Source: Bacteroidota bacterium (GTDB lineage: Bacteria; Bacteroidota; Bacteroidia; Chitinophagales; Saprospiraceae). Taken from it: a stretch of 37,811 nucleotides of DNA. The stretch lies in contig JAKQJD010000563.1 in NCBI GenBank assembly GCA_029561355.1, positions 1 to 37,811 of the forward strand. The letters are read 5' to 3'. The position numbers and the translations under genes were made by a program. The notes under the pieces were generated by a model, which had not been told where the DNA came from, did not search any database, and saw nothing but the letters and a program-made list of their open reading frames with translations. Shown here one piece after another: positions 1 through 37,811 of the stretch (position 1 is its first letter; each line of letters opens with the position of its first letter).

Positions 1-368
1 CCGGCGCCCAGCGGTACGTCGCCGCCAAAAACGACATTCAGGCCGCCGAAAACGAGCCCGTCTTTTCGTGCTTCACTGATGACCCCGAGCAGGTAATTGG
101 CCCATTTGAAATGGTCTTGTAACACTGTTTCCGCACTGTCCGACTCAAAATATTCGTCCAGATCGAGTGCATAAAAAGCGAAACGCCCGTCTTCGCGTTT
201 GCCTGCGGCCAGCCAGATGGCCTTGTCGATGGCTGCGGGCAATACGAAACCGGCATTGTAGTCGGTGTGTTCGCCGATGATGTTGATGCGGCCGGGAGCG
301 CGGACTGTTATTTCAGGAGCAGCGGAAAAGCGGGAAAGGTAAATGGAGTTGACGGTAGAGGCATTCAT
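1..368 (-). CDS. galK: Galactokinase, N-terminal part (3' end outside window)
   Basis: Reading the minus strand from the ATG at 368 gives at least 122 residues that run off the left edge with no stop. Residues 23-41 or so carry RAPGRINIIGEHTDYNAGF, the galactokinase signature of the GHMP kinase family, and the last visible residues are VPLGAG, the start of the glycine-rich phosphate-binding loop (family pattern PLGAGLSSSA). Galactokinase phosphorylates galactose at C1 with ATP in the cytoplasm, the first step of the Leloir pathway. The start follows 126 bases of non-coding DNA, so it is likely the first gene of its unit. The rest of the sugar pathway is not visible. The family call is firm; substrate specificity against other GHMP sugars (for example N-acetylgalactosamine) cannot be judged from this piece. 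Confidence 0.93.
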   Translation of the reverse strand, partial: MNASTVNSIYLSRFSAAPEITVRAPGRINIIGEHTDYNAGFVLPAAIDKAIWLAAGKREDGRFAFYALDLDEYFESDSAETVLQDHFKWANYLLGVISEARKDGLVFGGLNVVFGGDVPLGA

Positions 369-494
369 GTAGTGCGATGTTATGTTGGAATTTGGGGGCG
401 CTGATTTCGCGGATGGTGCAGATTAAAATTGATTTAATTGGTTGATTATCATGAATTTAAACCATTTTTAGCACACATGATTCCCACTCACAAC

Positions 495-1742
495 TCACTC
501 AAACACTTTCTTCGTCGGATCAATCACCAGCCACAACAGGCACGCTCCAAACAACATCAGGGCGATCAGATACAGCGGTGCGTTGTAGTTGCCACCCGTC
601 ATTTTTACAATATAGCCGAAAACGACGCCCAAAAATACGGCGCCCAGTTGACCAAACATGTTCATGGCGCCGGAAACTGTACCCGATTTATTTCCCCCGA
701 TATCGACACACACGGCGAACGACACAGGCAGTGTCAAATCCTTGAAACCCATGCCGAGTGAAAGAAAAATGGCTGCCGTAAAATTATCCTCGCTCATGGC
801 AGCCAGCAGCACGACGATACTGGAAAGTCCCATGCCCACGATACCGACAATGCGCCGCCCGAATTTCAGTCCGAAGCGCCGCGAAAGCCAGTCGCTGGCA
901 AAACCGCCGGTAAAACACCCCAGCGCGCCCAGAAAAAAAGGCAGCATGACGAACATTTTGCGGTCTTCCTGCGAAAAATGCCGCCCCTCTTCCAGGTAAG
1001 TGGACAGCCAGCCGGTGAAAAAATAGGCGCCCCACATGTACAAATGAAACATCCACATCAGCGCCCACATATTGCGGCTGCGCAGGAGTTGCCGCCATGG
1101 GATGTGGTGGCTGTGTTCCCTAAAGCGCCGGTTGGTTTCGATGTGTTGCAGTTCTTCCGGCGAAATACCCGGCATTTCATGTGGCAGGTCGCGAAACCAC
1201 CGCCGCCACACCACCGCCCACACGACGCCCAGTCCGCCCAATACCCAAAAGGAAGTGCGCCAGCCGTATACCTGTGCCACACCCATGACAATTAAAGGAG
1301 CCAAAACGCCCCCGAGCCGTCCGGCGGCCCAGATAAAGGCCTGGGCGCCGCCCGTTTCACCTGCCGGAAACCAGCGCGATACCACGATGGAGGCATTGGG
1401 ATAAGCGCCCGCTTCGCCTGCGCCAAACAAAAACCGGATCAGGATCAGGTGCATCCAACTGACTGCCGTGCCGGTGAGTGCCGTAAAAACGGACCACCAC
1501 AACACCACGCGCGTCAGAATGCGGCGCGGCCCGAGCCGGTCGCCGAGCACACCCGTCGGCAGTTCAAACAAGGCATATGACAGTGCAAATGCGCTCAACA
1601 CCCAGCCCCACATTTCCGTAGAGATGTTCAGGTCCTTTTTGATTTGTCCCGAAACCAGCGAAATACACACCCGGTCGAGGTATACGATCACCGAAAGAAA
1701 GAACAGCCCGGCGAGGACTCTGTGGCGCATCGGAAATTTCAT
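495..1742 (-). CDS. MFS transporter, ACS (anion:cation symporter) type
   Basis: About 415 residues with the hydrophobic pattern of a 12-helix major facilitator. The N-terminus (LDRVCISLVSGQIKKDL, then GWVLSAFALSYALFELPTG and GDRLGPRR) matches the ACS family, whose members (ExuT, GudP, phthalate and sialate transporters) take up organic anions with a cation. The frame stays open to 1931, but that extension would overlap the divergent RidA gene, is hydrophilic and looks non-coding, so the ATG at 1742 (MKFPMRHRVLAG) is preferred. It is divergent from the RidA/DSD1-like/dipeptidase cassette with about 110 bases between, which suggests that it could import a substrate of that cassette; this is inference. 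The substrate cannot be read from the sequence. Confidence 0.88.
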   Translation of the reverse strand: MKFPMRHRVLAGLFFLSVIVYLDRVCISLVSGQIKKDLNISTEMWGWVLSAFALSYALFELPTGVLGDRLGPRRILTRVVLWWSVFTALTGTAVSWMHLILIRFLFGAGEAGAYPNASIVVSRWFPAGETGGAQAFIWAAGRLGGVLAPLIVMGVAQVYGWRTSFWVLGGLGVVWAVVWRRWFRDLPHEMPGISPEELQHIETNRRFREHSHHIPWRQLLRSRNMWALMWMFHLYMWGAYFFTGWLSTYLEEGRHFSQEDRKMFVMLPFFLGALGCFTGGFASDWLSRRFGLKFGRRIVGIVGMGLSSIVVLLAAMSEDNFTAAIFLSLGMGFKDLTLPVSFAVCVDIGGNKSGTVSGAMNMFGQLGAVFLGVVFGYIVKMTGGNYNAPLYLIALMLFGACLLWLVIDPTKKVFE

Positions 1743-1854
1743 TTGCAAGTGTAAGGACTTGTTCGGGTTAATTTTCAGAAAACCGCTTCCAGCACACGTA
1801 CACAACGCCGGGCTTCCTATCTTACTGCCTTCTTTCATCGAACGAATTTTACAC

Positions 1855-2325
1855 ATGGCAACCAGCGTTATCGAGCAAAAACTGACGGCTTTGGGCCTGG
1901 AATTTCCAACCCTGCCGGCTTCCAAAGGCATTTACAAATCATGCGTCACACAGGGCAACCTGGTCTATGTTTCCGGCCACGTGTCGCTCAACACCGACGG
2001 CACATTCATTACCGGAAAACTGGGTAAAGACCTCGACGAGGAACAGGGCCAGGCGGCTGCCCGGCAATGCGGACTCGCCATGCTTGCTTCTTTGTCCAAA
2101 CACCTCGGCAACCTCGATCACGTAAAAGGGGTTGTCAAACTGCTAGGTATGGTGAACGCCACGCCCGACTATGAAAAACACCCCGTCGTGATCAACGGAT
2201 GCAGCGCATTGTTTGCCGAACTCTGGGGCGAAGAACATGGCATCGGCGTTCGCAGCGCCGTCGGCATGGGCTCTTTGCCCGGCAACGTAGCCGTGGAAAT
2301 AGAAGGCATTTTCGAACTCGTCTGA
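1855..2325 (+). CDS. RidA/YjgF-family protein (reactive enamine/imine deaminase type)
   Basis: 156 residues, longer than classical RidA (about 130) and like the extended Rid subgroup. The C-terminal part VRSAVGMGSLPGNVAVEIEG matches the conserved RidA segment in which an arginine (here R133) binds the carboxylate of the substrate. RidA proteins hydrolyse 2-aminoacrylate and related enamines or imines released by PLP enzymes, in the cytoplasm. The ATG at 1855 is chosen because upstream codons lie in the divergent intergenic region. The stop is followed after one base by the next ATG (2327), so the two genes are surely co-transcribed. The neighbour is a DSD1-type PLP enzyme, the kind of enzyme that would produce an aminoacrylate, and this makes a Rid role plausible. 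Confidence 0.9.
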   Translation: MATSVIEQKLTALGLEFPTLPASKGIYKSCVTQGNLVYVSGHVSLNTDGTFITGKLGKDLDEEQGQAAARQCGLAMLASLSKHLGNLDHVKGVVKLLGMVNATPDYEKHPVVINGCSALFAELWGEEHGIGVRSAVGMGSLPGNVAVEIEGIFELV

Positions 2326-2326
2326 T

Positions 2327-3433
2327 ATGGCATTCAACTATACCATCGACGACATCGACCGGCTGGACTCCCCGGCGCTGGTCATTTACCCGGAACTGGT
2401 CAGGCACAACATCGACCTTGCTATCCGGATGATCGGCGATGTGGATCGCCTGCGCCCGCATGTCAAAACCCACAAATCGGCTGAAGCAACCCGCCTCATG
2501 CTGGATGCGGGCATCCGGAAATTCAAATGCGCCACCATTGCCGAAGCAGAAATGCTCGGCATGTGCGGCGCCCCCGACGTGCTGCTGGCGTATCAGCCGG
2601 TAGGGCCGAAAGTGCAGCGTTTTATAGCGGTCATTGAAAAATGCCCGGCCACACAATTCTCCTGCCTCACCGACGACCTTTCCGCAGCACAGGCTATGGC
2701 TGCCGCCTTTGCCGAACGAAATCTGAAAGTGCCGGTTTATATCGATCTGAATATCGGGCAAAACAGAACAGGCATCACTCCTGAAGCGGCGTTCGATCTG
2801 TATGCTGCCTGCGCGGCTATGAACGGAATTCGCCCTGTTGGCCTGCAAGCCTACGACGGGCACATTCGCAGCACCGATCTGAAAGTGAGAAAAGCGGCCT
2901 GCAATGCGGCATTTGCCCGGGTAACTTCCTTGAAAGACGAACTTGTAGAAGCGGGTCATCCGGAACCGGTCATCGTGGCCGGCGGCTCGCCTACCTTCGC
3001 TATTCACGCCGCGCGGGAGCAGGTGGAATGCAGTCCGGGAACCTTTATTTACTGGGACAAGGGGTACAGCGATCTTTGCCCCGACCAACCTTTCAAACCC
3101 GCTGCGCTGCTTGTGACACGGGTGGTTTCCCTGCCGGATAGCAGTAAAATTTGCCTGGACCTGGGCCATAAATCAGTTGCTGCCGAAAATTCGATTGAGC
3201 ACCGGGTGTTTTTTCCCGATGCTCCCGGCCTCAAACCAATCGGACAAAGCGAGGAACACCTGGTGATGGAAACCGAAACGGGGCATTCCTGGAAAGTTGG
3301 CGACGTTTTATACGGTTTGCCTTATCACATTTGCCCGACGGTAGCCCTGCACGAGCGGGCATTTACCATAGAAAATGGAAAAGTGACGGGCGAATGGCGG
3401 GCGGTAGCGCGGGATCGGAAAATTACGGTTTGA
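2327..3433 (+). CDS. DSD1-type PLP enzyme (D-serine dehydratase / D-threonine aldolase family)
   Basis: 368 residues. An alanine-racemase-like N-terminal barrel carries RPHVKTHK at residues 43-50; K47 is the expected Schiff-base lysine. The C-terminal domain carries YHICPTV, where H334 and C336 match the metal-binding His-x-Cys pair of eukaryote-type D-serine dehydratase and D-threonine aldolase. Such enzymes convert D-serine to pyruvate and ammonia, or cleave D-threonine to glycine and acetaldehyde; the sequence alone does not separate these, and other D-hydroxy amino acids are possible. It starts one base after the RidA stop. RidA beside it favours dehydratase chemistry through 2-aminoacrylate (inference). 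Its TGA lies inside the left arm of an inverted repeat. It is cytoplasmic, without signal peptide. Confidence 0.88.
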   Translation: MAFNYTIDDIDRLDSPALVIYPELVRHNIDLAIRMIGDVDRLRPHVKTHKSAEATRLMLDAGIRKFKCATIAEAEMLGMCGAPDVLLAYQPVGPKVQRFIAVIEKCPATQFSCLTDDLSAAQAMAAAFAERNLKVPVYIDLNIGQNRTGITPEAAFDLYAACAAMNGIRPVGLQAYDGHIRSTDLKVRKAACNAAFARVTSLKDELVEAGHPEPVIVAGGSPTFAIHAAREQVECSPGTFIYWDKGYSDLCPDQPFKPAALLVTRVVSLPDSSKICLDLGHKSVAAENSIEHRVFFPDAPGLKPIGQSEEHLVMETETGHSWKVGDVLYGLPYHICPTVALHERAFTIENGKVTGEWRAVARDRKITV

Positions 3434-3580
3434 ACAGGATTTGCCGGATTTTTAAATGATTGGAAGGATTTTCGGCTTTTGCTGTATTCCGGTATCCGTT
3501 CAAAACATGAACCATCTTTTAGTAAACCTTTGAGTACGATATCCTCCCGATCGTTTAAAATCCTTTCAATCCTGTTCAAA
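3429..3580. repeat. Inverted repeat, AGGATT-word hairpin
   Basis: Arms 3429-3441 (TTTGAACAGGATT) and 3568-3580 are perfect complements over 13 bases. Inside, 3459-3472 (ATTGGAAGGATTTT) pairs with 3557-3570 with one mismatch, so two registers compete for the same right arm. The word GGATT or AGGATT recurs through the left side. The stop codon of the preceding gene lies in the left arm, and the next gene starts 9 bases after the right arm. Confidence 0.8.
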
Positions 3581-3589
3581 ATACAACCC

Positions 3590-4657
3590 ATGTTCCTCAT
3601 CGACGCCCACCTCGACCTCAGCATGAATGCCATGGAATGGAACCGCGACCTGCGGCAGCCCATTCTTTCCATCAACGAACGCGAACAAGGTATGACCGAC
3701 AAACCCGACCGGGGCAACGCGACGGTTTGTTTGCCGGAATTGCGCGAGGGAAATATCGGGCTGGTGGTGGCCACGCAAATTGCCCGCTACGTAGCCGCTG
3801 ATAACCCACTGCCCGGATGGAACTCTCCCGAGCAGGCCTGGGCCCAGACGCAGGCCCAATTGGCCTGGTACCGCGCCATGGAGGCGGCCGGTGAAATGGT
3901 ACAAATTACAGATTTACACACCCTGAAAGAGCACCTGGCACTTTGGAACGACGGCGCTTCCAATGCGCAAAAACCCGTCGGATACATCCTCAGCCTGGAA
4001 GGCGCCGATTCGCTGGTAAGTCTCGAACACCTCGAAATGGCCTGGAACTACGGGCTACGCGCGCTCGGCCCCGCCCACTACGGACCGGGCCGGTACGCCA
4101 ATGGCACCGACGCGACCGGTAAAATGGGGCAAAACGGAGTGGATTTGCTGAAAAAAATGGAATCACTCGGCATAATCCTCGACGCCACACACCTGTGCGA
4201 CGACGCTTTCTGGCAGGCTATGGAACATTTTAACGGCCACGTGTGGGCCAGTCATAACAACTGCCGGGCGCTGGTGCCGCACAACCGCCAGTTTTCAGAC
4301 GAACAACTGAAAGAACTTATTCGCCGCGACGCCGTGATCGGCGCAGCCTTCGATGCCTGGATGATCGTGCCCGGATGGCAGCGGCAGGTGTCGACGCCAG
4401 AGAGCATGGATTGCAAAATGGACCGCGTAATCGACCACATCGACCACATTTGCCAACTGGCGGGAAATGCGCTGCACGCAGGCATCGGTTCCGACCTGGA
4501 CGGCGCATTCGGTACCGAACAATGCCCTTACGACCTCAATACGATTTCGGATATGCAAAAAATGGGTCCGCTACTGGAAGCGCGCGGTTACACGGAAGAA
4601 GACGTGGAGAATATCCTGCACGGCAACTGGCTGCGGTTTTTGAGGAAAGCGTGGTGA
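3590..4657 (+). CDS. Membrane-dipeptidase-family peptidase (M19)
   Basis: 355 residues from the ATG at 3590 (MFLIDAHLDLSM); an upstream extension to 3479 is only the repeat region. M19 zinc ligands are all present at the expected spacing: H7 and D9 (DAHLD), E137 (LEGAD), H201 (DATHLC), H222 (ASHNN), plus D302 (GSDLDG). M19 enzymes cleave dipeptides, often with a D-residue at the C-terminal position. No signal peptide is seen, so it probably acts in the cytoplasm. It follows the RidA and DSD1-like genes on the same strand, separated by an inverted repeat, and together they fit release and then degradation of D-amino acids from dipeptides (inference). Its TGA touches the stop of the convergent transporter gene with no spacer. 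Confidence 0.92.
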   Translation: MFLIDAHLDLSMNAMEWNRDLRQPILSINEREQGMTDKPDRGNATVCLPELREGNIGLVVATQIARYVAADNPLPGWNSPEQAWAQTQAQLAWYRAMEAAGEMVQITDLHTLKEHLALWNDGASNAQKPVGYILSLEGADSLVSLEHLEMAWNYGLRALGPAHYGPGRYANGTDATGKMGQNGVDLLKKMESLGIILDATHLCDDAFWQAMEHFNGHVWASHNNCRALVPHNRQFSDEQLKELIRRDAVIGAAFDAWMIVPGWQRQVSTPESMDCKMDRVIDHIDHICQLAGNALHAGIGSDLDGAFGTEQCPYDLNTISDMQKMGPLLEARGYTEEDVENILHGNWLRFLRKAW

Positions 4658-5971
4658 CTACACTGCGGTTTGCATGCGCCGAACAGTCACGGTAGCCAGC
4701 ACGATAACGCTGATCACGAAAAATACGGCCAGGGCCAGTACGCTGTTCCGCATACCGCCGGTGATTTGTTCCACAAAGCCGAACACGAACGTTCCGACGA
4801 CCGTGGATACCTTGTCCATCACATCGTAAAAACTGAAATAAGAGGCCGTATCGGGTGTGTTTTCCGGCAAAAACTTGGCGTATGTAGCCCGCGACAGCGA
4901 TTGAATGCCACCCATGACCAATCCGACTGCTGAAGCCAGGAAGTAAAAATCGAGGCCTGTTTGCACGAAATAACCTACGATGCAAACACCTGTCCAGATG
5001 ATCAGCATCAGCATGATGGAAAACTTGTTGCCTTTTTTCCCGGATAGTTTGGCGGATGCCCAGGCGCCGCCGATGGCCACCACCTGGAGAATCAAGACCA
5101 GCAGGATCAGTCCTGCCGAAGAGAATTTCAGTTCTTTTTCAGCGAACGTGGAAGCCAGGAACAGCACTGCCTGTACCCCCGCATTGTAACAAAAAAACGA
5201 AATCAGGAAAGCCACCGTATTGCGGTCCTGTTTCAGGGAATGCCAGGCTTTCATCAGTTCGTCATATCCCTTTCGCACCAGGTTCGTACCCGGCTGCCGG
5301 CTGATACGGTCTTCCGGAAGCCGGCGCAACGGGATTTGTGCAAATCCGATCCACCACAGCCCCACCATCACAAAAGCCGTAGGTACTGCACGGAGCCCGT
5401 CGGGAAACCCGAACCACTGGTATTTCATAATTACCAGCAGGTTGATCAGCAACAGAATAATGCTGCCGACAAAACCGTAACTGAAGCCCTTGGCGCTCAC
5501 GTCGTCGTAGCGGTCCTCCGTCGCGATCAGCGGTAAAAAGGAATTGTAAAACACGATGCCGCCTGCAAAACCGATGGTAGCCAGAATGAACCCCAGTACG
5601 CCCACCCAAAGCGTACTCATACCCGTGAAAAATAAAAGCGAGATGCAGGCCAGGGCGCCCAGCGTGGTAAAAAACCGAAGAAACACTTTTTTTCGCCCGC
5701 CATAGTCGGCAATACCGGAAAGAATAGGCGACAGGATAGCGATCACCAGGTATGCCAGCGAAATACTCCAGGCGTATAAAGTGCTGTCCGACATTCGGAA
5801 ACCAAGCACATTCACGGTATCGTTGGTCAGTTCCAGGAAATAGCCGGGAAAAATGGCTACCGTGATTACCAGGGCATAGGCGCTGTTGGCCCAGTCGAAA
5901 AATGCCCAGCCGTTGATGGTACGGGGGTTGTTTTTTGCGGCGGGCACTACAGTAGGTTCGATTGCTTCCAC
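4658..5971 (-). CDS. MFS transporter, UMF1 (Atg22-like) family
   Basis: 437 residues with a 12-helix pattern. The N-terminus INGWAFFDWANSAYALVI is the hallmark of the UMF1 family, related to the yeast vacuolar effluxer Atg22 that exports amino acids. A second typical stretch near the C-terminus is GGIQSLSRATYAKFLPEN. Location: inner membrane. Substrate unknown; amino-acid or small-molecule export is only suggested by Atg22. Its TAG (4658-4660) abuts the dipeptidase stop, so the two convergent messages must overlap at their 3' ends. Its start lies 20 bases from a long GC-rich inverted repeat. Confidence 0.88.
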   Translation of the reverse strand: MEAIEPTVVPAAKNNPRTINGWAFFDWANSAYALVITVAIFPGYFLELTNDTVNVLGFRMSDSTLYAWSISLAYLVIAILSPILSGIADYGGRKKVFLRFFTTLGALACISLLFFTGMSTLWVGVLGFILATIGFAGGIVFYNSFLPLIATEDRYDDVSAKGFSYGFVGSIILLLINLLVIMKYQWFGFPDGLRAVPTAFVMVGLWWIGFAQIPLRRLPEDRISRQPGTNLVRKGYDELMKAWHSLKQDRNTVAFLISFFCYNAGVQAVLFLASTFAEKELKFSSAGLILLVLILQVVAIGGAWASAKLSGKKGNKFSIMLMLIIWTGVCIVGYFVQTGLDFYFLASAVGLVMGGIQSLSRATYAKFLPENTPDTASYFSFYDVMDKVSTVVGTFVFGFVEQITGGMRNSVLALAVFFVISVIVLATVTVRRMQTAV

Positions 5972-5990
5972 GAGGAGTGTTTTTATCTGG

Positions 5991-6081
5991 TTGCGGATTC
6001 AGGGCGGCGGGACCCGGTAAGTCATCCGATAACTTCGAGTCATCGGATGACTTGCCGGGTCCCGCCGCCCTGAATCCGCAA
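5991..6081. repeat. Near-perfect 40-bp inverted repeat, GC-rich
   Basis: Arms 5991-6030 and 6042-6081 match over 40 bases with a single T/C difference that would still pair as G-U in RNA. The loop can pair further (ACT 6032-6034 with AGT 6038-6040). The arms include GGGCGGCGGGACCCGG and AAGTCATCCGAT. It sits between the start of the UMF1 gene and the end of the MscS gene, both on the minus strand, about 70 bases from the MscS stop. It lacks the clear iterated word of the other hairpins in this window. It could be a terminator for the MscS gene or a REP-like element. Confidence 0.93.
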
Positions 6082-6148
6082 ATCCTTTATTCGTGGTAAT
6101 AGTACTGCGAAAATTTCTTTCCCGAAAATACTCTTTTACGCCGCAGGT

Positions 6149-7072
6149 TCAGATGTTTTCTTTCCGGCGTTCTTTGGCCAGTTCGATACCCGCAACTTCG
6201 AAGGCTTTTTTCAATTCTTCATACAGGAAGTGCAAGGTCTCTTCGTAGGTTTCTCCTTTGGTCCACACCGCGATTTGCACCTTCATGTCTTCCCTGTTCA
6301 TGCCGCTGATCTGCACGGCAGCGGGGCCGAATCCGGAGTTGTACGGGCAACGGGCAGCCACTTCGTCGACGGTGGCGCGCAGCCATTCGAGTGGCGTTTT
6401 GCTATTCAGCAGCAGGCTCACTTCGGCCTGCACATCGGAACCGTCGGCAATGTTTTCAATCGGGCCTTCCATCATTTTTCCGTTGGGGATGATGATCTTT
6501 TTACCCGCAGAGGTCATCAAAACCGTACTGAATACTTGTATCTCGGCCACTTTTCCGGTTTTGTCGCTCACGGTGAGCAGGTCGCCCACACGAAACGGCC
6601 GGAACAACAGAATGAGTACGCCGCTGGCAAAATTCCCAAGGCTGCCCTGTAGTGCCAACCCGATGGAAAATGCCACCGCAGAAAAAACGGCAATAAAAGA
6701 CGTCGTTTCAATGCCTATGGTACTGGCGACCATCAGGATCAAAATGGCTTTCATGCCGGTATCGCACAAAGAAGCAAAAAACGGCCGCAGGCTGGGATCC
6801 ACTTTTTTCGTGCGCAAAAACATATCAAAACCGCGGGTCAGGCGTTTAATGACCCACAAGCCGATGATGATAAGGAGTATTGCGCTCACGGCTTTGGGAC
6901 CGTATATCCAGCACAAATCTACAAGGCGGTCGAGGTACGATTTTTCTTCCAAGAGCGTTTCGGTACAGTTGATGACAAGAAAATTCCGGCTTTTGGCCGA
7001 AAACGTCGCAAAGTTGTTAAAAAGGTGGATTGGAAGTGTGAATTTTGCACCTGAAATTTCATCTAACCCCAT
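6149..7072 (-). CDS. Small-conductance mechanosensitive channel (MscS family)
   Basis: Up to 307 residues. Membrane segments lie near 61-77, 107-122 and 126-158. The pore helix and the following arm read FSIGLALQGSLGNFASGVLI (136-155) and FRPFRVGD, with IPNGKM at 195-200, all typical of MscS. These channels open on membrane tension and release solutes in hypo-osmotic shock; a C-terminal soluble cage follows the pore. Length is close to E. coli MscS. The only ATG is at 7072, exactly at the edge of a MITE-like element; the first 35-40 residues look weak, and a TTG or GTG start near residue 35-41 is possible. So the insertion may have replaced the original 5' end. Confidence 0.9.
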   Translation of the reverse strand: MGLDEISGAKFTLPIHLFNNFATFSAKSRNFLVINCTETLLEEKSYLDRLVDLCWIYGPKAVSAILLIIIGLWVIKRLTRGFDMFLRTKKVDPSLRPFFASLCDTGMKAILILMVASTIGIETTSFIAVFSAVAFSIGLALQGSLGNFASGVLILLFRPFRVGDLLTVSDKTGKVAEIQVFSTVLMTSAGKKIIIPNGKMMEGPIENIADGSDVQAEVSLLLNSKTPLEWLRATVDEVAARCPYNSGFGPAAVQISGMNREDMKVQIAVWTKGETYEETLHFLYEELKKAFEVAGIELAKERRKENI

Positions 7073-7237
7073 AAGAGCATGTTGAGATTTTACTTGTTGG
7101 GCTACAGCCGAAAAATTTCATTTGTACCGGCGTTAAATTTCTCGCCGGATTACCCGTATCCGACTGCGAAATTTGCCTTGTTACGAAATGAATTTTTTCT
7201 GTCTTCGCCTCAACACTGAAATCTCAACATGCTCTAA
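7072..7237. mobile_element. MITE-like element E1 with TAA target duplications
   Basis: Element 7075-7234 (160 bp) is flanked by TAA at 7072-7074 and 7235-7237. Terminal repeats GAGCATGTTGAGATTT (7075-7090) and its exact complement (7219-7234) are 16 bases. The core has CGTTAAATTT, a central hairpin CGGAT/ATCCG and GAAATTTGCCTTG. The same core at the same offset is found at 32611-32771. No coding capacity. A 3-bp TNA duplication is typical of the IS1031 group of the IS5 family, so that group is a candidate source of the transposase (inference). Confidence 0.8.
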
Positions 7238-7281
7238 GTACATTTACCAACCCACTCGTATTTTCCATAAATCACATTTTA

Positions 7282-9948
7282 ATGCGAACATTGTTTTTGC
7301 CGGCGCTTATAGCCGCATTTTCCCTGTACACGGCCTGCACGCCCAAATCGGGCTCCAACATGGCCTCCACGCCCACTCCTGCCCAGGAACCTGCGGCTTG
7401 GGATACAATGGGTAAACCCGTAATAGGAGACGAAATTGCCGAAGAACCTGTAGAATACGCTTCCATGAACGAGGCGGAAGTGCGGCCCGAACCGGCTACC
7501 AACCCCGACACACTGGCGCCTTACAATCCGTCCCACACCTTCGAACACGATCTGATCCACACCAAAATCGAGATTTCGTTCGACTGGGCAAAAAAACGCG
7601 CCAATGGTACGGCTACGCTCACGCTGCGCCCCTGGTTTTATGCGACAGACCAACTGACGCTGGACGCAAAAAACTTCGATATCAAATCCGTTACGTTCGA
7701 TGGTAAAACGGAGCAGTTGAAATACGATTACAACAATGCGCAACTGACCATTCATCTCGGTAAAACCTTCACGCGCAACGACGAATTCAAGGTGAAAATC
7801 CAGTACACCGCCAAACCCGACGAACGCGAAAGCATCGGCGGCAGCGCGGCCATTACCCAGGATAAAGGCCTGTATTTTATTAATGCCGACGGCGCCGACA
7901 AGGATAAACCGAAGCAGATCTGGACGCAGGGCGAAACGGAAAGCAATTCTTTCTGGTTTCCGACCATCGACAAACCCAATGAGCGCTGCACCCAGGAGAT
8001 GTACATTACGGTGGAAGACAAGTACAAAACTTTGTCCAACGGCCTCATGCTGTCGTCCAAAAAGAACGCCGACGGCACGCGCACCGACTACTGGAAAATG
8101 GACAAACCCCACGCGCCTTACCTGTTCATGATGGCCATCGGCCAATATGCCGTGGTGAAAGACAAGTGGCGCGGTATCGACGTGGATTATTACGTGGAGC
8201 CTAAATACGAGCAGTATGCCCGCGACATTTACCCGTATACCACCGAAATGCTGGAATTCTTTTCCACCCGGCTCGGCTACGCATATGCATGGCCCAAGTT
8301 TTCGCAGGTGATCGTGCGCGACTACGTGAGCGGCGCAATGGAAAACACAACGGCGGTAATTTTTGGCGAGTACATTCAAAAAAACAAACGCGAACTGCTC
8401 GACGACCATATGACCAACGAAAAGGTCGTGGCGCACGAAATGTTCCACCACTGGTTCGGCGACCTGGTCACCACGGAAAGCTGGTCGAACCTGACGCTCA
8501 ACGAAGGGTTCGCTAACTACTCCGAATACCTCTGGCTGGAGCACAAACACGGCAAAGACGAAGCCGATTTTCATGAAATGCAGGAACGCCAGGGCTACAT
8601 ATTTTCCGCAGCCGGCGGCGGCCACCCGCTCATTCATTTCGGTTACGAAGACCGCGAATCCATGTTCGATGCGCATTCCTACAACAAAGGCGGTGCTATC
8701 CTGCACATGCTGCGCAACCAGATCGGTGACGACGCATTTTTCACCGGCCTGCAGCGTTACCTGAAAAAGAACGAACTGAGCGACGTGGAAGCGCACGAAC
8801 TCCGCATGGCATTCGAAGACGTGACCGGACAGGATCTCAACTGGTTTTTCAACCAGTGGTTTTTCAGCGCAGGCCACCCCAACCTTGATATTAATTACGG
8901 CTGGGATGAATCCACTAAAAAAGCCACTGTTTCCATTTCTCAAATTCAGGAAGGCGAAGGTGTGCCGCATGTATTCGATCTCCCGTTGAATGTCGATGTA
9001 TATGATGCTGCGGGAAAGGTCACGCACCAGCGCATTCGCGTAACCAAACGCAACCAGACGTTTACGTTTGATGCACCAACCCGGCCTGCACTGATCAATA
9101 CCGATGTGGAAAGAGCCCTGCTGGCTGTTAAACGGGATAACCATACGCCGGAAGAATGGGCGTTCATGTTCCGCAACGTGCCGCAGTTCCTCGCACGCTG
9201 GGAAGCCCTCGAAGCGCTGGAAGACGATAAAACGGCGCTTGGTACGCAGGTTTTTGAAGCCGCTCTGAAAGACGGTTTTTACGGTATCCGCCAGAAAGCC
9301 CTGCAACACGTCGACGTCACTAAACCGGCCGTGCTGGCTACTGTTGCGCAACTCGCCGAAAAAGACCCCGAACCGGGTGTAAAAGCGACGGCCCTGCAAT
9401 TGCTGGGCGATAGCGGCGACCAGCAATACGTTCCCTTACTGCAAAAATCGCTGGGCAACGAACAACCGTACAGCGTTGTCAGCGCTGCACTGGCCGGACT
9501 GATCAAACTGGATCCCCAGGCTGCCATGGCTGCTTCCAAAACCTTGCAAAATGATGAAAGTGAAGCGATTATACCGGTTCTGACCGAGTTGTACGGCGCC
9601 AATCCCGACCGTGCCAACCTGCCTTTTTTCGAAGCAAAGATCAACAAGGTGGATTACATGGGCGCGTTTTCATTTTTTGAAAACTACCGGAAATTCCTCG
9701 AAGGCCTGGGCGACGCAGCACTGCTGACAGCGGGCATCGACCGTCTCAAAACGATTGCACTGGATGCAGGCACCAGCCAATGGCGCCGTTTCGGTGCTAC
9801 CAAAGCCATCGCTGACCTGCGCGCTTACTACCGCGAAAAAGGAGATACGGAGAAATTGGCTTCCCTGAAAACCGCTCTCAGCGAAATCAAGGAAAAAGAA
9901 ACGGACGCGACGCTGAAGATGTATTATAATATGTTTGAGGAGCCCTAG
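7282..9948 (+). CDS. M1-family metallo-aminopeptidase, lipoprotein
   Basis: 888 residues. The N-terminus MRTLFLPALIAAFSLYTAC is a lipoprotein signal with the lipidated cysteine at C19, so the enzyme is anchored outside the cytoplasmic membrane. The M1 exopeptidase motif GAMEN is at 351-355, the zinc site HEMFH at 385-389 and the third ligand E408 in NEGFA, 19 residues on, as in family M1. The last 250 residues are helical and repeat-like (HEAT-type feel), as in many long M1 enzymes. It removes N-terminal residues from peptides, probably for peptide nutrition in the periplasm. The start follows the MITE by 45 bases. Its stop is 7 bases before an iterated-word hairpin. Complete, with no damage seen. 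Confidence 0.95.
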   Translation: MRTLFLPALIAAFSLYTACTPKSGSNMASTPTPAQEPAAWDTMGKPVIGDEIAEEPVEYASMNEAEVRPEPATNPDTLAPYNPSHTFEHDLIHTKIEISFDWAKKRANGTATLTLRPWFYATDQLTLDAKNFDIKSVTFDGKTEQLKYDYNNAQLTIHLGKTFTRNDEFKVKIQYTAKPDERESIGGSAAITQDKGLYFINADGADKDKPKQIWTQGETESNSFWFPTIDKPNERCTQEMYITVEDKYKTLSNGLMLSSKKNADGTRTDYWKMDKPHAPYLFMMAIGQYAVVKDKWRGIDVDYYVEPKYEQYARDIYPYTTEMLEFFSTRLGYAYAWPKFSQVIVRDYVSGAMENTTAVIFGEYIQKNKRELLDDHMTNEKVVAHEMFHHWFGDLVTTESWSNLTLNEGFANYSEYLWLEHKHGKDEADFHEMQERQGYIFSAAGGGHPLIHFGYEDRESMFDAHSYNKGGAILHMLRNQIGDDAFFTGLQRYLKKNELSDVEAHELRMAFEDVTGQDLNWFFNQWFFSAGHPNLDINYGWDESTKKATVSISQIQEGEGVPHVFDLPLNVDVYDAAGKVTHQRIRVTKRNQTFTFDAPTRPALINTDVERALLAVKRDNHTPEEWAFMFRNVPQFLARWEALEALEDDKTALGTQVFEAALKDGFYGIRQKALQHVDVTKPAVLATVAQLAEKDPEPGVKATALQLLGDSGDQQYVPLLQKSLGNEQPYSVVSAALAGLIKLDPQAAMAASKTLQNDESEAIIPVLTELYGANPDRANLPFFEAKINKVDYMGAFSFFENYRKFLEGLGDAALLTAGIDRLKTIALDAGTSQWRRFGATKAIADLRAYYREKGDTEKLASLKTALSEIKEKETDATLKMYYNMFEEP

Positions 9949-9955
9949 ATTTTTC

Positions 9956-10064
9956 GTTATTAGTTATTGGTTATTCGTTATTAGTGGTGGTACCTTTTGG
10001 CTTGGATTAATGCCAAAGGCTGCCACCACTAATAACTAATAACTAATAACCAATAACTAATAAC
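9956..10064. repeat. Iterated-word hairpin, AGTTATT/AATAACT word
   Basis: Left arm 9956-9990 and right arm 10023-10064 are complementary except that the right arm holds one extra 7-base unit. The arms are made of the word AGTTATT (complement AATAACT) iterated with period 7, capped by GTGGTGG/CCACCAC. The loop pairs further (CCTTTTGGC with GCCAAAGG). It begins 7 bases after the aminopeptidase stop and ends 6 bases before the next ATG. The same word forms the outer stem at 10516-10758. Confidence 0.92.
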
Positions 10065-10070
10065 AAAACA

Positions 10071-10514
10071 ATGTCCATTCACATTCGCCCCGCCACCGAA
10101 GCCGACCTGCCTGCCATCCATGGCCTCATGTACGAACTGGCTGTTTATGAAAAAGCGCCCGAAGCGGTGGCTGCCGGCCTCGACGAATACATAGAAGATT
10201 TCCGGAAAGGCCTTTTTGAAAGCCACGTAGCCGAACTCGACGGTCAGGTTATTGGTATGACCCTGTTTTACATGGCTTATTCTTCCTGGAAAGGGAAAAT
10301 GCTGTACCTCGACGATTTTGTGGTAACGGAAGCAAGCCGTCGCTATGGCGCGGGGCAGTTGCTGTTCGACGCGTTTCTGGAAGAAGGCCGCCGCCGCGGC
10401 TGCCGCCTGGTAAAATGGCAGGTGCTCGACTGGAATGAGCCCGCCCTGAATTTTTACCGGAAAAACGATGCCATTATCGAGATGGACTGGTGGAACGGGA
10501 AACTGTTTCTTTGA
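10071..10514 (+). CDS. GNAT N-acetyltransferase, spermidine/diamine acetyltransferase-like
   Basis: 147 residues. The acetyl-CoA loop reads R90-R-Y-G-A-G95 (family pattern Q/R-x-x-G-x-G/A), preceded by LYLDDFVV at 79-85 and followed by WNEPALNFYRK at 121-131, the usual GNAT motifs A and B. The stretch YSSWKGKMLYLDDFVV resembles the SAT1/diamine acetyltransferase branch, so polyamines or related amines are possible acceptors (inference). Cytoplasmic. It stands alone between two hairpins of the same word family. Length is usual for the family. Confidence 0.88.
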   Translation: MSIHIRPATEADLPAIHGLMYELAVYEKAPEAVAAGLDEYIEDFRKGLFESHVAELDGQVIGMTLFYMAYSSWKGKMLYLDDFVVTEASRRYGAGQLLFDAFLEEGRRRGCRLVKWQVLDWNEPALNFYRKNDAIIEMDWWNGKLFL

Positions 10515-10515
10515 G

Positions 10516-10758
10516 TTGGTTGTTAGTTATCCGTTATTAGTTATTAGGGTGGTAGCCCTGATAATCTGGTGGAGAAGCAAGCCGATATCTATTTACAACA
10601 ACGCCTGACCACTCAAACGAGCAGCCAGGCTTTGTTGTAAGTTGCCCACCATTCTATCAGGGTGTAATAAACTTCAACGCCTGGCCACTCAAACGAGCAG
10701 TCAGGCGTTGTTACAGATGGTCCCTTACCACCCCTAATAACTAATAACCAATAACCAA
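10516..10758. repeat. Iterated-word outer stem (AATAACT) enclosing two nested hairpins
   Basis: The outer arms, about 10518-10554 and 10727-10758, are built of the AGTTATT/AATAACT word and capped by GGGTGGTA/TACCACCC. The stretch begins one base after the GNAT stop (10514) and ends directly at the stop of the convergent foldase gene (10759), so it serves both 3' ends. It encloses the structured segment 10556-10709. Confidence 0.85.
10556..10709. other. Tandem hairpins with identical loop, possible structured RNA
   Basis: Two copies of a hairpin: A 10593-10640 (arms TTACAACA and TTGTTGTAA, inner GCCTG/CAGGC) and B with arms AACGCCTG 10675-10682 and CAGGCGTT 10702-10709. Both share the loop CCACTCAAACGAGCAG. 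Copy A is further enclosed by CCCTGATA (10556-10563) with TATCAGGG (10655-10662) and GGTGG (10568-10572) with CCACC (10646-10650). No ORF explains it. Function unknown. Confidence 0.6.
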
Positions 10759-12732
10759 TTATTTCTTCACAAGCGTCTTCAATGCTTCCTCGTTGATCTG
10801 CACCGGATATGCCTGGCGCAGTTCCTCGATCCAGCGTTTTTCCAGGTAATCCTGGTAGTCGGCTACGGCATAGCCGCGGGCTTCGGCAAGACCTTTTGGG
10901 GTAGGAGGCACGATCTCTTCGATTTTCAGGAAGTACGACGTTTTGGTAGAGGCATCCGACTTCACGCTGGTGACGGCGCCTGCCGACCAGAATGCACCCA
11001 GGTCCTTGTTTTTGCCTTTTTCATAGAGTTTCTCCATGACGGTCACGACCTCTTCCTTTTTATTGATCTTTTTGAGCACGTCGGCGGAAGGTTTTTTGGA
11101 AGCCAGCGCGCGCACTTTTTCCGCCATTTTCGGATCGTCCGTTTTCAGCGTATAAATCGTGACGCGGGCGCGTTCCTCCCATTTGTATTTGTCGGCCAGG
11201 TTGGCTTTAAAATACTTGTCGAGACCGAGCGTATCGTTATTGGCTTTGTCCCACACATTGATTTTCAGCGCTTCAAACAGCAGAATGCCTTCTTCGTATT
11301 CGCGCATCAGGGAATGAAAGTCGGGGTATTTGGAATCCAGTTGGCTTTCCTCGAACTGCATGGTTACCTCGTCCGACCAGTTTTTGTACAGGCGCTGGAT
11401 GGTTTCGTCGATGGGCAGTCCGACGCCACGCATGCGGTCGCGGCCCGTTTTCAGGCTGTAATCTTCAAAATCGGCTACCGTATACGATTTATTGTCGCTA
11501 TAGCGCATCAGCACATCCTGCGGTTTGGCAGGATCGGGTTTCCATTTGAACGTCAGGAAAACACTGTCTACCTGTTTGGCCGACCATTTTGCCAGCACAG
11601 CGGGGTATTCCTGAAAACGGCTTTCTTTTTTGATGCGCGCGATCATACTTTGTTTTGAAATTTCGCTGCGGCTGTCGCGTTTGATGCGTTCGCTCAATCC
11701 GCGTTTCACGCTTTCGAAAGTGCCGACCGGGCGGCGGCTGATGCGCTTGATCACGTGCCAGCCCAGGCTCGTTTCAACGGGCGCGGTGTAGTCGCCGTCT
11801 TTTTCCAGGGCAAATGCTGCGTCTTCAAAAGTGCGCTGGTAACGATTGATGCCGAAAAAGCCGATGTAACCGCCTTTGGGAGCCGTCACTTTATCTTCGG
11901 AAAAACGTGCAGCCACGTCATCCCAGCTAGCACCGCTTTTCAGCAAAGTGTATACACTGTCGATGCGCATGCGTTGCAGGGAATTTTTTTCGGGCGATTT
12001 ATCCTTGCGAACAAGGATCTGCGCTACCTCTACCTCGCCGCGGGCGGGGCGAAATTCATTTACCATTACGATGTGGTAACCGGTATTGGAGCGAACCGGA
12101 CCCACCACAGCACCTTTGGAGGCCGAGTAAATGGCTTTTTCCATTTCATAATAACCGTCGGGGAGCATGGCAGATACGAAGCCCAGGTTGCCACGGTTTT
12201 CTTTGGCCGATTTGTCGTCCGAACTGTCGGCAGCCACTTTTTCGAAAGAGGCGCCGCCTTTAACCAGATTGAAAATATTCATGGCGCGGTTGTAGGCGCG
12301 CAGCGAATCGGCGGCTTTGGCATTGCGGTCGCATGCAATAAAGATGTGGCTGATATTCACATCCTGCAGCATACGGGCATATGTCTCGTGAATAAGTTTT
12401 TCAGTCACTTCCTTATCCACCAGGTAGGAATTGGCCAACTGGCGGCGGTATCCTTCCAGTTCGCTTTGCAGGGAGGCTACGGTATCCAGTTTCATATCGC
12501 GGGCTTTTTGCACCTTGAGTTTGAACTTGGTATACAGGTCGAGGTAATCCCGCAGAGACGCCTCCGAAAAGTCGGCTTTGTCCTGATTGGTTTTGGTATA
12601 AATGTACCTGAATTCGGATACGGTTACAGGTTTGCCGTTTACGGTAAACAGTACGGGATCGCCGGATTGGGCGGTCAGCGAAGCTGCAAACCACAAGAGG
12701 AGGCAGGCCGAGGCCAGCAAATTTTTAAACAT
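10759..12732 (-). CDS. Periplasmic peptidyl-prolyl isomerase (PpiC/SurA-like)
   Basis: 657 residues from the ATG at 12732, which gives a clean signal peptide (MFKNLLASACLLLWFAASLTAQ). A start at 12747 (MPPIIMFK) is also possible; the longest frame, to 12792, is less likely. Two parvulin domains are visible, near 126-227 (HIFIACDR ... GYHIVMVNEF) and 234-333 (VAQILVRKD ... GWHVIKRI), preceded by a SurA-like helical part and followed by a long C-terminal region without clear match. Such proteins help fold outer-membrane proteins in the periplasm. Its stop touches the hairpin at 10516-10758. The leader region upstream has a small AT-rich hairpin (12837-12860) and a TAATTTTG box on the minus strand. 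Confidence 0.92.
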   Translation of the reverse strand: MFKNLLASACLLLWFAASLTAQSGDPVLFTVNGKPVTVSEFRYIYTKTNQDKADFSEASLRDYLDLYTKFKLKVQKARDMKLDTVASLQSELEGYRRQLANSYLVDKEVTEKLIHETYARMLQDVNISHIFIACDRNAKAADSLRAYNRAMNIFNLVKGGASFEKVAADSSDDKSAKENRGNLGFVSAMLPDGYYEMEKAIYSASKGAVVGPVRSNTGYHIVMVNEFRPARGEVEVAQILVRKDKSPEKNSLQRMRIDSVYTLLKSGASWDDVAARFSEDKVTAPKGGYIGFFGINRYQRTFEDAAFALEKDGDYTAPVETSLGWHVIKRISRRPVGTFESVKRGLSERIKRDSRSEISKQSMIARIKKESRFQEYPAVLAKWSAKQVDSVFLTFKWKPDPAKPQDVLMRYSDNKSYTVADFEDYSLKTGRDRMRGVGLPIDETIQRLYKNWSDEVTMQFEESQLDSKYPDFHSLMREYEEGILLFEALKINVWDKANNDTLGLDKYFKANLADKYKWEERARVTIYTLKTDDPKMAEKVRALASKKPSADVLKKINKKEEVVTVMEKLYEKGKNKDLGAFWSAGAVTSVKSDASTKTSYFLKIEEIVPPTPKGLAEARGYAVADYQDYLEKRWIEELRQAYPVQINEEALKTLVKK

Positions 12733-12866
12733 AATAATAGGAGGCATGATTGTAGCCTGTTTCCTGGCTCCGGTTGCAGGGTTTGGGAACAAGAGCAGGG
12801 AAGAGACTTTGTGAGAGCCGATTCTGGATAAATCAGTTTTTTATATGATCGATATAAAAACGGGTG

Positions 12867-12874
12867 CAAAATTA
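12867..12874 (-). promoter_or_regulatory. Possible -7 box (TAnnTTTG) for the foldase gene
   Basis: On the minus strand the bases read TAATTTTG, an exact match to the Bacteroidota -7 consensus TAnnTTTG. No TTTG is found at the expected -33 position. It would leave a leader of about 130 bases that contains the hairpin TTTTTTATAT/ATATAAAAA (12837-12860). The rest of the 311-base gap 12733-13043 holds only the terminator at 12979-13020. Confidence 0.35.
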
Positions 12875-12978
12875 GAAAAGGACGGTAAAAACGCCCGAAA
12901 GCATTTCCTGTTTTCTCTTTATTAACAGCAAAATGATCAAAACATGCTCTGCAAATGTGGCTTTGAATCGGCCTGAAA

Positions 12979-13020
12979 CAAAACGACCGCCCGGACAAGG
13001 TTGTCCGAACGGTCGTTTTT
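12979..13020. terminator. Bidirectional intrinsic terminator
   Basis: The stem AAAACGACCG..CGGACAA (left) pairs with TTGTCCG..CGGTCGTTTT (right) with one two-base internal loop, and has A-runs on the left and T-runs on the right. On the minus strand it lies about 24 bases after the stop of the T9SS/SprB-repeat gene and has the form of a classic terminator ending in TCGTTTTGTTT. Confidence 0.85.
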
Positions 13021-13043
13021 ATCCGTATTGAAATATTCAGTTA

Positions 13044-16000
13044 TTAAATCTTGGCGATTTTTACGGTTTTCACTTCACCGTTACCCAGTTTAATGCGAAC
13101 CATGTAAATACCGGAAGGAAGGTTGGACATGGTCACTTCTTCCTGTACTACCGAACCTTTCGGGATCGTCAGTGTGTGAATAACGTCTCCCTGCGTCGTC
13201 GAAATGGTGACGATCACGTCGGAATCGTATGACATCACATTTTTGATCAGCAGTTTATCCGTTACAGGGTTCGGGTTCACCGTTACAGCCGTTACGGCAG
13301 ACAGATCGAGGCGAACTTCCACACTTTGGGAGAACGCGTTGATACCATTTGCATTGGAACGTTTGACGCGGTAGTAGCTCGTGCCGGCCAGTGGTGTCTG
13401 GTCGATCGCACTGTACGTGTTCGGGCCGGTCGTGTTGTGTTGACCCATTACAGTGGTAACCACATCCCAGGTGATACGGTTGGCTGAACGCTGCACCGTG
13501 TAGATGTAAGCGTCGCCTTCCGCTCCGGTAGCCCAGTCGATACCTACGGTGTTGTTCGGCTGAACAAGCGCGTGGATTTCGGAAGTGAAATCAGGACAGT
13601 TGCTGCCGCCTGCAGGCTGAACAGTGATAACGATGATGTTCGATTCCAGGAAGTTGTTGCAACCGGCACGGCGTGCGCAGCGCATGTAACGCGAGGTTTC
13701 GAACAAAGCACCCGGATGGTAGGTAGCGCTGGTAGCACCCGGAATCGGTTGCCATGCAGGCAGGCCATTCACCAGAACCAGTTGCATCCACTGGTATTCG
13801 AAAGCACCGGAACCACCGCTTGGAGGATTTACCTCATAAATGGTATTGGGTGTCTGACCTTCGCAGATGATCTGGTCGCAGCAGATGAAGCCGGCATAAG
13901 TCACGTTCACACAAGGAATGTGAATACCTGCATCGAAGCACAGATTGTCGGGCTGACCGGCAATGATCGTGAACGGAGATGTTTTGCCGTTCGCACCGGC
14001 ATCGCTGTCGTTGCAATCATTGGAGGTGTTGTCTTTCGGAGAAAATACATACCCTGTAGGAATACCGCTAAACATGATGACGTAGGTGCCCGGTGTCACG
14101 CAGGTGAAATGGTAAATACCGTCATTGTCGGTCGTGGTAGTCGCAACGATCACGTCGTCGGCCGTGCCGAAATTACCGTCGGTGCCTGCTTTGATCAGCA
14201 TGACCGTTACACCAGGTACGCCGCCGTCGAGTTCGATGTTGTTCTGGAAGCCATCCTGTGTGTCGTCGTACCAAACGAAGTCGCCGATGGTGATGCCATT
14301 AGCGGTCGTTCCGATCGTGACGGTAGCCGTAGCCGTACAACCTGCAGCATCCGTAACTGTTACGGTATGCGTGCCTGCAGTAAGGTTGGTCGCCACAGCC
14401 GTATTTTCATTATTATCCCAGTGGTAGGAATAAGGCGTAGCGCCGCCGGATGCGCTGGCAGTAGCGCTTCCTGGCTGATCGCAACGGGCATTGGAAGACG
14501 CCACGATCACTACATTTGGCGGGATAGCCGCTGCAACGCTGACTTGTCCGGTAGACGTGCAACCGAGTGCATCAGTAACCGTCACCGTATAAGTACCTGC
14601 GCTCAGGTTGGTGAGGTTTTGTGTATTGGCGCCCGTGCTCCAGTGGAAAGAGTAGGGGGGCGTGCCGCCCGTAGCGCCTGCATTGGCAGAACCGCCGCCG
14701 GAAGTACAGTTAGCAGGAGAACCGGGAGAAACGATCGCGGTCGGAGCGCCCGGCTGTGTGATGGTTACCATCGCGGTAGCGGAACAGCCCGCTGCATCGG
14801 TTGCAGTAACATGGTGAACGCCAACGCTCAGGTTGGTAGCCGTAGCCGTGTTCTGACCATTGTCCCACAGGAAAATATAACCGCCGGCTCCGCCGGTAGC
14901 AGTTGCCGTAGCACTGCCGCCTGCTGTGCAGCTGGCATTGTTGTTTACGACTGCCGTTACGGTAGGACCTTGTGTTTGTCCGATAATCACAAATGCCGTA
15001 GCAACACATCCTGTAGCATCGGTAACGGTCACGCTGTGCGGACCAGCGCCGAGGTTGGTGGCAGTAGCGGTAGTCTGGTTGTTATCCCATTTGAAAGTGT
15101 AGGGAGGAGTGCCGCCCGCGCCGGTAGCCGTTGCGCTGCCGCCGAGGAGGCAGGTAGCATTGGTCACAACCACTGCGGTAGCAGTAAGTGTAGGAGCGGT
15201 CGGTACGTTGACGGTTCCGACGCCTGTGCAACCGGTGGTGATATCCGTTACGGTAACACTGTGGTTGCCCGCGCTCAGGTTCGAAGCCATGGCCGTGTTC
15301 TGGCCGTTATCCCAACTGAAAGCGTAGTTACCGGAACCACCGCTGGCAGATGCCATTGCTTTGCCGCCCACTACACAACCTGCATTGGTGATAACCGTTG
15401 CAGTAACCGTGAGGCTGGTATTGGTGCCGCCGATGGTGATCGTCACAGGTTTGGTGCAGCCGTTGGCGTCGGTCAGGGTAGCGGTATACGTACCTGGCAA
15501 GCCGGTAATGGTGAAACTGGTCGAACCTGTATTCCAGATGATCGTGTAAGGAGGTGTGCCGCCGCTCGGGAATACCGTAGCGCTGCCGGCAAGGCCGCAG
15601 GCCGCATTTACCGTAGTGGAAGTGCATCCCAGCACGGGTGGCTGGGTGATGAGGATATTCGTGAAATTGGAACAACCGTTGGCATCCGTAACGGTTACCG
15701 TGTAGTTGCCCGGTGCAAGCCCGCTCACGCTGGGCGTATTGGCGCCGGTGCTCCAATGGTAGGTATAAGGCGGTGTGCCCGACATGCCCATAACAGAGGC
15801 GGTACCATTGTTCAGGCCGAAGCAGGTAACATTGGTGCTGGTATCCATCAGCCAGATACCCTCATTCCAGAAATAGACCGTGCCGCTACCGGAAGTGGTG
15901 CAGCCGTTGGCGTCCGTTACGGTGACAGTATAGGTTCCTTCCGGCAAGCCGGTGATCTGGGCGGTAGTGCCGCCGTTGCTCCAGTGATAGGTGTAAGGCT

Positions 16001-16415
16001 GCGTGCCGCCATAAGGCACTGCCGTAACCTTGCCATCCGGTACGATACCACAAATCTGGCTTTCTCCGTACACCTGTACGCCCAATTGCGGAGGCTGGGA
16101 AATAATGACAGTGCCGACGGCATAACCCTGGTCAATGTCTGTTGCAGTTACATAATAAGTGCCGGCAGCCAGGCCGGTGACAGAGGCTGTGGTTGCGCCG
16201 GTGCTCCAGTGATAGGTGTATGGAGCCCAACCGCCACCGCCTGTGGCCGTTGCAGTACCATTGCTTCCACCGAAGCAGGAAACGTTGGTGCTGGTAACAG
16301 ACACGGTGACTTGCGCCTGGGTAGCTGCGCCGAGTAAACAAAAATAAATCAGCAGCGCAGCTACTTGCGGTATTCTGCTGACCCGGAATCTGGAAAGTGT
16401 AGAGTTCTGTCCCAT
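13044..16415 (-). CDS. Large secreted protein with SprB-type repeats, SdrD-B-like domain and T9SS sorting domain
   Basis: 1,123 residues. A signal peptide (residues 1-35, ending AATQAQ) is followed by nine repeats of about 70-80 residues, each ending in a version of YTVTVTDANGC followed by a short strand, as in SprB-repeat domains. Next comes an SdrD B-like domain (GDFVWYDDTQDGFQ ... NDGIYHFTCVTPGTYVI), an Ig-like stretch, and at the end a type A T9SS sorting domain (VNPNPVTDKLLI ... SGIYMVRI ... VKIAKI). So it is exported by Sec, crosses the outer membrane by T9SS and is anchored or released at the surface, likely as an adhesin-like protein; SprB itself is a gliding adhesin. The repeats are alike in DNA too, with GC-rich Thr/Gly codons, and this leaves long open frames on the other strand. 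It ends at a strong terminator. Confidence 0.95.
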   Translation of the reverse strand: MGQNSTLSRFRVSRIPQVAALLIYFCLLGAATQAQVTVSVTSTNVSCFGGSNGTATATGGGGWAPYTYHWSTGATTASVTGLAAGTYYVTATDIDQGYAVGTVIISQPPQLGVQVYGESQICGIVPDGKVTAVPYGGTQPYTYHWSNGGTTAQITGLPEGTYTVTVTDANGCTTSGSGTVYFWNEGIWLMDTSTNVTCFGLNNGTASVMGMSGTPPYTYHWSTGANTPSVSGLAPGNYTVTVTDANGCSNFTNILITQPPVLGCTSTTVNAACGLAGSATVFPSGGTPPYTIIWNTGSTSFTITGLPGTYTATLTDANGCTKPVTITIGGTNTSLTVTATVITNAGCVVGGKAMASASGGSGNYAFSWDNGQNTAMASNLSAGNHSVTVTDITTGCTGVGTVNVPTAPTLTATAVVVTNATCLLGGSATATGAGGTPPYTFKWDNNQTTATATNLGAGPHSVTVTDATGCVATAFVIIGQTQGPTVTAVVNNNASCTAGGSATATATGGAGGYIFLWDNGQNTATATNLSVGVHHVTATDAAGCSATAMVTITQPGAPTAIVSPGSPANCTSGGGSANAGATGGTPPYSFHWSTGANTQNLTNLSAGTYTVTVTDALGCTSTGQVSVAAAIPPNVVIVASSNARCDQPGSATASASGGATPYSYHWDNNENTAVATNLTAGTHTVTVTDAAGCTATATVTIGTTANGITIGDFVWYDDTQDGFQNNIELDGGVPGVTVMLIKAGTDGNFGTADDVIVATTTTDNDGIYHFTCVTPGTYVIMFSGIPTGYVFSPKDNTSNDCNDSDAGANGKTSPFTIIAGQPDNLCFDAGIHIPCVNVTYAGFICCDQIICEGQTPNTIYEVNPPSGGSGAFEYQWMQLVLVNGLPAWQPIPGATSATYHPGALFETSRYMRCARRAGCNNFLESNIIVITVQPAGGSNCPDFTSEIHALVQPNNTVGIDWATGAEGDAYIYTVQRSANRITWDVVTTVMGQHNTTGPNTYSAIDQTPLAGTSYYRVKRSNANGINAFSQSVEVRLDLSAVTAVTVNPNPVTDKLLIKNVMSYDSDVIVTISTTQGDVIHTLTIPKGSVVQEEVTMSNLPSGIYMVRIKLGNGEVKTVKIAKI

Positions 16416-16576
16416 GGGAAGGATTTTTAAATTAAATTGAAAAGCGGAAATAGTGGTGTACAGTTAGATTAAAACACAACAAAGACGAGGCTACCTGTAA
16501 AAGGTAACCGATAACGTCGGGTGTGTAAGTGGGAGTAAAAAAGAAAAGGGTGGCGAGATGACTGACTTATGCGTGA

Positions 16577-16584
16577 CAAAAATA
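16577..16584 (-). promoter_or_regulatory. Possible -7 box (TAnnTTTG) for the T9SS/SprB-repeat gene
   Basis: On the minus strand the bases read TATTTTTG, an exact match to TAnnTTTG. No TTTG sits 19 bases upstream. It would give a leader of about 155 bases before the ATG at 16415. The gap 16416-16681 shows nothing else clear. Confidence 0.35.
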
Positions 16585-16681
16585 ATGAATCTTCCTCGTT
16601 GCACTGGTTTTAAGGTGTTAATATTTGCAATTATATAAGGCTCTGTCGGCTAAATTACCCTTTTCCGGGTACTGTTTGACT

Positions 16682-17359
16682 TCAAAGCCGGCGTTTGGCG
16701 GTAAGCCGGAGGGAAAGCACTACACTGTCTTCGATCAACTTGTCCTTTACAGTACCCAACAGTCCCGAACGAAAATTGACGCCCCATTTGGTACGGTTGA
16801 TGGAAAAAACGGGTGACCGGGCAGTAAGTTCGTCTCCTGAAACTTTCAATTGAACAGGGATATTTACCCCGTGTGTTTTTTGTTTTATGGTCAGGTCGCC
16901 TACTATGATCTGATTAAAGTCCTGCATATCGCTGGGCAATACCTCCTCAAAATCGAAGCTGGCTTTCGGAAATTTATTCACTTCAAAAAAATCGACGTCC
17001 TTGAGGTGCGATTCCAGGTCGCGCTTTTCGCCTCCGTCCTTGATGCTGGTCACAGTCAAAGTGTTCATATTCATTTGAATATGCCCGCTTTGCAGTTTGC
17101 CGTCGCTTACCTTCAGTTCGCCCGATTCGACTGTAATCGTTCCTTCATGCGTATCATTGTTCGCTTTTTTCCCCGACCAGGTCACCGTGCCGCTTGTAAC
17201 TGTGTACACAAAAGTGCCTGCCGGCGGTGCGACCGTTTTTTGGGGCAGCGTGTCTTTATCGTTTGTATTGCCTGCATCAGCCTGTGTAGCGGGCTCGTTT
17301 TTACAGGCTGAAAAGATGGATGTAACAAATATTAAAAGTAGATACGTAAGACGCAGCAT
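16682..17359 (-). CDS. YceI-family lipoprotein
   Basis: 225 residues from the ATG at 17359, chosen because it gives a lipoprotein signal (MLRLTYLLLIFVTSIFSAC, C19); the frame extends to 17518 but that part overlaps the divergent gene and is unlike a signal. After a linker of about 30 residues, the domain starts at TFVYTVTSGTVTWSGKK and shows the YceI pattern of alternating strands (GTITVESGELKV, FPKASFDFEEV, GDLTIKQKTHGVNIPV). YceI proteins are lipocalin-like barrels that bind polyisoprenoids or amphiphilic molecules in the periplasm. A weak hairpin (TACCC/GGGTA, 16656-16671) follows the stop. Ligand unknown. Confidence 0.88.
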   Translation of the reverse strand: MLRLTYLLLIFVTSIFSACKNEPATQADAGNTNDKDTLPQKTVAPPAGTFVYTVTSGTVTWSGKKANNDTHEGTITVESGELKVSDGKLQSGHIQMNMNTLTVTSIKDGGEKRDLESHLKDVDFFEVNKFPKASFDFEEVLPSDMQDFNQIIVGDLTIKQKTHGVNIPVQLKVSGDELTARSPVFSINRTKWGVNFRSGLLGTVKDKLIEDSVVLSLRLTAKRRL

Positions 17360-17502
17360 GCCAGGTTGATTTAAAATTGAATCAGGTTTTGCAAGAGGCG
17401 GCAAAAGTACAGCGCCGGCACTTCTTAATCTATCCGAAAAACAGATAAATAAAACCTGCGAGCGCCTGGTCAGGCAGCATTTACGCTTTGATTTCGTTTT
17501 AG

Positions 17503-18318
17503 ATGCGTTCACTTTCATCTTGCTGTATGCGCTGTATTTTACGTCTGATTTTATTTCTGTCCAGTGGTGTTTTCTTGTATTCCTGCCAAAATGGCAAGGA
17601 AGATCCCGTTGTGATCGTTACCACCGACCCGGAATTCCAGGTCGATTTGTTCGAACAACGGAGCGCAGCCGATGGCAGCCCCACTTTCGGGCTCTGGATA
17701 CGGAGCATTGAAAAGTATCCCTGTGCCAACTACGTCCTTGAAAACGAGGTGCAGGTGGCCGGCGCTGATATATCCGTACACCTGAGCAGCGTATATGCCC
17801 CCGATACCTGTACGGGTACACCGGCCGTTGCCCAGGCGTTTGTTCCGATCGGCAACCTGCCGCCCGGCACGTACAACCTGACGTTGTCGCTGGCAGATGC
17901 TATAGAGAATACAGCCGTTCTGAATGTGTTTGAAAATCGTTACGAATTGACTGTGCCACACCCTCAAGGTGTTGATTTTCAAAATCTTGTAGTAAATAAG
18001 ATGCCGGAAAACCTGGTGTGGGGCTATATACTCACGCCCGACGCCGCTGCAACCGAAAGGGCCGGCGCTTTCCTGGCCGACCTGAAATCTATTACGGCAG
18101 AGCCTACGCTGCCTGCGGGCTATTACAGTTATTTTTCGATCAGTGGTACGGGATTGATCAGCCTGCACGCCGGCTTTGCACCCGCTTCCACGGTTCAGGT
18201 TTTTGTGCGGCGCTTTGCTTCGGCGCCCGTTGATGTGCAAAACCTGCTTCAGCAGTATCGGAGCGGTCCGCAGAATGCCCTTCAGATCGGCTGCCTGACG
18301 ACCCTCGGCGCGTTTTGA
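17503..18318 (+). CDS. Lipoprotein of unknown function
   Basis: 271 residues. A lipoprotein signal ends at LYSC (C28, from the start at 17503; an ATG at 17527 gives a tighter signal and is equally possible). The mature part is beta-rich, with a stretch (IGNLPPGTYNLTLSLADAIENTAVLNV) that looks like an Ig-like or extracellular beta domain, and three cysteines near the middle that could form disulfides. No family is recognised. It is divergent from the YceI lipoprotein, about 140 bases apart, and is followed by tsaB on the same strand after 97 bases. Likely located in the outer or inner membrane leaflet facing the periplasm. Confidence 0.75.
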   Translation: MRSLSSCCMRCILRLILFLSSGVFLYSCQNGKEDPVVIVTTDPEFQVDLFEQRSAADGSPTFGLWIRSIEKYPCANYVLENEVQVAGADISVHLSSVYAPDTCTGTPAVAQAFVPIGNLPPGTYNLTLSLADAIENTAVLNVFENRYELTVPHPQGVDFQNLVVNKMPENLVWGYILTPDAAATERAGAFLADLKSITAEPTLPAGYYSYFSISGTGLISLHAGFAPASTVQVFVRRFASAPVDVQNLLQQYRSGPQNALQIGCLTTLGAF

Positions 18319-18415
18319 ACGGGCGGTTTTCCGAATTTTCATTTGTTCATTTTACCTGTCGATATGCAAGTTTAGCGGCTGTGGCTGCATCTTTGCGTTT
18401 GTTTTCAAACGTATT

Positions 18416-19144
18416 ATGACCAAAATTTTGCTCATCGACACGGCTACGGAGTTTTGTTCGGCCGCTATCGCCGTAGATGGGGCCGTTGTTGCCCTGGCTG
18501 AATCCGCTGAATCGCTCCGGCACGCTCCGCTGCTGACGCCGCAAATAGACCGCTGCGTCCGCGAATCGGGTATTTCACTTGCCGACCTGGATGCCGTTGC
18601 CGTGAGCCGCGGCCCGGGCTCTTACACTTCCCTGCGCGTAGGGGTTTCCGTTGCTAAAGGTATTTGTTATGCCCTTGGCAAACCGTTGATCGCCGTCGAT
18701 ACGCTTCTTTCGCTGGCACTTGCAAGCGATGATCAACAAAGCCTTTCCGGCACCCCGTTTTACTTCCTTCCAATGCTCGATGCGCGCCGTAATGAAGTGT
18801 GGACTTGTATCTACGACAACGCCTTTCAGCCGCTGAACGACCCGCAACCTTTGATATTGGAAAACAATTCGTTTGTTGATTACCTGACAGCGAATATTCC
18901 CGATGCCGAAAAGGCAGGGTTTGTAGTGTCAGGGAACGGTATGGAGAAGTTGTCAAACGTGATATTTTTCGAGAATACGGTACTGGGTTCAATAAAAAAA
19001 TCTTCTGCTGCATATTTATGTACGCCGGCGTTCCAGGCGTTTCAAATGAGTGATTTTCAAGATGTTGCGTACTTCGAGCCGCTTTATATGAAGCCTCCGA
19101 ACATCACGGTATCCAACAAATCTTTATGGCATCAAAAACAATGA
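18416..19144 (+). CDS. tsaB: tRNA threonylcarbamoyladenosine biosynthesis protein TsaB
   Basis: 242 residues. The N-terminal phosphate-binding strand reads ILLIDTATEFCSAAI (4-18) and the signature SRGPGSYTSLRVG lies at 64-76, as in TsaB. TsaB is an inactive ASKHA-fold partner that joins TsaD (and TsaE) to make the t6A37 modification of ANN-decoding tRNAs. It is cytoplasmic and usually essential. Length matches the family. TsaC, TsaD and TsaE are not in this window. A near -7 box (CATCTTTG, one mismatch to TAnnTTTG) lies 20 bases before the ATG. Confidence 0.93.
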   Translation: MTKILLIDTATEFCSAAIAVDGAVVALAESAESLRHAPLLTPQIDRCVRESGISLADLDAVAVSRGPGSYTSLRVGVSVAKGICYALGKPLIAVDTLLSLALASDDQQSLSGTPFYFLPMLDARRNEVWTCIYDNAFQPLNDPQPLILENNSFVDYLTANIPDAEKAGFVVSGNGMEKLSNVIFFENTVLGSIKKSSAAYLCTPAFQAFQMSDFQDVAYFEPLYMKPPNITVSNKSLWHQKQ

Positions 19145-19308
19145 AATTAACCCATTTGTTAATTTGAGCGATTGTTTCATGCTGTAAACCATCTTTTTTT
19201 ACATTAACTATTTTTTGTATTTTAACACCGCCTTTTCAAGAAATGGCACAGTTTTGGAATATATAAAAATACATTTAGATGGGTTCATTCATTTTCAAAA
19301 CAAATTAT

Positions 19309-19647
19309 ATGAGAAAGGCAAAAGGGGAAGCAGTCGTCTTGAAGAAGGGACAACAAGACATTCTGCTCGACTACAACGAACTAAGGAAAGCGGTACTCGT
19401 GCTGCGGGCGGTCAACCATAAACTCCGTCAGCGCATGATCGACCTGCTGGAAGAAAACCAGCGCATGACCGTTACGGATCTTTACGTAAAACTGCGCCTC
19501 GAACAAAGCGTTGCGAGCCAGCACCTGGCTATTCTGCGCAAAGCAGGCGTGGTACAAACGGAGCGCGACGGAAAGTTTATTTACTACTCACTCGATAAAA
19601 GCCGTATCGGCCAGATTTCGAATATGGTGGAAGAACTGGTCGCCTGA
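19309..19647 (+). CDS. ArsR-fold winged-helix regulator (first of two)
   Basis: 112 residues from the ATG at 19309; an in-frame ATG at 19279 adds ten residues without family match. The winged helix runs from about 35 to 95, with the recognition helix SVASQHLAILRKAG at 67-80 and the wing RDGKFIYYSLD at 87-96, as in ArsR/SmtB proteins. The metal site ELCVCD of classical ArsR is absent, so the signal is not the usual thiol-bound metal. It is probably a small dimeric repressor. It has its own terminator, and a paralogue follows 160 bases downstream on the same strand. Targets unknown. Confidence 0.85.
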   Translation: MRKAKGEAVVLKKGQQDILLDYNELRKAVLVLRAVNHKLRQRMIDLLEENQRMTVTDLYVKLRLEQSVASQHLAILRKAGVVQTERDGKFIYYSLDKSRIGQISNMVEELVA

Positions 19648-19676
19648 TCCGGTATTTCAAGGGTGAAACCTTGCTG

Positions 19677-19726
19677 AAAGAGCCATGATTGTTCTGCCGA
19701 GGCAGAACAAGATGGCTCTTTTTTTT
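19677..19726 (+). terminator. Intrinsic terminator
   Basis: Stem AAAGAGCCAT (19677-19686) with ATGGCTCTTT, inner stem TTGTTCTGCC (19689-19698) with GGCAGAACAA (19701-19710), loop GA, then a run of eight T. It lies 30 bases after the stop of the first ArsR-fold gene, so the two regulator genes are probably separate transcripts. Confidence 0.92.
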
Positions 19727-19808
19727 GCATAAATACGACGGTAAAAGAGAAATTGTGGATATTTGCCTTCCCGGTAACAATACTTAACCGGGTAACAAAA
19801 CGAAAAAC

Positions 19809-20111
19809 ATGAGCACATCACCCCTTCTTTCTACCGTCAACCGGCAGCGGTTGAAGGTTTCTACTGCTATTATGCGCGCGCTGGCGCATCCCCTGCGCAT
19901 CCGAATGCTTTTGTATATCGACGAAAGAGAATCCGCTTGCGTAAACGACATTTTTCAAGCCCTCCAAATAAAACAAGCAGTAGCGTCCCAACACCTCCGC
20001 GTCTTGCGCCAGGTCGAGCTGGTCTATACCCAACGTCAGGGGAAATTCATTTTTTATGCAATCCAATACGATAAAATCGATATCGCTTCCCGGATAGCCA
20101 AGAAGATATGA
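19809..20111 (+). CDS. ArsR-fold winged-helix regulator (second of two)
   Basis: 100 residues. RALAHPLRIRMLLYI at 23-37 and the recognition helix QAVASQHLRVLRQVE at 56-70 are typical of ArsR/SmtB, with the wing RQGKFIFYAIQ. It is clearly a paralogue of the product of 19309-19647 (shared ASQHL..LR and GKFI.Y). One cysteine (C44) lies where the ArsR metal helix begins, but the CxC pair is missing. A compact repressor of unknown signal. Its stop is 5 bases before an iterated-word hairpin that also ends the convergent gene. Confidence 0.87.
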   Translation: MSTSPLLSTVNRQRLKVSTAIMRALAHPLRIRMLLYIDERESACVNDIFQALQIKQAVASQHLRVLRQVELVYTQRQGKFIFYAIQYDKIDIASRIAKKI

Positions 20112-20116
20112 AATTA

Positions 20117-20201
20117 GTCCGAAGTCTTCAGTGCGAAGTGCGAAGTCAATGGCATTCGAGTGAATGTGGACTTCGCACTTCGCACTGAAGACTTCGGACT
20201 G
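20117..20201. repeat. Iterated-word hairpin, GTGCGAA word, perfect 32-bp stem
   Basis: Arms 20117-20148 and 20170-20201 are perfect complements over 32 bases. The arms repeat GTGCGAA (period 7) within CGAAGTC contexts. The loop pairs inside (CATTC with GAATG). It starts 5 bases after one stop and ends 15 bases before the stop of the convergent barrel gene. The loop is nearly the same as that at 27961-27979. Confidence 0.93.
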
Positions 20202-20216
20202 CCTTCAGACTTAGGA

Positions 20217-20954
20217 CTAGAAAAAGATGCCGACCCGGATGGAGAACATACCCAGGGTGGCTTTCGAATCTTCTTTTTCGTAAGCGCCGTTTTTCAGCAC
20301 AGAACCGCTGTCGGAAGTTACATCAGTGAAGAGTTGCTGGTAGGCAACGCCGGCTACAAGTGTAGCACTGGTGGCGATTTCGTATTCGATACCGCCACCG
20401 AGTCCCCACGACAGGGACAGGCCGTTGACGTCGTCACGAATATCTTCGTCTTCCGTATTCTGCGTATTGGTACCGCGAATATCGCCCTGGCTCTTTGTAA
20501 CGAAACCGAGGGTAAATACCGGCAGTTCCGCATAAAACTTGAGCGGCGAATCTTCATTGGAGCCCCCGCGCATCCGCAGGCCGATCGGAATTTCCACGTA
20601 ATTGATCCGGTAATGCAGTTTGGCATTTTGCGGAAGCGTGTCGAATTTGGGTGCGCTCAAATCCGATTTGGGCCAGAAAACTCCTTTTTCAAATCCGTTC
20701 TGTATGGTTCCGCCCTGGTTCAAACCGAATCCGAGGCCGGTGGTAATGGCGTAGTTGGGCGCGAAATAGTATTCGCCCAGCGCGCCGAATTTCAAACCCC
20801 AGTTGGAGCCTGCCCCTTCGATGAGTTTATCGTTGGTGCGCATCCACGACCAGGTAGGGCTTGCCTGAAAGCCAAAACGGATACTTTGGGCGTCCTGCGA
20901 AAACAGATGAATCGTAAACAGATAAAAGACAGAAATTGCAGCAATTTTTTTCAT
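20217..20954 (-). CDS. Outer-membrane beta-barrel protein (PorT-like)
   Basis: 245 residues from the ATG at 20954 (MKKIAAISVFYLFTIHLFSQ, a signal peptide); the frame extends 12 codons upstream. The mature part is a set of alternating amphipathic strands (FGFQASPTW, YYFAPNYAITTGLGFGLNQGG, LHYRINYVEIPIGLRM) and ends in an aromatic residue (GIFF), as expected for a BAM-inserted barrel. It fits the outer-membrane barrel family that includes PorT. Role unknown. It is divergent from gldB, with 108 bases between, so the two may share a control region. Confidence 0.85.
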   Translation of the reverse strand: MKKIAAISVFYLFTIHLFSQDAQSIRFGFQASPTWSWMRTNDKLIEGAGSNWGLKFGALGEYYFAPNYAITTGLGFGLNQGGTIQNGFEKGVFWPKSDLSAPKFDTLPQNAKLHYRINYVEIPIGLRMRGGSNEDSPLKFYAELPVFTLGFVTKSQGDIRGTNTQNTEDEDIRDDVNGLSLSWGLGGGIEYEIATSATLVAGVAYQQLFTDVTSDSGSVLKNGAYEKEDSKATLGMFSIRVGIFF

Positions 20955-21062
20955 AATCAGCAGTTTTTTTGCAGTTTTAAATACATGCATTTCAATAGAC
21001 TTGTCGAGGCCCGAAGCGTCACTACGGATCGCCGAATGCCGGAGCTAAAATCGAAGTTTTTT

Positions 21063-22109
21063 ATGAGTAGTAGATCAAAATTAAAAAACGGCCTTCATGC
21101 TGTTGTGTTTTCAGGTATTGTGGCATTGCTGGCCGTAAGCTGTGGAGATACTGACGAAAAATCCACTCCGGATGTTTCCGATATTCAGGTGCCGGTGAAG
21201 GTACAGCGTTTCGAAACGGATTTGTTTGCAATAGATACGAGTAATGTGGCGGCAGGGATGGTAGCATTGCAACAAAAATACCCGGTTTTCCTGCCTTTTT
21301 TCCTGTCGCAGGTAGTGCAGGACCCCACACATCCGGGTGAAACACCCGAACAGGCATTGTCCGGTTTTTTAAAAGCGCAGCAGGTGCGCCGCCTTTATGA
21401 TTCCTGCCGCACCCAATATGCCGACCTTACATGGCTGGAACCTCAACTGAATCAGATGTTCCGCTACTACAAATATTATTTTCCGCAAAAGCAGACGCCG
21501 ACCGTGGTAACCGCTATCACCGAACTCGTCGGCGACGCCTACCCGGTGAATGACACGCTGCTGATGCTGAGCCTCGACTACTTCATGGGAGAAAATTTTT
21601 CAGCCTACAATCCCGACTATTTTCCGGAATACCTGCGCCGCCAGTTCAAACAGGAGTACATTCCCATAAAACTGGCAACGGCACTTGCAAACGGCGTCGT
21701 CGGCGCCCCAAAAGGTGACAAGGTGGCCGATTTCATGCTGAACAACGGTAAAATCCTGTATATCGTGGATTGCCTGCTGCCTGCTGTGCCCGACAGTATG
21801 AAAATAGGTTACACCCGCGAACAAATAGAAGGCTGCTATGCTAACGAAGCGGAAGTGTGGGCCCGCCTGCTCGACCTGCGCGTTTTGTATACGCCGGTGA
21901 ACGATAAAAACCAGAAAATCGTGATGCCCAGTCCTACGGCTGAAATTGTATTCCCGCAAGCGCCGGGAGAGGTGGGCAACTGGGTCGGCTGGCAGATTGT
22001 AAAAGCATATATGAAACGCTACCCGGAAACCACCATGGAGCAACTGTTGAACCTTACCGACCCGCAGAAGTTTTTAGAACAGGCGAAGTATAAGCCGAAA
22101 CGTAGCTGA
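21063..22109 (+). CDS. gldB: Gliding-motility lipoprotein GldB
   Basis: 348 residues from the ATG at 21063, chosen because it gives a lipoprotein signal with C27 (LLAVSC); the open frame upstream covers the divergent promoter region and the antisense of the barrel gene. The mature part begins VKVQRFETDLF and has YPVFLPFF, the block YKYYFPQKQTPTVVTAI, and LSLDYFMGENFSAYNPDYFP, all of the GldB pattern, and ends with WVGWQIVKAYMKRYP. GldB is needed for gliding in Flavobacterium and is related to membrane-linked metallopeptidases but lacks HExxH here too. Together with the T9SS cargo at 13044-16415 it suggests a gliding or T9SS-competent cell. Confidence 0.87.
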   Translation: MSSRSKLKNGLHAVVFSGIVALLAVSCGDTDEKSTPDVSDIQVPVKVQRFETDLFAIDTSNVAAGMVALQQKYPVFLPFFLSQVVQDPTHPGETPEQALSGFLKAQQVRRLYDSCRTQYADLTWLEPQLNQMFRYYKYYFPQKQTPTVVTAITELVGDAYPVNDTLLMLSLDYFMGENFSAYNPDYFPEYLRRQFKQEYIPIKLATALANGVVGAPKGDKVADFMLNNGKILYIVDCLLPAVPDSMKIGYTREQIEGCYANEAEVWARLLDLRVLYTPVNDKNQKIVMPSPTAEIVFPQAPGEVGNWVGWQIVKAYMKRYPETTMEQLLNLTDPQKFLEQAKYKPKRS

Positions 22110-22204
22110 GGATTTGAGGATTTGAGGATTTAGTATTTGAGTAGCCACGCTCACATCCTCAAATACTAAATCCTCACATCTTCAAATATTCGCATCCTCA
22201 AATC
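22108..22204. repeat. Iterated-word hairpin, GAGGATTT word
   Basis: The left arm from 22108 has GAGGATTT three times with period 8 and then AGTATTTGA; the right arm (about 22154-22204) is its complement with small gaps (TCCTCAAATACTAAATCCTC ...). The loop GTAGCCACGCTCACATCC is close to that at 25566-25583. The gldB stop overlaps its first bases. Confidence 0.88.
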
Positions 22205-22259
22205 TCCAACCCATCTGTCCGGGAAAATTTTGAAATTTGTCCCTCAAACAATTGCTTCA

Positions 22260-24047
22260 ATGACACTCAGGTCGCCTATCTCTTTTTCGCTTCTGCGGGC
22301 CGGCATTGCGCTACCGGTTCTGGTTGCGGTGTTTCTGCTACAGCGGGCGCCGCTTGTCGCACAGGCTGCGGTAAGTTTCGAGGCTACGGCGGAAACACGC
22401 GAAATCGTGGAAGGGGGCACGTTCGAAGTAAGTTTTTCCCTGAAAAATGCGCAGGGCAGCCGCTTTGTAATGCCCGATTTGAAAGGATTCAAAATTGTGG
22501 GCGGCCCTTCCGAAATGCGCGGCATGAGCATTGTAAACGGCCAGTCGATGTCCCATCAAACCTGGACATTCGATCTGGAAGCTCCGCGAACGGGTACGTT
22601 TACCATCGGTGCGGCCAGTGTAACCGCCAATGGCAAGACATTGACTACCAAGCCATTAACCATTCAGGTTGTTCCATCGAGGGCAGGGAAAGGAGCGGCT
22701 GTGCCGCCACCGGGTAGCGACGACCAGATTTTCATTGCAAGCGAACTGGATCACGAAACGGCTTACCCCGGTCAGCAGGTGACCTGGCGTATCAAGTTAT
22801 ATACCCAGTTGTCGGTAGAGGGCGCCGATTTGATCGAACTGCCCGATTTCGAAGGTTTTTTCTCGAAAGAAAAACGCCGCTTCGACACCCGCGTCCGATA
22901 TCAAACGGTGCGTGGAAAGAAATATGCCGTCAAAACCCTGCATGAGGAGGCGCTTTTCCCGCAGGAAGCGAAAGAATACAACATCGGCATAGCAAAAGTC
23001 AGGGCAGCCGTAGAAGCAAGCGGCGGACTGAGCATGCTGCTGGGCGCCAAACCTGTTTTGCTGCAAACGCAGCCGGTACGCCTCAGGGTAAAACCATTGC
23101 CTGCTCCCGTGCCCGCTTCTTTTTCAGGCGCTGTGGGGCAATATGAGTATACGGTTTCGTCCGATAAGGGTGCGCTTACGACGGATGATGCGCTCACGGT
23201 GACCATGCTCATACAGGGCAATGGAGACGCTAATCGGGTAACGGTGCCGGTTCTGGCTTCTTCAGACAGCCTGGAGGTGTTCGAGCCGAAAGTAAAAGCC
23301 GAGGAATCTTATGAAAACATGGAGCAGGTGGTGCATTCCAAAACCCTGGAATACGTGGTGCTGCCCAAAGAACCGGGCACTTATTCCATCCAGCCGGCTT
23401 TTGCATTTTTCGACCCCGACAGCAATCGTTTTATCATAAAAACAGCGCAGAAAATAGAATTTGTTGTCACAGCCGGCAAAAATTACCAGCCGAAATCGAC
23501 CGAACCGGATTCCCTGTCACTGCCCGCTCCCGTATCACAATCGATTTCTCAAAAATGGTACGATTCGCCGCTGTTGTGGTGGGGTTTGAGCGGACTTTTT
23601 GTGCTTATTCTGTTATTCCTGATTTTTAGAAAAAAACGCTCCGGCCAGGTTCATGTTCTTAAGGAACAGCAGATTCAACCCATGGTATTTCCGGCTCAAA
23701 AAACCTTTCGCGACCGGTTCGCTTCCATGCCCGAACTTTTACGAAACGGTGAGCCGAAGCAATTTTATGACGCATTGCTGAAATCGCTTCAGAGTTATTT
23801 AAGTGAAAATTTACAGATACCGCCCGCACAGATGAATGTGGAAACAGTGCGCCAACGACTCCGGGAATATCAGGCGTCGCCTCTTGTAACAGAAAATATT
23901 CTGACGATCTGGGAGGTCTGTGAACAATCCATTTATGCGGGCAAAGACCAGGCGTCTATTATGGAAGGCACCTGGAAACGCACGGAAATGGTGTTGAAGG
24001 AACTGGACGGTTTATTGCGGCGCAATAGCGCAGGGAGGAAGTTTTAG
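22260..24047 (+). CDS. BatD-family protein (aerotolerance-type)
   Basis: 595 residues from the ATG at 22260; a TTG at 22230 in the same frame is less likely. A signal peptide (LLRAGIALPVLVAVFLLQ ... AQA) is followed by a long beta-rich periplasmic part (VSFEATAETREIVEGGTFEV, later DQIFIASELDHETAYPGQQV) typical of BatD, one membrane helix near 437-457 (LLWWGLSGLFVLILLFLIF) and a basic cytoplasmic helical tail of about 130 residues. BatD belongs to the Bat operon with BatA, BatB, BatC and a MoxR ATPase; none of these is beside it here, so it is either at the end of a split set or alone. Its stop overlaps the stop of the convergent gabD by three bases. Confidence 0.87.
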   Translation: MTLRSPISFSLLRAGIALPVLVAVFLLQRAPLVAQAAVSFEATAETREIVEGGTFEVSFSLKNAQGSRFVMPDLKGFKIVGGPSEMRGMSIVNGQSMSHQTWTFDLEAPRTGTFTIGAASVTANGKTLTTKPLTIQVVPSRAGKGAAVPPPGSDDQIFIASELDHETAYPGQQVTWRIKLYTQLSVEGADLIELPDFEGFFSKEKRRFDTRVRYQTVRGKKYAVKTLHEEALFPQEAKEYNIGIAKVRAAVEASGGLSMLLGAKPVLLQTQPVRLRVKPLPAPVPASFSGAVGQYEYTVSSDKGALTTDDALTVTMLIQGNGDANRVTVPVLASSDSLEVFEPKVKAEESYENMEQVVHSKTLEYVVLPKEPGTYSIQPAFAFFDPDSNRFIIKTAQKIEFVVTAGKNYQPKSTEPDSLSLPAPVSQSISQKWYDSPLLWWGLSGLFVLILLFLIFRKKRSGQVHVLKEQQIQPMVFPAQKTFRDRFASMPELLRNGEPKQFYDALLKSLQSYLSENLQIPPAQMNVETVRQRLREYQASPLVTENILTIWEVCEQSIYAGKDQASIMEGTWKRTEMVLKELDGLLRRNSAGRKF

Positions 24048-25495
24048 ATGCCTCCGATACAGACGTATTTTACCTCCAGGAACTCTTCCAGCCCGTATTT
24101 CGAACCTTCCCGGCCGATACCGCTTTCTTTCATGCCGCCAAACGGCGCTACGGTAGTGGCCACCAGACCCGTATTCACGCCGATCATGCCGTAATCGAGC
24201 GCTTCCGCCACCCGGAACACCCGGCCGATATCCTTGCCGTAAAAATAGGCGGCCAGCCCGTACGGCGTGTCGTTGGCGATGCGTACGGCTTCTTCTTCCG
24301 TTTCAAAACGCGTTACCGGCGCGACGGGGCCGAAAATTTCCTCGTGCATGATATCCATGCCGGTAGTAACGTCGGCGAGCACGGTCGCTTCAAAAAACGT
24401 ACCTGTCATAGCATGTCCGCCGGTGAGCAGGCGCGCGCCTTTTTGCGTGGCGTCGCCAACAAGGCGCTGCACTTTATCGAGGGCTTCGGCATTGATCAAA
24501 GGACCGATCTGAACGCCCTGCTCGGTGCCCGCCCCTACTTTCTGTTTTTGCACTGCCTCGCTGAATTTTTCCAGAAAAGCCTCGTAGATGCCGGTTTGCA
24601 CCAGAATTCTGTTGGCACAAACGCAGGTTTGTCCGGCATTCCGGTATTTGGAAGCGATTGCACCTTCTACGGCCGCGTCGAGATCGGCATCGTCAAAAAC
24701 GATAAACGGTGCGTTGCCGCCCAGTTCGAGCGATATTTTTTTTACGGTATCGGCGCTCTGGCGCATCAGCAGTTTGCCGATTTCGGTACTGCCTGTAAAA
24801 GACAGTTTCCGGACTACCGGACTATCGGTCATCGCTTTTCCGATCGCGGGCGCATCCGTTCCCGTCACAATATTGATCACACCGGGCGGAAACCCGGCCC
24901 GCACGGCCAGTTCGGCCAGCGCCAGGGCGGAAAGCGGCGTTTCCTCCGAAGGCTTGATGACTACCGTACAGCCGGCGGCCAGTGCCGGCGCTACTTTTCT
25001 GGTGATCATGGCATTCGGAAAGTTCCAGGGCGTGATAGCGGCCACCACGCCTACCGGTTGTTTGGTTACCAGCAGGCGCAATCCGGGCATGTGTGGCGGA
25101 ATGATGTCGCCGTAAGCCCTTTTGCCTTCTTCTGCAAACCATTCGATGAAGGAGGCGCCGTAGCGCACCTCTCCGCGCGCTTCGGCCAGGGGCTTGCCCT
25201 GTTCGAGCGTCATGAGCATGCCGAGATCATCGGCGTTGGCCAGAATCAGGTCGTACCAGCTCCGCAGGATTCCTGCGCGGACGGTTGCAGTTCTGGATCG
25301 CCAGTCGGGCAAGGCCGCATTCGCTGCGGCAATAGCGCGCTGCGTTTCCAATGCTCCGCAATCGGCCACTTCTGCGAGTACCTCGCCGTTGGCTGGATTG
25401 GTTACCGGAAAAGTTTTGTCCGAACCGGCATCTACCCATTCATTTGCGATAAAAGCCTGTTGGCGCAGCAAGTTGGAATCTTTTAGAAAAGCCAT
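24044..25495 (-). CDS. gabD: NAD(P)-dependent succinate-semialdehyde dehydrogenase
   Basis: 483 residues. Aldehyde-dehydrogenase fold with PWNFPNAMITRKVAPALAAG, FTGSTEIGK, E257 in LELGG (general base) and C291 in NAGQTCVCANR (nucleophile), followed by HEEIFGPVAPV. The FGGMKESGIGREGSKYGLEEF ending is typical of the GabD group. It oxidises succinate semialdehyde to succinate, the last step of 4-aminobutyrate breakdown. It is cytoplasmic. No GABA transaminase is near. The TAA overlaps the convergent batD stop. The paralogous glutarate-semialdehyde and related dehydrogenases cannot be fully excluded. Confidence 0.92.
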   Translation of the reverse strand: MAFLKDSNLLRQQAFIANEWVDAGSDKTFPVTNPANGEVLAEVADCGALETQRAIAAANAALPDWRSRTATVRAGILRSWYDLILANADDLGMLMTLEQGKPLAEARGEVRYGASFIEWFAEEGKRAYGDIIPPHMPGLRLLVTKQPVGVVAAITPWNFPNAMITRKVAPALAAGCTVVIKPSEETPLSALALAELAVRAGFPPGVINIVTGTDAPAIGKAMTDSPVVRKLSFTGSTEIGKLLMRQSADTVKKISLELGGNAPFIVFDDADLDAAVEGAIASKYRNAGQTCVCANRILVQTGIYEAFLEKFSEAVQKQKVGAGTEQGVQIGPLINAEALDKVQRLVGDATQKGARLLTGGHAMTGTFFEATVLADVTTGMDIMHEEIFGPVAPVTRFETEEEAVRIANDTPYGLAAYFYGKDIGRVFRVAEALDYGMIGVNTGLVATTVAPFGGMKESGIGREGSKYGLEEFLEVKYVCIGGI

Positions 25496-25517
25496 TTTTA
25501 AGCAGATTGTTTTTTTT

Positions 25518-25617
25518 GAGGATAGAGGATTTGAAAATGCGAGGATTTGAAAATGCGAGGATTTGAGTGGCCGCTCTTACATCCTCAAATACGCGCATAC
25601 TCAAATCCTCTATCCTC
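25518..25617. repeat. Iterated-word hairpin, GAGGATTT word
   Basis: Arms 25518-25534 (GAGGATAGAGGATTTGA) and 25601-25617 are perfect complements over 17 bases. The left side repeats GAGGATTTGAAAATGC (16 bases) twice. The loop GTGGCCGCTCTTACATCC resembles the loop at 22108-22204. The right arm ends 2 bases before the stop of the transporter gene on the minus strand. Confidence 0.9.
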
Positions 25618-25619
25618 CT

Positions 25620-26783
25620 TTATTTTATCGCATTCGTCTGCCACGCCTTCCATGCCCAGAACAGGGCTCCAAAAGCAACCAGTGCAAAAGCGGCCGGCAG
25701 GCTCCAGGATTTGGCAATAAAACCGATCACAGCGGGGCCGCCCAGGAAACCGACCATCGCAAAAGTATTCATTGTGGCGAGGCCTGCACCGGGCGCCATA
25801 CCGGGCACACGGGCCGAAGCGCCGTATAAAATGGGCGCCCCCAGCGATACCCCTGCGCCGACCAAGGCAAATCCGAAAAGTGCTACTGGGGTGTTTTGAA
25901 AAATGACAGACAACATAAGTCCTGTGGCTGCCACCATTCCGCCGCCAATAAGCACCCTTCTTTCACCGAAGCGCACCAGCAATCCGTCGCCGACAAAACG
26001 GCCGCTCGCCATAAAAAATGCGTAAGCCGAAAAGCCCCAGCCTATCATATAAGCGGGCGAAACCAGCACTTCTTTCATGTAAACGGCCGACCAGTCGGCC
26101 ATGGTGCCTTCGGCCAGGTTGGTACACAAACTGATGGTAATAATACTCCAGAGCATGGCATTGGGAAAGGCAAATTTTTTGCCGGCCTGCTCTTCCGAAT
26201 TGTGCACGGTTTCGCGAAGCCCGTGCATGTGCTTGCCGGCCGCCAACGCCACAATGACCAGCAATCCGGACACCATCGCACTGTACAACAGCGGCAGCAC
26301 GCCCATGCCGGTAATAATGCTGGCCAGTGCCGAACCCGACATGGCGCCGGCAGACCAGAGCCCATGGCAGGTCGACATGATCCGGATGCTTTGCTGTTCT
26401 TCCAGCATGGTGGAGCAGGTATTCATCGACACATTCGTAGCGGAAAAGGCTGCGCCTGCCAGAAACAGGGAAAAGGCCAGCACCCATACTGTGCCGGCGA
26501 ACAAAGGCGCTATAAATAGTATCGAAGCCAGCGCAAGTGCTGCGCGCGCCATTTTGGCGGCTCCGAAACGATGCAGAATGGGTACTGCAAAAGGATTCAT
26601 AATGGTAACACCCGCCGGCAGCGAAAGCAGCAGCAATCCCAGTTGGGCCTCGTCCAGGGCAAATCTTTCCTTTATAAATGGAATCATAGCCGACCAGGTG
26701 CCGTACAAAAGTCCCGTAGCCGTAAAAATAAGACCTATGGAGCGGGCAACCTGATTGCGGGAAAAGTTGGTAAATATGCCCAC
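25620..26783 (-). CDS. MFS transporter, YbjJ-like
   Basis: 387 residues; the start is GTG at 26783, five bases after the stop of the adaptor gene. Twelve hydrophobic segments are visible. Marks of the YbjJ-like branch are NVSMNTCSTMLEEQQSIRIMSTCHGLWSAGAMSG and GTMADWSAVYMKEV. E. coli YbjJ is an inner-membrane protein of uncertain role related to sugar/proton symporters of the FucP type. The tight link to an RND-type adaptor is unexpected; see the finding. No substrate can be inferred. It ends at an iterated-word hairpin. Confidence 0.85.
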   Translation of the reverse strand: MGIFTNFSRNQVARSIGLIFTATGLLYGTWSAMIPFIKERFALDEAQLGLLLLSLPAGVTIMNPFAVPILHRFGAAKMARAALALASILFIAPLFAGTVWVLAFSLFLAGAAFSATNVSMNTCSTMLEEQQSIRIMSTCHGLWSAGAMSGSALASIITGMGVLPLLYSAMVSGLLVIVALAAGKHMHGLRETVHNSEEQAGKKFAFPNAMLWSIITISLCTNLAEGTMADWSAVYMKEVLVSPAYMIGWGFSAYAFFMASGRFVGDGLLVRFGERRVLIGGGMVAATGLMLSVIFQNTPVALFGFALVGAGVSLGAPILYGASARVPGMAPGAGLATMNTFAMVGFLGGPAVIGFIAKSWSLPAAFALVAFGALFWAWKAWQTNAIK

Positions 26784-26788
26784 CTGTT

Positions 26789-27832
26789 TTAATCGACTTT
26801 AGAAAAAGTGACAACACCATCCGGCCGCAGGAAAAGAATACCTGTGGTACAAACCGTATCGCCGGCCTGAAGTCCTTCCGTTATTTCGATCATACTGGAT
26901 TGGCGCACCCCGGTTTTTACAGTGACGAATTTGGCTTTGCCGTTTTTGCTCACAATCACTTTTTTGTCCCGTGCCTGCGGAATAACCGCCTGGTTGGGTA
27001 TCAGCAAGGCTTCCTGTTTGTTGCCGAGTGCGAGCGTCACTTCTGCAAATGCGCCTGGCAGCAGGCCTTTGCTGTCGCGCACGAGAGCACGTACACGCAG
27101 GTTGCGTGAATTCGCTTCAATACTTTGTTCCGTAGCCTGCACGACCGCCGTGTGCGGAGTAGCATTGCCTTCTATACTGAAGGTAACGGTTTGTCCGGTT
27201 TTTATCAGTTGGCTGTACTTTTCAGGTATGGAAAAATCGAGTTTCAACGCGGCTGCCGAGCGCAGCGTGGTGACCACCGAAGCGGGCGTTACGTAAGCGC
27301 CGGGGCTGATGTTGCGCAGCCCGACGATGCCATCGTACGGCGCGCGCAGTTCCGTTTTGTTGATATTGATCCTGACCAGTTGCAATTCGCTGCGCAAGGT
27401 TTGGGTCTGCAGGATAGCCAGGTCGTATTCCTGCTGGCTTACGCCTTTTACCTTGAGCAAGTCACCAAGCCGTTGTTCGGTGATCTCTGCCTGTTTGATC
27501 TGGGTTTGCAGTTTGTTCAGTTGCGAAGTGAGGTCTTCGTCAAAAATTTTGAGCAGTAGTTCTCCTTTTCGCACAGAGCGTCCTTCGGGCAGGTGCAGGG
27601 CCACTACACGTCCGGATGCTTCCGGGTGCAATTCGGTTTCTTCCGCAGGCAATAAAGTGCCGCTGGTCGTTACGTTTTCCGTCAGAACACTCGGCTTTGC
27701 TATATAACCTTCTACCGAAGAAACGCTCAGCCCCGCATTCGGAGGCGCCGCAGCACCTGCACCCGATTTGTTTTCGCTTTTTTCGCAGGCGGCAAAGAGT
27801 AAAATAAAAGAAAGTAAAGGGATGTATTTCAT
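26789..27832 (-). CDS. RND-type periplasmic adaptor (membrane-fusion) lipoprotein
   Basis: 347 residues from the ATG at 27832 with a lipoprotein signal (MKYIPLLSFILLFAAC, C16); the open frame reaches 28156 but that part is repeat DNA. The lipoyl half-motifs (SGRVVALHLPEGRSVRKGELL and LRAPYDGIVGLRNISPGAYV) flank a short coiled-coil hairpin (TSQLNKLQTQIKQAEITEQRLGDLL), then come barrel and membrane-proximal parts, as in HlyD-like adaptors of AcrA/MdtA type. Such proteins bridge an RND pump to an outer-membrane channel. Neither is next to it; the following gene on the same message is an MFS transporter. Confidence 0.9.
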   Translation of the reverse strand: MKYIPLLSFILLFAACEKSENKSGAGAAAPPNAGLSVSSVEGYIAKPSVLTENVTTSGTLLPAEETELHPEASGRVVALHLPEGRSVRKGELLLKIFDEDLTSQLNKLQTQIKQAEITEQRLGDLLKVKGVSQQEYDLAILQTQTLRSELQLVRININKTELRAPYDGIVGLRNISPGAYVTPASVVTTLRSAAALKLDFSIPEKYSQLIKTGQTVTFSIEGNATPHTAVVQATEQSIEANSRNLRVRALVRDSKGLLPGAFAEVTLALGNKQEALLIPNQAVIPQARDKKVIVSKNGKAKFVTVKTGVRQSSMIEITEGLQAGDTVCTTGILFLRPDGVVTFSKVD

Positions 27833-27909
27833 GTGTGAAGTTGATGTTGGCAAGAGATGCAAGAATAGCGCTTTAACACGAAATGCCCCATGTGGTTGAG
27901 TTAAAATAA

Positions 27910-28090
27910 AGTGCGAAGCCTGAAAACAGTGCGAAGTCGTCAGTGCTAAGTGCGAAGTCCATGACATTCTAGTGAATATGGACTTCGCATTTCGCACTGA
28001 CGACTTCGCACTGTTTTCAGGCTTCGCACTGAAGACTTCGTACTTCGCACTGTTTTCAGGCTTCGCACTGAAGACTTCGTACTTCGCACT
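27910..28090. repeat. Iterated-word hairpin, GTGCGAA word, 51-bp stem plus 39-bp tandem copies
   Basis: Arms 27910-27960 and 27980-28030 match over 51 bases with two mismatches. The loop (27961-27979) holds ATTC/GAAT and matches the loop at 20149-20169. Behind it a 39-bp unit is duplicated: 28021-28059 and 28060-28090 (cut short). The array ends 4 bases before the stop codon of the small gene 28095-28268. Confidence 0.93.
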
Positions 28091-28094
28091 ATGG

Positions 28095-28268
28095 TCAGTG
28101 GCGCAGACTGTTAAATGGCCGCATTTCTTCACCCAGCCAGTTGATGTTCCACTCATCGACGGTTATGATACGTTTCGCCTGCCGCGTCATTTTACGGCGC
28201 AGATAAGCGAATGCGAGGCGGGGCGACTTGCGCCACAAGCGGCGGAATTTTTGGATACGACGAGCCAT
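28095..28268 (-). CDS. Small basic protein of 57 residues, unknown
   Basis: An ATG at 28268 opens a 57-codon frame ending in TGA at 28095-28097. The N-terminal half is rich in Arg and Lys (MARRIQKFRRLWRKSPR, then LRRKMTRQAKR), and the C-terminal half is mixed (VDEWNINWLGEEMRPF). The codons are GC-rich in position 3 like the neighbours, while the DNA upstream is AT-rich as a promoter region would be. No signal peptide and no known family. Its stop lies 4 bases beyond an iterated-word hairpin, as for many real genes here; this supports it. It could bind nucleic acid or ribosomes, but this is a guess. Confidence 0.5.
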   Translation of the reverse strand: MARRIQKFRRLWRKSPRLAFAYLRRKMTRQAKRIITVDEWNINWLGEEMRPFNSLRH

Positions 28269-28429
28269 GACAGAATAGTTTTTGTGATTATCGTAATAAT
28301 GGTAAATTGTTGATTACAAATAAATTAACGCATTTTGAATGCCTTAAGTTTCCGGATGTAATATATTTTTTAGTTAAACTTTTCAAATGTCGCAAATCAG
28401 TCAAAAACAACAATGTGTAAAACCCGGCG

Positions 28430-28437
28430 TACCTTTG
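28430..28437 (+). promoter_or_regulatory. Possible -7 box (TAnnTTTG) for the glycosyltransferase gene
   Basis: TACCTTTG is an exact match to the Bacteroidota -7 consensus, 35 bases before the ATG at 28473, which gives a plausible leader. No TTTG is found 19 bases upstream. The rest of the gap 28269-28472 is AT-rich and holds no other clear element. Confidence 0.45.
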
Positions 28438-28472
28438 TCGGCTAAAATCTTGTATTACCTGAACATTACGCT

Positions 28473-29192
28473 ATGAGCGAAACTTTGTCTATCGTTATTC
28501 CCGCATACAATGAAGAACGCACCATCCACCGCATTTTGGATAAAATTAAAGCGGTGGAACTGACCGGTGGCATGCAGAAAGAATTAATCATTACCAATGA
28601 TTGTTCCAAAGACGACACAGAAGGCGCGATTAAACGTTATATGGACGCCAATCCGCAATTAAATATCCGGTATCTGAAACACGAAGTCAACAAGGGCAAA
28701 GGCGCTGCGCTGCATACCGGTATCCAGCATGCTTCGGGTCAATACATCATTATTCAGGATGCCGACCTGGAGTACGACCCTGCCGAATATAATATTCTGC
28801 TGCGTCCTGTGCTCGACGGATATGCCGACGTGGTGTACGGTTCGCGGTTCATGGGCGGCAGGCCGCACCGCATTTTATTTTTCTGGCATAGCATCGGAAA
28901 TAAAGTTCTGACGTTTACATCCAATATGTTTACCAATCTCAATCTGACAGATATGGAGACTTGCTACAAACTGTTCAAGTCCGATATTCTGAAAGGGTTG
29001 AACCTCCAGGAAAAACGATTCGGCTTTGAACCGGAAGTGACTGCGCGAATCAGCCGCATTAAGGATATCCGGATATATGAAGTGGGTATTTCCTATTACG
29101 GCCGGTCCTATGAAGAAGGTAAAAAAATAGGCGCCAGGGACGGATTCCGCGCTATCTACTGCATTTTGAAATACAACCTGTGGGCCAGGTGA
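28473..29192 (+). CDS. GT2-family glycosyltransferase (dolichyl-phosphate mannosyltransferase-like)
   Basis: 239 residues. GT-A fold: SIVIPAYNEERTI at the N-terminus, D43 in ITNDCSKDDT (nucleotide binding), HEVNKGKGAAL, and the metal motif D96-A-D98 in IIIQDADLEYDP. The later YGSRFMGG and ETCYKLFKSDIL are typical of the DPM1/polyprenyl-phosphate branch. It likely moves a sugar from a nucleotide to a lipid carrier at the inner face of the membrane; no membrane segment is present. Acceptor unknown. The following genes on the same strand (LptF/LptG-like permease, M28 enzyme) may share a message, although an array lies between. Confidence 0.9.
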   Translation: MSETLSIVIPAYNEERTIHRILDKIKAVELTGGMQKELIITNDCSKDDTEGAIKRYMDANPQLNIRYLKHEVNKGKGAALHTGIQHASGQYIIIQDADLEYDPAEYNILLRPVLDGYADVVYGSRFMGGRPHRILFFWHSIGNKVLTFTSNMFTNLNLTDMETCYKLFKSDILKGLNLQEKRFGFEPEVTARISRIKDIRIYEVGISYYGRSYEEGKKIGARDGFRAIYCILKYNLWAR

Positions 29193-29194
29193 TA

Positions 29195-29286
29195 TAGTGC
29201 GAAGTCTGGAAATAGTGCGAAGTCGTCAGTGCGAAGTGCGAAGTCTGGAAACAGTGCGAAGTCGTCAGTGCGAAGTACGAAGTCTT
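29195..29286. repeat. GTGCGAA-word direct tandem array, 39-bp period
   Basis: A 39-bp unit (AGTGCGAAGTCTGGAAATAG... ) is repeated in direct orientation about 2.3 times without an inverted partner, unlike the other loci of this family. It starts 2 bases after the glycosyltransferase stop. Confidence 0.9.
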
Positions 29287-29346
29287 CTCAACAACCTCAA
29301 CCCTCAACAACCTCAACAACCTCAACAACCTCAACAACCTCAACAA
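29287..29346. repeat. CCTCAACAA microsatellite, period 9
   Basis: Six or so copies of a 9-base unit CCTCAACAA with one irregular copy, directly after the GTGCGAA array and 12 bases before the ATG of the next gene. No inverted partner. Variation in copy number would change the spacing to the start codon. Confidence 0.9.
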
Positions 29347-29358
29347 TAAAAACATCCA

Positions 29359-30444
29359 ATGCTGAAACTAAAGGTTCTGGATAAATATTTCATCCGGCAA
29401 TACCTCAATACGGTGCTTTTTTCGCTGCTGATCTGTACGCTGATCACAGTGGCCATCGATTTCAGCGACAAGGTGCAGTCCATCATTGAAAAACCGTGCA
29501 CAGCCAAGGATGTGCTGGCTTATTACATCGGTTTTACGCTGCATATGGCGGGGTTGCTTCTGCCACTGTATACCCTGATCGGGGTGGTTTTTTTTACTTC
29601 CCGGCTGGCGTTCAATTCCGAAATACTCTCCGTGCTCAATGCGGGCGTCAGTTTCGGCCGGCTTATGCGCCCTTACATGATGGCGGGCAGCGTGGTGGTG
29701 AGCGTTCATTTGCTGCTCAATCACCTGATCATTCCGCATACCAACGCATGGAAATTGTATTTTGAAAATACATTTGTGTGGACCGACCAGGAAAAAGGGC
29801 GCTCCTCGAATGTACATTTCCTCGTTTCGCCGGATACCAAAGTATACATCCGCGGATACAATAAAACCAACCAGTCGGGCAGCGGGTTACGGCTCGAAAA
29901 ATTTGCCGGCAACCGCATTTCCAGCATTCTGGAAGCCGATAATATGAAATGGAAACCCGACATCCAGCGCTGGGAACTGAACAATTACACCGTCCGCACC
30001 TTCGACGGCCTGCGCGAAAGTTACAAACGGTACAACACGCCCATCGATACCGCCATCAACCTGGCCCCGCAGGATTTCATTTACTACCAGAACCAGAACC
30101 AGGCGATGACGACCGGCGAACTGCTGACTGCTATCGAACGGGATCGAACCAGGGGTATAGCCAACAGGAGTTACGAAATAGAAATGCAGCGCCGAACAGC
30201 CGATGCATTCACCAACCTCATATTAACGATCATCGGCCTGGCCGTGGCGGGGCGTAAAGTGCGCGGCGGCATGGGCTTGCACCTGGCGCTGGGAATCGGC
30301 ATTGGCGCCTCGTTTATCTTGCTGTCCAAGTTCGCCGTTTCCTTCGCCATCAGCGGTACCGTGCCGGTTATTATCGGCATGTGGATACCCAATTTGATTT
30401 TTGCTGCCGTCGCCATCTGGCTGGTAAGCCGAGCCCAGAAATAA
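29359..30444 (+). CDS. LptF/LptG-family permease (YjgP/YjgQ)
   Basis: 361 residues. The N-terminus KLKVLDKYFIRQYLNTVLFSLLICTLI is the family mark, with three membrane helices in the first 120 residues, a periplasmic beta domain of about 140 residues (jellyroll region), and three more helices at the end (LILTIIGLAVAGRKVRGGMG, FAVSFAISGTVPVIIGMWIPN). LptF and LptG form the membrane part of the ABC transporter that extracts lipopolysaccharide and drives it to LptC/A/D. LptF and LptG are not distinguished here, and no LptB ATPase is adjacent. Followed after 15 bases by the M28 gene on the same strand. Confidence 0.92.
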   Translation: MLKLKVLDKYFIRQYLNTVLFSLLICTLITVAIDFSDKVQSIIEKPCTAKDVLAYYIGFTLHMAGLLLPLYTLIGVVFFTSRLAFNSEILSVLNAGVSFGRLMRPYMMAGSVVVSVHLLLNHLIIPHTNAWKLYFENTFVWTDQEKGRSSNVHFLVSPDTKVYIRGYNKTNQSGSGLRLEKFAGNRISSILEADNMKWKPDIQRWELNNYTVRTFDGLRESYKRYNTPIDTAINLAPQDFIYYQNQNQAMTTGELLTAIERDRTRGIANRSYEIEMQRRTADAFTNLILTIIGLAVAGRKVRGGMGLHLALGIGIGASFILLSKFAVSFAISGTVPVIIGMWIPNLIFAAVAIWLVSRAQK

Positions 30445-30459
30445 ATTCTTTCTTCAGTC

Positions 30460-31485
30460 ATGAGCAAAAAAACATCCCGCTCCCGTTTAGCCTATATCCT
30501 GATCGGGGCGCTGCTGGTTTCCACGATTTTTGTTACGCTTCAACCTTTTTTGCCGAAGCCGGGGTCGGATACCCCACCGCTACCCCCGCCGCCGCCGATT
30601 GAAAAAGTGGCTATTCCAAGTTTCAATGTGGACTCGGCTTTCGTTTTTGTGCAAAAACAGGTGGATTTCGGTCCGCGCGTGCCCAATTCGCCCGCGCACC
30701 AGAAATGTGCAGCCTGGTTTACAGGCGAATTCAAGCGCTACGGTTTGTCGGTCATTTCCCAGAACTTCAAAGCCACGCACTACAAAGGCACCACCTTTAA
30801 TGCTGTCAATATCATTGCACAATACAAACCCAACCTGCCCAAACGCATCTTGCTGGCAGCCCACTGGGACAGCCGTTTTCAGGCAGACAAGGATGAAAAA
30901 AATAAAACCATGCCCATCGACGGCGCCGACGACGGCGCGAGCGGCGCAGCGGTATTGCTCGAAATAGCGCGCACCCTGGCGGCCAACGACGTAAACCTGG
31001 GTGTCGATCTGCTGCTGTTCGACGTGGAAGACCAGGGCGACGACAACGGCGCTTCCGAAACCTGGTGCCTGGGATCGCAGTACTGGTCAAAAAACCTGCA
31101 CCGCCCGTCTTATATGCCGTATTCCGCCATTTTGCTCGACATGGTTGGTGCGAAAGGCGCCCGGTTTATGAAGGAAGGCGTTTCCATGCAGGTGGCCCCG
31201 CAAACAGTCGAAAAAATCTGGAGTCTCGCATCTTCACTCGGATACGGCAACTATTTTGTACCCGACCCGCGTTCGGGCATTACCGACGACCATGTGTTCG
31301 TGGCGCAAGGCGCAGGTATTCCCATGATAGATATTATCAGCACGCCCAATGAGGGTGATGATCCCTTCGGCCGGCACCACCACCGCCATTCCGACAATAT
31401 GAGTGTGATCGATAAAAACACACTCCAGGCAGTTGGCCAGACGCTGACTGCGTTTGTGTATCAGACGTACAACGGGGTCCTGTAG
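30460..31485 (+). CDS. M28-family zinc enzyme, glutaminyl-cyclase-like
   Basis: 341 residues. An N-terminal membrane anchor (YILIGALLVSTIFVTL, 12-27) and a proline-rich linker are followed by the M28 catalytic domain. Residues fit the glutaminyl cyclase branch: H135 in AHWDSR, D158 in GADDGASG, E190-D191 in LFDVEDQG, DMVGA (227-231), TDDH (275-278) and H310 in HHHRHSDN. Animal and bacterial type II glutaminyl cyclases convert N-terminal glutamine to pyroglutamate, a step seen on secreted proteins of Bacteroidota; a peptidase role is also possible. It acts on the periplasmic side. It follows the LptF/LptG-like gene by 15 bases. The array at 31486 begins right after its stop. Confidence 0.85.
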   Translation: MSKKTSRSRLAYILIGALLVSTIFVTLQPFLPKPGSDTPPLPPPPPIEKVAIPSFNVDSAFVFVQKQVDFGPRVPNSPAHQKCAAWFTGEFKRYGLSVISQNFKATHYKGTTFNAVNIIAQYKPNLPKRILLAAHWDSRFQADKDEKNKTMPIDGADDGASGAAVLLEIARTLAANDVNLGVDLLLFDVEDQGDDNGASETWCLGSQYWSKNLHRPSYMPYSAILLDMVGAKGARFMKEGVSMQVAPQTVEKIWSLASSLGYGNYFVPDPRSGITDDHVFVAQGAGIPMIDIISTPNEGDDPFGRHHHRHSDNMSVIDKNTLQAVGQTLTAFVYQTYNGVL

Positions 31486-31628
31486 TAGTGCGAAGTCGTC
31501 AGTGCGAAGTGCGAAGTCTTAAGCCACTCACGTTGTTCTTGACTTCGGACTTCGCACTGACGGCTTCGCACTACTTTCAGACTTCGCACTACTTCAGACT
31601 TCGCACTTCGCACTGACGACTTCGCACT
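31486..31628. repeat. Iterated-word hairpin, GTGCGAA word, two competing right arms
   Basis: Left arm 31486-31518 pairs with 31541-31573 (two mismatches) and, as the alternative, 31487-31518 pairs perfectly (32 bases) with 31597-31628. The array begins at the base after the M28 stop, and its right end encodes the last residues and the stop of the cyclase gene on the other strand. Confidence 0.93.
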
Positions 31629-32367
31629 TGAATATCACCGGCTTCGAGGGCGACGCATCCAGATCAAAAGAAGCCGTTTGCAGGTTCAGCAAATAAAACC
31701 CGTCTTTCACTTCATTGGGTACATAAATCATTTCCGTGATCGTGCAATGCGTGCGTATGGCCTCCGGATATTGCCAGAATGCGCGGTGTGCCAGGAGCGC
31801 GCCGCCGTCTTCCTCGCGATCCACGGAAGGCAGGTCGAGCAACAGGTGCTCGATGCCATTTTCAACTAAAAACGCGACTGCTTCGTGGTGCAGGTACGGC
31901 GGGTTGGCGCCCGAATAATTGGTGCGTTTTTTCAGGTCGTCATTGGGCAGGGTTCTGATAATCAGTGCTTTGGGTGCAGATGCGTCCCAGATTTCTTCCA
32001 GTTGTTCGCGAAAAACAATCCGGTCGCCCGTTTCCGTTTTTCTGGGGTAAATACTGATCAGTTTGGCCGGAAAATGATGTTGTTGAAGGCAATCTCTCAG
32101 TACATACCGTTCACGCGAAATGTGTCCCACACATTCCGTATGTGTCCCGTTTCCATGCGGGTTAAAACGCACGTTGAAAAAATTCACGACCCCGCCCTGT
32201 GCGGTACTTCCAATAAAATTGCCGGCCACCACAGGTGAAAAATCGACGGGTGGCGCCCAGAAACAATTGGGGTTTTCCATACCGTTGCGCAGCGGAATGG
32301 ACAGGTCGATGGGTTGTGAAAGGTTGGCTTCGTAAACAGAACCCTTGTGAAGGAATTGAATTTTCAT
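31594..32367 (-). CDS. Metal-dependent cyclase-family hydrolase (kynurenine-formamidase-like)
   Basis: 257 residues from the ATG at 32367; the frame extends 8 codons upstream. The cyclase motif H71-G-N-G-T-H76-T-E78-C-V-G-H82 matches the metal site (HxGTHxD...H) of the cyclase/kynurenine formamidase superfamily, where a zinc or manganese ion activates water. Later marks are LIIRTLPND and IEHLLLDLPSVDR. The substrate is not clear; the family includes arylformamidases and other amide or lactone hydrolases. No tryptophan-catabolism gene is near. The last residues KCEVVSAKCEV and the stop codon are translated from the iterated-word array (31594-31629), so the original C-terminus has been replaced. 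Confidence 0.87.
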   Translation of the reverse strand: MKIQFLHKGSVYEANLSQPIDLSIPLRNGMENPNCFWAPPVDFSPVVAGNFIGSTAQGGVVNFFNVRFNPHGNGTHTECVGHISRERYVLRDCLQQHHFPAKLISIYPRKTETGDRIVFREQLEEIWDASAPKALIIRTLPNDDLKKRTNYSGANPPYLHHEAVAFLVENGIEHLLLDLPSVDREEDGGALLAHRAFWQYPEAIRTHCTITEMIYVPNEVKDGFYLLNLQTASFDLDASPSKPVIFKCEVVSAKCEV

Positions 32368-32434
32368 AGTTTTGTAGAATCGCAAGTGCAATCAGGGCGC
32401 ATACGAGGAGCGGAACGTGCCGGGTACTTTCTGA

Positions 32435-32488
32435 GAGCATGTTGATATTGTCCTGTTCTCGCCTCGACATGAAAACATCAACATGCTC
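32435..32488. mobile_element. Short MITE-like relative of E1 (E3)
   Basis: Arms GAGCATGTTGAT (32435-32446) and ATCAACATGCTC (32477-32488) are perfect complements. The first 11 bases equal the E1 terminus, and the segment next to the right end (CTGTTCTCGCCTCGACAT) resembles E1 at about 7195-7220. The core is missing. The flanks are TGA and TTC, not duplicated. It stands alone in the gap before E2. Confidence 0.6.
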
Positions 32489-32607
32489 TTCGTGTTTGAA
32501 CTTTTTGAGATGATGCCGGTTTCTTTCGCGTTCATCGTGCCTTGAAAAAAATTGATCGAATATCCGTTATTTTCGCCGCCGTTCTGCGTTTAAAGGGAGC
32601 CATAAAT

Positions 32608-32774
32608 TAAGAGCCTATCCGAAAACCTCAATGGGCCTGAAAAACCCATCTTTTAAAATCCTCCTTCGTTAAATTTTCAGTCCGTAGGCTCCGGCTACGA
32701 ACCGAAAATTTGCCTTGACTGATTTCAAAATCCGGCCTTTTCAGCCTCCAATGAGGTTTTCGGATAGGCTCTAA
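32608..32774. mobile_element. MITE-like element E2 with TAA target duplications
   Basis: Element 32611-32771 (161 bp), with TAA at 32608-32610 and 32772-32774. Terminal repeats are perfect over 20 bases (GAGCCTATCCGAAAACCTCA and its complement). The core CGTTAAATTTTC, central hairpin CGTAG/CTACG and GAAAATTTGCCTTG sit at nearly the same offsets as in E1. It ends 12 bases before the ATG of the next gene and may affect its promoter. The stretch 32490-32607 between E3 and E2 holds nothing recognised. Confidence 0.82.
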
Positions 32775-32786
32775 AACCACATTTCT

Positions 32787-33467
32787 ATGTTGATTCTTAT
32801 CAGTATTGTTTTCATGATCATCGGGTTCATTTTGAACTCGGTTCTGAAAAACAAATTCAAAAAATACGCCCAGGTGCCGCTTACCAACGGCATGAGTGGC
32901 GCTGAAGTAGCCGCTACGATGCTGAATTTTTACGGCATCGGGAGTGTAAACGTCACGCAGGTAGACGGTCATCTGACGGACCACTACAACCCTGCCGACC
33001 GCACGGTGAACCTCAGTTACGACGTCTATCACGGTCGCAACGTTGCCGCCGCCGCCGTGGCTGCCCACGAATGCGGCCACGCCGTGCAACACTCTACTTC
33101 ATATGCTTTTCTGCAAATGCGTTCGCAACTGGTTCCGGTAGTGACGATTGCTGCAAACCTGCAACAATACCTGTTCATGTTCGGTATCGCGGGCATCGGT
33201 TTTTTCAAAAGCCCGATTCTGCTGATCATTGCGCTGGTGGCATTCGGCATCACTACTTTGTTCAGCCTCATTACGCTGCCGGTAGAATTCGATGCCAGCC
33301 GTCGCGCACTCGCCTGGCTGGATGAATCAGGATTTGCCCGCGGCCGCGAATATGCCGGCGCAAAAGATGCGCTTACCTGGGCTGCCATGACCTACGTTTC
33401 TGCTGCACTGGCCGCGCTGGTACAGTTCCTGTACCTGTTGTGGGCGCTGCTCGGCAACCGGGACTAG
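32787..33467 (+). CDS. Membrane zinc metallopeptidase, YugP-like
   Basis: 226 residues. A helix at the N-terminus (LILISIVFMIIGFILNSVL), the zinc site H94-E-C-G-H98 in AAHECGHAVQH, a long hydrophobic hairpin (about 115-165) and E167 in LPVEFDASRRAL, where the family has its third ligand. This is the neutral zinc protease family of B. subtilis YugP. Substrate and role unknown. A MITE is directly upstream of the ATG, and its stop is 2 bases before a perfect iterated-word hairpin. Confidence 0.9.
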   Translation: MLILISIVFMIIGFILNSVLKNKFKKYAQVPLTNGMSGAEVAATMLNFYGIGSVNVTQVDGHLTDHYNPADRTVNLSYDVYHGRNVAAAAVAAHECGHAVQHSTSYAFLQMRSQLVPVVTIAANLQQYLFMFGIAGIGFFKSPILLIIALVAFGITTLFSLITLPVEFDASRRALAWLDESGFARGREYAGAKDALTWAAMTYVSAALAALVQFLYLLWALLGNRD

Positions 33468-33469
33468 GT

Positions 33470-33568
33470 GATTTAAGATGTAAGATTACATGATGTAAGA
33501 TTTAAGATTGAAATGCGACATCACAAACAATCTTAAATCTTACATCATGTAATCTTACATCTTAAATC
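33470..33568. repeat. Iterated-word hairpin, TAAGATG word, perfect 41-bp stem
   Basis: Arms 33470-33510 and 33528-33568 are perfect complements over 41 bases with a 17-base loop. The arms iterate TAAGATG or TAAGATT with period 7. It spans the whole gap between the convergent stops at 33467 and 33570. This word occurs at no other locus in the window. Confidence 0.95.
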
Positions 33569-33569
33569 T

Positions 33570-35615
33570 TCAGGCTTCCTGAATATTCGTACCAATTACC
33601 CATTGATTCACCCCGATGCGGTGCCAGCCGTTGCTGCTGGTTTCATAAATAGTAACAACGGCATTCTGTTTCAATTCCGCCACCTTGGCGTTTGCCGTAG
33701 ACGGGCCGCTGCGCACATTCAGGAAAGAAGACGTCACCTTGCCCTTCCGGGTGGCTGGTGGCGTAGTGGTGCCCGGACTTGCCAGCACCTGAATGTAGTC
33801 GGCACTGACAAATTGTCCCGGTCCGATGCGCCAGAAATTGGCCACTTTTTCAATCAGACTCACCACATCGCCCTTGTGTAGTTCACCAACTTTGGCATTT
33901 GCAGTCGAAGCCCCGGAACGTACGTTCACGAAAGTGGAAGTAACTTTTCCCTGGCGAATGCCGGTAGCAGGCGTATTTACTGGCGGCGTAGTAGTGGGCG
34001 GCGTTACAGGCGGTGGGGCGACGGTACCGCCTCCCTTCAATTGAATCGCCATTTTAACAGCTCGCAATGCATTTACCCGGCCGTAACCGAGGTATGGAGA
34101 GCGGCCACCCGCATCGTAGCCGCTGGCGATTTTATCGGTCGTTTGTTTAAAAATACTGCGGATCTGCTCCAGCGAAAGATTGGGGTTGGCGCTCAGCAGC
34201 AAGGCACAAATGCCTGCCGACAAGGGTGCTGCGCTGGAGGTGCCGCCGAATCCGCTGGTATAGGAATTTTGCAGGGTTCGACCATCCGCAGTGCTCACGG
34301 TAGCAGTGGTAATGCCCACGCCGTTGTTGCCATTGGTGGGCGCCGACATAAAAGCGTTGGGGCCGTAGAATGAATAACTCGAAGGCTCGTCCAGACTATT
34401 GGATGCGGTAATACAAAATACATCAGGGTGCGTAGCAAAATCGCTCACCTGCCGCGGCTGGTTGTTGGAAGCAGGATTGGCATTGCCTGCAGCGATAAAG
34501 ATCGGAGTGCCTTTGCCGCCGCGCCCCTGAGAGGCTACCTTCCGGATAGTGTTGAATACCCAGGTGGAAAGCGGAACGGGTTTCGGAAAGCCGAGGCTAC
34601 AGGAAATGATATCAGCGCCATTGAGCATGGCGTGTTCGAATGCTTTTACGATGGCATCGTCGCTCAATACGTCCAGTTTGATCGGAATGAGGCGGCTATT
34701 CGGCGCCGAACCCAGCACGCCCAGCGTATCCCAGGCGCCGACGGCAACGGCCGCGCAGGAGGTGCCGTGGCTGAATACGCCCCGCGATCCGTCACTGGCC
34801 ACGAACCAGGGCGACACGTCGGCGCTGCGGGTGGCGGCATTAAAAGTGTTGCGGATTTTCGAGCCGTCGCCGCGCAACTGCGGGTGATCGGTGGAAAAAC
34901 CCGTATCGATCACGGCAATCTTGATACCGGTCGAGCCCATCGACCCTATATACGCCCAGGCTTCTTTCACCTTGGCGTCGGCGCCACGGCGGAAATGTGC
35001 AGGACCATACACGGCATTGGGAATATCGATGATGGGAATTTGTGCACCGGTATTTTCCAAATGCCATTGCGAGGCGATGAACTTGCCGCCGGGCTGGCTG
35101 AAGTCGTTGGTGGTCGGTTTGGTAACAAATTCGGGTTCCGCTACCAGCACAAGGCGCTTTTTTTGCAGCAGCATGGCGCACTTGATCGGATTGGGCGAAT
35201 CGGGCGTGGTGTTGACCCGGTAGGCATTAGTGCCCACCATTTCACGAATATTCAGCCCGAGTTCATCCAGAATGTCGCGCTGTTTGTCCTCCGCAGAGCC
35301 TGCCTTGAACTCCACGTACAAATAACCCGTCGGTACAAAAGCAGCATCATCTTCGTCATTGACGTACCATACGTGGGTGCCCACCGACACTTCGGGTTTT
35401 TCCCGCATCGCATCGAGTTTGCGGTCGATACCCGTTCTGGCAGTGACAATTTCAAAATCGCGGATCTGCTCGGGCACTTTGGTTTTACCCGAACTGCGTT
35501 TGGCGGCAGGCTTCATGCCGGACACGTAGCGCACGGCTGCTTCGGTTTTGCTTTTGGTAAATTTCAGGGTTTCCCCGCCGAATTTGAAGGTGGCAGTATT
35601 GACTTTCTTTGCCAT
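33570..35615 (-). CDS. Subtilisin-like serine protease (S8) with two C-terminal SH3b domains
   Basis: 681 residues. Triad: D237 (AVIDTGF), H283 (SHGTSCAAVAVG) and S460 in GGTSSAAP, where M of the usual GTSMAAP is S; the oxyanion region is IFIAAGNANP. A unique N-terminal part of about 190 residues (VNTATFKFGGETLKFTKS ...) precedes it and includes a possible propeptide-like domain. After a proline/threonine linker (about 530-555) come two copies of SH3b (GKVTSTFVNVRSGASTANAKV and GKVTSSFLNVRSGPSTANAKV), wall- or peptide-binding domains. No signal peptide or T9SS domain is visible, which is unusual for such a protease. Its stop is one base from the 41-bp hairpin. Confidence 0.92.
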   Translation of the reverse strand: MAKKVNTATFKFGGETLKFTKSKTEAAVRYVSGMKPAAKRSSGKTKVPEQIRDFEIVTARTGIDRKLDAMREKPEVSVGTHVWYVNDEDDAAFVPTGYLYVEFKAGSAEDKQRDILDELGLNIREMVGTNAYRVNTTPDSPNPIKCAMLLQKKRLVLVAEPEFVTKPTTNDFSQPGGKFIASQWHLENTGAQIPIIDIPNAVYGPAHFRRGADAKVKEAWAYIGSMGSTGIKIAVIDTGFSTDHPQLRGDGSKIRNTFNAATRSADVSPWFVASDGSRGVFSHGTSCAAVAVGAWDTLGVLGSAPNSRLIPIKLDVLSDDAIVKAFEHAMLNGADIISCSLGFPKPVPLSTWVFNTIRKVASQGRGGKGTPIFIAAGNANPASNNQPRQVSDFATHPDVFCITASNSLDEPSSYSFYGPNAFMSAPTNGNNGVGITTATVSTADGRTLQNSYTSGFGGTSSAAPLSAGICALLLSANPNLSLEQIRSIFKQTTDKIASGYDAGGRSPYLGYGRVNALRAVKMAIQLKGGGTVAPPPVTPPTTTPPVNTPATGIRQGKVTSTFVNVRSGASTANAKVGELHKGDVVSLIEKVANFWRIGPGQFVSADYIQVLASPGTTTPPATRKGKVTSSFLNVRSGPSTANAKVAELKQNAVVTIYETSSNGWHRIGVNQWVIGTNIQEA

Positions 35616-35768
35616 TTGTTATGGGATGTACAGGTAAAAAGGTTGAGTGGTTGCGGGCGTATTTTGTCAAATTTCTAAAAAGGGATGATCGTTTCCGGAG
35701 TAAAAATAGGAAAACATGAACGCTTTGCGTAACGTATAAATATACGATTTCGCATGAGCGCTCCGCCA

Positions 35769-35802
35769 AACTTTCGGAAAGTTCTAAAACTTTCCGAAAG
35801 TT
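35769..35802. terminator. Hairpin of two self-complementary 15-base copies
   Basis: AACTTTCGGAAAGTT (35769-35783) and AACTTTCCGAAAGTT (35788-35802) are each nearly palindromic and also pair with each other. It begins 9 bases after the 3' end of the urocanate hydratase gene as read on the minus strand, and is the probable terminator, though there is no long T-run. The rest of the gap 35616-35810 holds nothing clear. Confidence 0.6.
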
Positions 35803-35810
35803 GGAGATAC

Positions 35811-37811
35811 TTACTTGTTTTTTACCCGCATGGCTTCGCGCACAAGCGCTTCGTCGGCCAAATGCGGTACGGTTACTTTCAGGTCCGGATATTGCTCCAT
35901 GGTGCGTTGCAAAGTGCTCATCGCGTGCGGGTTGCGTGCCCAGGCGCGACGACTGATGCCGTTGTTGACGTCCCAGAACAGCATCGAGCGCAGGCGCCGT
36001 CCGGCCGCTTCCGAACCGTCGAGCACCATACCGAAACCGCCGTTGATCACCTCTCCCCAGCCTACTCCGCCGCCGTTGTGCAGGCTCACCCAGGTGGCGC
36101 CCCGGAAAGCGTCACCGATCACGTTTTGCACCGCCATATCGGCCGTAAAACGCGAACCGTCGTAGATGTTGGCCGTTTCCCGGTAAGGCGAGTCGGTGCC
36201 GCTCACATCGTGGTGGTCGCGGCCGAGCACGATGGGGCCTGTTAGTTCGCCGTTTTTAATGGCTTCGTTAAATGCCTCTGCAATGCGCAGGCGACCTTCC
36301 GAATCGGCGTACAGAATACGCGATTTGGAGCCGACCACAGGGATCTGCTGTTTTGCTTTTTGTATCCAGATCAGATTGTCGTTCAACTGGCCCCGGATTT
36401 CTTCGGGCGTTTCGCGCAGCATGTCTTCAATTACGGCTGCCGCAATCTGGTCCGTCTTATCGAGGTCTTCCTGCAATCCCGAGCAACACACCCAGCGGAA
36501 AGGCCCGAAACCGTAGTCGAAACAAAGCGGCCCCATGATGTCTTCCACGTAGGAAGGGTAGCGGAAGGCGCCTTCCGTGTCGTTTGGTTTAAATACTTCC
36601 GCGCCGGCGTCGCCCGCTTCTTTCAAAAACGCGTTGCCGTAATCCCAGAAATAAAAACCGCCGCGTTCGTGCAGGGTGTTGACGGCTGCCACATGGCGCA
36701 CAAGGGTAGCGCGCACTTCTTCGAGGAATTTTGCCTTGTCGGTGTTCAGCAATTCCTTTGCCTGCTCGAACGTATAACCCACCGGGCAATAGCCCAGGTC
36801 GTTGATGTTGTGGCAACTGGTCTGGTCGCTGCCGAGTTCAATTTTCACGTTGTCGCGCACGAAGCGTTCCCACAGTTCGACGATATTGCCGTGGTACACC
36901 AGTGCTACCGCTATTCTGTTTCGGCGACATTCCTCCATGCGGATGATCAGGTCGTCGAGGTCGGTGAACACGTTTTCTTTCAAGATATAGCCGTCGGTGA
37001 TGCGCTGCTGCACGGCATCGCCGTCGATTTCGGCAATGACGCCGACCGCTCCGGTGATGACTGCCGCGCCCGCCTGTGCCCCCGACATGCCGCCGAGCCC
37101 GCTGGTGACGAACACCACGCCGCGCAGGTCGTCGGTGCCGATGCCCATTTTACGACCCGCATTCAGCAGGGTAATGGTGGTGCCGTGTACGATGCCCTGC
37201 GGGCCGATGTACATATACGAACCGGCCGTCATCTGACCATACTGCGTGACGCCGAGGGCATTGTATTTGTTCCAGTCGTCTTTTTTGGAATAATTCGGGA
37301 TCATCATGCCGTTGGTGACGACCACGCGCGGCGCTTCCGGATGGCTCGGGAAAAGTCCCATCGGATGTCCGGAATACATCACAAGTGTCTGATTTTCCGT
37401 CATTTCCGACAGGTACTGCATGGTGAGCAGGTACTGGGCCCAGTTTTGAAAAACCGCGCCGTTGCCGCCGTACGTGATCAGTTCGTGCGGGTGTTTGGCC
37501 ACTTTCGGATCCAGGTTGTTCTGGATCATCAGCATGATAGCGGCGGCCTGTTGTGAGCGGTGCGGGTAATCCGAAATAGGCCGTGCGTGCATGGCATAAT
37601 CGGGCCGGAAACGATGCATGTAGATGCGGCCGTAGCGCTCCAGTTCGCCGACGAATTCGGCCGCGAGTTCGCGGTGCCATTCGGACGGGAAATAACGCAG
37701 GGCATTCTGCACGGCCAGCACTTTTTCCGTTTCGGATAAAACGCCTTCGATGACGCGGCGCGGAGCATGGCTCACGGTGGGGTCGAGCGGTCGGGGCGCC
37801 GGCAGGGTAGC
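35811..37811 (-). CDS. hutU: Urocanate hydratase, long (eukaryote-like) type, 5' end outside window
   Basis: At least 667 residues; the frame is open to the right edge. A GTG at 37775 is not the true start, because the 12 codons before it (ATLPAPRPLDPT) continue the family N-terminus, as in the animal enzyme. Marks are TYGGNGAVFQNWAQY, MYSGHPMGLFPS, the NAD loop TSGLGGMSGAQ, GSDQTSCHN, FRYPSYVEDIMGP with GFGPFRWVCCSG, and RDHHDVSGTDSPYRET with HNGGGVGWGEV. It adds water across urocanate with tightly bound NAD+ to make imidazolone propionate in histidine breakdown. Proteobacterial HutU is about 557 residues; this longer form is like animal urocanase. The other hut genes would lie to the right. 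Confidence 0.96.
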   Translation of the reverse strand, partial: ATLPAPRPLDPTVSHAPRRVIEGVLSETEKVLAVQNALRYFPSEWHRELAAEFVGELERYGRIYMHRFRPDYAMHARPISDYPHRSQQAAAIMLMIQNNLDPKVAKHPHELITYGGNGAVFQNWAQYLLTMQYLSEMTENQTLVMYSGHPMGLFPSHPEAPRVVVTNGMMIPNYSKKDDWNKYNALGVTQYGQMTAGSYMYIGPQGIVHGTTITLLNAGRKMGIGTDDLRGVVFVTSGLGGMSGAQAGAAVITGAVGVIAEIDGDAVQQRITDGYILKENVFTDLDDLIIRMEECRRNRIAVALVYHGNIVELWERFVRDNVKIELGSDQTSCHNINDLGYCPVGYTFEQAKELLNTDKAKFLEEVRATLVRHVAAVNTLHERGGFYFWDYGNAFLKEAGDAGAEVFKPNDTEGAFRYPSYVEDIMGPLCFDYGFGPFRWVCCSGLQEDLDKTDQIAAAVIEDMLRETPEEIRGQLNDNLIWIQKAKQQIPVVGSKSRILYADSEGRLRIAEAFNEAIKNGELTGPIVLGRDHHDVSGTDSPYRETANIYDGSRFTADMAVQNVIGDAFRGATWVSLHNGGGVGWGEVINGGFGMVLDGSEAAGRRLRSMLFWDVNNGISRRAWARNPHAMSTLQRTMEQYPDLKVTVPHLADEALVREAMRVKNK

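Follow-up and report, generated by a model that had tools for sequence, protein, structure and literature searches.

Stop-anchored word hairpins in a Saprospiraceae genome and their turnover between related species

Stop codons in a Saprospiraceae genome, here called G000, are accompanied by long hairpins whose arms consist of an iterated short word. These stop-anchored word hairpins are real and general beyond the 37,811-nucleotide stretch of contig JAKQJD010000563.1 (the window) in which they were first noticed. Between related species, the position and shape of the hairpins appear to persist while the sequence turns over. We lean towards reading them as REP-like dispersed palindromes located at stops, which are kept palindromic via template switching and probably act as structures at mRNA 3' ends. 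This reading draws on their distribution, between-species turnover, arm concordance and polarity and on the scarcity of canonical terminators; that the elements move at all, how their arms are copied and what they do at 3' ends are what we infer.

Word hairpins in the window

A sequence-only reading had described long, nearly perfect hairpins at nine loci, with a period near 7 or 8 in the arms. Eight of these passed a strict detector that set minima of 20 nt for the ungapped arms and 85% for their complementarity (9952-10068, 10526-10755, 20116-20200, 22112-22187, 25518-25617, 27910-28030, 31487-31628 and 33470-33568), and the best-scoring lag was 7 or 8 in all eight. RNA folding of seven of them, 10516-10758 being left out, gave z scores of -9.2 to -16.9, and no shuffle folded as well. 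The ninth hairpin (3429-3580, word approximately GGATTT(N)), located at stop 3433 of a D-serine-dehydratase-like gene, was weak and looser, with imperfect 27-nt arms at 81%, but the RNA fold of 3429-3575 beat all 200 shuffles (z -5.0).

The word GTTATTA, with a period of 7, was found in the hairpin at 9950-10068, which follows stop 9948 of a gene for an M1-type peptidase and has the inner core GGTGGTACC...GCCACC, and in the arms at 10516-10758, which surround a nested pair of CAACGCCTG hairpins and fill the convergent gap 10515-10758 from stop to stop. The word AGTGCGA was present at four loci, namely the hairpin at 20116-20207 (period 7, 32/32 paired) after stop 20111 of an ArsR-type gene; the hairpin with an extra array at 27910-28090 (51/53 paired), beside the stop of a 57-residue ORF (28095-28097, minus strand); the hairpin at 31486-31628, which fills a convergent gap and contains stop 31594 of a cyclase gene, so that the C-terminus of the cyclase is about 11 residues of word array; and the plus-strand array at 29195-29286, after stop 29192, which lacks an inverted partner of its own, as had been noted. 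The word GGATTTGA occurred twice, at 22107-22204 (period 8), where the hairpin overlaps stop 22109 of a GldB-like gene, and at 25518-25617 (period 8/16), after stop 25620 of an MFS gene on the minus strand. The hairpin at 33470-33568, with the word AGATTTA/AGATGTA (period 7), is perfectly paired (41/41) and fills a convergent gap from stop to stop. The claim that different loci use different words therefore does not hold throughout, three words being shared between loci.

The number of stop codons inside or within 15 nt of these loci, previously put at 14, was 13 on recount: 3433, 9948, 10514, 10759, 20111, 22109, 25620, 28095 (the 57-residue ORF), 29192, 31485, 31594, 33467 and 33570, the coordinates being positions where the stops end or start. 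The Rfam covariance models gave 0 matches in the window at the gathering threshold, and a known RNA family was rejected as the identity of the hairpins.

Placement in the genome

The census sample consisted of 634 kb of G000, or about 9% of the genome, and contained 81 hairpins with period-7-to-10 arms. Their density per kb of gap was highest in convergent gaps (1.82), followed by tandem (1.11) and divergent gaps (0.30). The stop-versus-start comparison that had been named as able to refute the earlier reading was made on this sample and agreed with an association of the hairpins with 3' ends and not 5' ends, with 44 of the 54 hairpins in tandem gaps being closer to the stop than to the start codon (7/9 in the evenly drawn contigs alone). 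A facing stop was located within 10 nt of the hairpin in 48 of 92 cases. Random placement of the hairpins within their own gaps, repeated 2000 times, gave a mean of 39.3 and a maximum of 49, and no excess was visible when only the evenly drawn contigs were counted (8/17 vs 7.1 expected). The closeness to stops is in large part due to the hairpin tightly filling its gap. Start codons were found within 10 nt of a hairpin in 6 of 66 cases vs 15.6 expected under random placement; distance from start codons is a clearer signal than closeness to stops.

The arms are 20 to 90 nt of iterated words, measuring 20-86 nt among the listed hairpins, and their outer ends are word arrays that differ by family. 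Only 3 of 134 period-7/8 arrays were located inside genes, and 101 of the other 131 had an inverted partner within 260 nt. The stop codon was in phase with the word (one or two periods) at 18 of 74 ends, while seven other lags gave 0 to 2 each. The hairpins were also polar: the 5' arm was G-rich in 77/81, and unpaired arrays beside a stop were G-rich on the sense strand in 12/14. Stop codons in the G-rich arm were rejected as the basis of this polarity. Stops in all three frames were present in 23/81 of the 5' arms (200 shuffles: mean 11.8, highest 19) and also in 25/81 of the 3' arms, and are therefore not specific to the G-rich arm.

Turnover at orthologous gene ends

Four relatives with 77-79% DNA identity to G000 (G030, G006, G027 and G034) were compared with it. 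Where both species had a hairpin at the orthologous end, the word was the same as in G000 at 1/15 ends in G030, 1/15 in G006, 1/13 in G027 and 1/12 in G034. Between the relatives themselves, the same word was found at 8/19 ends for G030-G006 (81.0% DNA identity) and at 6/15 for G027-G034 (86.7%). Homology between the loops could not be detected in 16 of the 20 orthologous pairs that share a word, and some same-word pairs may therefore be independent insertions.

In the window, the M1-type peptidase end (stop 9948) had GTTATT-word hairpins in all four relatives, and the 33470-33568 site had word hairpins of other words in all four. Other inverted repeats were present at the 31486-31628 site in all four relatives, three being word hairpins and one, in G027, a non-word repeat. 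The GldB-like gene ended in GTTGAT/GTTTAT-word hairpins in G030 and G006 and in none in G027 and G034. The MFS gene end had a GTTGAG word in G030 and a GTTGATAA word in G006, with no hairpin and a gap of a few nt in G027 and G034. The AGTGCGA array at 29195-29286 was not found in the four relatives, in which the gap was about 12 nt (G030, G006) or contained short arrays of other words (G027, G034). Empty sites thus occur in the relatives. Apparent swaps between terminator and hairpin were seen by eye at 10759 and 27910; at the latter, G030 and G006 had a short G+C stem with a T run instead of a word hairpin.

Occupancy was correlated between species, with odds ratios of 2.2 to 26 and Fisher p<0.05 in 7/10 pairs. 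The correlation could reflect shared permissive sites rather than shared need. The ortholog panel includes two stretches picked as hairpin-rich, uses a looser detector that also takes non-word stems, and counts a convergent-gap hairpin once from each gene. These gene ends are a case from nature in which sequence is replaced wholesale between related species and both position and structure seem to be retained.

Words, cores and proposed arm copying

The 18-mer AGTGCGAAGTGCGAAGTC had 183 copies in G000 and was present in 3/41 same-genus genomes, and GAGTCCTGAGTCCTAAGTCC was present in 2/42 genomes, in support of the claim that the words are lineage-specific. Beyond the four close relatives, 15 of 18 outgroup loci were scanned (13 Bacteroidota and 2 Chloroflexi, 10.9-21 kb each; L048-L050 left out); these small samples contained 3 period-scoring hairpins (2 genera), which by eye were judged not to be word arrays. 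The words mix with inner cores that are common to different elements, and some of these cores contain GTAG.

Mismatches between the arms of one element amounted to 94/2033 positions (4.6%), a value biased downward since the hairpins were detected by their pairing, whereas differences between species amounted to 158/859 (18.4%), in a set of about 21 same-word pairs of which 7 came from one site. The contrast suggests arm-to-arm copying, and maintenance of the arms by local copying would be the natural reading of the concordance. Template switching, in which one arm is copied from the other, is described in the available parts of two papers as a process that makes the arms uniform and at times inverts the spacer (PMC8604942; PMC8794818). 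Among 20 same-word pairs, 3 spacers beat all shuffles as reverse complement and 1 in direct orientation, compared with 1 and 1 among 75 different-word pairs; 3/20 vs 1/75 was too few to use, and spacer inversion as a template-switch footprint was set aside. Copying of the local flank was rejected as the source of an arm at 5991-6081 (AGTCATC family), where the empty site of the relatives was without the arm sequence.

Local copying, as proposed earlier, is a fitting account of arm maintenance but cannot by itself account for the words, copies of which are scattered across genome and genus. This bears on the idea that the arrays form in place and never move, by slippage in transcription-associated replication stress at the stop, with the inverted arm made by template switching. 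The stop in phase with the word at 18/74 ends, the local copying of arms and the polarity relative to the gene would agree with such growth, but independent growth at each site would not make the same long words and the same inner cores turn up again at many unlinked loci and in different species, as they do, and we consider this origin improbable.

Scarcity of canonical terminators

Genes without a hairpin had been said to have a canonical terminator or to touch the next gene. This was not general, since a simple terminator scan of 151 3' ends that lack a hairpin and are followed by a gap of 50 nt or more found a canonical terminator within 130 nt of the stop at 17 and within 260 nt at 26. 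The corresponding numbers for word-hairpin ends were 0/72 (p=0.002) and, scanning to 130 nt past the hairpin, 1/72 (p=0.0003). A bias from the hairpin filling the scanned 130 nt was rejected, since scanning on past the hairpin left the result unchanged.

It might be asked if the hairpins are ordinary intrinsic terminators of unusual composition, given their location after stops, their strong stems and the few other terminators there. We consider this very improbable. The G+C-rich stem followed by a T run of an intrinsic terminator was not what the word hairpins displayed: a T-rich stretch (5 or more T among the 10 nt that follow the hairpin) was present in just 5/72, and its absence from the other 67 contradicts the classical mechanism. 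Arms of such length with repeated words, and their rapid replacement by unrelated words, also argue against it. Finders of terminators that are based on T runs may miss many gene ends in such bacteria.

A model for the hairpins

The layout of an element can be written as [7- or 8-nt word array]-[inner core]-[loop, mostly unique]-[reverse-complement core]-[reverse-complement array]. Under the reading we prefer, elements would enter beside or into stop codons, where insertion is tolerated, and would sometimes supply the stop codon. Whole elements would turn over fast, so that an orthologous end becomes re-occupied by other words. One arm would repeatedly be copied from the other, by replication template switching or fold-back copying, whereby repeat number and sequence could drift and the pairing stay near perfect. 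In the mRNA, the element would form a highly stable stem at the 3' end whichever way it is transcribed, at sites that almost never have a canonical terminator, and its likeliest, putative role is that of a 3'-end block, combining pausing or termination with protection from 3' exonucleases.

The hairpins might instead be purely selfish palindromic repeats without a cell function, which persist where they are harmless after stops and owe their shape to replication. Selection against harmful insertions could yield the avoidance of start codons and divergent gaps, known REPs are placed alike and selfishness has been suggested for them in the available part of PMC3733652, and the relatives have empty sites. 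A second family, with arms mostly unrelated yet perfectly paired, likewise indicates that palindromes persist without conserved arm sequence. On the other hand, selfishness does not require the sense-strand polarity, unpaired arrays included, or the re-occupation of the same ends; nor does it require the near exclusion of canonical terminators or the apparent swaps at 10759 and 27910, though insertion into terminators could give both. We regard pure selfishness as possible but doubtful.

A further-reaching proposal, which we put forward tentatively and hold to be rather unlikely, is that genes of this lineage have a sequence-agnostic part as their 3' end. A large hairpin would be needed there and would be supplied and replaced from dispersed palindromes with interchangeable words and cores, canonical terminators would have been displaced at many genes, and arm-to-arm copying would change the sequence without loss of the fold. 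Independently of this proposal, the apparent persistence of position and structure amid changing words opens two old questions to testing: are REP-like elements parasites or components of the 3' end, and is it compensatory selection or template switching in replication that maintains long hairpins?

Comparison with known systems

A gene-end architecture of word hairpins was not found in the literature searched on Saprospiraceae or Bacteroidetes, but similar repeat hairpins are already known from Nostoc and Geobacter. The maintenance of inverted repeats by template switching is a mutation process and not a family of elements. As far as the available parts of PMC4679880 describe them, the TAACTGA repeats of marine Beggiatoaceae are arrays of heptamers between genes, which occur sporadically in Cyanobacteria and in a few Bacteroidetes, with stops in all three frames of the forward repeats. 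They are direct repeats, located mostly just upstream of starts in the best-studied genome, whereas the word hairpins are inverted pairs.

REP/BIME elements are, in the part of PMC3733652 available, dispersed palindromes with a GTAG or CGTC tag that lie for the most part downstream of genes, in gaps between convergent genes and between unidirectional ones; GTAG-tagged ends often supply the stop codon, and the GTAG type goes with RAYT transposases. The word hairpins are likewise high-copy dispersed palindromes, mostly downstream of genes, but in place of a 5-13 bp stem with a tetranucleotide tag they have 20-90 nt arms, and no constant outer tag was seen. G000 has 2 Y1_Tnp genes. The loci around them (2.2 and 3.3 kb) contained no word hairpin but other palindromes, one ending TTTGTAGC. 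A RAYT was therefore rejected as the mobiliser, and with both genes checked, an enzyme that spreads the hairpins was not found; the two genes may still mobilise REP copies at other sites.

In Geobacter metallireducens, multicopy repeats of classes 1-3 are termed 'predicted global regulator binding sites' in the available text of PMC2700814. They comprise four tandem octanucleotides GTTGCTYN (48 sequences) or five heptanucleotides MTYCTGA (16), mostly paired, and class 1 sites lie on opposite strands at a variable distance. These repeats are read there as possible IHF/HU binding sites, and that text describes neither stop anchoring nor turnover. The STRRs of filamentous cyanobacteria are, according to the parts of PMC2670836 at hand, usually 7-bp repeats that form intergenic hairpins, with a suggested effect on transcript stability or termination near the 3' end. 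The tandem 7-bp repeats described here can similarly form an intergenic hairpin, some families having a period of 8 or more. The STRRs are described there from single loci in another phylum, and those parts contain no word replacement at orthologous ends, no shared cores and no census of gene ends across a genome.

Word hairpins in the window and in its genome

Contig C310, which makes up the window, belongs to a 6.83 Mb genome in 664 contigs (here G000), the closest named relatives of which, as judged from one compared protein, are Saprospiraceae MAGs. The nine long hairpins described in the sequence-only reading were recovered, 8 of them with a strict detector and the ninth more weakly, and the RNA folded better than all 200 shuffles at 8 of the 9 loci, 10516-10758 being outside the folded set. 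The hairpin-adjacent genes in the window were ordinary chromosomal genes for D-serine dehydratase-like, M1 peptidase, GNAT, PPIC rotamase, ArsR, GldB, BatD-domain, aldehyde dehydrogenase, MFS, HlyD, glycosyltransferase, LptF/G, M28, cyclase, zinc peptidase and subtilase proteins. A nine-base CTCAACAAC tandem array (29287-29354) directly followed an AGTGCGA array between the glycosyltransferase and LptF/LptG genes. On its minus strand (13044-16415) the window also encoded a large protein, probably a gliding or surface adhesin, that contains SprB repeats and ends in a Por secretion tail.

Using a gene caller and a hairpin finder of our own, we scanned 634,140 bp of G000, made up of the window and 40 other stretches; 20 stretches were spaced evenly by contig number, and the other 20 came mostly from contigs known through an AGTGCGA search, which biased the sample to this word. 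Word hairpins (arm period 7-10, lag match at least 0.5) accounted for 81 of the 146 hairpins, and the evenly drawn contigs alone (196,728 bp) contained 17, which scales to about 590 per genome with the strict detector. A separate detector identified 134 period-7/8 arrays, only 3 inside genes, and 101 of the 131 others had an inverted partner within 260 nt.

Position relative to stop and start codons

Word hairpins numbered 1.82 per kb of gap between convergent genes, 1.11 between tandem genes and 0.30 between divergent genes. As the sequence-only reading had predicted, most hairpins in tandem gaps were closer to the stop than to the start (44/54; 7/9 in the evenly drawn contigs). The median distance was 4 nt from a facing stop versus 47.5 nt from a facing start. 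The proposed anchoring to stop codons held for this side preference but largely not for the closeness itself: 48 facing stops were within 10 nt of a word hairpin, and random placement in the same gaps gave 39.3 (maximum 49 in 2000 runs), or 7.1 versus 8 in the evenly drawn contigs, so that tight gap packing accounts for most of it. The depletion near starts was a clearer signal, with 6 of 66 facing starts within 10 nt versus 15.6 under random placement.

Among 590 gene ends in five genomes, 74 had a period-7/8 word hairpin that began within 12 nt of the stop. The stop codon was in phase with the word (one or two periods) at 18 of these, whereas any one of seven other lags gave between 0 and 2 such ends, so that the elements sometimes supply the stop codon. 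The cyclase stop at 31594 lies within the hairpin at 31486-31628, and about 11 residues of word array form the predicted protein end.

Canonical terminators

We also examined 268 gene ends with gaps of at least 50 nt, of which 72 carried a word hairpin close to the stop, 45 had another hairpin and 151 had none, the last including some word hairpins missed by the detector. A canonical terminator within 130 nt was found at 0/72, 1/45 and 17/151 ends, respectively (letter-shuffled controls: 1/72 and 0/151 for the first and last), so that the earlier suggestion that hairpin-less genes carry one unless they abut the next gene does not hold in general. Since the hairpin may occupy the scanned 130 nt, the scan was extended to 130 nt beyond it, giving 1/72 word-hairpin ends versus 26/151 hairpin-less ends (within 260 nt; p=0.0003). 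Only 5/72 word hairpins were followed by a T-rich stretch. By eye, relatives had a short G+C stem and T run instead of the word hairpin at window positions 10759 and 27910.

Words, cores and other palindromes

Many elements shared a layout of word array, inner core, loop (mostly 10-30 nt) and reverse complement. The G-rich strand was the 5' arm in 77 of 81 word hairpins (A 22%, C 9%, G 33%, T 35%), and unpaired arrays beside a stop had a G-rich sense strand in 12/14 cases. Words and cores were mixed both ways, one core occurring on several words and one word with several cores. In 209 hairpins from five genomes, matched approximately with our own regular expressions, core GTAGAkTACACC occurred with GTGAGAG (15/24), AGTCCTAAGTCC (14/14) and CACAAAG (2/17); CCrCTCG with AGTGCGA (4/18), GTTTAT (10/17), GTTGATGAGG (10/14) and others; and TTGGC with GTTATT (10/27), GTGTTTGG (8/23) and AGTCCTAAGTCC (5/14). 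Many of the 209 matched none of the listed cores.

Other repeats were MITE-like, including inverted repeats with common ends AGAGCATGTTGA at 7074-7235 and 32434-32489 in the window and 3811-3973 in stretch L066; sequences resembling window 7072-7239 recurred in relative G027 at about 81-82% identity. Another element, with ends AGAGCCTATCCG, was found at window 32607-32775 and at 12617-12780 in stretch L071. At locus L108, a Y1_Tnp gene adjoined G+C palindromes with end TATCTTTGTAGC, which resemble classical GTAG-type REPs and are separate from the word hairpins.

Turnover at orthologous gene ends

For 57 gene ends from the window and two hairpin-rich stretches (L112, L126), orthologs were read where the C-terminus was reached in the relatives G030, G006, G027 and G034, which are the genomes of loci L031, L034, L032 and L035, respectively (contig numbers and coordinates identical). 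With a detector looser than that of the census, which counted some non-word stems, occupied ends numbered 25/57 in G000, 27/45 in G030, 23/44 in G006, 20/53 in G027 and 19/53 in G034. Occupancy was correlated between species, with p<0.05 in 7 of 10 pairs; of the ten, G006-G034 was the weakest (odds ratio 2.2, p=0.33).

At doubly occupied ends the word usually differed, being that of G000 in 1/15, 1/15, 1/13 and 1/12 cases for G030, G006, G027 and G034, respectively. It was the same at 8/19 ends between G030 and G006 (81.0% DNA identity) versus 8.5% in random pairs, and at 6/15 ends between G027 and G034 (86.7%) versus 12.4%. The subtilase end (33570) carried AGATGTA, GTTGAG, GTGAGAG (G034 and G027) and GTTGAT/GTTTAT hairpins across genomes; the M28 end (31485) carried AGTGCGA, GTTGAT, GTGTTTGG and AGTCCTAAGTCC, with a long non-word inverted repeat in G027; and the M1 peptidase end (9950-10068) kept GTTATT in 5/5 genomes. 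The suggested lineage specificity of the words was borne out, AGTGCGAAGTGCGAAGTC occurring in 3/41 genus genomes, GAGTCCTGAGTCCTAAGTCC in 2/42 and GTTGATGAGGGTTGATGAGGGTTGAT in 12/42.

Concordance of the arms

Between species, arms of same-word orthologous pairs, seven of them from the M1 peptidase site, showed 158 differences over 859 aligned columns (18.4%, with gaps counted). Within elements, arms mismatched at 94/2033 positions (4.6%), a value lowered by bias because hairpins were detected through pairing. A second family, AGTCATCNGATGACT-NNN-AGTCATCNGATGACT with conserved centre AGTCATCCGATGACT, had 70 exact core copies in G000, one at window 5991-6081, where relatives had an empty site. 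In 21 distinct copies the outer arms (11-43 nt) were mostly unrelated in sequence from copy to copy, a few with short common stretches, and, with an extension that permits isolated mismatches, had 0 mismatches in 19 copies and 1 in 2. This family shows without repeats the same point as the word arms, namely that the two arms of an element agree while arm sequence differs between elements.

Relation to known repeat systems

The best account is a REP-like palindrome population with iterated-word arms at stop codons. Such palindromes would be tolerated or targeted there and would turn over fast, their palindromy being preserved through arm copying; template switching is a known route to arm homogenisation (PMC8604942, PMC8794818). 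The word hairpins likely act for the mRNA 3' end, a function that we infer. Within the available parts of the literature examined on comparable systems, word replacement at orthologous ends and core-word mixing were absent. GTAG REPs are also reported to supply stop codons (PMC3733652) and are in this respect like the word hairpins, and the nearest described relatives in kind are the repeat hairpins with 7-bp units in Nostoc (PMC2670836) and the tandem hepta- and octanucleotides that occur in pairs in Geobacter metallireducens (PMC2700814).
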